NCBI GenBank assembly: GCA_947172415.1
Contig: OX359189.1
Coordinates: forward strand, 6,834,501 to 6,898,500
Reading direction: 5' to 3'
DNA: 64,000 bases
DNA from: Chondrosia reniformis
Taxonomy: Eukaryota > Porifera > Demospongiae > Chondrillida > Chondrillidae
The first letter of the stretch is position 1. Each line of letters begins with the position of its first letter. Made by a program: the position numbers and the translations under genes. Shown here piece after piece: positions 1 through 64,000 of the stretch. The notes beneath the pieces are model-generated. The model made no database searches, was not told the DNA's origin, and saw nothing but the letters and a program-made list of their open reading frames with translations.

Positions 1-1926
1 ACAGTTGAGACACAAATTTGTGGTGCACATAGTCTCACTGATGTTATACAGACAGTGGAAGGAGGTATACATACATATGTTTGTATGAGGGATTGTGTAC
101 ATATATAATTACGGTACAGACCAAAGTAACGCTTGCACTCGAGTGCCTCAAGCTCGTGAGTGATAATCATATCGAGAATATAACGAGGGGTAAAGCGAGT
201 GCTCAGGACATCAAAGGCGTTAATAATTGTATATTGCTATCAAAAGGTGTCAAAAATACTCAAAAGCCCCCTGAAAGCGCTACTCGGGAATTGAGACAAT
301 ACCGAATTATTTGACTATAATAGCACTCGAGTTTTTGAGTGACTCGCTCTCGAATCTCGCAAGTGTAAGCATTACTTTTGGTCTGTACTGTATATAATTA
401 ACTCAGATACTGAATCAGATGGTGTGGAGTGTGCATTTTGAAGTATATTTACAGCTACCAGTTACATTGAAAGTGATTAGAATTAGAAAGGTTACTGAAT
501 TTGATAGTTTCTTAGATTTTGTTTCATTATCACATGAAATTAACATTCCATATTTTAATATGGTATATAAGATTTACGTGTATTAATCATTCATTCTTTT
601 GAGAGGATCATCTTTTGACTTCACAATTTTGTTGTCTCTCTTGAGCATGCATCAGATGTTTTGACCCCTTTTTCAGTACTAATCATGTAGGTTACAAGAT
701 CTGATGATATAAAAAGTGTGTGATAGGTGTAAATATAATAAGAATGTAATTCAAATAACTGTATTCAAAGTGTGAGATGGATAATATTATGTTTACATTG
801 ATTTAATTGGCTGCAAATGTCATAAGACAATGTTGAAAAGTGAGGCAATTGAAGTATGACAAGTTGACCTATAGCATACGTGTATATGTAAGGAACGTGA
901 AAAATTGTAGAAACATTCGATCAAGCATGACACTTAAGATGTGCATGTTCTAATAGCCAGTAGTCATGATTGTGACTTGAGTATAGAGATCACAAGGAAA
1001 AGGTAGTTTTAACTTTTGTTGTAAAACTTATACAAATAGCTATTCTTCTAACTTATATACACTAATAGAGTAAGGATTTCTTCTAACTGCATCGAACTTA
1101 TCTTTGAAAAGGGTCATCTTTCGACTTTTGGGAACGTCTAGAGACGCAGTTTTTTGGTTCTTCTTGCCAGACGTTTCGACCCTGGGGGTCTTCTTCAGTG
1201 ACTGATGTTGGTGATCTTCAAGGTGTCTCTAGATGTTCCCAAAATTTGAAAGATGACCCTTTCCAAAGATTATATACACTATTTAGCTATTTCCTGTAAA
1301 TCTTTAGAATATCTTGAAGCCTTCACAGCAGTGGCTGTAGGAGATAGGATTGATGTTAGCTACATATCTGCTTGTCCAAATCTTCAAAATATTTACTGTC
1401 GCTTTAATATTTCTGAGATTCAGTCACTTCCAGTTAGCACTCTTCTAGTGGCGTTTGCTGGCAGAGAAGCAAAAGGAAGTTTTCCATATATAAGAGAAGG
1501 TGTATACACAGTATCTGTGACTCTATTGTATAGCAATGGATCAGTTATCTCAGGAAGTACAGTCCAGAGACAAGTGGAAGTGGTATCAGGTATGGCCTTT
1601 TGTTTACATGTACTATTAATGGACTTTAAACACTAGCTGTTGTTTGTTTATTCATAGAATCTGGTTCAGTATTAACTACAGGAGCTGCTGTTGGTATATC
1701 AGTTGCCGTATGTGTGTTTATAATGATACTACTAGTAATCACCTCTTTCTTCCTGGGATGTCTCTTTGGAAAGAAAAGGGCCTCTTCTGATAATTGTCAG
1801 GAGTCAAGAGAAAGTAAGATTGCTTCAACTGTCACTAACAAACAAGGTAGTGCTTGTTATGAAGCAATAGAAGTGGAACAGAAAGTCAGTTTGGAAACAA
1901 ATCCTGCTTATGGAGTGCTGAAGTGA
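1..1926 (+). CDS. R1: Ig/FN3-type receptor, 3' part only (NPAY tail)
   Basis: This is the 3' portion of a type I membrane receptor whose 5' exons lie left of the window. Exons seen: 1-64 (end of an FN3 domain, like 15065-15128 of R6), 1287-1589 (fourth, Cys-containing domain related to those of R7, R9 and R10) and 1658-1926 (transmembrane segment plus tail in one exon). All joins are phase 1. The tail has a basic stop-transfer stretch, then CYEAIEV, and ends in NPAYGVLK and TGA; it is nearly identical to the R4 tail. I see no exon for the split third domain between 64 and 1287, so R1 may have lost it; palindromic elements occupy much of that intron. An AATAAA lies at 2127-2132. The receptor role is inferred from architecture. 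Confidence 0.7.
105..400. mobile_element. MITE-like element with terminal inverted repeats in R1 intron
   Basis: The ends, near 105-130 and 372-400, are inverted copies built around ACAGACCAAAGTAA, and internal stretches (CACTCGAG and neighbours) are also mirrored. There is no coding capacity, so this is a non-autonomous DNA-transposon type element. Family unknown. Confidence 0.65.
1102..1268. mobile_element. Short hairpin MITE beside the R1 splice acceptor
   Basis: Inverted ends of about 44 bp (1102-1145 and 1224-1268) share AAGGGTCATCTTTCGAC and GAACGTCTAGAGAC. The middle contains the motif ACGTTTCGACC followed by GGTCTTC, which recurs in several other hairpin elements of the window. The element ends about 20 bp upstream of the R1 exon at 1287. 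Degenerate relatives lie near 595-665, 32395-32520 and 49905-50020. Confidence 0.7.
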
Positions 1927-2300
1927 CTTAACATCCACTAATACATGAAACATGTACAGAGTAACAATGTGGAGATTAACTCTTTGTAGATGTGTATATA
2001 TATACCATTCAGTGCTTGTAGTCAATGTGTGTGATTGTGTGACAATTTCTAATTATAGAATTTAGTATTTTTGTATCTCTTATTGTGTGCAAAGAGCTTT
2101 TCAAAGACTGACTAACTTGTACCGTTAATAAACATATATAGTTGGTTATTTGCATGTTATATATATAACTGTACAGGAAATATATATATATAAGGAAATA
2201 GAAATGCTCTATATAGCTAAGCATTACAAATATGGAGCTTGAAAAATATCACACAAGACGCAATTACATGCAGCTCCTAATAAGGTAATGCTAGTAGTCA

Positions 2301-2516
2301 ATGGTCCATTCAGTGTCACTGTTAAGTTGGGAGGTACTATCTGATAATGGAGGAATAAGGCAACCTCTCTCCTACACTGTCAGAGTGATTAATGAGACTG
2401 TCAACTTGTCCTTCAATACAGCATTAACCCAAATGACCTTAACTATGGATGATGGAATATGGCACAGTTCAATGTATACTGTAACAGTAGTAGCTGAGAA
2501 CAAATACATAATATAT
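2301..2516 (+). pseudogene. Stray FN3 exon downstream of R1
   Basis: An open stretch reads as an FN3 domain: LSWEVL (B-strand tryptophan), SYTVRV (C strand) and MYTVTVVAEN (final strands). It is preceded by a NGPF-like start resembling the GPF start of other FN3 exons here. It lies 3' of the R1 stop, and no leader, second domain or membrane exon can be joined to it, so it is probably a leftover exon of a lost receptor. An orphan, still-used exon is possible. Confidence 0.45.
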
Positions 2517-2519
2517 ATA

Positions 2520-3360
2520 TAGTAGTATCTTCATTATAGATCTTTCAGTTAAACATGACATCGACCTATTGTTGAGAGAATATCTAACAGGGTATATATT
2601 ATTATTCTGCTGCCCTCTCTCAAGCCACACTCTGGTAGTGGATGTTACATTTTGTTAACTGATGAGCGACCCAGTGACTGTCTCATTTTTACCATACCGA
2701 TCATGCCAAGTACATATGTATTATACATGTGGGAATTAAGCATCTTTTCATGTGTATATATGTATATATATATTTATTTATTTATTGATTGCAATTATTT
2801 ATAGCTTTTACAAGTGGCCATGGTTGACCAGAACATACAGATCAAGGCTGAAGCAGACTAATTTAAATATTTATAAAATGTTGTGACATATGAAAAATCT
2901 AATATACCATTTTCCTACATGCTATATGACTATTCTGTAAAAAGAGTCTATAGGGGAACTAAACCTAAAGAGAGCTTTAGATGAAGATACAAGAGTCTTT
3001 ACTTCCTTCTTTTCCCTTCTTTCATCTTCTTCTCCACTGGGTCAGACAGCCGTTTCTGGGAATTCCACCCTTCATCAGTGATCCTGGGAGTCTTTGTCTT
3101 TTTCTTTATCTTGATCTTCTGTGAATCCTTGCCTGAATCCTATATTCTTATTCTAGATCTGCATGCGTCTGTATATGTATAGCTGACTACATGTCAGGTA
3201 ATTCCCTCTGTGACCTAGGTAGAGAACCAAGCCCCTTTCGATATATCATGGGTAAACACTTTGTCTACCTAAAAAGTAACACTAGCTAAGTAACACTTAG
3301 AGGAATCACACCACAACCTAATGTTCTCCTGTATAAAGACTATAGCTATTTGACATCGCA
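2520..3360. other. Spacer between R1 and R2
   Basis: No gene can be supported. Positions 2985-3160 are pyrimidine-rich; read on the minus strand they give an acidic Lys/Asp/Gln-rich stretch broken by stops, possibly a decayed receptor tail. Positions 3170-3230 resemble the sequence upstream of the R6 leader (14100-14140), so part of this spacer is probably the R2 promoter. Confidence 0.4.
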
Positions 3361-4270
3361 ATGTTTATTTTTCTGACGATCTTACTTTTACAGTTATCAG
3401 TACATCTCTCTCTTGGTCAAAGCATAGGTCAAAGTAGGTTCATATAGACTTGACTAGATGTAACATTTTTCGTTATCGACTGTAATTATAAACAGGTTTA
3501 ACTTTAACAAGTACAGTTAGCGGAAATATTTGTGATGGCGAATCAGTTACTTTTACGTGTACGGGAAGGAACATTGTATACAACTGGTTTATCCATGGCT
3601 TGATTGAAGAAGGAGATAGAATAACAATAGAGGCTACTGCCAGAGATTTGAGTGATCGACCATCAGGACGTTTCTCCACTACTGCATGATGAAGCGGGTG
3701 GTATTCCTGAGTCAAACCTCATGATCTCTGATTTTACAACTGCTGACAATGGAGCAGTGATTTTCTGTAGCGATGTCATGCAATAATCCAACTGTGTTAA
3801 GTAGTACCCACATTGATTGGAGTTGGTGAGTTGTAGTCATTTTTAATAATAAATGACATCTTTACAGATCAAGAAGCAAAATTAATACAGTTAGTTCTAC
3901 AAATGGTATAGATGGCTATATTAGTAACACAATTTGACTCACTCTTCTTAAAGAAGTCAACTTTTAAAGTCGATTTTACTGTATTTACCTGGGACTCCCT
4001 TGTGTAATTATATAAAAGGAACCCTGACTTATGTACTACATTTCATCACAAAGCATTCTATATTACTTCTTCTTATTATGCAGGTCCATTAAACCTGATC
4101 ACGACATTTTCTTCATCTGGTGTGAACAGCATATCATTATCTTGGGACTGTGTTGGATCAGGTTGTCGTCCTACGCAGTACATGATCAAGTGATCTGAAA
4201 GTGGAATGAACAAGAACCAAACTACTACCAGTGACACATCATACACTATAAGAGGACTTGATGGATGTAC

Positions 4271-4436
4271 AGCTAGTACATACAAGTAGTACATATACCT
4301 AGTATATAGACATATATATATATAGTACATGTAAATAGTACGTACAACTAGTATATATAACTAGAACAAACAACTAGTACATACACCCAGTACATACAAA
4401 TGTAACGAGTACATATAAGTAGTACATACAACTGGT
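4271..4436. repeat. Simple-repeat insertion inside the R2 FN3 exon
   Basis: About 166 bp of irregular repeats of AGTACATA and CTAGTA replace the point where R6 reads straight through (near 15045). The exon is 430 bp instead of 264 bp. It destroys the FN3 frame. Confidence 0.8.
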
Positions 4437-5537
4437 AAACTATTCAGTAACAGTTGAGACACTAGTTTGTGGTGGACATAGTCTCACTGAGGTTATACAG
4501 ACAGTTGAAGGAGGTACATAAATGGATACGTTTGTAGGGGATTGTGTACATAATTATAATAGGCTCGGCTACTGATGCACTTGAAGTTGAAAGTATATAT
4601 TTTAATTATAAAATAGTTTTGTAATTCAACAAAATTTATCAACATGTTATATAATATTTGTATATACGTAGCTCCAGGACCTGTTCCAGAGGATACCGAT
4701 GTAAATCTTCGATTATTTAATGAGAGTTTTTGCAACTTGGAACTATTGATCAGCACCCCAGTAAGTTAGTTTTTGTGTGTTTCATTTACTCAATGTAGTT
4801 ATATACTGTATTTTTTGCACATTTCTTGACTTGTGTTTCTAGATCTCAAGAGATGATGTTTGTGATGATACAACAATCAATATTGAGATTACTGTTAACA
4901 GTGATGGAGATCCTTTCAGTGACACAGTAGAGTACATGAGGAGTGGTCAAGTGTACCCTACCAATATATACCTACCAGTGGGTAGTAACTTTACTGCTGA
5001 GATCTGTGCTGTAACACCTGTTGGACGTGGACATTGTGCAATTCTTGAGGAAGGTATTCTGATACTCCTGCAAGTAGTGACAGATTTAGTGGGAGCTTTC
5101 CTATAATTTAGACACAATAATATAGAATCCATAGTTTTCAAAACATTTTATATATTCATTGTTTTCACTAGCAGTTAATTACTCTGTGTATATTTATATA
5201 TATACGTATGAATGTATGTCTGGATCTATAAAATATATATGTTCAGATTAGGAAACTTTAAAAGTCTTTTGAATTTTGTATTGTCTGATATTTGCCAGAC
5301 AGTGTTAAATCAGGAGCTACAGCTGGAATATCAGTGGGTGTGGTTGTTGGAGTAGTCACATGCACGTGCACAGTTCTGTGTGTAGCAGTTGGAACAAGTG
5401 TTATCGTATGTCTGATTATTTGTATAAGAAGGAGAGTGAAACATTCTAGTGAGTATATATGTTGGTATGATTAGTTGTACGTATAGGACTTTGTCAATGT
5501 TATATATTGATGTACATATATATGTAGAAAAGCGCTT

Positions 5538-5720
5538 TAGTTTGAATGAGTCTCAGCAACACAGAATTTCTTAATTTATTGCTAAATAAGACCTCCAGGT
5601 CATGATCAAACATTCAATTGCTTGAAAATTGTGGATAAAGATACATGACAGGGGATTTGGAGGAGTCTTCTCTTTCTTCTTTTGCTCCACTGGGCCAGAC
5701 AGATGATTCTTGGAATATAC
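5538..5720. repeat. Repeat relic in R2 tail intron, shared with R6 (16140-16325)
   Basis: The stretch contains GAGTCTCAGCAACA and AAGACCTCCAGGTC, recognisable from the hairpin element at 54494-54822. An adjacent segment near 5655-5700 on the minus strand reads like the acidic end of the R7 tail. Both are decayed and present in both twins, so they predate the R2/R6 duplication. Confidence 0.45.
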
Positions 5721-6916
5721 CACGTATGCTTCATTATGATTCAGTGACCCTATATATATAGGCCTGATGAATGTCTAAAGTTATTCTTTGAATCCTTTGC
5801 AGTAGATGTTATGTGGATTATAATCCTATATAACAGATCCTAATTATAAAATGATCATGATCGATTCATGCAAATAATATTGCTACATATATAGCAATCG
5901 TTGTATATAGTGTCTCAGGCCTAGGATTGTATAATTCATATTTTACTCCTGTGTGTATTTCATGTGTCATGTGTTACTTATTACACAGATAATCATGAAT
6001 AGAAACCTTTTACTATACCATTATATAGTGGATTATGTACCTACGTACATCTTGATCTAGTGCTTGCTGTTGTATGTCAGTATATATAACATCATATGTG
6101 TATTCTAATTTAGAACCCCAAACTGGAGGACCAACGGTTGCTTATGAGGATGTTACCAAGGACTATGAGAAACAGGAAGACGTTATATATATGGATGTAG
6201 ATCTAAAGCACTCTGTAGGAAATGTAAAGATGGAGACTAACCCTGCTTATGGAGCTGTATACAGTAACTAGTGACTCAGAATAAACACTTTGACTACAAT
6301 GTATGTACTTGTAGACTATAATATGTATATGTGTAAATATACCTATCTACATATCGTTTTGCATTCAAACTGATACTGCTACTGGTAACATCATAAATGT
6401 ACGTATATGATATCACATATCATAATAAATCAAGTATATACATTACTAGCCTATTCAGCCTGAGCTATTCACAGAGCAGTACACATGATCAATTGCTAAT
6501 GAATACCAAGCCCTGGTATGGCTTCTACAACTACTGTATGTCAATGTATGTTGTGCATATAAACAACACAATAAATATACAGAAATGCTTAATTATGGAG
6601 ATTGTCCTAGGTAAAAATGTACATGTAATTCCAAAAGCACTGTAATCCATTTATACAAAATGAAATCTAACCTACAGGGAGAATAATGATAAGATTATAA
6701 CATAAACACCTGGTAAATAAATGTATTAATAAACGTATTAATACGTATTTATTGCATTTTTAGTTGAGTTAAAATTACACCATTCTAAGTTAATTTACGT
6801 GTTATCTTCCTATTATTAAAGACAATTTCAGTAGAATAGTGAAGCTGGATTTGCATGAGATGTGATTTTATTTATAAAAATAATAAAGTGAAATGGATCA
6901 ACTAACCTCATGCAAG

Positions 6917-8989
6917 TCACTCATTATTTCCCTCCGGCTTATCCTTTTTGGTATTGTCTACAACTGCATACGTCACCATTTCCACTTCCTTCTTACTCTG
7001 AGGGGGAGGGGGTTTTGGTTGAGAGTTGTCAAATTTAAGGTCAGCATATTGCACTCCCTCTTGCTTCTTATTCTTTGCATCAGGATCTACTTTAGTGTGT
7101 GTAGCGCCTTCTTGATCTCTAAAGAGGGAAAATGTATATTATATGTAACAGATATATGCCACGATGAAGGTTGAAACAAAGCATGCAGTAAATACTATCC
7201 CTAGATATAATAATGTTTTCTCTTGTACCTTTCCTGGGATCCTATATAGAGAGACAAAAAGGGATTAATTAAAAGATTGGAGAAATAATAACAACAAAAG
7301 CATTACTAGAGTACCTTGATTACTCTTCTTCTTCTTCAGATAGTAGTAGCACCCGATAACTATACACACAACTACTACAATCACCAGGATACATACTAGC
7401 GCTACACCAACACCAATACCAGCTATTACTGCATCAGATAAGCCTTCTGCAATGACTGTAAAGCAAGTGTGGTAACTGCTATATTGATAAAGTAGAGCCA
7501 ATGACATACCTGTAGTAGCTGTAGGGGGAGATGCCTTCTCATACATTTTACACTGTCCACGTCCAACAGTTGTTACAGCACAGATCTCAGCAGTGAAGGA
7601 CCTTCCCACTGGTAGGTATATATTGGTAGGGTACACTTGACCACTCCTCATGTACTCTACTGTGTCACTGAAAGTTACTCCATTACTGTTAACAGTAATC
7701 TCAATATTGATTGTTGTATCATCACAAATATCATCTCTTGAGATCTGGAAAACATGATTTGTGTAAAAGACAATAATGTGATGTGAGTAATGGACACTGG
7801 TAACTTATATTACTTGTGTTTTGATCAATATTTCCAAGTTGCTAAAGCTTTCATTAAATGATCGGAGATTTACTTCACTGTCCCCTGGAACAGGTCCTGG
7901 AACTACATATATAAGCATTAACTTAGGAATAGCTCATAATACGTAGAATGTGCAAAGGATGACAATATGAATGCAAACCTCCTTCCATTGTAGGAATAAC
8001 ATTTATAAAGTTACTTGTACCACATCTGTGTTCCCCCTCAACTGTTACAGAATAGCTAGTGCATCCATTCAGTCCAGTTATAGTGTATGCCATAGTACTA
8101 GTAATCATCTGTTTCTCTGTCATTCCAATCTCTGACCACTTTACTAAATATTCTGAAGGAGGACAACTTGATCCAACACAGTCCCAAGATAATGATATGT
8201 TGTTCACACCAGATGAGGAAGATGTCTTGGTCAATTTAAATGGACCTATGTAGGTAACACAAACAAGTATTTTAGTGTATTTTAGTGTATTTAATTATGC
8301 ATATTTAGATAGGTGGGATAAAACATACAATAAATAAAAATTAGAAGGTCAATGTTTCCTTGCACACGTCTATATATAATATATTTTACCTAGCTCTTTT
8401 AAATGTAAATATACAGTCATTTAGAATAGCACTTCACTTCTTACCCTATAAGATGTTGATTTATTAATACTATCACTACAACTTACCAACTCCAACTGTG
8501 ATGTTGGTACTACTAAATAATGTTGGGTTAAGGGCATCACTACAGTAAATCACTGCTTCATTGTCAGCAGTTGTAAAATTAGAGATCATGAGGTTTGACT
8601 CAGGAATACCACCCGCTGCATCAGTAGTGGAGAAACGTCCTGATGGTGGATCACTTAGAACTCTAGCAGTCGTCTCCCTAATATCTCCTTCCCCGTTCAA
8701 ACCAAAGATGTACCAGTTAAATACAGTGTTACTTCCATTTGTGGTACATGTAAAAGTAGCTGATTCTCCATCACAAAGATCACCACTAACTGTACTTGTT
8801 AAAGTTAGACCTGTAAAATGTATAACAAGTTAAGAAATAACAAAAAAACAATTTAGTCAGTATAATTATAGTCTAAAGCGAAAACAAGTTAAATAACTAC
8901 ATACTTATAGAACTACTTTAAACAGATAGCTCACTTTGACCAGTTATGTTGTCAACCAAGAGAATGATTCCAAGAACTAAGAACAACAT
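6917..8989 (-). CDS. R3: Ig/FN3 receptor with tandem ITIM-like tail
   Basis: Eight exons: 8935-8989, 8487-8810, 7979-8245, 7814-7902, 7510-7744, 7315-7455, 7229-7241, 6917-7118; 1326 nt, 441 codons plus stop, all phases consistent. Signal peptide 1-18; Ig-like domain to about 126 (CDGE, FTC, then W and a GL turn); FN3 to about 215 (SLSWDC, YLVKWSE, GCTSYSV); split third domain to about 323; transmembrane helix about 335-360 followed by KKKK. The tail has VQYADL (Y399) and VTYAVV (Y425), both matching the ITIM consensus, separated by a PKPPPP stretch that could bind SH3 domains. It ends earlier than the R5 tail, at EGNNE. It is divergent from R4 and convergent with R2. An inhibitory signalling role through SH2 phosphatases is inferred, not shown. 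Confidence 0.85.
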
Positions 8990-10543
8990 TGAGCGATCAC
9001 GAGCAACTATTTCTTCAGCTTCAAATTTCTGCAAATTTCTTGCGTCCGTAAAGGTAAAACCCTAATATCAAGGTGATTATGTAATCTGTAAGTTTGATTT
9101 CATCATAAATGGATCTAGGCTTGTTACTTTTGCAGTGTTTTCTACCACTCTCAATTAGTCAAAGTGAGAAATATTTTCATGTAGCTTAAAACTGTCACAA
9201 TGAATTACGTATTTTAATTTATTAGAACTCTCTGTTATAAACAGGTCTAACTTTAACAAGTACAGTTAGTGGTGATCTTTGTGATGGAGAATCAGCTACT
9301 TTTATGTGTACCACAACTGGAAGTAACACTGTATTTAACTGGTTCATATTTGGTTTGAACGGGGAAGGAGATATTAGGGAGACGACTGCTAGAGTTCTAA
9401 GTGATCCACCATCAGGACGTTTCTCCACAACTGATACACTGGGTGGCATCCCTGAGTCAAACGTCGTCATCTCTAATTTTACAACTGCTGACAATGGAGC
9501 AGTGATTTACTGTGCCGATGCCCTTAACCCAACATTATTTAGTAGTACCAACATCACAGTTGGAGTTGGTAAGTTGTAGTGATAGTATTAATAAATCAAC
9601 ATCTTATAGGGTAAGAAGTGAAGTGCTATTCTAAATGACTGTATATTTACATTTAAAAGAGCTAGGTAAAATATATTATATATAGACGTGTGCAAGGAAA
9701 CATTGACCTTCTAATTTTTATTTATTGTATGTTTTATCCCACCTATCTAAATATGCATAATTAAATACACTAAAATACACTAAAATACTTGTTTGTGTTA
9801 CCTACATAGGTCCATTTAAATTGACCAAGACATCTTCCTCATCTGGTGTGAACAACATATCATTATCTTGGGACTGTGTTGGATCAGGTTGTCCTTCAGA
9901 ATATTTAGTAAAGTGGTCAGAGATTGGAATGACAGAGAAACAGATGAGTACTAGTAATATGGTATGCACTATAACTGGACTGAATGGATGCACTAACTAT
10001 TCTGTAACAGTTGAGGGGGAACACAGATGTGGTACAAGTAACTTCATAAATGTTATTCAGACAATGGAAGGAGGTTTGTATTCATATTGTCATCCTTTGC
10101 ACATTCTACGTATTATGAGATATTCCTAAGTGCTTATTATCTAGTTCCAGGACCTGTTCTAGAGGACAGTGAAGTAAATCTCCGATCATTTAATGAAAGC
10201 TTTAGCAACTTGGAAATATTGATCAAAACACAAGTAATATAAGTTACTAGTGTCCATTACTCACATCACATTATTGTCTTTTACACAAATCATGTTTTCC
10301 AGATCTCAAGAGATGATATTTGTGATGATACAACAATCAATATTGAGATTACTGTTAACAGTAATGGAGTAACTTTCAGTGATACAGTAGAGTACATGAG
10401 GAGTGGTCAAGTGTACCCTACCAATATATACCTACCAGTGGGAAGTAACTTCACTGCTGAGATCTGTGCTGTAACACCTGTTGGACGTCGACAATGCATA
10501 ATGTATAAGAAGACCTTTTGTTTCTCAACTACTACAGGTACAG
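7510..10543. repeat. Large inverted repeat: mirrored R3 and R4 ectodomain exons
   Basis: Arms of about 1.3 kb (roughly 7530-8810 and 9245-10520) are near-identical in inverted orientation, including introns. The 241-bp intron after the Ig exon (8246-8486 versus 9569-9809) appears identical base for base. The spacer of about 434 bp holds the two different leader exons and the shared promoter. Similarity stops at the exon before the membrane segment, where the two genes take different transmembrane and tail exons. Confidence 0.9.
8990..9108. promoter_or_regulatory. Shared divergent promoter of R3 and R4
   Basis: Only 119 bp separate the R3 and R4 start codons, so both 5' regions and the core promoters must lie here or overlap the leaders. 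Blocks such as AAAACCCTAATATCAAGGTG and AAGTTTGATTTCATCATAA recur in 13857-13956 between R5 and the relic leader, which suggests preserved elements or recent common origin. I see no clear TATA box. Confidence 0.6.
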
Positions 10544-10868
10544 GTATGTACAATTATATATTTTGAACTTATGTTCTACTGTTGTTTGTTTATTCATAGA
10601 ATCTGGTTCAGTATTAACTACAGGAGCTGCTGTTGGTATATCAGTTGCCGTATGTGTGTTTATAATGATACTACTAACAATCGCCTCTTTCTTCCTGGGA
10701 TGTCTCTTTGGAAAGAAAAGGGCCTCTTCTGATAATCGTCAGGAGTCAAGAGAAAGTAAGAGTGCCTCAACTGTCACTAACAAACAAGGTGGTGCTTCTT
10801 ATGAGACAATAGAAGTGGAGCAGAAAGTCAGTTTGGAAACAAATCCTGCTTATGGAGTGCTGAAGTGA
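9109..10868 (+). CDS. R4: Ig/FN3 receptor with NPAY tail
   Basis: Six exons: 9109-9163, 9245-9568, 9810-10073, 10145-10233, 10303-10537 (or 10543), 10600-10868; 1236 nt, 411 codons plus stop (413 with the alternative donor). Signal peptide is rich in Leu and ends SISQ. The Ig (NWFIFGL, NGAVIYC), FN3 (SLSWDC, YLVKWSE) and split third domain mirror R3. The last exon encodes both the transmembrane helix, followed by GKKRAS, and the tail: SYETIEV, then a C-terminal NPAYGVLK (Y407). NPxY motifs bind PTB domains or clathrin adaptors in other animals. The FN3 lacks one codon present in R3. The tail is nearly the same as in R1 and unrelated to that of R3, so ectodomain and tail have separate histories. 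Confidence 0.85.
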
Positions 10869-11084
10869 CTTAACATTTGCTAATGCATGAAACATGTACA
10901 GAGTGTGGAGATGAACTGTGTATAGATGTAACTATAGGCAGTTCAATGCTTTTAGTCAATTTGTGTGATTGTGTGTGGCTATTTCTATGTGTTTATTATT
11001 TTGTTTAAAGGCTGGAGTTACTGAATTATTCTTATTGGAAATTTGATATCAACCAATTATTGTCCATACTCCAAATAAGGTAAT

Positions 11085-11222
11085 ATTGCAATGATCGGGG
11101 AACCACACTAGCTAAAGATTCCAAACGTTTCAACCCAATCCAGGGCCCTTATCAGTGGAAATTAACATTTACAAAACTGAGATCTCAATTGTGAGCTAGT
11201 GTGGTTCCCCCATTGTTGCAAT
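11085..11222. mobile_element. Hairpin MITE downstream of R4
   Basis: Inverted ends of 29 bp (11085-11113 and 11194-11222) carry GGGGAACCACACTAGCT. The middle contains AACGTTTCAACCC, the motif shared by the other hairpins. The ends resemble those of the larger element at 60971-61961 (AACCACACTAGCC). Confidence 0.7.
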
Positions 11223-11261
11223 ATGCAAGAACCTAGCTATGAAGTACTTCAAATAAGGATA

Positions 11262-11320
11262 TACCTCAATGGCCCATTCAGAGTCACTCTAAGTTGTTAT
11301 ATAGGTATATATATCAACTA
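11262..11320 (+). pseudogene. Fragment of the stray FN3 exon seen after R1
   Basis: CAATGGCCCATTCAGAGTCA matches the start of the FN3 remnant near 2300, in the same position relative to the R4 stop as that remnant is to R1. The rest of the exon is gone. It shows that R1 and R4 were duplicated together with their 3' flanks. Confidence 0.35.
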
Positions 11321-11419
11321 CCCTGTCACTATACAACTATATATGTGCATGGCAGCTGCAGGAGTGTTCAAATTAAGTCCAATCAATTCTGCCTATTTAT
11401 AATGAATAGGATAAAAGCA

Positions 11420-13856
11420 TTACAAACACAACTTATATTTATCGTCAGCATATTCCGGCTTATCCTTTTTGGTATTGTCTACAACCGCATACGTCACCAT
11501 TTCCACTTCCTTCTTACTCTGAGGGGGAGGAGGTTTTGGTTGAGAGTGTTCAAATTTAAGGTCGGCATATTCCACTCCCTCATGCTTCTCATTCTTAGCA
11601 TCAGGGTCTACGTATACTTTAGTGTGTGTAGCACCTTCTTGATCTCTGAAGAGGGAAAATATATAATAGATATATGCCACGAAACAATGAATGTGGTAAA
11701 TACTATATCCCTATATATACTGCATATTGTTTTCTCTTGTACCTTTCCTGGGATCCTATATAGAGAGACCAAATGGGAGTAATTAAAAGATTGGACACTA
11801 ACAACACAATAGCATTACTCGAGTACCTTTTATTCCTACATTACTCTTTTTCTTCTTCTTCTTCTGATAGTAGTAGCACCCGATAACTATACACACAACT
11901 ACTACAATCACCAGGATACATACCAGAGGTACACCCACGTGCACACCAATACCAGCTATTACTCCATCAGATAAACCTCAAGTATGGTAACTGATATTGA
12001 TAAAGTAGAGCCACTGGCATACATACCTTTAGTAGCGGTAGGGGGAAATGCCTTCTTATACATTATACATTGTCCACGTCCAACAGGTGTTACAGCACAG
12101 ATCTCAGCAGTAAAGTTACTTCCCACTGGTAGATATATATTGGTAGGGTACACTTGACCACTCCCCATGTACTCTACTGTGTCACTGAAAGGTACTCCAT
12201 CACTGTTAACAATAATCTCAATATTGATTGCTGTACCATCACAAATATTATCTCTTGGGATCTGGAAAACATGTGTAAAAGACAAAATATATAATAATGT
12301 GATGTGAGTAATGGACATTAGTAACATATATTACTTGTGTTTTGATCAATATTTCCAAGTTGTCAAAACTGTCATTAAATGATTGGAGATGTACTTCACT
12401 GTCCTCTGGAACAGGTCCTGGAGCTATATATATATATAAGCATTAACTTAGGAATAGCTCATAATACGTAGAATGTGCAAAGGAAGACAATATGAATACA
12501 AACCTCCTTCCATTGTCTGAATAACATTTATGAAGTTACTTGTTCCACATCTGTGTTCCCCCTCAACTGTTACAGAATAGTTAGTGCATCCATTCAGTCC
12601 AGTTATAGTATATGCCATATTATTAGTACTCATCTGTTTCTCTGTCATTCCAATCTCAGACCACTTTACTAAATATTCTGAAGGACGACAACCTGATCCA
12701 ACACAGTCCCAAGATAATGATACGTTGTTCACACCAGATGAAGAAGATGTCTTGATCAGGTTAAATGGACCTGCATATGAAGAAGTAATATACAATGCAT
12801 TGCAATGATATATACATAAAGCAAGGTTCCTTTTAGTATATAAATACCATGCACTGGGACTGGTACAAAATTGAGGAGATAACCAGATTCAATACATTTG
12901 CTTGCTATTACATTTTGACTTTTTTAAGAAGAGGTTGTCAAATTGTGTGTGAATATCCCCCCTAGATTAAAGAAAGGAATGTGAGGAAGTCAAGAGACTT
13001 TCTTTAAAAATGTCAATTTTATTTTGTATATATAGTATACATTATACGTAGTCTCGCGTAGCCCAGACCGCTATCTCGCCTCATATCTCGCCGACCGTGT
13101 GACGTCATAATATAAATATGGAGGCGAGATAGCGGTCTGGGCTACGCGAGACTACATTATAAGTATGTAGCTCTTTTAAGTATAAATTTAAGTATATATA
13201 GTCATCTGTATGATCTTTAGAAATGTATTTGCTCATTGATCTGTAAAGATGCTGATTTATTATTACAAATCATTTCAACTCACCAATTCCAATCGTGATG
13301 TTGGTACTACTAAACACAGTTGGATTAAGGGCATCGTTACAGTAAATCACTGTTCCATTGTCAGCAGTTGTAAACCCAGAGATCATGAGGTGTGACTGAG
13401 GAATGAAACCCGCTGCATCAGTTGTGGAGAAACGTCCTGATGATCGTGATTGTAAAGCTCTGGCAGGAAAATGTATTATATCTACTTCACCATTCAAACC
13501 AAAGATGAACCAGTAGAATATTGTGTTCCTTCCGGTTGTGGTACACGTAAAAGTAGCTAACAACAAGTTACATTACACATTAGGAATCCGTGGAATGGTG
13601 AGTGCCTACGACGCATGATCCGGTTTCCTGTCTCCTGTTGCGTTTATATATAGTCTAGATCTGTAGCCGCCATTCGCTCCACATTGTTAGCAAATTATAA
13701 GAAATAACAAAAGAACAGATCGGTCAAAAGAAATAAGTAAAAAAACTACATACTTATAGAACTACTTTAACACGTAAAAACAGATTATTTTAGCTCACTT
13801 TGACCAGTTATGTTGTCAAACAAGAGAATGATTCCAAGAACTAAGAATAACAACAT
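11420..13856 (-). CDS. R5: ITIM-tail receptor with shortened Ig domain
   Basis: Eight exons: 13799-13856, 13284-13556, 12504-12770, 12335-12423, 12027-12261, 11827-11976, 11743-11755, 11420-11645; 1311 nt, 436 codons plus stop. Leader and layout match R3. The Ig exon has lost about 50 nt at its 5' end, including strand A and the first cysteine (the CDGE region); a TTAG exactly at the break can act as acceptor and keeps the frame, giving TTFTC directly after the leader. The acceptor before the membrane exon (TTGAG) is weak. The tail holds VEYADL (Y388), VTYAVV (Y414), the PKPPPP linker and two more tyrosines, Y427 and Y432, absent from R3. It may be a working receptor with an altered Ig fold, or an early pseudogene. 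Confidence 0.7.
13048..13155. mobile_element. Perfect 33-bp terminal-repeat palindromic MITE
   Basis: 13048-13080 and 13123-13155 are exact inverted copies beginning GTAGTCTCGCGTAGCCCAGA, around a 42-bp centre that includes TGACGTCA. It is noticeably more GC- and CpG-rich than its surroundings and sits in the R5 intron between Ig and FN3 exons. Perfect arms suggest a recent insertion. Confidence 0.85.
13560..13700. other. Foreign block replacing the 5' end of the R5 Ig exon
   Basis: About 120 bp here (core about 13570-13690) have no counterpart in R3 or R4 and are richer in CpG. Beyond it, similarity to the R3 leader intron resumes (AAATAACAAAAGAACA). It marks the deletion or insertion that removed the first Ig strand of R5. 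Confidence 0.5.
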
Positions 13857-13956
13857 TGAGTGATCAAGAGTAACTATTTTTCAGCCTTCAAATTTGCGTC
13901 TGTAAAAGGTAAAACCCTAATATCAAGGTGATTGTGCAAGTTTGATTTCATCATAA
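13857..13956. promoter_or_regulatory. Divergent promoter of R5 and the relic leader
   Basis: These 100 bp separate the R5 start codon from the start codon of a relic plus-strand leader. The region aligns with 8990-9108 of the R3/R4 pair, with the same CCCTAATATCAAGGTGATT block and TTCATCATAAATGGAT at the plus-strand start. Confidence 0.55.
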
Positions 13957-14064
13957 ATGGATTTAGGGTTTTTGTTACTTTTGCAGTGTTTTCTGCCACT
14001 CTCAATTAGTCAAAGTGAGAAAATAACTTTAACAAGTACAATCAGTGGTGGTGGTGGTGGCTAA
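13957..14064 (+). pseudogene. Relic leader and Ig start of a vanished R4-like gene
   Basis: ATGGATTTAGGG opens a signal peptide almost identical to that of R4, ending AGTCAAA and a GTGAGA donor. Directly after it lies the first piece of an Ig exon (AACTTTAACAAGTACA) that runs into a GGT repeat and stops. The rest of the gene is missing, and R6 starts 115 bp on. The relic shows that R5 once had an R4-like head-to-head partner. Confidence 0.65.
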
Positions 14065-14178
14065 TTTTACATCCAGATTGTAGTATGTCATACATTTAGC
14101 TGACTGTAACATGGTCAGGTAATTCCCCTGCGACCTGCTGTTCTCTTGAAATTCCTAAAGGGATCAGTTGACATCGCA

Positions 14179-17054
14179 ATGTTTCTTTTTCTGACGATCT
14201 TAGTTTTACAGTTATCAGTACATCTCTCTCTTGGTCAAAGTAGGTTCATATAGACTTGACTATATGTAGCTAACATTTAACGTTATCGACTGTAATTATA
14301 AACAGGTTTAACTTTAACAAGTACAGTTAGCGGAAATATTTGTGATGGCGAATCAGTTACTTTTAGGTGTACGGGAAGGAACATTGTATACAACTGGTTT
14401 ATCCATGGCTTGATTGAAGAAGGAGATAGAATAACAATAGAGGCTACTGCCAGAGATTTGAGTGATCGACCATCAGGACGTTTCTTCACAACTGATGCAC
14501 TGGGTAGCACCCCTGAATCAAACCTCATGATCTCTAATTTTACAACAGTTACTGCTGACAGTGGAACATTTATTGCCTGTGTCGATGCCAATAATCCAAG
14601 TGTGTTTAGTGGTACCAACATCCTGATTGTCGGTGAGTCGTAGTAATAAATGACATCTTTACAGATCAAGAAACAAAGTTCTACAATTGGTATAGATGGC
14701 TATATTAGTAACACAATTTGACTCCCTCTTCTTGAAGAAGTCAAATTTTAAAGTCGATTTTACTGTATTTACCTGGGACTCCCTTGTGTAATTTTATAAA
14801 AGGAACCCTGACTTATGTACTACACATCATCACAAAGCATTGTATATTACTTCTTCCTATGCAGGTCCATTCAACCTGATCAAGACATTTTCTTCATCTG
14901 GTGTGAACAGTATATCATTATCTTGGGACTGTGTTGGATCAGGTTGTCGTCCTACACAATACATGGTCAAGTGGTCTGAAAGTGGAGTGAACGAGAACCA
15001 AACTACTACCAATGACACATCATACACTATAAGAGGACTTGATGGATGTACTAACTACTCAATAACAGTTCAGACACAAGTTTGTGGTGGTCATAGTCTC
15101 ACTGAGGTTATACAGACAGTGGAAGGAGGTACATAAATGGATATGTTTGTAGGGGATTGTGTACATAATTATAATAGGCTCGGCTACTGATGCACTTGAA
15201 GTTGAAAGTATATATTTTAATTATAAAATAGTTTTGTAATTCAACAAAATTTATCAACATGTTAATATTTGTATATACGTAGCTCCAGGACCTGTTCCAG
15301 AGGATACCAATGTAAATCTCCGATCATTTAATGAAAGTTTTTGCAACTTGGAACTATTGATCAGCACCCCAGTAAGTTAGTTTTTGTGTGTTTCATTTAC
15401 TCAATGTAGTTATATATTGTATTTTTTGCACATTTCTTGACTTGTGTTTCTAGATCTCAAGAGATGATATTTGTGATGATACAACAATCAATATTGAGAT
15501 TACTGTTAACAGTGATGGAGATCATTTCAGTGACACAGTAGAGTACATGAGGAGTGGTCAAGTGTACCCTACCAATATATACCTACCAGTGGGTAGTAAC
15601 TTTACTGCTGAGATCTGTGCTGTAACACCTGTTGGACGTGGACATTGTGCAATTCTTGAGGAAGGTATTCTGATACTCCTGCAAGTAGTGACAGATTTAG
15701 TGGGAGCTTCCCTATAATTTAGACACAATAATATAGAATCCATAGTTTTCAAAACATTTTATATATTCATCGTTTTCACTAGCAGTAAATTACTCTGTGT
15801 ATTATATACGTATGAATGTATGTCTGGATCTATAAAATATATATGTTCAGATTAGGAAACTTTAAAAGTCTTTTGAATTTTGTATTGTCTGATATTTGCC
15901 AGACAGTGTTAAATCAGGAACTATAGCTGGTGGGTGTGGTTGTTGGAGTAGTCACATGCACGTGCACAGTTCTGTGTGTAGCAGTTGGAACAAGTGTTAT
16001 CGTATGTCTGATTATTTGTATAAGAAGGAGAGTGAAACATTCTAGTGAGTATATATGTACGTATATATATGTTGGTATGATTAGTTGTATGTATAGGACT
16101 TTGTCAATGTTATATATTGATGTACATATATATGTAGAATAGCAATAGTTTCAATGAGTCTCAGCAACACAGAATTTCTTAATTTATTGCTAAATAAGAC
16201 CTCCAGATCATGATCAAACATTCAATTGCTTGAAAATTGTGGATAAAGATACATGACAGGGGATTTGAAGGAGTCTTCTTTTTCTTCTTTTGCTCCACTG
16301 GGCCTAACAGATGATTCTGGGAATATACCACGTATGCTTCATTATGATTCAGTGACCCTATATATATATATATATATAACGAGTTTTATACCCTAATCTT
16401 TATGATGATATGCCCATTTTGTTTTTAGGTTCTTTCTTGGAGCCATATGAATTATTTAATTATTTATATTATATTATATTATATTATATTAGATTACCTT
16501 TGTATATATATTGTAACTTGCACTGTATATAGGCCTGATGAAAGTCTAAAGTTCTTCTTTGAAGCCTTTGATCATTTTATTATAGTAGATATTATGTGGA
16601 TTATAATCCTATATAACAGATCCTAATTATAAAATGCATATGATCGATTCATGCAAATAATATTGCTACCTAGCAATCGTTGTATATAGTGTCTCAGGCC
16701 TAGGATTTGTATAATTTATACCTTTACTCCTGTGTGTATTTCATGTGTCATGTGTTACTTATTACACAGATAATCATGAATAGAAACCTTTTACTATACC
16801 ATTATATATAGTGGATTATGTACCTAAATATCTTTAATATAGTGCTTGTTGTTGTATGTCAGTATTATATAACATCATATGTGTATTGTAATTTAGAACC
16901 CCAAACTGGAGGACCAACGGTTGTTTATGAGGATGTTAACAAGGACGATGAGAAACAGCAAGACATTATATATATGGATGTAGATCTAAAGCACTCTATA
17001 GGAAATGTAAAGATGGAGACTAACCCTGCTTATGGAGCTGTATACAGTAACTAG
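14179..17054 (+). CDS. R6: Ig/FN3 receptor, probably secreted because of an 8-bp deletion
   Basis: Exons: leader 14179-14239, Ig 14306-14632, FN3 14865-15128, third domain 15283-15371 and 15454-15664, membrane exon 15903-16044, tail 16897-17054. The first five are open and well formed (signal peptide ending LSLGQ; NWFIHGL; SLSWDC; GCTNYSITV). The membrane exon lacks 8 bp present in R2 (after AGCTGG, near 15930). The frame shifts, no hydrophobic helix is read, and TAA arises at the junction with the tail exon. The predicted product is 364 residues, secreted, with a novel Cys-containing end of about 47 residues. The downstream tail, intact but unread, holds VVYEDV, IIYMDV and NPAYGAVYSN. It could be a soluble form, an early pseudogene or an assembly error. 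Confidence 0.75.
16371..16545. mobile_element. Solo end of the foldback element in the R6 intron
   Basis: GAGTTTTATACCCTAA and TCTTTCTTGGAGCCATATGA, plus the TATAT/ATATT run and the end TTGTAACTTGCACTGTATAT, match the terminal 150 bp of the palindrome at 38739-41697. R2 lacks it, so it entered R6 after the two genes separated. Confidence 0.75.
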
Positions 17055-17194
17055 TGACTCAGAACAAACACTTTGACTCAAAAATATACCTATATAGCTA
17101 GTATAGCCATACCTATTTTCATCCTAACTATTACTATAATGTATGTTCATTAGTATATAAAATCACATGTCACCTTCTTCTATCTAAACTGGTT

Positions 17195-17290
17195 GTATAC
17201 CTTCCTCCTCGTTTATTACTGAAGGTCGAAACGTCCTAATACTTTGATTAATAATAATTAGGCGTTGCTGATGCTCAAATTGTAACCAAT
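17195..17290. repeat. Relic of the GGTCGAAACG hairpin family
   Basis: TACTGAAGGTCGAAACGTCC matches the central motif of the hairpin elements. Flanking arms are only weakly mirrored. It lies between the R6 and R7 3' ends. Confidence 0.4.
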
Positions 17291-17494
17291 TCATGTACGT
17301 ATACGTATCTATATGTGTATGATACTTAATAGACTGAACTTTAAAGTATAATCCTCCTTTTTACAATTTTAAAATATGTGATTTATCAGTGCATAGGAAT
17401 AATTGAATTGTTGTTTGTTCTAGTAGTACAGGACTATACATAATATATAATTAGCCATCTAAGTCATGATCAACGATTCTATATGCATAACTCT

Positions 17495-20400
17495 CTACAC
17501 AGGAGGTTTGGAGTCACTTTTATCATCCTTTGAATCCTGCTGAGTAAGCTCTAACTCAAACTTGGGCCGGTCCTCTTTGATCTCAACATCTTTATATGTG
17601 TTGCTTTTACCCCTATATTATAAGTACATGTATATACACATATATGTATGTGGATTTTAATGGTATTATGTGCACATATATATACTTAAACATTTATGAA
17701 ATGTTAAGTGGTATTTACTTGTTGTGATCATTTGATATAGAAGATGTTTAAGCAATCAGCAACGCTTCATGTTCAAACAAGGATTAAGATGTTTAAAACC
17801 ATTGATCTTCACAGTATGTTAAATTTAAAAGTTCTAACTGATGAAGACACATGTAGCATAATGTTGCAACTTAATCCTTTGTTTGAAGAAGCTTTACTGA
17901 TTGCTTAAAAAATCTTATTCATCACAGATTCACGTATTACTATGTATCTATGTAATATAGTTATACACTCTGCCCCTAGGTTTTCTTGCTAGCTTATAGG
18001 CATTTGCCGGTGGGATACATCATTGTATATATAACCATAATAAGAGGCCAAAGTGCCACTTATTATGGATATACTTCACTTGTGGAATATAATTTGCCTT
18101 GGTTGCCCAACAACGGATAGTATTATTATATTATGTATATATGTATATAGGAAGATCAAATGTAGGTATATTTGCGTACCTATTAGACTCAGTTCTCCTA
18201 GTTCTTTTAGCAGCTGCAATAGTATATACAAAAATAAAGAAAATTTTACATCAGCATTTTGGACAATACGTATGTAGCCTAAATACAATGTAAGTATATA
18301 TGTATGTATTATTATAAACACATGCATGTAAATATTATACGTACATATAATAATTATATAGAATTTTCTAACCTTTGTACTTCATGTAAATGAATACTGC
18401 TAAGAGTATAGCGATGACAATGACAATCAAAAACACAACAAACAGGACTATAATCAAAATACACCACCAGTCACAACCAGGAGGAGGAGCTGCATACATA
18501 ATATAAGAGTACCATATAATACAATCAGTGACATGCAGTCAAATGTGTGACTTTTTATACCTGCCGTGACATTGCATTCAATTTGATCAATAACATTGCT
18601 ACCAGGTACTAATGTTCCATTTGTATACTTTAGGAAGGTGGACACTTGGTAGGGCGTACAAGGATTCATTTTGTCTAATGTGAATGGTTGTCCTAAGCTA
18701 GGACAGGTAATATTCATGGGTGATTCAGAGTTAACAGCTATAAAACACTCTATATCCTTTGATGATAAATCCTTGCAATTTGTGTCCAAGCTAAGTGTTC
18801 CACTGGAGGTGTCTGTTACACTAAGGTGCGTTATGCCCTCTACAGAGTACAAAGTTTAGATTCAATCTCATATATACATGAACAAGTTAACTGGGCAAAC
18901 CTGAAGTAATTTCATTAGACATTGGTCCACGTCCTGCTGATGTAATACCTTGTACTGTTATAGAAACCGTTTCTCCATTATTAGGTATGAAATTGAGGTT
19001 ATAAGACTGATTAGGAGACGAATATGTAAAGAATTCTTCCATTCCATTTACATTGGTTGTCACATTCACACTTGTGTCTTCACAAAGATCATCATCTGGG
19101 ACCTGAAGAGTAATAAAAATATGTTCTATATATAAAATATAAAGCATATACATGCCTACAATTGTATATTAATATCTTTGACTTCCTATTGCATGCTTTT
19201 ATACATAAGAATACGTATATAATTCTCTCTAATAAATCATTGAGATTAGAAGTTTAAATATAGAAACTAATTAAATACAAAACTTGCTAAGCTATAATAC
19301 TTGAAGACCAAAATGCTACTATAGTGTTCTACCTCAGTTTCTAGAAGCACGCATATTGTTATAATTCTATGTAGAAATAAGATGTGTATTTCAGGCTACA
19401 AGTACGTACCTTGACTGTGATGCTTACAGGACCCAAAACTGGACATATCTCATCTATAGTCACAACTGGCTTGCCTGGCACTATTTCCATATATTCAGAA
19501 ACTTTAATGATAATTTGAATTGTAACGTCATTAAAAGTAACTTACTGCCTTCAAGAGTAGTGATATTCATAGTTACACCTTCTCCAGCTCCACATCTGTC
19601 TCTTGGTATAACAGTTACACTGTAGTTGCTACATCCAGTGAGGTTTGTAATAGTATATTCAGTTGCAGTTATTCCAATTTCTGTAAATGTTTCACCAGCT
19701 GTAGTCCAGGTTACCTCATACTCAGACGGCGGAACATTGCAGGACTTATTATCCCAGCTGACCCTTAAATAATTAACTGAAATATCCATTATTGTAATAT
19801 TTGTACAATTTGGAGGTCCTATTGGAAAATGATATATTCAGTAATACATGATATATTATAATAATATATCAGGGACTATAATAATGTTATGTACGTATAT
19901 ATAACAAAATATGTAACTAACCCACTGCAAATGTTGCTAATTGACTGACTGTAACATTTCCATCCACAGCACCGGAACACTGAACAGTTGCTCCAGTATC
20001 CTCAGGTACCAAGTTGAGTATGGTCAGTACTGATGGTCTAGTAAATGCACCATCATCTGGAGAGAAGAACCTTTTCATCATAGAATTCAAGTTAAATGCA
20101 GTAGCTTGGGCCTGAGTTACAACATCATCCAATCCTATGATAGTCCATGCAGATCCACCACCATCTGGTGTGCATGTAAAGGTGAGGCTTTGTCCTTCAC
20201 ACAACTGTTGCAGACCAGTGGGATCCAACAGAGTATCTATGTACATGTCAATTAAGCTTAACTTAGTGTAAACATCATCTATTCATTGGTAATATAATTG
20301 GGCAGTACCCTTTATTCTGAATATAATAGAGCCTATAAAATTAGAAGGCCAAATGCCTTTCAACACATGGTCTCCTCCTCCTAAATTTCGTTTTAGTGAT

Positions 20401-21590
20401 TATGTACCAAATGTAAACTATAAATTTTATAATTTACAGGTTTTGTGAGGGTGAATTAACTGGATTGACATGGAAACCTTTCAACTTACATTGTCAACAG
20501 TTACTATAATGATTTCCAATATTAAATTATACAGGGTAATATTTGTATATTAACAGCTTCCTTAAATCATTGCAGAGTTATAATTATATAACAACACTTT
20601 ACTGTTATCTGGAAACTAAATGTAAGAAAATGTGAATCAGATTAATAAGAAATGTGTGCATATTAAGTGAATATTTGGACTATATACGTATACCCTCCAC
20701 CATATGCAAGTCACTCTATACGTGAAAGGTCTCATTTTGCCATATATTTTACTGATGTAAGTATGTGTTGGCCATGTTGCGTGTAAACTGAACTGTATAT
20801 TACTGTTACTATGCATACACATATATACCAATTGTGGGGGATCAAATGGGATGCACTGTATATAAATCTTGCTCCTATTCAAAACATATAATCACTTAAT
20901 TGAGAATGTGTACTAATTAATAATATTATGTTGTCAAATAGGTTACCATTTCACTTTTCAGTTATTTCATGTATGTATATATGACAGCATATGTGTACTA
21001 TCATTGCACAATTAGGTTTTCCAAAATGATGTTAAAAAGCTACAGTATATACACATGGCTGGTTAGTTCATGCACTGTCTGATACCAATTAAGAGAAGTG
21101 GATATTAAAGGCACAATAAAACATGAATAATTAAAGACACCATGTATATTCCTATGGGTATCAATCCTATATATAAATATGAAGGAAACATATAAAGAAA
21201 ATAGACTAAACAAAATTGGTTTAGGGCATGCGCAAGCCTATATATGTCCAAGCTGTATATGGCCACTATTATAATATCTATCCTCTATACACACACGTAC
21301 GTACACACACATAGAACTTGGATTTGGCAATTTTTATAATTATATACATAGACACGTCTGCCGTGACTATTTTTGTTTCTGTTTAAAGACAGTTTGCACG
21401 TTGTCTTCAAGTGCAGTCCAAAAAACGATATAATTAATTACGTAAATTTGACTGTAAAAATAGAACGGTTATAAAACGTAACTTATATATATATATTCAG
21501 AAATTACTTTCGTCTGGTCTCACCTTGTCCTAGAACAGACTGATGCCAAATATTCAGAAGAAGCAAAGTCAATATCTTAAGTGTCGCCAT
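17495..21590 (-). CDS. R7: five-domain-exon Ig/FN3 receptor
   Basis: Nine exons: 21524-21590, 19922-20236, 19546-19818, 19410-19480, 18901-19102, 18561-18839, 18373-18489, 18180-18213, 17495-17612; 1476 nt, 491 codons plus stop, with every phase consistent. Signal peptide 1-22 (ends SVLGQ); Ig domain (LCEGQ, FTC, GLDD, TGATVQC); FN3 (RVSWD, YEVTW, GCSNYSV, DRCG); split third domain; a fourth Cys-rich domain absent from R3-R6; transmembrane helix after PPPGCDWW; a 34-nt basic microexon; and an acidic tail with NTYKDV (Y459) ending SKPPV. The first intron is about 1.3 kb. It is convergent with R6. No full ITIM or NPxY is present, so signalling, if any, differs from its neighbours. Confidence 0.85.
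17741..17916. mobile_element. Hairpin MITE in R7 tail intron
   Basis: Inverted ends of about 46 bp pair AAGATGTTTAAGCAATCAGC with its complement near 17900, and both contain the CTTAATCCTTTGTTTGAA type core. GATGAAGACACATG in the middle relates it to the other hairpins. Confidence 0.65.
17956..18115. repeat. Dispersed repeat, copy 1 of 3
   Basis: Shares TATACACTCTGCCCC, CTTATAGGCATTT, AAAGTGCC and TTGCCTTGGTTGCCC with 30496-30640 and 36880-37018. Non-coding and of unknown class. It overlaps the R7 intron upstream of the tail exon. Confidence 0.6.
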
Positions 21591-22563
21591 ACTCGCCTAG
21601 CTACTTGATCACTCTTACCCACTTTGAAATGTATATAACGCATTCCGCAGTGCAACAGGATGCCATGCCAAAGACGTTTGGAAGCCGTGTATAAGATTAC
21701 AAAGTCGAAATGGAATGCATAGTATTGTGTTCTTATCTACTCCTAATCCGGACGCGCAGTCACGTACACGAACATTCATTCACGCAACTTGACATTCCGA
21801 TATCACTATAAATTCTAAAATATAGGTGATTGATGCATCCAATGCAAGTATATACGTGGTTCACGCATACATAACAAAACCAAATCAATTATTCTATAAA
21901 ATTTATTATTTACATTTCAGCTGTAGATAAATTGATGACAGACTAGACTATATTACATTGGCTAAAGACAGTGTCTTTACTATTCATTCCTGATTTATGT
22001 CGATGTCCCTGCATATTCACATTGGTGTGCCAGCTTTTTGTAAGTAACTATATAAACTGCATCCTGTCTGAATGGTGTTGATGACATAATTACATAAGTA
22101 CAATGACACTTTCCATGATCATAAAATCCTTTTAATTCCTAAATAGCTTTAAGCAGAAACCTTTTAGGCATACCAGAGATATTCATAACCATTACAACAG
22201 TTTAAAAAATGTTACAAAATAATTAATGTCCCTTTAATAACTTTAACCTGACTTTGGACCAACTTTCATGTACATATAACATCTATAGCACAGGTTTAAG
22301 AGTTAAGGTGCTTTTCTGGTCATAAACATTATAATTCTAGTCTAATCAAAATAATTCAAATTGTACCTACAAATATAGAGATTATTGTAGTGATCTTTTC
22401 CTATAGAGCTGGTTAATGATCATACTTGTACTACAATAATACAGGAAATGTATCATAACATAATAAAGGCTTCCTCAAGTTATAAATACAATGTAGATAT
22501 TTCAGCATGTAAACAGTATAGCCTTTTACGAATGCAAAAGTCTTAAGTGTCAAGCTCCTGATT
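21591..22563. other. R7 upstream region; no gene seen
   Basis: AT-rich sequence between the R7 start codon and the Vps62-like copy. The first 200 bp upstream of R7, with scattered CpG (21,700-21,800), are the likely promoter. Nothing else is recognisable. Confidence 0.5.
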
Positions 22564-23291
22564 TTGGAAGATGCTTCTGGCAAATTAAAGATCATATTAT
22601 TTTCCCTATGCTTGGTGCTCAATCTTATCACTATTCATTGTGATACACAGGCAGCCATTGCAGTAAAATCAGTCAGCAACAACCAAATAATTTGGAAAGA
22701 CCAGGGTATAGTGGTGCTTACAGAGACATTGCTATATTCAGGCCAATGGCTCCTTCTGGATACTCTTCTTTAGGAGATATTTCAAAGGATAACTACCGTC
22801 CCCTCTACTATGGAGAAGTGTTCAGGGATCTCACTGGTGATGCTTTGAGAGATCCCTTGTACTTCTCAAAGATAAGGACTGATATAGGGTCTGGAGCAGA
22901 CTGGGATGGATCATTTTAGGAGGTAGTATGCCCAAATGGCTATGTAGCACTTGGGAATGTAGCATCAAGAAGCCACAATTCAGTTCCCAGTTTAGATAGC
23001 ATGAGGTGTGTAAAGAGAGAGTACACTACGAGAAATGCCCATTGGAGATGGAGGTGGAGTGATGCTGGCAGTAGTGCTGATGTTGATGTGTCTGTATTTT
23101 ATGGATCGGAAAACTTTAGTGGAGAGGAAGGATTTACTCCTTTGAGTTTTCTTGCTGTTCCTTCCCATTCCACCTACACCAGCAAAACATGCTATGTTTT
23201 GAAAAAGAACATCGTTCAATATGACCGGTTATTAGAGTTTAACATTACAATTACTAACAAAATAAGGATAACAAAGTATAAGCTATCATGA
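22564..23291 (+). pseudogene. Vps62-like protein copy, intronless and broken
   Basis: The conceptual protein resembles the Vps62/DUF946 family: IIWKDQG then SGAYRDIAIFRP, GYSSLGDI, the second repeat DIGSGADWDGSF, CPNGYVALGNV, RCVKREYT, and a third WSDAGSSADVDV. A hydrophobic leader (ILFSLCLVLNLITI) precedes it. The three repeated D-x-G-S-G/A motifs are the family hallmark as I know it; molecular function is poorly understood. There is no intron across about 650 bp, unlike the other genes here. A 2-nt insertion near 22706 shifts the frame, and a TAG at 22917 replaces an expected tryptophan. It is probably a decayed or retroposed copy. The start codon is uncertain. Confidence 0.6.
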
Positions 23292-23299
23292 TAATTTAT

Positions 23300-23625
23300 C
23301 ATTTATGCAACAGTTATTCATATTAAGGAACTGAAGTGTGAGTTTTAAAAGCCTTTAAGAAACCATAAAAGGATCCTAGCTGAATAAGCTTTTCATTTAT
23401 GCATAATATTTAATTCAAACCTACGTACATGTGATATGACATTGTATACGTATGTTTGTTAAATCTTTATGTGCATAAAAGCATGGGAGTGCATGATTAC
23501 AAAATAATAGGATATACCTTTATAGTCTACAATCATCCAGCCAATGTGACTCCTTTTATGGCTTCTTAAAAGCTTTTAAAACTCACACACTTAAGTTCCT
23601 TAATATGTATAACTGTTGATAAAAG
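23300..23625. mobile_element. Inverted-repeat element after the Vps62-like copy
   Basis: About 75 bp at 23300-23378 (AACAGTTATTCATATTAAGG ... AAAGCCTTTAAGAA) recur inverted at 23545-23625. The interior is non-coding and AT-rich. Arms differ by several bases, so the element is older than the one at 13048. Confidence 0.6.
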
Positions 23626-24569
23626 GTTTAAATTTATGAATATTCATATGTTGTTAAATTTGAAAAACTGAAGGTTAAGTTTTTAGACTTATAACAAGAA
23701 GGCATTGTAACCCCCAAATAGGTTTTTATTCAATTAGCTTATGCTCAGTTTAGACACAAATCCTGCCAAAACATGTTATTGCATCAACCACTGTCATGTG
23801 CTGTTACAGTGAAACATTTTGGACAGAAACATGTCAATTATATTTAAACAATCTACAATTCTCTACCTATAGCAGTCAGAGATATATATACGTAGGTCCT
23901 TTTGAAAGGATATGTATGTATACAGGTAGTATAGCGCACATATTGTATCGTTACGCACAACCAATTAATGTCTGTTTCTTTCATGTATATATCCATTAAA
24001 AATGATTTAAGAGAAACTGCCTGATCTTAATCATGACAGCTGACTAGGCTGAGATACCACTTGACTCACTTATACATGTGTAAAGTTTGTTCTATAAGTG
24101 AGAGCCACATTAACAATTGAAATTTCCAATTGAATGGATGCCAGGGAACTGCACCTGGTTGCTATGGAGACTTTTCTATATGAAATAAATATGATCGAAA
24201 TGAAGGCATGCTACGTATATGGAAGCAAACAAGATGTATAATGTTAGCAAATTTTGCTATATTTACATCTCATATGGGTCAGCATTGTAACCACTTCCCC
24301 AAATGAGTGTAGCCATAGCTATTAGGAGCAGGAATGGACCCTAAATCAGGTGGTATACCAATTTGATCCAAGTCACTTGAAGTTATCCATGGCCATAGAT
24401 ACTCAATAAAAATAAAAATAGATTATCTATGTAGCTAGAGAAAAAGGAAACATTTGAACAGTTTACAATTAACCTACTAATTAAAAGTAATGTCAAAAAG
24501 CCAATAAACATAACAATCTTTCCCAAAGGGATAAATAACAAAGCAAACTGATCTATATAGAACCTGATT
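23626..24569. other. Intergenic AT-rich DNA; nothing recognised
   Basis: No exon with good splice signals or family resemblance was found on either strand. Short open frames here have no convincing content. Confidence 0.5.
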
Positions 24570-26065
24570 AGCATGTATTACACATTTCCTCTGACTAAAC
24601 TACAGTAGCTATGAGTTACTAGTTATTAATTACTAGGGACTGACAGATATAATCTGGTATATAGTCCCATTGCATTGGACAAATGTAGTCCAGGTTCTTT
24701 ACAGTTGTTATACTCACTGCTGATTTAAATTTCCTTGAATCAAATATTTTCTTTCACTAACTTTTCCCAGCTGAATGGGTAAAGCCAATAACTTTAATGA
24801 TTCCCTACCAATCAGTCCTTCTTAATTGGAAATGTTGCTAGGCAACTGAATTTAGATTTCCATAACAATTCTTCTGTAAATAGATGAATATACAGCAAAT
24901 AAAATATACATAGGTAGCTGTACAGTTTGTGTAAAATGCACTTTGTGTTCCAAATTACACTTTGAGCAGTCTCACAAGTAAATGTTCCTACAGGACACAA
25001 AGTAGAATTACCAATCAGTGCAGTTTAGGGCAACGCCAAAGTTCCTCCAACTAATAGCATAATAATTGAAACTGATTGCATGCCATATGATTAATGTCGA
25101 ACTATAGATTTAGATGATAGTTTATGACTTTGCTAAGATGTTCATGTATGCCTGTCATGTAAGTATTCTTTGAGCATATGGTCGGCAGATTTATATTGCT
25201 CAGTTATAAGCCTTAGGCTACTAATCAGTAGTTTGGCTGGAGAATGTTTAGATTTTGTTGAAAGGTTAACAGAGTCCTAAGATCACACTACATATAATTG
25301 TACAGCTATACATATACACTTTATACATGTATATTGAGAGTGATGTCAAAAATGGATATCTTCCCAAATGTCAATGTCACACTGAGGTCCAACTAACCCA
25401 CCAAATTTTCCTATAAAAGCTCAAACAATAATAATCTTGCTCAAAGGGATTGTACAGTTTGTCATAGCCAAATAGCAAGGCCAACTGATCTATAGGATAC
25501 AGAGAATGTGTTAACACACCTCCCCTAACTGAATTACAGTAGCTGGGAGTTACTAGTTACTAGCCTAGGGACTGGTAGACATGCTAAATCTGGTGGTCCC
25601 ATTGAACAGATGTAATCTAGGACCTTTACAGTTGTTATACTCACTGTAAATGATCCAATACTTTCTTTTACTATCTTTTCCCATCTGAATGGGTTAATCC
25701 AATTACTCTAATAATATTTGTATTCAGTCTTCCTTGTTTCTTAATTGGACATGTATGTCATCATGTTGCTAGGTAACTGATAATTGACTTCCATGACAAT
25801 TCTATAAACAGATGAATATACAGCAAATCAAGTATAGGCTGCACAATAAGACATATACTTGTCTAATCAAAATTTAATGTTAGTTTGTATAAACGCTAAG
25901 TACAAATTACATTAAGATGCTGATAAATACGTATGCTATTCATAACTTAAGAAAAAGAAACATTATAAGTAGCCATATACTTTGTCTAATTCTCTAAACA
26001 ATTAAGATGACCTACCAATGAGTGTAGTTTAGGCTTGGACAACGCCAAAGTTCCTCAAACCATAG
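24480..26065. repeat. Old tandem duplication, two units of about 0.6-0.9 kb
   Basis: 24,500-25,060 and 25,410-26,065 share, in the same order, CTACAGTAGCT and GAGTTACTAGTTA, CTTTACAGTTGTTATACTCA, CTGAATGGGT, ATGTTGCTAGG, GATGAATATACAGCAAAT and ACGCCAAAGTTCCTC. Identity is roughly 75-85 percent with indels. No open frame is conserved, so this is non-coding repeat rather than duplicated genes. Confidence 0.65.
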
Positions 26066-26419
26066 ACACACGAACTAGGGCAATGGCAAATAGACAACGG
26101 CCATTTTGGATTCACAAATTGATTGAGCAATAGCATGATAATTAAGCTGGGGAATATAATTCTTGTAAGGTTGTCCTGTGTTATGCATGAAACATGTCGA
26201 TTGATATGTCGATTCATGCGCTTGCAAGAGCTTGTGAAATAAAAGATCACTGCTGAAATAATCATAGGTTCATTAAGAGATACTGATAGCTTGTTTATTA
26301 ATTAATTAAGCATTTGATTTCTATTCATGGGGTCACTGTACATTTTATGATTTGCTTTGCTGGATAGTCATGAATGATTTTTAGTTGAAAATCAATAACA
26401 ATAACAACTTGCTGAATAG

Positions 26420-27370
26420 GCCGGGTTATGTTCTGCATGTTGTCTATTGTTCTCGAACATGACCTCCAAAACAATAGGCAAAACTTTAATTCCACGATTT
26501 TCCGCCAAGTTCACGATGTTTCCCGCCGACAATTTCTAATAAATAGGCAAGGAAATTTTCAGTCTTTGGCCTCCGGGCTATCAACTCTGGAGGTCTACTT
26601 TGGTGTGGATCGATGCGAAAACCGTGGTAGGAGCACGACCATGGTACCATGCGACAAAGGGTCATCGGTGTTCGTATAGTGGGGTGGTCTCTCTACCTAT
26701 GGGTTAGTGCCTGGAGATGTATCTCACTATTAATCCTGCTTGTGTGTTAAATTGGCACTTGCTGATTCTTGCTATACGACCCGTACCTGGAGGAGCGTGG
26801 GTCCAGTGCCACTACGTAGTCGGTCAGGAACCCCTGTTGTAGGCTGCAGCTTCTGGTTGGTTTGGAATTTGCATTTGCATTAGCATTTGTATTCACTTTT
26901 TGTATCCATGCATCAATGTAGCATTTCTATTATGTATTTTCAATTCTTTTCTTATCTAGTTCATCGAACTGATGGGTCCCTACTCTAAAGCGCCTGGCCG
27001 ATCCCAATGAGCTAAAGTCTGTGTACAGTGTTCCCAAGCTACGTTGTGTGCACATGATGATTCTCATTGGTGGGAGTTTGTGGTCCGCCAGGGTCGGGCT
27101 TGTTCTGTTCGTAGCGTGGCAGGGCAAGACTAGTAACTGGTCAGAGGTCGGTCAGGTACGCCGGATCGCTCCCGTGCAACTTCTCTTACGACGCAAGTAG
27201 TGGAAGTGTCAAACAGAGTTGAGAAACCGGAGGCCATTTGGGGCACAAAGTACTTCTACCTCCTCGTGGTGTGCCCTGGGGTCACCTTTACACTCAGTAA
27301 AGTGATGCGAAATGAAGTGCAGTAACTGCAGCATCGTTCCAGTAACACTCAAAAGGAGAAGAAACAGCAT
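26420..27370. other. GC/CpG-rich island of unknown nature
   Basis: About 950 bp stand out from the AT-rich surroundings, with frequent CpG and phrases such as GGTCCGCCAGGGTCGGGCTT and GGTACGCCGGATCGCTCCCG. Related phrases recur inside it (CGGTCAGGAACCCC and CGGTCAGGTACGCC). I find no long open frame, no rRNA, 5S, SRP, U1, U2 or U6 signature and no tRNA. It may be a structured non-coding RNA gene, a 5' CpG-type regulatory region or a decayed foreign element; I cannot decide. Confidence 0.4.
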
Positions 27371-30300
27371 GGTCTCTTACAATCATGAAGAACTTGTTTA
27401 AGAACTAAATTTTTTGAACATTTTTTTATTTTAAAACCGTGCATGTACATGTATATTTCAGAATTGACAAGTAGAATGGTCTTTGTGCAGTATACAATCC
27501 AAATTGTCGATAATGATGAATTCATAATTGAGATTAGTATAATAATATATATGCATTAAAATATAACCGAACTCGTAGCAAATGCTTACATCATTCTATA
27601 AGCATTCAGTATATGTAATATAATCTTGTAAATTATTGCATAACAAGTATTATAAAAATCCAAAGGCCGGCCCATATCCCTTTTAGATTGCGGCAACGTA
27701 GCAAGACACAGATATGTATCATAAATGTCCACCAGTTATGAATTCTTGCTTTGCAACTGAAGGAACAGATCATTGCAAATGAACATGTTGCTGTTAATAT
27801 TAACATTAACTCTTATTTTGATGTATTTTATCATAGAACTTGCAATTGTATATTTAATTATGACTTTAAATGTGTTTTACGTAAAAAGCTCTATATTGAT
27901 GGTTTTTAGTATTTATTAGCTGATAAAACCACAAATAGACTTCTAGACAGCTTCTTGCAAATCACGGGAAAGTCCTTTCACGTAATCCTACTGCTTTGGA
28001 ACCCTGTTTAGACAGTCTACAGAAAAGGTCGCAGGTAATTATTATGTCTACTTAACGATTTCGTCCATCCATGTAGCTAAACCTACAGCTACGTAAATTT
28101 ATTTCAAACGTTCAAAACTTTATGCATCACTCCACCGAGGTTACTTGCATGTTTGATAATCTTCGTTTCCACTTTTCTAATATGCTATATAAGTATATAA
28201 TTTTTGTGGACAGGTTAATATCACTTGGAATACGTATATATGTATATACATATATAGACAATTGAATTCTGCTATACTAGATAAGTTTCTCTAGATTTTC
28301 AATGCTCCAGTATTTAACGTTCAATTCTCTGCCTTTCCACTAATGGTATCATCTCAGTTGTGCATTAGATGTTCTTGGTGGAAGTGAGAGAATTGAGAGA
28401 ATTTGGTGCATCCGATAGTTTTAGCTCCTTTCAATTCAATGTCAAAGTTCCTTGGTACATTCTTTCCAAATTACAGAGTAGTAATCAAGATGTGGCAAAA
28501 TAGACTAATTTAATAGCTTTTTTACTCAAAGATCTTTGACAAGAAGTATTTGTATTTGACAACGTACCAAAGACAACAGTACTATAGTAACACACGAGGC
28601 AGGTATATATAACTAGTGAGTTTGTACGTATGTATGTACATATTACAACATAAGTATAATATTTGTGTAACTTTTACAAAAACAGATTGAAGTTATTACC
28701 TTTTTCTAAAGCTTGTATAGAATGTACTAAGTTACCTATTTGGGGAGATATATAGAGCAAATTTTCTATTTCATCAACCTAAAGTACAAATATGGATATA
28801 TACTTTTGAAATGTCTGTAAATGTTGTCATCACATTGTAGATACATGTAAGTGTTTAAACACTCATCGGATACACTTAATAAATGTCTGTGAATACAAGT
28901 ACTGTCACCAAGTTGTATAATTATAGTTTGATTACAACTATATAATTTGTATATAGAGTTACAGCTCTACATGTACTTTGATTATATGTAAATATATAAA
29001 TAACTAATAACTAAGGTAGACCTGAAATGGGGGCAGTCTCTGTAGTCCTAAAAATGATCTCATGTTATTAGTCAGTACCTGCTCTAATATAAGTAGTTAT
29101 CTCATGCAGGCCTCATACATGTGTAGTGTATTCAACAATGCTATAAATTATATAAGGATCTATGGAAATGTGTAAAAATCTATTGATTGGTGATTGATTA
29201 GATGTGTAAAATGCCGGTAGGGAAAATACTCTTGTTATACATATATATAATATAACTGAAAGAAGATACCCTATCCAAGGGTAGCTGACTATATATAACC
29301 ACAATATATCCCATAAACTCTAATAAGTCATGTGGACAGTAAATGCCATAATAATCATTCTTATCCCAATTATGTGTATATATAAAATGATTGTAAAGTG
29401 TTTGTAACTTTATACATGTAGTAAAGTTTGTATATATAATATATATATGTAACTCTAACAGAGCTGTCCAATTGTATAATATATTGATCACTATATATAG
29501 TGTTGCAGAGGAGTGTAAAGCAGCTAATACTATTTAACACTACAATTAGCATCATTAATAGTGTTGATGATAATATAGATGGAAATTCAGTTGTATATCT
29601 ATGTAATATAACGTTATTATACATATAAATTATGTACTATTACTGTGATAAGTACATTCATATTGAATGCAACGTACCTTCAGATTGAAACATTCAAATT
29701 CCGTTGATATACAATTGCAAGAAGCTATATAATTTATCATTTAGACACCCATGGTTTCAATTTTGGTATTCTATGTTTTTATTTACCACTGTTGTAATTT
29801 GTAATTTGTATATGTACACTGAATCCTATTTGAACTGAAAGTGAACAATATAGCCTATATACACGTACATACATACATAATATGCATGAACTACTTTATC
29901 AATGATATATATATAAATTAAAGATGGAGTATTATGTCAACAAGTATATTCTGCAAATAAGAATACGTGACCAAATCTCAGGTTGTATATATTCTTTCCC
30001 TATTGATTTCTTAAGCAGAATGTTACTTATTCAACTGTTCCGTGCCGTCTTATAATCACTGCAGGTTTCATTTTGCATCAAACTAGTTTGAAACTTTTGG
30101 AGCTCCATGCTGCATGTTTGAAGATATCTATAGCCTATGAGACAGATAGAAACTTTACACTATATTTGAAAAGCAATATCGAATTTGCATGCATATGCTT
30201 GTATGAGTACCCTTTGAAACCTAGCTGTGAAACCTTAAACATATAGGTTTCACTCAAATTTAGTTTATATATACTATAATTAGTATAAATTTATGTTCGT

Positions 30301-30495
30301 TATATCATATATGTTCTAAAGCCAAAAGATGATCCTTAATTTCAAAAGATAATCATACTTTATAAATAACCTTTCTCAATTTCAAAGTTCCATTAATTAA
30401 ATGTGTGAACATAAAGTATTTCCTTTCCTTGTTTTTTGGCTAATTTTAAATATATTGTCACACACACAGTCTATACAAAGATGGATCAACTATGA

Positions 30496-30640
30496 AATAG
30501 TTATACACTCTGCCCTATGGGCTTTTTCCTGGATAACACTTATAGGCATTTACTGAGTTATTGTCCAAAGTGCCTCTTATTATAGTTATATAACGGTTGT
30601 GGAATTTAATTTGCCTTGGTTGCCCCAGCAACAGAGTTTA
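30496..30640. repeat. Dispersed repeat, copy 2 of 3
   Basis: Same family as 17956-18115, with ATACACTCTGCCCTATGGGC and AATTTGCCTTGGTTGCCCC. It lies at the 3' side of the S1 unit, and copy 3 lies at the matching place in unit 2. Confidence 0.65.
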
Positions 30641-30837
30641 TAAGTCACATATTGACCTGTTTACAACTGTGCGCAATCATGCTTAACATCTTGTATACAG
30701 AATACGCTTTTAACTCATATAAATAAACTACAGCAACTCAGCAACTATAAAATGACTAAGGACTATCTAACTTGAAGAAAATAGGCCTATTGAAACTCAT
30801 GCATGAGCAACTTTTACAAAGTCCACATTCTCCTTCT

Positions 30838-30876
30838 ATTTCACTAGAAACTGTCCAATCACAGCGGCCACAATGG
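30838..30876 (-). pseudogene. Stranded last exon piece of S1
   Basis: This piece matches the end of the last S2 exon (about 37215-37253), which encodes IVAAVIGQFLVK and a stop. It is separated from the rest of S1 by 530 bp of unrelated sequence, so S1 no longer uses it. Confidence 0.6.
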
Positions 30877-31407
30877 TGCGTCAAAGATACCATGGACGTT
30901 TTGTAGTAAAATTTACAGAGCTACATAACACTGCTGCAGCCGAAATGTTGGCGATACAAAGACTAAAGACGGTGGTTTATTTGTGCGCCTTATTCTGCTT
31001 GCCACGCTTCACTTGACGGTTTGGTAAACAATTTGTTTGGGGTTACGACGCTTCTCCAATGTTCTAGGGCTTTGAAAAGACTACATAAAGATATACCGTT
31101 ACAAAAGGATAACCAGGGATCTTCCTGACCGAATTTGCTTCCGTAGATAGTCAGAGAAAGCTTCTTACCCGAAGAAACTTAGAAAACATAGCCGTGGTTA
31201 CTTTCTTCACTAAAAGAGGTAATATCTCGAAAATAAGAGCATCTTAGAAGCCAATAGAGCAACAAAATATGGCTAAAAATCGGCATCAAAGTTTTACCGT
31301 CATAAAGAGTAGCCACATTCCTATCGAGGTGACGAATTTTAATTCCTGCCTCATGGTGTCCTCGTGACAATTAAATATCGCTTCTGGTGATTATTACGCC
31401 CACGTAA
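30877..31407. other. Unrelated 530-bp block that replaced S1 exons 4-6
   Basis: Unit 2 has two and a half S2 exons here; unit 1 has this sequence instead. It has more CpG than its flanks (GCGCGAGAT, GTCCTCGTGACA) and includes minus-strand open stretches without recognisable domains. Its left edge cuts the last S1 exon and its right edge lies inside exon 4. Confidence 0.5.
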
Positions 31408-32161
31408 TTATCTCGCGCATAAAGGGTTAAGGTTCTGTAGAATATAGAATAACATCTATAAGATTACACATTCATTTAATATGTACTGAAATAGCTATAG
31501 TTACTGACTTACTGTAGTACACACAGAATTGTTACTACAATTGGTTAAACCACACGCCAGAGCAGGTCCTAAAAGCTTTGAATATGAAGAATGACAATTA
31601 TTGATTTAATGTTTATTGTAAAATTATGATAGGAAACTCACTGCATAATTTGATGCAACTTCAATAAGGCAAAAGTTGTCTTGATATTTTGTACAGCCCA
31701 GATCAGTGACTACCTTAGAAGAAGCTGTAACCTATATATTATTAGTAAAGATATAGTATATACAGTGTCAGGGAACTTTTTGGAACTTACAAGTTGGTAG
31801 TTTAGTCTGGTTGGTAGTTTTATATACAACTTACAATTTTTGCTGTTTGTTCGTCAAGAGTACATTCATTCAAAAACTTAGAATAAACATTGATACAAGT
31901 TTGGTTGCAAAACGGACTTAGAAGGTTCTCAAAAGTTGCTCTATTTGCAGCAATGGCTGGTGCGCTAGCATTGAAATCATTAGCAGCAGCAGCTTGTAAC
32001 TGATTCACTAAAAAAGTGAATTCTGTTATGTTGCCCCCAAAACAAGAGTCAACAGATGCTTGATAAGCCTGAGTAGCTGCCACACACTGCTCTGAGATAT
32101 CCTGACCAGAGCTAACACCCAACACTGCTAAAGCAAGTACAATGATCAGTTGTCCCTTCAT
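31408..32161 (-). CDS. S1: small secreted Cys-rich protein, 3'-shortened copy
   Basis: Exons 31835-32161, 31642-31731, 31513-31575 and 31408-31434 give 507 nt, 168 codons plus stop. Signal peptide (MKGQLIIVLALAVLGVSSGQ), then a helical Cys-containing region with SCFGG, FCNQTC and NECT, then TDLGCTKYQDNFCLIEV and ALACGLTNC. Exon 4 leaves the S2-like sequence after three codons and ends NPLCAR. S2 is the full paralogue. The S1 product would lack the C-terminal Cys-rich half and the hydrophobic end, so if made it would be freely secreted. The acceptor of exon 3 (CAAAG) has little pyrimidine tract. The family is not recognised. Confidence 0.65.
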
Positions 32162-32394
32162 GATATCACTGAATATAATGATAGGCTTCTTGTAACACTT
32201 AGCTGGAACTCCTCAATAATTCTGTATTATATACACATCTAGTGTTACCATATTTAGCAACACCTAATAAGGAGAGACAGGTGTACATACACCCAGGAAT
32301 GTAATGTTAAACCAAATATAAAGCAACAAACAATTATTAAAGATTCCTTTTGTTCCTTCTAAATAAATGAATCAGATGTAATTTTAACAAACCA

Positions 32395-32525
32395 TGTACA
32401 TTAATAATTGAGAGGATAATACCCCCAGGGTCGAAACATTTGACATCAAGAAGAAGTAGGAAAAACTGCTTCTTTAGACCCTTTAAAAGTCGAAAGATGA
32501 CCCTTTCTAAATATAAGTATACGTA
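32395..32525. repeat. Hairpin-family relic (CAGGGTCGAAACATT)
   Basis: Contains CAGGGTCGAAACATT and ends AAAGTCGAAAGATGACCCTTT, the terminal repeat of the element at 1102-1268. Only one end is clear, so it is a decayed or truncated copy. It lies at the boundary between the two duplication units. Confidence 0.5.
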
Positions 32526-35500
32526 CATTGATGGTTTTTAGTATTTATTAGCTGATTAAAACCACATATAGACTGCCAGACAGCTTCTTGCAAATCACGG
32601 GAAAGTCCCTTCACGTGATCCTACTGCTTTGGAGCCTTGTTTAGACCGTCTACAGAAAAGGTCGCAGGTAATTATTAACGTTTTCGTCCATCCAGGATAT
32701 TTATAGTTTAACCTACAGGAGAAGGTCCGTAAATTTATATCAAGCGTTCCTAACTATGCATCACTACATCGAGGTTACTTGCATCTTCGTTTCCACTTTT
32801 CTAATATGCTAAGTATATAATTTTTGTGGACAGGTTCATATCACTTGGAATATGTAGACAATTTAACTCTGCTATACTAGATAAGTTTCTTTAGATTTTC
32901 AATGCTCCAGTATTTAACGTTCAATTCTCTGCCTTTCCACTAATGGTATCATCTCAGTTGTGCATTAGATGCTCTTGGTGGAAGAGAGAGAATTAAGAGA
33001 ATTTGGTGCATCCGATAGTTTTAGCTCCTTTCAATTCATTGTCGCAGTTCCTTGGTACATTCTTTCCAAATTACAGAGTAGTAATCAAGATGTGGCAAAA
33101 TAGACTAATTAAATAGCATTTTTACTCAAAGATCTTTGACAAGCAGTATATATTTGTATTTGACAACGTACCAAAGGCAACAGTACTGTAGTAACACATG
33201 AGGCAGGTATATATAACTAGTGAGTTTGTACGTATGTATGTACACAAAGTAGTGTGTAATTTTACCAAAACAAATTGAAGTTGTTACCTTTTGCCTAAAG
33301 TTTGTATAGAATATACTAAGTTACCTATTTGGGGAGATATAGGGCAAATTTTATATTTCATCAGCCTAAAGTACAAATATGGTTATATACTTTTGAGATG
33401 TCTGTGAGTACTACCAAGTTGTATATAGTTTGTTTACAGCTAATTTGTATATAGAGTTACAGCTCTAAGTATGTACTTTGATTATATGTAAATATGTAAA
33501 TAACTAATAACCAATAATCTTCCTGATTCACATTTTAAATTTACCTAAAACATTAACAATATTACGTACCTGACAGAGTCTAAGGTACATAAGTCCTAAA
33601 TCAGCTGCATATATCTATAATCTTCCCTGATCATACCTGTGGCCTTTTTAATAGTACATAGACAGACCAATTTATAAAAGGAAAATTTTAATCTTAGATG
33701 ATTCCTACAAGTTATAGGTAGTGAAAGTGAGTCTGGGGTTGGTTGATCAACTACGTATATAGGTTTGTGAAAAGGTGTCCCTCATCAAGAGACCAATATT
33801 TAACAAATTAGAGAAGTTAGTAGAATAGTGCCATGCAAGTCTTCCATTTCCCCTTGTAGGCCTGCAATGGGGGCAGTCTCTGTAGTCCTAAAAATGATCT
33901 CATGGTATTAGTCAGTACCTGCTCTAAGTAGGTATCTCAGGCCTCATATATACGTATCCAACAATGCTATAAAGTATATAAGGAAGGATCTATGGAGATG
34001 TGTAAACATCCAGTAGTGAAAATAATCTTGATATAACTGAAAGAAGACAAGGGTGGTTAAGTCATTGAAAATGAATAGTCCTAATAACTTTAAATTCATA
34101 GTTGACTAACAACAATATATCCCATAAACTCTAATAAGTCATGTGGACAGTAAATACCATATCATTCTTATCCAAAAAAAAATAATATAATATTATAATC
34201 AGTGACAACTTTAGATGGTATTCAGAGTTCTGGAGTATACAAACCCAGTTATCCTCTGAGTTTGATTTGGCATTAGCCATTTCTGGGGTGCCTTATATTC
34301 CAAATTTTATACTTTCTTACACACAAATTGACTTTTATAGCAACCCCGTTACAAATGTTTAGATCTGCCTCATCTTTATACGTATAATAATGTGTAAGAG
34401 ATGTGTCGTTGCTTCATTTTACAATTATGATTATGAGTTACATATTATGAGCTTGTGCATCCCAGCTTTTCTATAGCATGCAGCCTATTTCAAATATTGA
34501 TCAAGTGTATGTATGATAGATAAACTTCACTGGTTTCAAATTGTTCTGATCTTTTCTGTTTCCATGCATGGTTATACATATTATACTTTCATACCTTTGT
34601 AACCTGTCTGTTCAGTTTCTAATGCATGACATACAATTAACCTAGTCATGAATAAGTTAGAGATTCAGATCATATTTATAAAAAGTAGCATTCACCAAAT
34701 GTAAGTGAATATCCAAGTAAATTCTAATTATGTGTATATATAAAATGATTGTAAATTAATTGTTTGTAACTTTATACGTGTAGTAAAGTTTGTATATTAT
34801 ATATATATAATATATATACGTATGTAACTCTAACAGAGCTGTCCAATTGTATAATATTGACCACTATATAATGGTGCAGAGGAGAGTAAAGCGGCTAATA
34901 TACTATTACACTATAATTAGCATCATTAATAGTGTTGATGATAATATAGATGGAAATTCAGTTGTATATCTATGTAATATAACGTTATTATACATATAAA
35001 TTATGTATTATTACTATGATACATAGGTACATTTATATTTAATGCAACGGACCTTCAGATTGAAACGTTTAAATTCCATTGATATACAATTGCAAGAGGC
35101 TATTATATATAATTTATCATTAGACACCCATGGTTTCAATCTTGGTGTAATTTGTATAATAGAGGTATGTACACTGAATCCTATTTGAACTGAAAGTGAA
35201 CAATATGGCCTACATACATACAATGTTATGTTTACCCGTTTCAACTGACCACAAGAAGACTACAAATTATTACCTGCTAATTTTGTGTAGAGTGGATCCT
35301 GAATGTCTCCTTTATAGATGTCTGTGGCTATGAATATGTACATTCATGTAATTATAAGTGGGAGGTTTATCGCATTCCAAATTAACGAATTTCCAATGAA
35401 ATACATTACTTCCTTGACTCATAGTGTTACCATGGTTAATTTACGTACATTGATATACTGTACTTCTATTTTTGTATATAATATTATAGCTTCTGATTGG

Positions 35501-35559
35501 TCATGTAGATATATTGTATATATGTGGTATAAACACAATTTGTAAGAGATTTATATTTG

Positions 35560-35715
35560 CAATTATAGATCCAATTATACGTATAATATAGATGCAATTA
35601 TACGTAAAATATAGATGAAATTATACATATAATATAGATGCAATTATACATAATATAGATGCAATTATACGTATATATATTATACGTAGATCCAATTATA
35701 TGTGCAATATAGATG
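35560..35715. repeat. Tandem array of about 23-bp AT-rich repeats
   Basis: Six or so copies of ATGCAATTATACGTATAATA with small changes. Present only in unit 2, so it expanded after the duplication. Confidence 0.75.
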
Positions 35716-36879
35716 TATAATTCATGTTTAACAAATCAGAAATTGTTTGAAAGTGTGGAATGTTTATGTTGTTACAACTGTGACCTTTCACCTCTGTAGG
35801 TCATGTGGACAGCTTAGACCCTGTATATAGTGAAAACAGTACTTACCTCAGCACTCTGCATATATACTACATGTTCCTTATACTGCAATTACTATATTTG
35901 ATTACATACACATGTATTATATACCACAAAGCATGAACTACTTTATCAATGATTATGAGGATGGAGTATTATGTCAACAAGTATATTCTTTAAATAAGAG
36001 CACAGAACCAAAGCTCAGGTTGTATATATATATTCTTTCCTTATTGATTTCTTAAGCAGAATGTTACTGATTCAACTGTTCCGTGCCATCTTATAATTAC
36101 TGTAGGTTTCATTTTGCATCAAACCAGTTTGAAACTTTTGGAACTGCATGCTGCATGTTTGAAGATATATCTATAGCCTATGGGACAGATAAAAACTTTA
36201 CACTATATTTGAAAAGCGATTTGAATCTGCATGCTTGTATGAGTACCCTTTGAAACCTAGCTGTGAAACCTTAAACATTCACATATAGGTTTCATGCCAC
36301 AGATTATATTAGCGCTATAGACTGAGATTTGATCCTAAGCTAAATATGTGTTACATATACATGTTACATACTGCATGTGAAAATGCTTGGAAACATAATA
36401 TATTACCTGTTTTATGAGTTGTGTCTATAATGCATTATGTTATCATAACTAATAATGGTTGACCCCACATTAATGTTATTATAGACTTTAGTCATGTGGA
36501 CAGTGGAGCCTGTGTGTCTGTATACATGTTTATGTACCACCTGCATACATTATTTGTATATATACTAATGTAAAGTCTTTTCTGTTATATCATCATGGAG
36601 CCTGAGAGTCTACTATACCATACATGGCCATATATATTTTTAAAATCTGCCTTCTTACTATATATATGGACATGCATAGGTAATTTCTTAGTAGTATATT
36701 TAATTGTACAATCAACAAATTTAATTGGTTAATCAAAGAACTAACCTATAACAGTATATATATAGTGTATTATGGTATTCCAATATACTCTTCACTAGTA
36801 ACATGTAGATGTAAAACATTAGGCTTTCCCTTGAAGTATTATATCATTGTTATGGTTTACCCAAGTAAAATTTCACTCA

Positions 36880-37018
36880 AACTCCACCCTATGGGCTTTT
36901 TCCTGGATAACGCTTATAGGCATTTACTGAGTTACTGTCCAAAGTGCCTCTTATTATAGTTATATAACGGTTGTGGAATTTAATTTGCCTTCGTTGCCCC
37001 AGAGCAACAGAGTGTATA
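36880..37018. repeat. Dispersed repeat, copy 3 of 3
   Basis: Near-identical to 30496-30640 (CCCTATGGGCTTTTTCCTGG, AATTTGCCTTCGTTGCCCC). It was carried by the tandem duplication. Confidence 0.65.
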
Positions 37019-37213
37019 AGTCACATATTGACCTGTTTACACCTGTGCGCAATCATGCTTTACATTTTGTACAGAGAGAATACATATTAACTCATAGAAA
37101 AAAAACTACAGCAACTCAGCAACTATAAAATGACTAAGGACTATCTAACTTGAAGAAAATAGGCCTATTGAAACTCATGCATGAGCAACTTTTACAAAGT
37201 CCACATTCTCCTT

Positions 37214-38354
37214 CTATTTCACTAGAAACTGTCCAATCACAGCGGCCACAATGGTGAGTGTCACGCTGAAAGTTCCCTGAGAGAGGGCACCATTACCACC
37301 TCCATTTCCACAATTTTCACTAAAGGGCTATATAAAATGTTAAAAATGAACTTTATACATGTCCAGTTTGTGAAACTCTATATAAAACAAGCCATTGATA
37401 TTCAAGGCAACCTACATCACACAAAATTGCTTCGCAGGCTGAAGGCTCAGTCAATCCACAGGATTCATATACAGTACTAAATGGTGCCAACAATGAGTCT
37501 CCCAAACCAAGCCTATAAAAACAGTTGAAATATTAATTTTAACTATAATAATAAAAATTAAACCCAACACATGCATATGATACTTACGCATTAAAAATTT
37601 CAGTCAAAACTGTATAATAATTGTTGTAACAGCAGCCAAGGGTGGTTTTGACCATATTAAGGGTCTGTAGAATAACAATATAGGAATACACTTTCACCTA
37701 TTATGTACTGAAATAACCATAGTTACTGACTTACTGTAGTACATGTGGAATTGTCACTACAATTGGTTAAACCACACGCCAGAGCAGGTCCTAAAAGCTT
37801 TAATTACCAAGAATGACAAATTTTGATTTAATGTTTATTACAAATTATGATAGGAAACTTACTGCAGAATTTGATGCAACTTCAATAAGGCAAAAGTTGT
37901 CTTGATATTTTGTACAGGCCAGATCAGTGAATATCTTAGAAGAAGCTGTAATCTATGTTATCAAGATATAGTATATACAGTGTCATCAGACTTATATTCT
38001 AGTCTGTTTGGTACAACTTACAATTTTTGCTGTTTGTTCGTCAAGTGAAGGAAGAGTACATTCCTTCAGAAAGTTTGAATAAACATTGATACAAGTTTGC
38101 TCGCAAAACTGACTCAGAAGGTTATCAAAAGCTGCTTTATTTGCAGCAATGACTGGTGCACTAGCATTAAAATTACCAGCAGCAGCTTGTAACTGACCCA
38201 CTAAAAAAGTGAATTCTGTTATGTTGCCCCCAAAACAAGAGTCAACAGATGCTTGATAAGCCTGAGAAGCTGCCACACACTGCTCTGAGATATCCTGACC
38301 AGAGCTAACACCCAACATGGCTAAAGCAAGTACAATGAACAGTTGTCCCTTCAT
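37214..38354 (-). CDS. S2: secreted Cys-rich protein with GPI-like C-terminus
   Basis: Six exons: 38022-38354, 37863-37952, 37735-37797, 37588-37664, 37416-37512, 37214-37327; 774 nt, 257 codons plus stop. Signal peptide 1-20 ends VSSGQ. The mature part has a helical region (CFGGN, FCEQTC, KECT), then LACTKYQDNFC, ALACGLTNCS, TLGCCYNNYY, SCGLTEPSACEAILCD and SENCGNGGGNGAL. It ends TLTIVAAVIGQFLVK, a hydrophobic run at the extreme C-terminus as in GPI-anchored proteins. The donor after exon 5 (GTAGGT) was chosen because it alone keeps the last exon in frame. N-glycosylation sites include NIT, NFNAS and NCS. Function unknown; a surface or secreted, disulphide-rich protein. Confidence 0.75.
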
Positions 38355-38639
38355 GATATCACTGAATATAATGATAGGCTTCTTGTAACACTTAGCTGGT
38401 CCACGAACTCCTCAATAATTCTGTACTATATACACATCTAGTGTTACCATATTTAGCAATACCTAATAAGGAGAGACGGATGTGACACCGAGGAATGTAA
38501 CGATGAACCAAAATATGAAGCACTCCTAGAATAGGATACAAAGTTGGTGAAATCATAATAATGTACAGTCCTAGGCCTGTTATTGGTATTGTTCAGGTAT
38601 GGCTGACTAGCCACAACATATCCCATATACTCCAATGGT

Positions 38640-38738
38640 CATGTGGACACTTACAGTGAAGACTGGTATGGCTGAACAATATGACTGTCACACCTACAGT
38701 GAAGACTGGTATGGCTGAACAATATGACTGTCACACCT
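38640..38738. repeat. Two-copy tandem repeat of about 48 bp
   Basis: CAGTGAAGACTGGTATGGCT followed by GAACAATATGACTGTCACAC occurs twice in direct succession, just outside the left end of the foldback element. Confidence 0.8.
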
Positions 38739-39574
38739 ATATATACAGTACAAGTTACAATATACTAAGGTAATCTAATATAAATAAATAATATAATATA
38801 ATATAATATAATTAATTAATTAATTAAATAATTCATATGGCTCCAAGAAAGGACCTAGAAACAAAATGGGCATATCATCATAAAGTTTAGGGTATAAAAC
38901 TCATTTTAAATTAAGGGATTTTTAATTTAGGCCTCCGTTTGTTAGAAAACAGAGGACAAAGTCTGCATATAAAAGGCCATAGGACTATAGAAAACCTATG
39001 GGAAATTTATATGCAAACAATGTGTTATATTGATAAAAAATTTCAATTTGTCAGATAACTGTGAAATCAACATATATCATGGTACATGTGTATAAGAAAC
39101 GTCTGACGAAGTTTTGCTTAATTAAATGAGCAAAATAATCAAGATATAATGAAGAATTCGAAGTTACGATTGCGCAAGCTGGTGATGTATTATGATGTTC
39201 TTCTAATGCGTCACCAACACCTTCGTATGTCGCTCCGTACACACATTTTGTGAATCATGTGACGTTGCGAAAACGTCACCGACTCGTTGCTAAAGAAGAT
39301 CATCCTTCGAGAACGGCTATGACAAGTCGACGCTCTCCTACGAGGAGCTACCGAACAGGCGAGTTGTAGCGAAGCTTAGATAAAGCGTTTTTGTATACGT
39401 TCCCGTCAAGTTTGAGGCAGAGTTGTTCCTATATTGATGCGAAAGACTGGATTCGTTTGGTCGACCGTATTACTTTGGTAATTTAAGCTCTGTCTTCTCT
39501 TCTTACGTTATCTGTTAATATTTTTACTTGTCCATGTGTAGGAATTAGGAGTGTTTGTTGCGATCATTACGAGA

Positions 39575-39735
39575 ATAAAGCTTTGTTGAGTGTCAGCAAC
39601 ATGAATTTACTAATTTCCTATTTATACTGAATTGTATTCCCACTCCTCATATATTGCTGATGCATGAAGACCTCTGGGTCGAAACGGCCAGAATTAGTAA
39701 ATTCATATTGCTGACTTTCAACTAGGCTTTATTCT
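39575..39735. mobile_element. Hairpin MITE nested in the left palindrome arm
   Basis: Arms GAATAAAGCTTTGTTGA(G)TGTCAGCAA and its complement flank GAAGACCTCTGGGTCGAAAC. The mirror copy is at 40723-40880. It was inside the arm before the arm was duplicated, or was copied with it. Confidence 0.65.
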
Positions 39736-40722
39736 TATCCATGTTAGTACGTTTTCCATGTGTACTACATACAGTAACGAAATTGCTTATAGCGAATGTC
39801 TATAAGTATAGTGAAATACTTTGTTAGCTAATTACACTCAAGTACACTACACAGTGCAAGTTACTAGCAAATATATAAAATATTAAATTACAATCAAGTA
39901 CTACACAGTACAAGTTACAAATTTAAGAGATCCACAGCAGATTTGATTTGCCTTGTGAGGGAGCTAAGAACACCGACGGTTGGTTGCATGCATTGGCATA
40001 ATCAACAGGGTTAGAGACCATTTTGTAACTTGTACACAAGGGACATCATATACGTATATAAAGGCCTTGGCCTTTTATGTCCCTTGTGTACAAGTTACAA
40101 AATGGTCTCTAACCCTGTTGATTATGCCAATGCATGCAACCAACCGTCGGTGTTCTTAGCTCCCTCACAAGGCAAATCAAATCTGCTGTGGTTATTAGCT
40201 GAGACCCCTTTAATACTGGAGCCTTTGTTGATATATGGCATGCAGATGCATCATCTTCAGTCTATACTAAGGTGTGAAAAGGTAATTGGTAGGCCATGTG
40301 TTCTACCTTGCAATTGGATGATCTGTATCAACTACTACTCTCTATGCAGTAGTTGAGGATTTCAAAGCCTGCAACAGTACTAGTGTGACTAAAGTCTTGT
40401 ACTGTTTAAAATACTGATTATCCTAGGGGTCACTTGGATCTCTTTAAATTTGTAACTTGCACTGTGTAGCTAGTACTTGATTGTAATTTTAATATTACAT
40501 AGTCACTTGGATCTCTTAAATTTGTAACTTGTACTGTGTAGTACTTGATTGTAATTTAATATTTTATATATTTGCTAGTAACTTGCACTGTGTAGTGTAC
40601 TTGAGTGTAATTAGCTAACAAAGTATTTCACTATACTTATAGACATTCGCTATAAGCAATTTCGTTACTGTATGTAGTACACATGGAAAACGTACTAACA
40701 TGGATAAGAATAAAGCCTAGTT

Positions 40723-40880
40723 GAAAGTCAGCAATATAAATTTACTAATTCTGGACGTTTCGACCCAGAGGTCTTCATGCATCAGCAATATATGAGGAGT
40801 GGGAATACAATTCAGCATAAATAGGAAATTAGTAAATTCATGTTGCTGACACTCAACAAAGCTTTATTCTCGTAATGATC
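40723..40880. mobile_element. Mirror copy of the nested hairpin MITE
   Basis: Inverted counterpart of 39575-39735, with GACGTTTCGACCCAGAGGTC. It differs by a few bases in the motif (GGACG against CGGCC), giving a handle on arm divergence. Confidence 0.65.
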
Positions 40881-41716
40881 GCAACAAACACTCCTAATTC
40901 CTACACATGGACAAGTAAAAATATTAACAGATAACGTATAAGAAGAGAAGACAGAGCTTAAATTACCAAAGTAATACGGTCGACCAAACGAATCCAGTCT
41001 TTCGCATCAATATAGGAACAACTCTGCCTCAAACTTGACGGGAACGTATACAAAAACGCTTTATCTAAGCTTCGCTACAACTCGCCTGTTCGGTAGCTCC
41101 TTCTCGTAGGAGAGCGTCGACTTGTCATAGCCGTTCTCGAAGGATGATCTTCTTTAGCAACGAGTCGGTGACGTTTTCGCAACGTCACATGATTCACAAA
41201 ATGTGTGTACGGAGCGACATACGAAGGTGTTGGTGACGCATTAGAAGAACATCATAATACATCACCAGCTTGCGCAATCATAACTTTGAATTCTTCATTA
41301 TATCTTGATTATTTTGCTCATTTAATTAAGCAAAACTTCGTCAGACGTTTCTTATACACATGTACCATGATATATGTTGATTTCACAGTTATCTGACAAA
41401 TTGAAATTTTTTATCAATATAACACATTGTTTGCATATAAATTTCCCATAGGTTTTCTATAGTCCTATGGCCTTTTATATGCAGACTTTGTCCTCTGTTT
41501 TCTAACAAACGGAGGCCTAAATTAAAAATCCCTTAATTTAAAATGAGTTTTATACCCTAAACTTTATGATGATATGCCCATTTTGTTTCTAGGTCCTTTC
41601 TTGGAGCCATATGAATTAATTAATTAATTATATTATATTATATTATATTATTTATATTAGATTACCTTAGTATATTGTAACTTGTACTGTATATATATCC
41701 GTATATGTATTTGTAG

Positions 41717-41800
41717 TACGAAAAATTAAGATGGCTAGATTTAATGGTTCGAATTCATTTGGATAAGTTTGGTGCAGTTAGAAAAATCCCTATCACTAAT
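41717..41800 (+). CDS. Isolated exon-like segment of an unknown gene
   Basis: A TTGTAG acceptor, 84 nt open in one frame (28 codons, starting YEKLRWLDLMVRIHLDKF) and a GTAAGT donor fit a phase-0 internal exon. The composition looks coding. It begins 20 bp after the right end of the palindrome, which may have been inserted in its intron. I found no partner exons on either side and do not recognise the protein. It could also be chance. Confidence 0.35.
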
Positions 41801-42888
41801 GTAAGTTCATAATTAAAAACTGTATTGTTATATTTGGATATATGTACAAGAGTTGTTTAAACATGACAACTTAATTAAAACATGGAATATGAATTGTGTT
41901 GATATACGTATATCAGTGGCATGATCCAGGTATAGCTTTACTTTTTTGAAAAAATTAGAGTGAAAATATCTTAGACTGGTAGCTATAGTTAGAACCTTTA
42001 AAAAGAACTACCCAAGTAAAATTCCTGGATCCACCTCAGAGTCTGTATATAATATAGTACATGTATATTTGCCTAGCCCTCAATTGAGTATACGTACATA
42101 TATCTATTAATTTTTCTTTAGATGTGCACGGTACGTACGTATGTGCATATTATATATTTTCATCCATATAAGTGCTTACTATATATAAATAAAAACTAGT
42201 AGTACTAAACTATATAGTAGTACTGTATACACACAAAAAGGAGTTAGTCGTATATTAAACTGAGAATGAGATGTTGGTTTCACTAAGCACTGCAAACCAG
42301 AACCTACAAAATTTACACACATAATATTTATATCTAAATAAAATACTTGTTTTTATTATGGATAAGAACTGATATTATGGATTACCAAATATAAATATTT
42401 TAGGTCTCTTACTAGTCATTATAATTAAAAAGTTCTAATCAACCTGTACCTAACCATATTAAGTACATAGGCAAATGCATGTACATAGAGTGTATCAGGA
42501 ATTGAAGGCGCATGTCTAAGAATGTGAGATTACCAGTTTTACCTGGATCTGCAATCTTTTGACACACATTGATTAGACAACTCAGTAATTCTGTATACTA
42601 ATCTGTATATACACCTTAAGTGCTTCATCTCATATTCTTTTACTTATACCCATAAATCACAATCTATTAAATTCGTATTTGATTCCAGAAAAACAGTAAC
42701 ATTAAAGTAAAACTATTAAAGACAAGCTGAAATTATAACATCACTATCATAATATGAACCACATATAGAGCAGTATATATACATACATGTACATGTACGT
42801 ACATAACATTTATCACCTACGTATATATACATACTTAGATATTATGTAATACAATGTTATGCATGCTATAAAATATAAATATGATTAC
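41801..42888. other. Intergenic AT-rich DNA; nothing recognised
   Basis: No convincing exon, repeat or RNA gene. The last part lies just 3' of the R8 stop and should hold its polyadenylation site. Confidence 0.5.
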
Positions 42889-44360
42889 TTATGCCTTATA
42901 AGTCTTGGTAATAGATCTTTGTCTACTATAAGATTGATCACTACTTTCAACTTTCTCTTCCTTCTCTTTTCCTCTATTAACAGAAGTTTGTCTTTCCCTG
43001 ATGTACAAAAATATTTAAAAGAATAATAGACCTGCTGAAGTACTTTGAAAAACAGAAACATTAAGAATCAAATAATGAGCATATCAAAGCTTAAGATTGG
43101 CTCTTGATCAAATAACATATCTTTTGTAATTAAAAAAACATGCAATAAATGATCAGAATACATATTTACTATACACTGGATGTAAAGCTGTATGCACACA
43201 CTTACAAAAGGTTTCCATCACATTGCTTTAGCGAGTTGATTGTACCCTTTACAAGTAGAGAAAATTAATATAGATCCAATGTAATAAGTACACACTCGAG
43301 TTTTACATAAACAGATAGACTTATACCTTGCACTGTTGCATGGATTCAGTTTGTTCAGAATCTGATGGTGGTATATCATCCTTCTCTTTCCTTTTTACAG
43401 TCCAACAACACACTTTGTGGCGATAACATACAAAGATACCACCCAAAACAGCAGCAAGGAATATTAACCCTCCAATGAAACCTCCAATAATCTTCATTTT
43501 AGCAGTGTCTGAAGATGGAGTTGTGGCTAGTCGTGCAAACAATATATAATATAGCCTGATGCTATACAATGTATGGAGGTAGGTATTATAATATTATTAT
43601 ATATGGTAATTCACTAATTATCAGCTCTTACAGACGGTATAGGTTATGTCATGAATAGGACTACACTTACTTTATATTATCAATTACCTTGTTTTTCTGA
43701 TTCCTTAGTTGGTGTAACATCATTTTGGCAGAAGGATGAACCTAAATTCATGTACATGTACAGGCATTAAAGACATATACAAAAAAACATATTATATTAT
43801 AGTATGTTTCTACAGGTTCGAGGTATGCTAAATGTCAAATTGACCAGCTAGTAGTAATTATTAATGAAAGTAAATTTAGCTAATAAAAGGATGATCCAGA
43901 GACTAACTTGCGACATTTAGTATTGCCGCTTGGCTAAACTCTCTACTTTCAGCTGACTGACAGCTAATATTAGCTCCGTCGTCAGTCAATGAAACATTGA
44001 GAACTGTAAGATGGCTGGGATTAGCGAAAATGTTTCCATCCTCAGATCCGAGTCTAAAATTGAGTACTGCCGAATTGAGTAAGCCGGTCGTCAAGCCGCT
44101 CTGATTCGCAATACCTTTCAAGCCATAAATGTACCAAAGGGACATGCCGCTATCAGGCGAGCAGCTAAAGTGCTGACTGTTTCCTTCGCATAAGTGAAGC
44201 AATCCACTAGGTCTTAACAAAGTGCCTGAAGATAAGTGCAAAAGAATTTAAAATTATTAATTATCTTATATGTTGGACACTCAAGTACATAGTGTCAGCA
44301 CTTACCACTGAAAGTAGGCAACAAAACATTTAATACAAAACTATAACTAAAAATCCCCAT
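42889..44360 (-). CDS. R8: single-Ig receptor without tyrosine signalling motifs
   Basis: Six exons: 44306-44360, 43908-44225, 43688-43741, 43327-43526, 43206-43246, 42889-42997; 777 nt, 258 codons plus stop. Signal peptide ends LLPTFS. The Ig-like domain (HLCEGN, FSCSP, LWYIYGL, DDGANISC) is the same family as in R7 and R9. There is no FN3 or third domain, only an 18-residue Ser/Thr/Lys stalk. A transmembrane helix (IIGGFIGG and onward) is preceded by a lysine; the tail is strongly charged (RGKEKEEKVE) and ends SITKTYKA. No ITIM or NPxY motif. It is divergent from R9 with 166 bp between starts. It could be the non-inhibitory or adaptor-using member of a pair; this is inference. Confidence 0.75.
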
Positions 44361-44526
44361 CCGCCATTTAATTAACCAACTAAATTAACCAAAGGTATTT
44401 ACCCAAAAAGCACGTGACATGTAGACTAACCATAGTATCTATGACTACACCATATAAACCCCGGTTCGTTTATTGTGTAACTGTATATTAGCAGTCAGCC
44501 AGTAAGTAACTGTATTATTTTGAAAT
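44361..44526. promoter_or_regulatory. Shared divergent promoter of R8 and R9
   Basis: 166 bp between opposite start codons. It contains a palindromic E-box CACGTG (44411-44416) and, toward R9, CATATAAACC at 44450-44459, a possible TATA-like element. Binding is not demonstrated. Confidence 0.5.
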
Positions 44527-47500
44527 ATGATACTATTCACTCTTCTTCTGATCTTACTGTCGAAGAAACCAGTTCCAATTGATGGCAGTGGTAGGTGATT
44601 AATAAATCTCAAAACAAGCAACTCAGTGGTCAATTATATTTAGTGATTCGAATATATCTTTGCAACCGTTGAAGTGAATATAGTGTCTCTGAATAATTGA
44701 GAAAATAATTAAGTTTATATATATCCAATGCAAAACATTAATTAAGTTTATATAAATCCAATGCAGTTTATACGATAAATTATAATAGTGAGAAGTCTAG
44801 ACAACTCAAAGTTGTGCTTAATGGAACTGTCACTCTTCTATTTCACTATATTAGTGACTCTTCTTCCTTTTGGCTCACTGGAGCTTTGTGATGGTGATGA
44901 ACAGCATTTTCAATGTAGGCCTAAAAATAACAGTCTCTCTGTCTGGTGTATAAGTGGTCTTAGTGGTTTGGAAGACATAAATGGAGTAACTGCTAAAAGT
45001 TTGAGTGATAATTTTGGTGAAAAATTTCATACAAATGATACTGACTCATTTACCTATCCATCCACACTTACTGTTCACAGTATAACTGTTAAAGATACAG
45101 GTGCAGTCATTAAATGCCGAAGTGGAATTCTAGATTATTCACATTTTAGCAATGCTGCTGTACTCTCTGTCGGTTAGTTTCAATGAAAAGAGAACTAATG
45201 AGACTACATAATCTTACGATATATTTTGTTTATATATCTTAAGGTATTCCCAACTGTAACATTGAGATAGAAGTAACAAAACTCAGGAATAGTATATTTG
45301 AGAACATGGTTATTTGGAATATCAGCTCGTGTAATGTGCAACCAACAGAGTATGAGTTAACATGGGCAGAAATAGGCAGTCCAATCCCAATTAGTGGAAC
45401 CTCTGGGAAGATTACTCAGAACTTTTATTCTTTAAAGTTACCATTCTGTAAGGTCTACAGAGTGACAGTTCACCTTTACAATAAATGTGGAGTTGGAAAT
45501 AGTGCAGATATCACACTATACCAAGATAGGCATCCAATGGGTGAGATGAGTGATTGCTAGCCTAAGAAATATTATGTATTATATTCATTACTTGTATCAT
45601 ATTTGTATTATAGCATTGACCTCAGAAAATGTGACGGGAATCTTCCAATTGATTATGCCAAAGAAAGTCTGTCCTACAACTCCAATAATACTTCATATCA
45701 ATGTAAGAACAATGTAGTTGCATTGTATATATCGGATGTATTCATCTGAATTTGAAAGTATATATGTGAATTGCTTTTAATTGGAATTGAAACACCAGAG
45801 CAAAGTTTAGTATATATAAAACCTATAAATGATATGATGTATAGATAAATATAAATATACGTATATATGTACATGTGAATGAAATTCATTTATTAAAAAT
45901 TGATAATAATATTATCAAGTTTATGTCATGAATATAAAGTTTTTTTAATTGCATATGTATAATATATGATATGTACTTTGTGTTTCAAAGACCTCACATT
46001 TTAGTCATCACAAATATCTATGCAAAGGGGAATTGATGCTCCATGTCAGTGTGACTAACCAGGTTGGTGAAGAACGGCATTCAGAAATCCTCATTTTCAA
46101 CGGAAGTGCAGAGGAACATGCTAGTAATATAGTCATGGCTAATTTTGTACCTCAATTAATTTTGGGGAGCAGCATTTTAATTTTGTCTATTGAAGAACTG
46201 AACATTTCAGAAACCTACATGCTTCCAGGTTGGAGATCATATATACAGTGAACAATATGTCAAACATATGTTAGACTCAAAAAGGCCTAATACTTCATCT
46301 TTGAGTTTTTAAGTTCATACATAAGCATCACCAACATAAAATAAACCAGTTTATATATACAGACATTTTGATCCACAAGTAGATCTTTGTCAGTAATTGC
46401 CTGTTGAATTTAATGTTATTAATTCATGCATACATATATAGAAATGAAATGGTTAAATAATTTTGGGAAAATTATTATCTTATTTTTATACCAATTTAAT
46501 TTAGAATATACACTTGTTATCCATTACATGGCCGCCATTTGTATATTTTTTCTATTACATTATATAGAGATACACGTGCTCAAGGTTTCATGGTTGTTGC
46601 ATGGCAGCAACACTGTTGTTGTTACTTGTAAAACCAGTTGCCCTGGAGAAAGTTTAAATAGTGAATTTAAATGTCAGTCTTACTTTCACAATAACAAAGA
46701 TCATAAAGCTATTGCACCATTTATGAAAGGAATTGCTTTGCTGAAGCTAAGTATTGTCAGTGATCAATTGCAAATGAATTTAAAAGTCCTAGAAGTTGAA
46801 TTACTACAAAATGGTACAATTATTGAAAGGAAGACAATTATCATTGACTATGAAGTCAATATGGAAAACACCATCAATAGTTAGTGCATTATGATTATTG
46901 TATATGTCAAATGCACATATATAGGCTTATAAATGTATGACATGCATAGCCTCACATTCATGTCAACGGTAGAAAAATATTTTAGTATCTTTTAGGTTTA
47001 TGCATGAGTTTATTACATGTCCATACGTTTATATAATGATTAAAGATTAAATACATTATTGCAAACATATACTTCTTTATTATGTTTTCAGAGAGTACAG
47101 TCAGAGCTATTGTTTTGGCAGCTAGCTTGCTAGTGATTGGTGGAATTATTGCAATTATCTTGTTTTTATCTGTTTGTTTTGTGTACAATTGGTGTAGAAG
47201 AGATCGTGATAGTAATTGGAATTCATCAGGTATGTATTTTATATTATTCTACTCTGACTTGCAATTGCTATATATATATACCATCCCAAATAATTGCCCT
47301 GATATGAGGGGGGGAATATAGCCGCACTATATAGATTATACAGTTAACACCTTTGTATCAATGCATGATATACTTTCATCCAGTATTCCAGGTAATTATA
47401 AAGCAGCTGATTGATCAAAAAAGTAGTCATTAATCTATAATGTTGATATAGACTGTCCCTCCACTTCCATATATACCTTTAATTTGGGTGCACATATATT

Positions 47501-47847
47501 ATAGATGTTCTAGCTATATATAGCTATGTGTATTGCCAGACTATACTAATGATCATATACAATGAATATAAATTGTTTCATGATGGTTCGCTCATATATA
47601 TTTTGTATATACATCATATAGGTCTATATAATCACTTAAGTTTTTTATATCACTTTATTGGTATTTTAATATAGTTATGCAAGATTATGAAGTTTCGCAA
47701 AATTTTGAAGGAATTAATAATACTGTCACTTATAAGAATTGCATACACAAAGAAAAAGTAATCTATGACGAGCCAATGAATATTATACATATGCCTGATA
47801 AGGAGAACATTGACATGACCACTAATCCTGCTTATGATGAATTGTAA
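44527..47847 (+). CDS. R9: four-domain receptor with NPAY tail
   Basis: Eight exons: 44527-44590, 44855-45172, 45244-45540, 45614-45702, 45991-46228, 46568-46879, 47092-47229, 47675-47847; 1629 nt, 542 codons plus stop. Signal peptide (FTLLLILLS); Ig domain (LELCDGD, FQCRP, VWCISGL, DTGAVIKC); FN3 (NMVIWNIS, YELTWAE, YRVTVHLYNKCG); split third domain; fourth Cys-rich domain (VVVTCKTSC, EFKCQS); transmembrane helix, then WCRRDRD; tail with DYEV (Y490), TYKN (Y505), IYDE (Y516) and C-terminal NPAYDEL (Y539). The Ig exon start at 44855 was chosen because its VTLLPFGSLELC aligns with other family exons and keeps phase 1. Its neighbour R10 is convergent, 306 bp apart at the stops. Confidence 0.85.
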
Positions 47848-48153
47848 TGTATACAAATTTACACCATGGAACGTGTATATATCTGCTTGTGATAGATTAC
47901 ATTAATTTAAAAATGATGATTAGCAAGTATAAAGTGAAATACAGAAGTATTATATACACTATATACTAGTATTATATATCTATATAGTTTTTTCTAACTG
48001 CTTTTCCATGCAATATATTAAATTTTTTACATGTACGTATGCCTATGTAAATCATATGTAAATCAGTGGTATAATATTCTTTTGTATCCATGTTCTCAGA
48101 TAAGTGATCATGACTTCACCATATAACAAAATAAAGCTTTAGCAATGTACATT

Positions 48154-51100
48154 TCAGTCAATTTGTGCATAGTTTCCTTCTTTGTCCAATAATGTCAAAG
48201 GGACACTATTACATCCCATCATTTCACTCTTATCAATTATGGATAGCTCAGCATATTCTCCAGCTTGTCCAGTACTAGTACTGTCACTTTTTGCTTCTGT
48301 AATGTCTCTAGAACTTCTATAGGAATAAATCATATGCATATGTAGTACAGTATATATCTATGTATTGTTATGTAATACAATATATTAAGCTGCAACCTGA
48401 AAACCTGACATAAATATACGTACATATGTATTTCTTGCACTTGCTGCTGTTGATTGCCTTGTTTGCCTATAAGATCGATATTAAGATATAATATACACAT
48501 ATACATTATTTTATTTAGAAAACACTGACTGGTAATTTTGTGATAGCAAACTTTAGTCATGATGACTGCTATCAGCAAGAAAACACACAAAAATGCTCCA
48601 CTGAAACCTATCACAAACATTTCCACCACACTGAGTTTGGTTTTGATACCTATACAATATAATATATATATATACGTATAATAAGATAAGTAAAGATACG
48701 TTTTGGAACTACATGTATATACATATTATATGCACTAAAGTGCATGGTTTTCAGAACATAAGGGAGTTGAAAAAATCGAAACTGATCATGAGTAATAAAC
48801 AACAAGATTTTATAAGCTCACATATTATACGTATATTTTTTATATAAATGTATTAGCATTTTGGCTTGGGAAAAATTGGTTAACTATACTGCATATATAC
48901 AGTATAGTTACAGGGAGTCAGACACTGAAATTGCTGTATCAGTATGTTTATGTGCCTGCTAATCATTTTAAGTGATATACAAAGTATAAAGAATAACACT
49001 TTGTCATTTGCTTTGAAGTTTCAATTACATGCGGTCTGTGGGATCGAAATGAGGATGATTCATATTCAGCAAGAGGAGATTTGCTAGTCTTGCAGTCCAA
49101 AATCATCCAATCATATACATTGATTTTTGATTTTTAGGGACCTTAGATTATTTAGACCTTAGATCAGATTATTTTCTTAATTTGTTTAACTGGAAATTAT
49201 ATAGGACACATGTGCGTATATGTCAAATTTATAAGTTGCATTTCAATCTTGTTTGCTTGAATGGGAACAATATACATATAATCATTATAAGCATTATGAT
49301 CCCACCTTCATCTTCAATAATTATCACTGTGGAATTGTCAATTACTGTGTCATTATATAATAATTCCACCACAAGGGTCTGTACAGACTTTATATCTGCT
49401 AAATTCAACACAGCCCTTCCACCGGTGAGTGTCTCTGTTACATTCAGCTCTCTACCATCAGGCGGGTACATCCTACACTTGAGCTCAAATTCCCTGTAAA
49501 GCTCTTCATCCTGACATGGAACCATGCAAGTAACTGATATTATCTTTGAAGTGACTGTCCACATTAAATGAAGTATTTTAGACCCTACAGATATTACATA
49601 TTTAACAATAGAGGGTGTCTCACTTGATTACAGTGACATCTAAAACAAGTAATACCGTAGTTCAGGAAATTTTCGTGTTCGGAAATTTTCGTGGGAAAAA
49701 TTTTCGTGTTAAAATATTTTCGTGGTCTGGGGGTTACCACGATATTGTATTATTCGTTGTTAAATATATTTCGTGTGATAAATTTTCGTGGTTTGAGCCA
49801 ACCACGAAAATATTTTAACAACGAAAATTTCCCGAATTACGGTAATAACTAAAATATTATTAATGCAATAATAGAGTAAGGATTTCTTCTAATTGTGCAG
49901 ATCATTATATTTTGAAATGATCATCTTTTAGAGTGTCTAAAGACATAGTTTTGTTGTCTCTTCTTGTTTGTCAAACAAATTGGTGTCAAGTCGAAAGATG
50001 ATCCTTTCAAGAGATACTTAATTACCATAATAATTATTTATATTGACACGTATTAGACCACATTGGGATATATTATAATTTTACAGGTGGAAATATCTTT
50101 CCCTTGGGGTCACTTATGCTACAGCAAATGTGGAATAGTTGTCACAGTGGTTTCCTAAACATTACAAGTGACCATATACTGTAGGACATCACATGCTTAT
50201 CACTCTATGTGAACAAAGGGATGATATAACTTTCGACCCCTTTGCTGATAGATTCTCTACAGTATAGGAAAGCTGTTTCATGTGATAGTATGCATAACGG
50301 AATTGAAATTATGCCTGTATTTAAACATCTACTTACGTATATGTAAAATAAATTTTAAGGTTGTACCGGGAGCAAATATATACTATATATATAAATACAG
50401 CCGCTTATATTCTTTTAAACTAAATTTAAATGTCATTTTTTCGATATATAAAGATATTGCATACCTCAGAACACCAAACTAGACCAAACCTATAATACGT
50501 ACTTAACTGTGCAACTATTGCTAGGAAAATTTACCATTTGTATGATGATTTTACCTGATATCTCAATACTGTTAGTGAGATTAGTTCCTTTAACTGATAC
50601 TGTGAAGATATAAGGTCTTGATACTACTGGTAGCAGCAGTCTACCTGTCTCATAAGTTTCTCCTAGCTGAAAGAGAACACTGCCTTCAGAGAGTACATTT
50701 GAGAGGTTATCTTTCTCCTCTATTCTCTCAATTTGATAATGTAAGGTAGCTTTACTTGAATTCAGACATTTCTCAACGTAGGGATCAGAAAACTACATAC
50801 ACATAATACAGTTGGGAAGTAAAACATACTCAGTGACACTGCAGTCAAACATGTAATCGGAACACTATGCGTACTAGATATATAATACATACTATATAAT
50901 ACATATTATATATACTGATCAATTAGAAGTCAAACTACACATATCCTCAGGACCTGCTTATAAGCACTTACAGCTATTTTGAATTTCATGGGCATCAGAG
51001 GGCAATCTTTGTCAGGCAGTACTAAAATATTCATTGATGCTTTTGCTGTGAAATACAAAAAAAATAATACAAGTGCTATACCTGATCTGAAGGTATATAT

Positions 51101-52339
51101 ATATATGTATGTATATAAAATTAATTAATTGACATATCTGAGGTGATCTTTATAATGCATGGGTAATTATAATCATTATACCGGTATATGAACATACTAA
51201 AAATTAAGGTATTATACTTATATATAATTAGTCATTGAAATTTGCATTAACTGATGTGTTAAATTGAGTGTAAATTCATAACCATGCAGTGTTGAAAGTG
51301 TTAAAATTATTTTGTGATTAATTCCTAATGTTACCATCACTCACAAAAATTATCACTGATAGCTTCTCCTAAACTTCCTGTTCCACATCTGTTCATAAGT
51401 TGAACTTTAACCAAATAATCCTTACAGTTTTTAGCATCTTCGATTACAAATCTGTAAAGTTCTGAAGCACTGGCAGAGATGACTTGTGACCTAGTCTCTA
51501 TATCACTTCCAACCTCACTCCAAATCACCTGAAACTCAGTTGGTTGTACTGAGCAATAACCTATGCTCCAGCTTACTGAAATATTACTACCAACTCTGTC
51601 TCCTACTATCACATCAACAGTACAAGATGGAGCCCCTACAGTAGTGAGAGTGTATCAATTATTTTTGATTATTATTATTGGTGGTATAGTTGTATTCAAG
51701 ATATTATACATTTTTGAATACCATATGTTTGTGTGTAGCGAGAGGATAGACAATTACAATACAATATATACTGTATACGAAGTCTATATACGTACCAACG
51801 TTAATTACGATACTCTGACTTGAGCTTCTATAGTCTGTACAGTTAACTACTGCTCCATTATCAGCACCTGTGAAGTTAGATATAGTGATATTAGAGTGAT
51901 CTGAGGGACCTCTGCCATCAGTAGTACTAAAGCGCATTGATTGTCTTGTCGCTATACTCCGTGAAGTAGCGTCGTTGATTGATTCCTCGTTTGAGAGGCC
52001 ACTGATGTACCACAAGTGTAACGTCGCGGGTCCATTAGTCCTGCACGAAAACATGGCAACATCTCCATTGCAAAGCGTCTCTGTAATATTACTGATTAGT
52101 GAAATACCTACATTTATAAATGCAAAATGACATACATATAGAAGCGTCTTTCAAAATGGCAAAGGTTTTACAGGAAAACAAAATATTGGTAGCTTTATGT
52201 AAGGCTAATCTTTAATTCACCACATGTACTTACCTTCTCCTATCCCTGTTCCAGTCAGTAGGTGGAATAGGTGAAAATATCTGACAACATTAATCACTGT
52301 TACAGTACCTGCTGCTACTCTCAGTCTCTTCAGCTTCAT
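48154..52339 (-). CDS. R10: four-domain receptor with two YAxL/I motifs
   Basis: Nine exons: 52234-52339, 51796-52107, 51345-51635, 50972-51045, 50555-50792, 49306-49584, 48530-48649, 48424-48466, 48154-48316; 1626 nt, 541 codons plus stop. The leader is long (about 35 residues), with a hydrophobic part after a basic start, so its cleavage is less certain. Ig domain (TLCNGD, FSCRT, LWYISGL, NGAVVNC); FN3 (SVSWS, FQVIWSE, NRCGTG); split third domain; fourth domain (SVTCMVPCQ, ELKCRM); transmembrane helix; a 43-nt Gln-rich microexon; tail with EYAEL (Y509) and C-terminal NYAQID (Y537). Both tyrosines have the +3 aliphatic of an ITIM, but glycine at -2, so they are near-matches. The donor GTCAGT after the membrane exon is the least certain join. 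Confidence 0.8.
49650..49846. mobile_element. Palindromic MITE with AAATTTTCGTG repeats
   Basis: The ends (ACCGTAGTTCAGGAAATTTT and its complement near 49815-49846) are inverted, and the interior repeats TTTTCGTG in both directions. It lies in the R10 intron upstream of the fourth-domain exon. Confidence 0.75.
49905..50020. repeat. Decayed hairpin-family element in R10 intron
   Basis: GATCATCTTTTAGAGTGTCT and TCGAAAGATGATCCTTTC are degenerate inverted ends related to those at 1102-1268. Confidence 0.5.
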
Positions 52340-54201
52340 TATATCAATGGTTCTGTAATAATTGAATCACTGACACACCAGTCCTCAAGCAAAACCACTA
52401 AGATCAAATTAGTTTAGGATTTCACATGTAATATATAGACTATCTGGATCTGAGAGGCAACAGCTAGTATACCAGTGTGAATCTATCACCTTATAACGTG
52501 TGTTGTAACAACTTATCACCTTTTTATAGGTATAGGAAATACTTTAACCAGATGTGTCAGTCACTGCTTCACTGATTCCCCTTTTCTCAATTTCTTTTTT
52601 TCCAAGTTAATTCTTTAAGTATATAAAATGTCTAGATCTCATCCTCAAAAGGATAGTTACATAATATATGAACTGATCAATTGTGACTTTGACCAATTGC
52701 AATTAACCATGCATGTCAATTTATAGTCTTATAGGGTTTAAGTTATCAGCTCTTCCAAACTTGCACATTAGAATTAATTATATTAATCATATTATACTAT
52801 TTCTATGCAAGTGTTCGATATTATTTAATTCAAACCTACATCACATAAATTAAACTCATTGGCAAGATAAAGGCTGCAGTTAGTCCACAGGATTTGTATA
52901 CCATGCCATATGAGACAAACAATGGAGTTTGGCTAATCCTACTACTTAAACCTATATTTAAACTTTTTTGATTTTTTACAGAATACCAATACGTACTGTT
53001 TAACATTGGTATATCTTTACTATCTATATGGTATATACCTTTTGATATACTTCAAGGAATATAATATCCAGGAATAATTTTTTGAAGCCTTTTGAATGGT
53101 CAGGTTTCAAAGGATACAAAAGGTAATTTATAATTGGAAATGTGGCTAATCAAAAACTGGAAACCTGTGAAATCAATCTTTCTAAAATAATACTGTGAAA
53201 CCTGGCAAGTCAAAAGGTTTCAAATAATATGTAGATTTATTATTTGTTCCTTTTTTCCTCTTATTGTTATAGAAAACTTAATTGCTATACAAATCTGAAA
53301 TGCCACATATAGTATATAGTTCCTTACTCATGTTGCTATAACACAAGCAGTAGACATTAAATTATATTGTTACCAAAAATAGTAGCATTGCAACTAATAT
53401 AATTATAGAAGAGATGTATTATATATACAGTATCTTAATTAATGTGATTGGTATTATGAGCTTATAGCCACATTTGGGCTATAACATATTAGGACTTCTC
53501 AGTTGGTTTGTTATTAAACCACAAGAGATACATGCAGACTTAGAATTTATGCATGGTCCCAAATTTAATACATGTACAAGTCTTCCTCTGATGAATGTCT
53601 CTGCTACAATATACATAAATTGTCCCTTAGCATTTGGTGAATATCCTCAAGATCCATATGTACGGCTTTCATCCTGATATTTATATACACAAATATGCAA
53701 GTACGTATATACTTTTCAGTGGTTGTCCATGTTAAGTTATATGAGTTTAATTAGAACATACAGACATTAGCTAATTTGTCTATACGTTCGTATATGATAA
53801 CTGATGGTATATATGCATGAAGGTATTATATAGACTTATATTGATATATATTGACGCTTATATAGGAATGCCTATAGCTTGCAGGCTTCTCCTACTACAA
53901 GTGGTAGTCAGTTTCCTAATATTACATGTAACAAGTCACTGCAGGACATTATATAATTACATGTACGTATATATCACCATGTATTATACAATTATATTCA
54001 TGCCAGGAATTATAGCTTTATATAATAATTTTGCCTTATCACACACTGTCTTTTGTTTTGCTATACCTTTCCAAATGTATATTGTTGCAAGTTTCATACC
54101 TGAGGTCTCCCTCCCCATCAAACACTTCATTTTTGGTTTAATTGTGAATTATAATGAATATATAATCAAGAAAAAACATTGTCAATGACCTCTGTCACAT
54201 G
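52340..54201. other. Spacer between R10 and R11
   Basis: The first few hundred bases upstream of the R10 start are the likely promoter. An S-family exon relic lies at 52835-52955. A short plus-strand frame at 53474-53677 has no leader, no splice context and no recognised domain. Nothing else was found. Confidence 0.45.
52835..52955 (-). pseudogene. Relic of S-family exon 5
   Basis: AACCTACATCACA, then TTAGTCCACAGGATTTGTAT and AAACCTATA, match S2 exon 5 with its splice sites (37403-37515). SCGLT is still readable, but the cysteine-rich end is shifted and several codons longer. It shows that an S-type gene once stood inside the receptor cluster. Confidence 0.5.
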
Positions 54202-57200
54202 TCAAGCATGCATTTCAACTTTAGCATAGCCTTCCTGATCAATCTTAACAGGATTCTCTTTAATTTCTAACTTTGACCTGTCTACTGGCTTTAGTGAAGC
54301 ATATTCACTTGGTGATTCAGCAGCATGACTTGCTTCTTGTCTTTCATCAGTTTTTGTTTCTGTAGCTTTGGGATAAGAAGATGAAGATTTCACTGAAATA
54401 TCAATTTAAAAATATTTTTGAGGAGGCTTAGAATAATTATATAGATACACATTCGTTTTAATGAAGTAATAAGGGGTTTTTGTTGCGTTCATAATGAGTA
54501 TACTAATTTATTGAGACTCAGCAACAATTGTATTTAAAAACAAATTGAACGTTTCAACCTGGAGGTCTTGACTCTGGACCCTATTTGGAAAGACATCTAT
54601 TTGACCCATCAACACATGTTTTCATTAAATTTATTTTTATCCTCATTAATTATTCACCGCCTTTTTACATTACATCTTCACTCAACTCATGTCACAATTT
54701 TTCTATTTAAAAAGCTTGTAATCCCCTCTTCCTCATTATGCTGATGAAGACCTCCGGGTCGAAACGTTCAATTTGTTTTTAAATACAATTGTTGCTGAGT
54801 CTCAATAAATTAGTATACTCATTCAATTTAATATACAACTGCAGTTAAAAGATTAATAAAATCTTTTGTCATCATATATACATTGTGTATTTATTAAGAA
54901 ATAACATTTAAAACCAGACATTAACATAATTTCTGAAAACAATTATAGGGGAGCCTACGGCGCCCAAAAAGAAGAATTGACATTTGTTGGCTTACCTTTA
55001 GTGCATTTAATTAAATAGAAGCAGATTACAATACTAGCAGCAATCAAAATTAAGAAGCATAATATTCCTATAATTACACCAGCAATGCCACCAGGAGACA
55101 GTGAGTTGGATGCTACATATAGTAGATAAGAGATATAACAAGAAATTGCTGTGCACGTTATGCAAGTTAAATTAAATGGTATCTTTTTATACAACATACA
55201 TTCCAGTGACATATACAAATTATACATACTCTCTGATATAAAAGTGATACTGCAATTAAGTAAAACTCCTGATATCACTTTCAACTGTGGTGCATGTGTT
55301 TATACAGTTATACTGTATAAGTTATCTGTAGTTAAAGCCCTGAGGTTAGGACTACATATATATACGCATGCATAGCCAAGTTTAAATATTGGTAAAATCT
55401 GCAACTTCTCGACTGGGTTGTTTTAAACCTATAATATTAGACCAAGATTCTAATATTTAAGTGCTATTGATACATATAAATTTTGAAGTGATCGTATTGT
55501 TATTGATTTTGCAGGCGAAAATGGTCTAGAATTGTGAAAAGTGGCCTTCAGGCAGTTAACTGTTTTATGCTGCATTGTCATGGCATTCAAGTAGCCCAGT
55601 ATTTATAATACAGAGAAGAAATGAGTAATATTTATTCAGTGACTAAAGAATAACAGAAAAATTAAAATGGATGCCAAATTTATAATTAGTGACTGGATAT
55701 ATATACATGTAATATGTTATGGCCCAATGTATGGGGTGCCAAACGTGTCAAAATGTAGCATTCTCTCTGTTAGGGATATCAGGCTCTGATATAAAACATA
55801 TCATGACCTGATATATATGCATACATATCATAAGCTGATATTAAAACATATCATAAGCTGATATTAAAACATATCATAAGCTGATATTAAAACATATCAT
55901 AAGCTGATATGAAAACATATCAGGACCTGATATTAAAACATATCATAAGCTGATATGAAAACATATCAGGACCTGATATTAAAACATATCATAAGCTGAT
56001 ATGTTTTCATATCAGCTTATGTTATGTTTTAATATCAGCTTATGATATGTATGCATATATATCAGGTCATGATATGTTTTATATCAGAGCCTGATATCCC
56101 TAACAGAGAGAATGCTACATTTTGACACGTTTGGCACCCCATACCAACGAATACTAGTATATATACCACTCATGCAGGAATTATGAGTATGACCCAGGAT
56201 GTGTTTCAATAGGAAAGGCTAAAGGTTAAACTCTGACTTCTTCCTGTGTTAAAGCATGTCACCCTGTGGTCAATTTATTTTACCCTCAGTCCTTCCACCC
56301 TTGGGAGATGTATGTATATATGATTGATCACCTCAGTAACTGGTAACACCTCCATATATATATAGATCAGTATAATAGTAGTATTATTGTTAATCAGCAT
56401 TTCACACGGTATATATGGCATAATATACTCCGTTGCCAGGGCAACCGCCTGTGTTTAAATTTCGTAACCGTGCTATAACAGGATTTAGGAAGCTATATAC
56501 TGCATTGGCTTCTTAAATCCTGTTATATCCCTGACCAAATATGGTAAACTAAGACGTTTCTACTTGGAGGGTGGACTATTCTCCTTTCATTTAGGACAGT
56601 TGGAGTAGTCAGGGCAAGAGCATTCTATGAAGTCGTCAGCGTTTAAGCAAAACCAACTAGATGCTAGATGAACCATCCTGAAAGTCCCGCCAAAATAACG
56701 ATAAAAAACGACGGAGTATATATCACTCATACCACACTTTGTGTATATGGTAACGCGCCCTTGTGACTCGTACGCATAAAATCCATATACACCTCAGCGC
56801 CGTGGTATAATTAATACTTATAATGTTCCCCATTACAGTCCATTACCATGTCATTAGCTCTTAAGGTATAAACTCACCACTTTCCCCATCACTTTCATCT
56901 CCATTTACAGTAATAACTTTCATTTCAGTGACAATATTATCTGACACAAGTTCAACTATAATCCTTTGAATGGGTTGAGCATCATTCTCTATTGTTAAAT
57001 TCAATTCAGCTCTTCCATTAATGAAGTTTTCAGTGACACTCCACTCTGTATTGTTAAATGGATATGCTCGACATTGAAAGTGTTGGCTCAGTATGTCAAT
57101 ATTACAACTAGATCTGCATGTGACTGTGTATAGCTTGTCTTTCACTTTCAAATCAACTTGAAGAATGTTATCAGAACCTATATATATATGTACGTACAAA

Positions 57201-58956
57201 GCTATTTTGATAAAATGGATAAATTAATATGTACATATTTACCTTCAAAATTAACATACATAATTATGAAAATGTGACTTTTATATAATACAGCTGTAAA
57301 CTTTGTAACTCACTGTGATTATAAGAAAACAATTTTATACTTCTGAATCATTAATTTGATATAACACACACTTACATAAATAAATTAGTCTCGGGAATAC
57401 AAAATTACATAATACAATTATATATGTTCTGGTGTTCCACATAATAATAATAGCATATATATCACACACATATATACAAATATATAGGTACATTATAATG
57501 TTTACTTGGTATCGGTTGTGTTTCCTCAAATCCTTTTCCTTGTGTGGACACAGTTATATAGTTGTTTCCCACTGGCAGTACAAAAGGTGAAGTACTGTAC
57601 AACACGTCTCTTCCTCTGTACACTTCACTACCAGTTGCTATAACCACTCCTCGTTCACTTGTCACATTGTATGTCAGGTTGACACCAAACATTGAAAAAC
57701 ATTCATTAACATGGATATCTGTAAACTTCAAAAAACCATAATTACTATTATATATGAACTGATAACATGAAATATATCATAAAAACATAATATTATTATA
57801 TGTAGCAATGCAGCAGTATCTAATGTTATATAAATAACTGTTACAATTACCTCAACCATAAAGTGAATTTTTCCGCGTGGACACAATGATTCACTTTTTA
57901 TAGTTAAGACCATTCCTCCTTTGAATTCTACTGAATTTACAAAGGAATATTAATATAATCTGTCATATAGAACAAAGTTCATTATAACTTTGGTGTTGAA
58001 AATACTTTTTAACCTGTTCACATACAATGAGAGTCTCTTTTGATGGTATAAACTACTATATAGTACTTAGAGGAAACAGAATATTATGTATATAATATGA
58101 TCATATCGAAAAGTTTAAAACTAAGCATCTTCTTCCTCTATATCTGTGCTATCAGCATTACTGATACATGCAGAAAGCTTGAATAAAATATATATCAAGA
58201 ACACAATATACTCTATCATTCAATAAGACATGTACAAGCATTAAATCACAATTCACCAACTAAAATTTCAGCCAATGTACTTGAATCCAATTTACTGTCA
58301 ACACACTGTAGAGTAGCTCCAGTATCTTCAGGTACCAAATTAAGAATGGTCAATAGTGATGGATTGGCACCATGATTAACATCAGGTGAGGTGAAACGTA
58401 TTCCTTTTGTATTTAAACTAAATGCTGTTATTGAAGTTTCATTTGAAACACCACTCAATCCTCTGATTGTCCAAAAGGATGGTCCCTCAGTCGGTGTACA
58501 AGTAAAGTTTTGGTTCTCCCCTTCACATAACTGTAATCTTCCGTTTGGAATAAGCTGAGGATCTATTACGAATATACGTATAAATAATAGTATACGTACG
58601 TAATACGGTATAAAGGGTTGCATGTCGATCAATTTTTTTATTATAATAATATAATCACATTTTTATAGGGATATTGCTTGAAAGGGGGAGTATTATTGCC
58701 ATTATCCTGTACTGTCTTCCATGGGACTTAGACAAGAGATCTAGACCACTTTAAAATGTATCTTAAACTTAAAGTAAAGTTTTACTGTAGTATTATAGAT
58801 AACCAATGTAATTATGAATATACTTATATACGTTTAATGTACACTTTAAGATTATACACATTCTCAATATCTAATAAACCTACTCTGTTCTGTCGTGACC
58901 AAAATATTCTGACAGATTACCACGAAGTAGAAAGAGTATGGCAAATGCGTTGCCAT
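54202..58956 (-). CDS. R11: receptor lacking the FN3 exon, ITIM-like tail
   Basis: Seven exons: 58884-58956, 58257-58562, 57851-57930, 57506-57725, 56878-57177, 54996-55112, 54202-54392; 1287 nt, 428 codons plus stop. The leader (YFVVICQNILV) is followed by an Ig domain (QLCEGE, FTCTP, FWTIRGL, TGATLQC) nearly the same as in R12. The FN3 exon found in R12 is absent from the 326 bp before the next exon; because domain exons are phase 1-1, the frame survives. Then come the split third domain (FTDIHVNECF), the fourth domain (YTVTCRSSC, QHFQCRAY), the transmembrane helix, and a tail with SEYASL (Y396, full ITIM match) and GYAKV (Y421, near-match). The 1.8-kb intron before the membrane exon holds a large palindrome. 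Confidence 0.8.
54494..54822. mobile_element. Hairpin MITE with about 80-bp arms in R11 tail intron
   Basis: TGAGTATACTAATTTATTGA and its complement bound the element. Inner arms include AATTGAACGTTTCAACCTGG against CTCCGGGTCGAAACGTTCAA. It is the best-preserved member of the GAAGACCTCYGGGTCGAAACG family here. Confidence 0.75.
55730..56143. mobile_element. 414-bp palindromic element with internal ATATCATAAGCTGATAT repeats
   Basis: Terminal inverted repeats of about 110 bp start TATGGGGTGCCAAACGTGTC. Inside, ACATATCATAAGCTGATATT units are repeated several times in tandem, with some CAGGACCTGAT variants, each itself a small palindrome. It lies in the R11 intron and is non-coding. Confidence 0.8.
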
Positions 58957-59883
58957 TTTGAAATGAAATAATACATAATGCTATAATGAGTTCAACACAC
59001 GCGCATTAGAGTATTATATAATATGTTATTGTGTATTATCTTATACATATGATTAATTATATTATCAGACTTATACAAATGAAATTGCCATCCCTTTTTA
59101 TTTTGGCGAACATTTTGTAGTATTCATATACATAAGGGAATGTCAGTGAAAGCATTATAAAGTATATAACAAGTAAATCTCAAAGTCATAAACTCAAACA
59201 TAATTATTGGTCCAAAAAAATTCCTTTTCTATATAGGATTAATGCTGACTCATTTTATATATCTCTGACAGTTTAAAAGGGATACTGACTCCTTTCCTAA
59301 AGCACAATGGCCAGATGTCACAACAATACTTTCTTCACATGACATTGTTATATGCTATATAGGTTGCTATACTTCAGGCTAGTGCACCCAAACACAGAAG
59401 TGTATGGTTAAGTTACTTAAATTTCAGTATATATGCATGCAACTTCTGTATGATTATAGCCTTATCATATAATCACTGTCTTGTTTCGATACTTTTTGCA
59501 GATGTATTAGTGAACACTGCCATTCCTATTTCTAACATCATCTTTGTAAATGTTTTTTATTTACTTTAACTCATGGTCTTGGCAAGGTTTATTGTGCAGG
59601 AAGATGGTATAATACTCTGTCAGTTGGTCTTTTAATTTAGACATTCAATGAAAGGTGAAGCTATTAAGTTTATATAACAAGCTACTGTAGCAGAGGACAC
59701 TCTCAGGATGCAGGTGTTGTGTGGTCTGGTTTGTGTATGACTTTGTTGACATACGTAAGTAAATAAATGAAAATTAACTTATATAGTTCAAACCAAATGC
59801 AGCCAAATATCTATTTATTGACAAAACATTCAATGTTTTTCAGTACATGTCTTGGTACTGTATAGAAAATTTGAAAAACTATT

Positions 59884-62800
59884 CTACATACTGCTGATTA
59901 CCCCATAAGCTGGGTTGGCCTCCATTTTCACATTCTGAAGATTTTCATTTACTTCTTCATAGGCAGCATTGTCCTGTTCCTTGACAGACACTATAGAATA
60001 TTGACTGTGATGCAATATGTAATCTCTATCAAATATTTGAGTGGCAAATTTCTTTTAACTTTTATTTAATTTATTTCTATTAAATATAACACACTGCATG
60101 TATATATGTGCCCATATATATAGCAACAGCACGTGTTTTCAGGAGAATAAGAACTGTATAAGCTTAATTTTTGGTCCAAGTTTGGTAAATATTGGTGTTT
60201 ATGGTATATCTCATTTGAAAACATGATATTTGAGAATGTTTATACAGGATTTTAATTGGCACCATACACCCTGCAGTCCTGTACTGAGAAACTTTTCAAA
60301 ATATATAAATTTAGTACCTAAAAACGTACCTGTATACATACATATGTCAGAATGAGAGTGGCTGTAAAAAGGTTGAAAGACTTGTACAAATTTATCTTTC
60401 ACAATCACATACACAGAAATAAATAAGAGTTGTCACTAGACAATTCACATGGCATGTATGCACAAATTTATATGAATAATTGATTCAAAAGTGATAATCA
60501 TACCACAAGCAATTATAATCAGTCTCAACTGTCATGAAGAGGAAATCACAAAAGAAGCTATTGCTGGGAATTGAACCCAGGACAATCAAACAGCTGGTTA
60601 TGACCACCAGTTGCTCTACCACTGAGCTACAATTGCCACAGCAATATGATGTACATATGAAATTAGTATACATAACTTAATTCCAAATTACCTTTAGACC
60701 ATTTCTTGTAAGCCAGGTTCAGGACAACAGAAACAACTGTTGCAATTATGCTTAGAAGAACTAATCCTGCTAGAACTGCTCCAGCAATTACACCAGGAAA
60801 CAAAGCTTGGATAGCTATATAGTTATACGATATGTACTTATAAGTTGTAATAACGGTACCGGTGTGGCTATATATATAAGCATAATATTACCATTACCTA
60901 AGCTCTACTTAATAAATTTAAATCCATTCACAATATACTATGTGAATAACTTCTACGTGACTAAGTTCTAGTATGCTAATTTGATTGGGTAACCACACTA
61001 GCCAAATTCAAGAACAAATTTTCAGACATTTGACCTAATCCAGGGTATTCATCATTGAAATATAGATAGACACTTACATACGTAGTCTGACTGGTATTTA
61101 TGCACGCAAAAGAGGAGGACAAAGGGGTGGGAAAGTGTAATTGTATGAATGTCTAAAAGATTGTCAGATAAAATAATAGAGTAAAATGATGAGTAAAGAG
61201 ACTCAGGTTTCCAACATAGTCAGATGGACCAGTGGGATGTACACTGGGTAGAGGCCCTTCATTCCAGTTATATTGTGCCACGCTATCCGGATGTGCCATG
61301 CCACTAAAGCACATCTCTGCTGGTAACACTTGTGATGGTTCACCACCTCTACTTCCTCATGTGGGACTCATCTATTGCATTCTCCACAACCGCTGACCGG
61401 AGCATCCTGCCAGTCTGGACAATGTAGATTTTGGGGCACATCCCAGCGGGGATCCTGTGCACAATACCAGCTCTCTGCATTGTGGCATTACAGGGTCTCT
61501 TACTTGGACCAATATTAATGTCTGGTACGCAGTGTGCAGTGTGGACGGAAATAGGTTCCATTCCCCTCTGTCCCTCCATTTTATAATCACATGTGTGTAT
61601 ATAAATACCAATCAATTTTGTAAGTGTCTAATATATCACGTTACCAGGGCAACCGGGTGATATCTGGGGTGTTACAAACCTTATATTTCACACTTGAACT
61701 AGTGATAAATGTTATATCACCAGTAGGCCAACATATATTTACTTATCATCACCTTACAATACCTTATTATGACGTTTACAATTGATTCAAGTCATATGTG
61801 ATACATATTAATTATACCACACTCAAGTGTGAAGCTAAGTGATATGCGCCTTCGTCTTGGGCAGATATCACTTATGCATCACACTTGAGTGTGGTATAAC
61901 TACTACATATAATTCACTGATGAGGATTGGCTAGTGTAGCTACCCAATCAAATTAGTATACTATATTTGAAAACTCACCACTTTCCCCATCACTTTCATC
62001 TCCCTTTACAGTAATAACTTTCATTTGAGTGACAATATTATCTGTCACAAGTTCAACTATAATCATTTGAATGGGTTGATTATCATTCTCTATTGTTAAA
62101 TTTATTTTAGCTCTTCCATTAGTGAAGTTTTCAGTTACACTCCACTCTGTATTGTTAAATGGATATGCTCTACATTGAAAGTGTTGGCTCAATATGTCAA
62201 TATTACAACTAGAGCTGCACGTGACTGTGTATAGCTTGTCTTCCACTTTCAAATCAACTTGAAGAATGTTATTCAATCCTGCAATGTAAATAAAATGGAT
62301 AATGTACTATGTACGTACATTCATTTACAACATAATATTGTGTACATCTAGTGTATATAAACTGCTACTTTATACATCTAAACATTCCTGATAGATTATA
62401 TTATTGTACATTGCCATTTTATAATACTGTCTGCCGTATGCAACAGATAATTGTGAGAGAATCAATAACATAATTACTCATTTCGTCAAAACCTTAATGT
62501 TTGCACTAACATACGTAAATTGGAAATATAAGACACATGTTATATGACATACATACATATAAATGATACATATTTATTTATGTTATAGAAGTATTACACA
62601 TTTACTTGGTATTGGTTGTGTTTCCTCAAATCCTTTTCCTTGTGTGGACACAGTTATATAGTTGTTTCCCACTGGCAGTACAAAAAGTGAAGTACTGTAC
62701 AACACGTCTCTTTCTCTGTACACTTCACTACCAGTTGCTATAGCCACTCCTCGTTCACTTGTCACATTGTATGTTAGGTTGATGCCAAACATTGAAAAAC

Positions 62801-64000
62801 ATTCATTAACAAGAATATCTGTGAACTTCAAAAATATTACAAAAGTTTTCATTAGAACTCAAGTATATAGAGTGCTATTGGAAATTGATATAGGTATATT
62901 TATTTGCGCTCTTAGTAAATATACGTACGTATATATACAGCGGTATCTAATGGTATAACTAACAAAAAATATATGTATAATACATATTCTAAAATGTATA
63001 CCTATACCTCAATCATAAAATGATAATTTCCACGTGGACATAATGATTCATTTTTGACAGTCAGAACCATTCCTCCTTGTGCTGCACTTGCAAAAGGTAC
63101 AATGGATGTCTCAATTTAATCTTTACGTTAGTAAAAGCTTGTATATAATTCTTATTTTTACACATAACATTAACTTACATAAGAAGTCTGTTCTGATTGG
63201 TTTCAAGTCTCTAGTTCCACATTTGTTGTACAGTGATATATTTATTGCATTATCCTTGCAAGTTGTCACATTAATACTGTAGAATGTCTTATTGATACTC
63301 ATAGAAGATGACACAATGCCCTCATTCTCAATCTCACTCCAAGTTACTTTATATTCTGTTGGTTTCACAGTACAAGTACTCACATTCCAACTAACTCTTA
63401 ATACGTCAGGTGAGCTTACAGTAACTTTGGGAAATATTGAGCTACAACTTGGGGGTCCTGTAATGATTTTTTTGGAAAAGACAAAGCCAGGAAATCTATT
63501 CAGAGAAAATCTACAACAATTTATGGAACAGTGGCATTCAGAAAAGACAATACTAATGGTCATGGATATATGAGTGAAGAAGGAGACTTCTTATAATATA
63601 GTTAAAATCCAAAACTTGAAGCTATAATTTCTGATGCCCAGAAACTTATATACTCTATCATTCAGTAAGACATTACATGTGTATAGACTCACCAACTAAA
63701 ATTTCAGCCAATGTACTTGAATCCAATTTACTGTTAAGACACTGTACAGTAGCTCCAGTATCTTCAGGTACCAAATTAAGAATGGTCAGTACTGATGGAT
63801 TAGCAGCTGGGTCAACATCAGGAGAGGAGAAACGTATTCCTGTTATATTTAAACCAAATGCTGATACTGTAGTTTGATCAGAAACACCACTCAATCCTCT
63901 AAATGTCCAAAAGGATGTCCCCTCAGGCTCAGTCGGTGTACAAGTAAAGTTTTGGTTCTCCCCTTCACAGAACTGCAATCTTCCATTTGGATTAAGCTGA
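59884..64000 (-). CDS. R12: four-domain receptor with NPAY tail, 5' end off-window
   Basis: Exons in view: 63693 to beyond 64000 (Ig: FCEGE, FTCTP, FWTFRGL, TGATVQC), 63179-63457 (FN3: RVSWN, YKVTWSE, YNKCGT), 63008-63081 and 62606-62825 (split third domain), 61979-62278 (fourth domain: YTVTCSSSC, HFQCRAY), 60692-60814 (transmembrane) and 59884-59990 (tail). Phases are consistent to the stop. The leader exon is outside the window. The tail has AYEEV and ends NPAYGVISSM, linking it to R1, R2/R6, R4 and R9. It is a tandem paralogue of R11 with a different tail: R11 carries an ITIM-like motif and R12 NPAY. The 1.2-kb intron before the membrane exon contains a composite mobile element. Confidence 0.8.
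60556..60637 (-). tRNA. tRNA-like sequence, possibly a pseudo-tRNA or SINE head
   Basis: It has an A-box-like TAGCTCAGTGGTAGAGC and a B-box-like GGGTTCAATTCC. The T arm pairs perfectly (CTGGG/CCCAG) and an anticodon-type stem pairs CTGGT with ACCAG around GGTCATA. The acceptor stem has one mismatch and one G-U pair, position 33 would not be U, and the variable region is long (about 12 nt). A working tRNA is therefore doubtful. It lies in the R12 intron next to the membrane exon, antisense to nothing, on the same strand as R12. Confidence 0.45.
61349..61615 (-). mobile_element. Fossil fragment of a GIY-YIG domain, Penelope-like
   Basis: Conceptual residues IVHRIPAG, CPKIYIVQTGR resemble the GIY-YIG endonuclease of Penelope-like retroelements (typical VYxIPC, KVYIGQTGR). 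The fragment is broken and short, without a reverse transcriptase, and is clearly inactive. It is more GC-rich than its flanks. Confidence 0.55.
61812..61900. mobile_element. Small palindromic MITE nested in the composite element
   Basis: TTATACCACACTCAAGTGTG and its complement at 61878-61899 form arms of about 35 bp around a 20-bp centre. Confidence 0.7.

Follow-up and report, generated by a model that had tools for sequence, protein, structure and literature searches.

The 64-kb window, by which we mean the whole stretch of sponge DNA analysed in this work, carries twelve related type I receptor genes (R1 to R12) in two clusters (1-20.3 kb and 43.3-64 kb) that are separated by other genes. 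These single-pass receptor genes stand in mixed orientation, tandem as well as inverted, and typically encode a V-like Ig domain and FN3 domains, then a TM helix and a tail, in many cases with a membrane-proximal beta domain ahead of the helix. Profile searches recovered 11 Ig-like exons (in 12 rows, the R2 exon being split by a frameshift), whilst R1, which runs over the window edge, shows no Ig exon within it and belongs to the family by its FN3-1 end, membrane-proximal and TM/tail exons. Together with splice-aware joining, these searches bear out the original prediction of one clustered Ig/FN3 receptor family of twelve. Joining gave stop-free models, each terminating at a stop codon, for nine of the twelve genes (R3, R4, R5 and R7 to R12). 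Of 48 junctions 47 could be placed, the sole failure being that of R12 FN3-2; counted by hand, 38 are in phase 1, 6 in phase 0 and 3 in phase 2, a bias overstated by the bonus with which the junction score favoured phase 1. A signal-peptide-like first exon is present in the models of R3, R4, R5 and R8, those of R7, R9, R10 and R11 start without one, and the signal exon of R12 falls outside the window. That the twelve exon sets are cassettes of fewer genes is ruled out for R3/R4, which lie on opposite strands; the sets of R10 to R12, all on the same strand, could be such cassettes. Inverted repeats and probable mobile DNA are also present in the window.

In the first cluster, R1 (1..1923, + strand) comprises the end of FN3-1 (~1-83), the membrane-proximal domain (~1329-1589) and a TM+tail exon (1658-1923) ending NPAYGVLK, its first intron being long (83-1328) and the splice model weak there. 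R2 (3361..6268, +) has a signal peptide, Ig exon, FN3-1 exon, FN3-2, TM (5313-5447) and a tail running to 6268 (VAYEDV, VIYMDV, NPAYGAV); it is a broken copy, with a frameshifted Ig exon and a stop plus 13-bp tandem array (4268-4399) in the FN3-1 exon. R3 (6920..8989, −) is a complete open frame of 444 aa with Ig, FN3-1, FN3-2, TM and a tail bearing two ITIM matches (VQYADL and VTYAVV) and a PPPP stretch, and R4 (9109..10865, +), a complete open frame of 413 aa, joins an R3-like ectodomain to an R1-like TM/tail exon (NPAYGVLK). R5 (11423..13856, −) is an open frame of 438 aa with an R3-like tail (VEYADL, VTYAVV) and a shortened Ig exon, the N-terminal part of which is missing. A relic R4-type signal-peptide exon (13957..14061, +) sits between R5 and R6. 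The latter (14179..17051, +) has Ig, FN3-1, FN3-2, a TM exon frameshifted by an 8-bp deletion relative to R2, and the tail VVYEDV/IIYMDV/NPAYGAV. R7 (17498..20228, −) has Ig, FN3-1, FN3-2, the membrane-proximal domain and TM, its tail exons being uncertain. Since R2 is broken, R6 frameshifted and R5 shortened, only some receptor pairs are intact.

The second cluster begins with R8 (43324..44360, −), of 192 aa, with signal peptide, Ig, TM and a short tail holding no YxxPhi motif of any kind, and without FN3. Divergent from it is R9 (44860..47844, +), with Ig, FN3-1, an FN3-2-like region, the membrane-proximal domain, TM and a tail ending NPAYDEL. R10 (48157..52099, −) has Ig, FN3-1, FN3-2, the membrane-proximal domain, TM and the tail EYAEL...NYAQI. 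The same order recurs in R11 (54205..58554, −; tail SEYASL...EGYAKV), for which a profile search of the window found no FN3-1 exon, and in R12 (59887..63996, −; tail QYSIV/AYEEV/NPAYGVI), which has FN3-1 and the upstream end of which lies outside the window.

The N-terminal domain is predicted to be an Ig fold, on the basis of its AlphaFold model (pLDDT 84.8) and of the Foldseek PDB matches of that model, most of them V-type Ig domains (best E 4.1e-3, none at or below 0.001). In the ten-row alignment of the Ig exons C19, W28, D77 and C84 are invariant, which fits the B-F cysteines and core Trp of this fold; Pfam Ig matches to these exons are below threshold, and the best whole-chain PDB match of the Ig profile is a CEA chain (3.5e-5), with no individual stretch passing by itself. 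FN3-1 is recognised by Pfam fn3 in seven of eight exons (best 3.9e-10), and the PDB chains nearest to its profile are those of Dscam (2.7e-11) and fibronectin. The membrane-proximal domain gives a beta-rich model (pLDDT 83.9, built from 4 sequences) with no Foldseek match at or below 0.001 (best E 0.18); a weak sequence match to ribosomal-protein L11 (E 0.026) was taken as chance. Scanning viral contigs with the FN3-1 alignment gave 4 pattern-matching stretches, and scanning bacterial and archaeal genome contigs with the R3 FN3-1 exon gave 54, none of either set being confirmed as a relative by tblastn.

The tails are of several kinds, as had been predicted (ITIM-like, NPAY-ending and none), and comparisons scored as z against 300 shuffles bear this out. 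ITIM-like YAx[L/I/V] tails are found in R3, R5, R10 and R11, and NPAY-ending ones in R1, R4, R2, R6, R12 and, weakly, R9, which has little in common with that kind beyond its terminal NPAY (z 2.3-4.7). The earlier listing of R3, R5 and R11 as ITIM-like stands, and to it R10 must be added, which was omitted though its tail (YAEL...YAQI) resembles that of R11; R12 does carry the NPAY assigned to it, with SQYSIV in the same tail, and R2 and R6 have ITIM matches inside theirs. No shuffle scored as high as the pairs R3-R5 (z 43), R1-R4 (z 44), R12-R6 (z 9.1) and R10-R11 (z 4.9), as against 133 of 300 for R11-R12 (z 0.0) and 18 of 300 for R4-R3 (z 1.9). What unites the R3/R5 tails with those of R10/R11 is motif alone (R3-R10 z 2.1, R3-R11 z 1.4, R5-R10 and R5-R11 below 0.5), and since the R5 tail resembles those of R2 and R6 (z 5.0 and 6.0, above all 300 shuffles), the kinds are incompletely separate. 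In seven representative tails, hand-picked partly by their tyrosines, 17 of 25 tyrosines have I, L or V at +3 (3.9 expected) and strict ITIM matches number 7 (0.9 expected), with 0 of 20000 shuffles as high. R3 (VQYADL, VTYAVV) and R5 (VEYADL, VTYAVV) have two strict matches each. Pairs of YxxV occur at a spacing of 9 in R12 and of 11 in R2 and R6.

That ectodomain likeness is independent of tail type, also claimed at the outset, is upheld by AU tests, a DNA breakpoint, the tail shuffles and per-exon dS. The ectodomains of R3 and R4 are 95.3% identical in DNA over 1308 bp, introns included (92.4% of 290 aa), whilst the TM/tail exon of R4 is 90.4% identical to that of R1 over 417 bp; the R3 tail matches that of R5, whereas the R4 tail matches that of R1. 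The R4 breakpoint can be placed at 10541..10578 (+), the match to R3 ending at 10540 and that to R1 starting at 10579, and it falls inside the intron (10544-10599) that precedes the TM/tail exon, or at the border of that intron. R11 and R12 repeat this pattern of highly similar ectodomains on different tails: two of their exons share 94.7-95.7% DNA identity and their tails are dissimilar, though the Ig exons reach only 86%. The tail mates R3+R5 are rejected as an ectodomain clade (AU test, p=0.0008; 5 rows), as are R10+R11 (p=0.0105; 5 rows, some long-branch), the single-exon trees being short, only partly resolved and limited by the long branches of R7, R9 and R10. Along the ectodomain, dS between R3 and R6 (0.49, 0.64, 0.20, 0.06) is a mosaic. 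With recombination or gene conversion having cut just before the TM exon, downstream of the final exon of the ectodomain, at least twice (R3/R4 and R11/R12), ectodomains and tails have separate histories.

R3 and R4 are divergent, their start codons only 120 bp apart (ATGs at 8989 and 9109), and the 119 bp in between (8990..9108) are a candidate bidirectional promoter; this inter-start region is duplicated between R5 and the relic exon, at 82% DNA identity and with the head-to-head arrangement kept. R3 and R4 differ more in exons (42 of 908) than in introns (4 of 381; Fisher p=0.0008), and still do so without the FN3-2b exon, which ends at the breakpoint (29 of 677, p=0.003). Of the 18 differences in the Ig exon, 7 are private to R4, 5 to R3, and at 6 each of the two states is found somewhere among R2, R5 and R6. 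Exons merely evolving fast by positive selection were rejected as the explanation. Because synonymous sites differ too and both states recur in paralogs at 6 of the 18, patchy gene conversion is favoured, selection being still possible.

The family is best read, as far as its sequences go, as an invertebrate paired-receptor-like one diversified by ectodomain/tail recombination. The mechanism that we propose, with a probability of about 0.6, is that the array works on the paired-receptor principle, one Ig/FN3 ectodomain family being joined to different tyrosine-tail cassettes with differing signals. Tails are swapped by recombination or gene conversion just ahead of the TM exon, and members with a common binding face would send different signals. 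ITIM-like tails may recruit SH2 phosphatases, with dampening as the result, and NPAY tails, through their PTB-type NPxY and, in R12, R2 and R6, two YxxV spaced 9-11 residues, may recruit PTB or tandem-SH2 proteins, with a different, perhaps activating, output. R3 and R4 would be co-expressed from one promoter, and the cell would weigh two signals against one ligand, for which self, allogeneic and microbial molecules are candidates. A bolder proposition, which we put forward only tentatively and hold to be somewhat doubtful, is that an early-branching animal, plausibly a sponge, possesses a true paired-receptor system, with divergent pairs co-expressed from one promoter, one binding face, ITIM versus NPAY/ITAM-like tails, and pairs regenerated by exchange at the pre-TM intron.

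It is also conceivable, though we think it rather unlikely, that these are homophilic or matrix adhesion-recognition proteins, whose tails vary to suit trafficking and attachment to the cytoskeleton (NPxY endocytosis/PTB, SH2, SH3) and not to give opposite immune signals. NPxY is a classic PTB/endocytic signal, and NPAY is the common end of one tail kind. The proximity of the FN3-1 profile to Dscam and fibronectin and of the Ig profile to CEA points the same way, as does a review linking sponge IgSF mainly with adhesion and recognition, in the part of it available (PMC11999971). The two strict ITIM matches in each of R3 and R5, however, speak against it, and adhesion alone poorly explains divergent genes with near-identical ectodomains and different tails. 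Less probable again is neutral birth-and-death of a tandem family, with tail exchange as a by-product of frequent unequal recombination and the pairing unselected. It would account for the broken or damaged copies R2, R6 and R5, the inverted repeats, probable mobile DNA and exon-patchy dS, and the mosaic of 6 of the 18 R3/R4 Ig-exon differences among R2, R5 and R6, but sits badly with the complete open frames of R3, R4 and R8, with tyrosine motifs retained across diverged tails, and with dN smaller than dS in 19 of the 29 exon pairs compared (counted by hand; dN equals or exceeds dS in the other 10, mostly short or recent). Cytokine-receptor-like or neural-type Ig/FN3 receptors with no tie to immunity are highly improbable, as weak Pfam matches to IL3Ra_N (0.0028) and Interfer-bind (0.018), in one of eight FN3-1 exons each, contrast with plain fn3 in seven of the eight.

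In vertebrate innate immunity the pairing of receptors with opposing tails is a central design principle. A family like this one, with its Ig-FN3 ectodomain, tail-swap breakpoints that can still be seen and two genes head to head, would show how receptor pairs arise. In R3 and R4 it would supply concrete genes for asking if the sending of opposing signals from one ligand is older than vertebrates, and if such signals serve the recognition of self or of microbes. The available portion of PMC12065747 reports receptors with ITIMs in the allorecognition of cnidarians and tunicates, and if the bolder proposition is true, the opposition of ITIM to other tails is older than, or convergent with, the cnidarian and chordate cases. 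Among the matches listed in the open-access sponge literature no paired-receptor-like system of such form is named, and given this a sponge host would fill a gap.

The likeness to vertebrate paired receptors, a label given in the original prediction, holds for the cluster (12 genes in 64 kb), for similar ectodomains with different tails (R3/R4 and R11/R12) and, at the level of sequence motifs, for putative inhibitory ITIM members (R3 and R5). These features are common to KIR, LILR, PILR and Siglec-11/16, with their gene clusters, near-identical ectodomains on different tails and ITIM members (PMC3533184, in the text available), and in Siglec-11/16 too, as far as the accessible text of PMC5701461 goes, the ectodomain is homogenised by gene conversion. 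The claim that this combination is what defines such receptors is not supported as it stood, since the definition in the same available text of PMC3533184 also names an activating partner, whose tail is short and whose TM carries a basic residue that recruits an ITAM adaptor. In none of the 11 TM helices other than that of R6 does the 19-residue window of greatest hydrophobicity contain a charged residue, and no activating member was found among these windows, R8 being short-tailed yet uncharged; likewise none of the 11 tails other than that of R7 has a canonical ITAM (YxxL/I-x6-12-YxxL/I), only YxxV pairs being present. Unlike vertebrate paired Ig receptors, the R family combines an Ig plus FN3 ectodomain and an NPAY-type second tail, and neither a charged TM residue nor an ITAM adaptor partner was found for it.

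Nearer home, two PDB chains, 8ovq ('Cell recognition molecule, long form') and 8qpx ('Receptor tyrosine kinase (Fragment)'), match the Ig profile weakly and in part (E 0.1, below threshold). We take them to be sponge proteins, a Geodia adhesion molecule and an Ig-RTK; unlike the latter, the R family has no kinase exon that we noticed. The ectodomains of Hydractinia Alr are unlike the FN3 domains of the R family. The likeness to Alr, compared here by description, lies in the ITIM-type tail motifs of invertebrate receptors, these being candidate allorecognition genes with ITIM/ITAM-type motifs in the accessible part of PMC12065747. That same part describes Botryllus FcoR as type I Ig receptors encoded at a single locus and bearing an ITIM, a hemITAM or a lone tyrosine motif; every FcoR adjoins a fester-family partner with which it is co-expressed, and its tail motif can be swapped. 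The FcoR ectodomain, however, consists of a V-type Ig, a sushi and two C2 Ig domains where the R family has FN3, and its motif swap is by alternative splicing at some loci, whereas tail exchange in the R family is genomic. The R family is best regarded as an analogue of Hydractinia Alr and of Botryllus FcoR that has an Ig-FN3 architecture and a second tail of the NPAY kind.

The ectodomains and cytoplasmic tails of this clustered receptor family, in which two main tail kinds occur (ITIM-type and NPAY-ending), are shown to have uncoupled histories. The DNAs of R3 and R4 are 95.3% identical across a stretch of 1308 bp that extends from the Ig exon through to 10540, introns included; the ectodomain proteins share 268 of 290 residues. 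The match ends at 10540, and from 10579, within the intron at 10544-10599 (plus strand, by DNA alignment), R4 matches R1 for 417 bp at 90.4% identity, whilst R3 is alignable with R5 from the first FN3 domain (FN3-1) through the tail, at 86.4%. Two ectodomain exons show 94.7% and 95.7% identity between R11 and R12, and the Ig exon 86%, a likeness that stops at the last ectodomain exon, the next 300 bp scoring 72.8% vs 73.4% when shuffled. When 11 tails were compared (R7 omitted; 300 shuffles each), those of R11 and R12 had no similarity (z 0.0, 133/300 shuffles as high); the first matches the tail of R10 and the second that of R6 (z 9.1). The original prediction that ectodomain similarity does not track tail type is upheld by AU tests, where forcing the ectodomain clade R3+R5 costs 31.5 log units (p=0.0008, 5 rows) and forcing R10+R11 costs 12.3 (p=0.0105, 5 rows, long branches present).

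Divergence between the genes is patchy. R3-R6 dS along the ectodomain jumps from exon to exon (0.49, 0.64, 0.20, 0.06), and dN is lower than dS in 19 of 29 exon comparisons, the ten exceptions being mostly short or recent. R3 and R4 differ more in exons (42/908) than in introns (4/381; p=0.0008), also without FN3-2b (29/677 in exons, p=0.003), and their first ectodomain intron (8246-8486, minus strand, in R3; 9569-9809, plus strand, in R4) is identical at 241/241 sites, with the flanking Ig exon differing at 18/324 (p=4e-5). At 6 of the 18 Ig-exon sites both states are found in other paralogs. Diversifying selection is a possible cause of these exon differences. Gene conversion or recombination between family members would, judging from the sequences, best account for both the patchy divergence and the swapped tails.

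The exons themselves were recovered by all-against-all comparison of open frames, followed by profiles made from those frames, in what looks like genomic DNA of animal type, with small introns (GC no higher than 0.35 in 12 of 16 4-kb steps). They belong to 12 genes, R1-R7 within 1-20.3 kb and R8-R12 within 43.3-64 kb, and comprise an Ig-like exon in 11 copies (12 profile rows, the R2 exon being split) and recurrent FN3-1, intron-split second FN3, transmembrane (TM) and tail exons. A membrane-proximal domain exon is present in R9-R12; R1 and R7 have exons similarly placed, without clear sequence likeness. Splice-aware joins gave stop-free predicted models for nine genes (R1, R2 and R6 lying outside the modelled set), of which R3 (444 aa), R4 (413 aa), R5 (438 aa, Ig shortened) and R8 (192 aa) have both a signal-peptide-like start and a terminal stop codon; no signal exon was assigned in the models of R7, R9, R10 and R11. 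Splice junctions were placed in 47 of 48 cases, one in R12 not being found, and 38 are in phase 1, which the scoring scheme favoured. The tail exons of R7 are unsure, splice forms, gene integrity and co-expression are predictions, and the lesions of R2, R5 and R6 could be allelic or assembly errors.

The FN3-1 call is secure, with Pfam fn3 matching 7 of 8 exons and PDB chains of Dscam and fibronectin reached by the profile (2.7e-11). An Ig domain is called because its C, W, D and C positions are invariant (10 rows), its model has pLDDT 84.8 (the best of five, which range down to 40.6) and antibody, TCR and nanobody V domains predominate among the Foldseek matches (best E 4.1e-3, none <=0.001), HLA chains being three of the best 50 rows listed. 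Single-sequence Pfam Ig matches are sub-threshold (Ig_3: 3/10), and the profile's top PDB chain is carcinoembryonic antigen (3.5e-5), no single stretch passing. The membrane-proximal domain model, from four sequences, is beta-rich (pLDDT 83.9), and Foldseek found no confident structural match for it.

Several other elements lie in the window. A Vps62 domain match (22920-23288, plus strand; PF06101, E 4.8e-5) stands between the receptor clusters. A tandem segmental duplication (27892-32325 and 32524-38522, 72-94% identity) bears two paralogous small secreted-looking proteins on the minus strand (31823-32212, 37995-38411), for which no confident Pfam family was found. Two inverted 1.2-kb copies (38738-39934, 40508-41697), 98% identical, are probably a recent mobile element, and a 160-bp relative of its end (16372-16531) sits between the TM and tail exons of R6. 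The predicted R11 intron before the TM exon holds a self-complementary stretch of 416 bp (55729-56144) that contains a 23-bp tandem array, and the intron separating TM and tail in R12 holds a tRNA-like sequence (60554-60637, minus strand), called tRNA-SeC by ARAGORN and plain tRNA by Rfam (48 bits); its anticodon loop is irregular by eye, so it may be a tRNA-derived element.

As to the tails, those of R3 and R5 (mutual z 43) have VQYADL or VEYADL, VTYAVV and a PPPP stretch, and those of R10 and R11 (z 4.9, 0/300 shuffles) EYAEL or SEYASL plus NYAQI or GYAKV. The pattern YAx[L/I/V] is common to both kinds, between which no significant similarity was found (R3-R10 z 2.1, R3-R11 1.4, R5-R10 0.2, R5-R11 0.3). 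SEYASL of R11 meets the strict ITIM rule, [ILVS]xYxx[ILV]; YAEL and YAQI of R10 fall outside it, and the sole strict match there, the juxtamembrane VCYHKI, should carry no weight. NPAY-ending tails are those of R1, R4, R2, R6, R12 and, weakly, R9 (z 2.3-4.7). R2, R6 and R12 have an additional pair of YxxV motifs, 11 or 9 residues apart, a spacing near that of an ITAM, yet with V in place of L/I; strict ITIM matches are among them, and therefore R2 and R6 carry both kinds, as had been predicted along with the R8 tail, in which no such tyrosine motif was found. The R5 tail scores above all shuffles against those of R2 and R6 (z 5.0, 6.0), which counts against a clean split of kinds. In seven representative tails (the set leaves out R1, R2 and R5, which nearly duplicate R4, R6 and R3 respectively, and also R8, for its single tyrosine and no motif), I/L/V is at +3 of 17 of 25 tyrosines vs 3.9 expected, two of the 17 being juxtamembrane (R3 YYYL, R10 VCYHKI), and strict ITIM matches number 7 vs 0.9 expected (0/20000 shuffles as high), figures that exaggerate the surprise because tail exons were chosen partly by eye. 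Conservation between diverged tails is better evidence.

R3 and R4 are head to head, with start codons 120 bp apart (8989, 9109), and a copy of the stretch between these (82%) separates R5 from a relic signal exon of R4 type at 13957, after which comes R6. The genes R8 and R9 are divergent too, no start exon being assigned to R9. The R3/R4 and R5/R6 pairs each combine an ITIM-type gene on the minus strand with an NPAY-ending one on the plus strand, R6 having ITIM matches also; in R8/R9, R8 is motif-less and R9 NPAY-ending. With three cases, this pattern is suggestive only. Divergent partners would be co-expressed, and the two tail kinds may give different, possibly opposite, outputs.

The family had been likened to vertebrate paired receptors, of which the cluster, the tail kinds and the uncoupled ectodomains hold. 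The defining activating partner of such receptors, as described in a passage of PMC3533184, has a basic TM residue with an ITAM adaptor; no such residue was found in 11 TM helices, and no canonical ITAM in 11 tails (R7 omitted). For these reasons R1-R12, which on present evidence would work like a paired-receptor family, are not classed as one. This lowers the label and not the mechanism, because a receptor may signal via its own tail tyrosines. Among the open-access matches listed no such sponge family is named, which does not establish absence from print; nor does one appear in the passages of PMC11999971, PMC7308585 and PMC12723187, which for sponges treat adhesion Ig molecules, TIR-Ig receptors alongside expansions of NLR and SRCR, and domain counts, respectively. 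Amongst known systems, Botryllus FcoRs and Hydractinia candidates are, according to PMC12065747, invertebrate allorecognition receptors with ITIM and other tyrosine motifs, and Siglec-11/16, as described in PMC5701461, undergo ectodomain conversion between partners of differing signalling.
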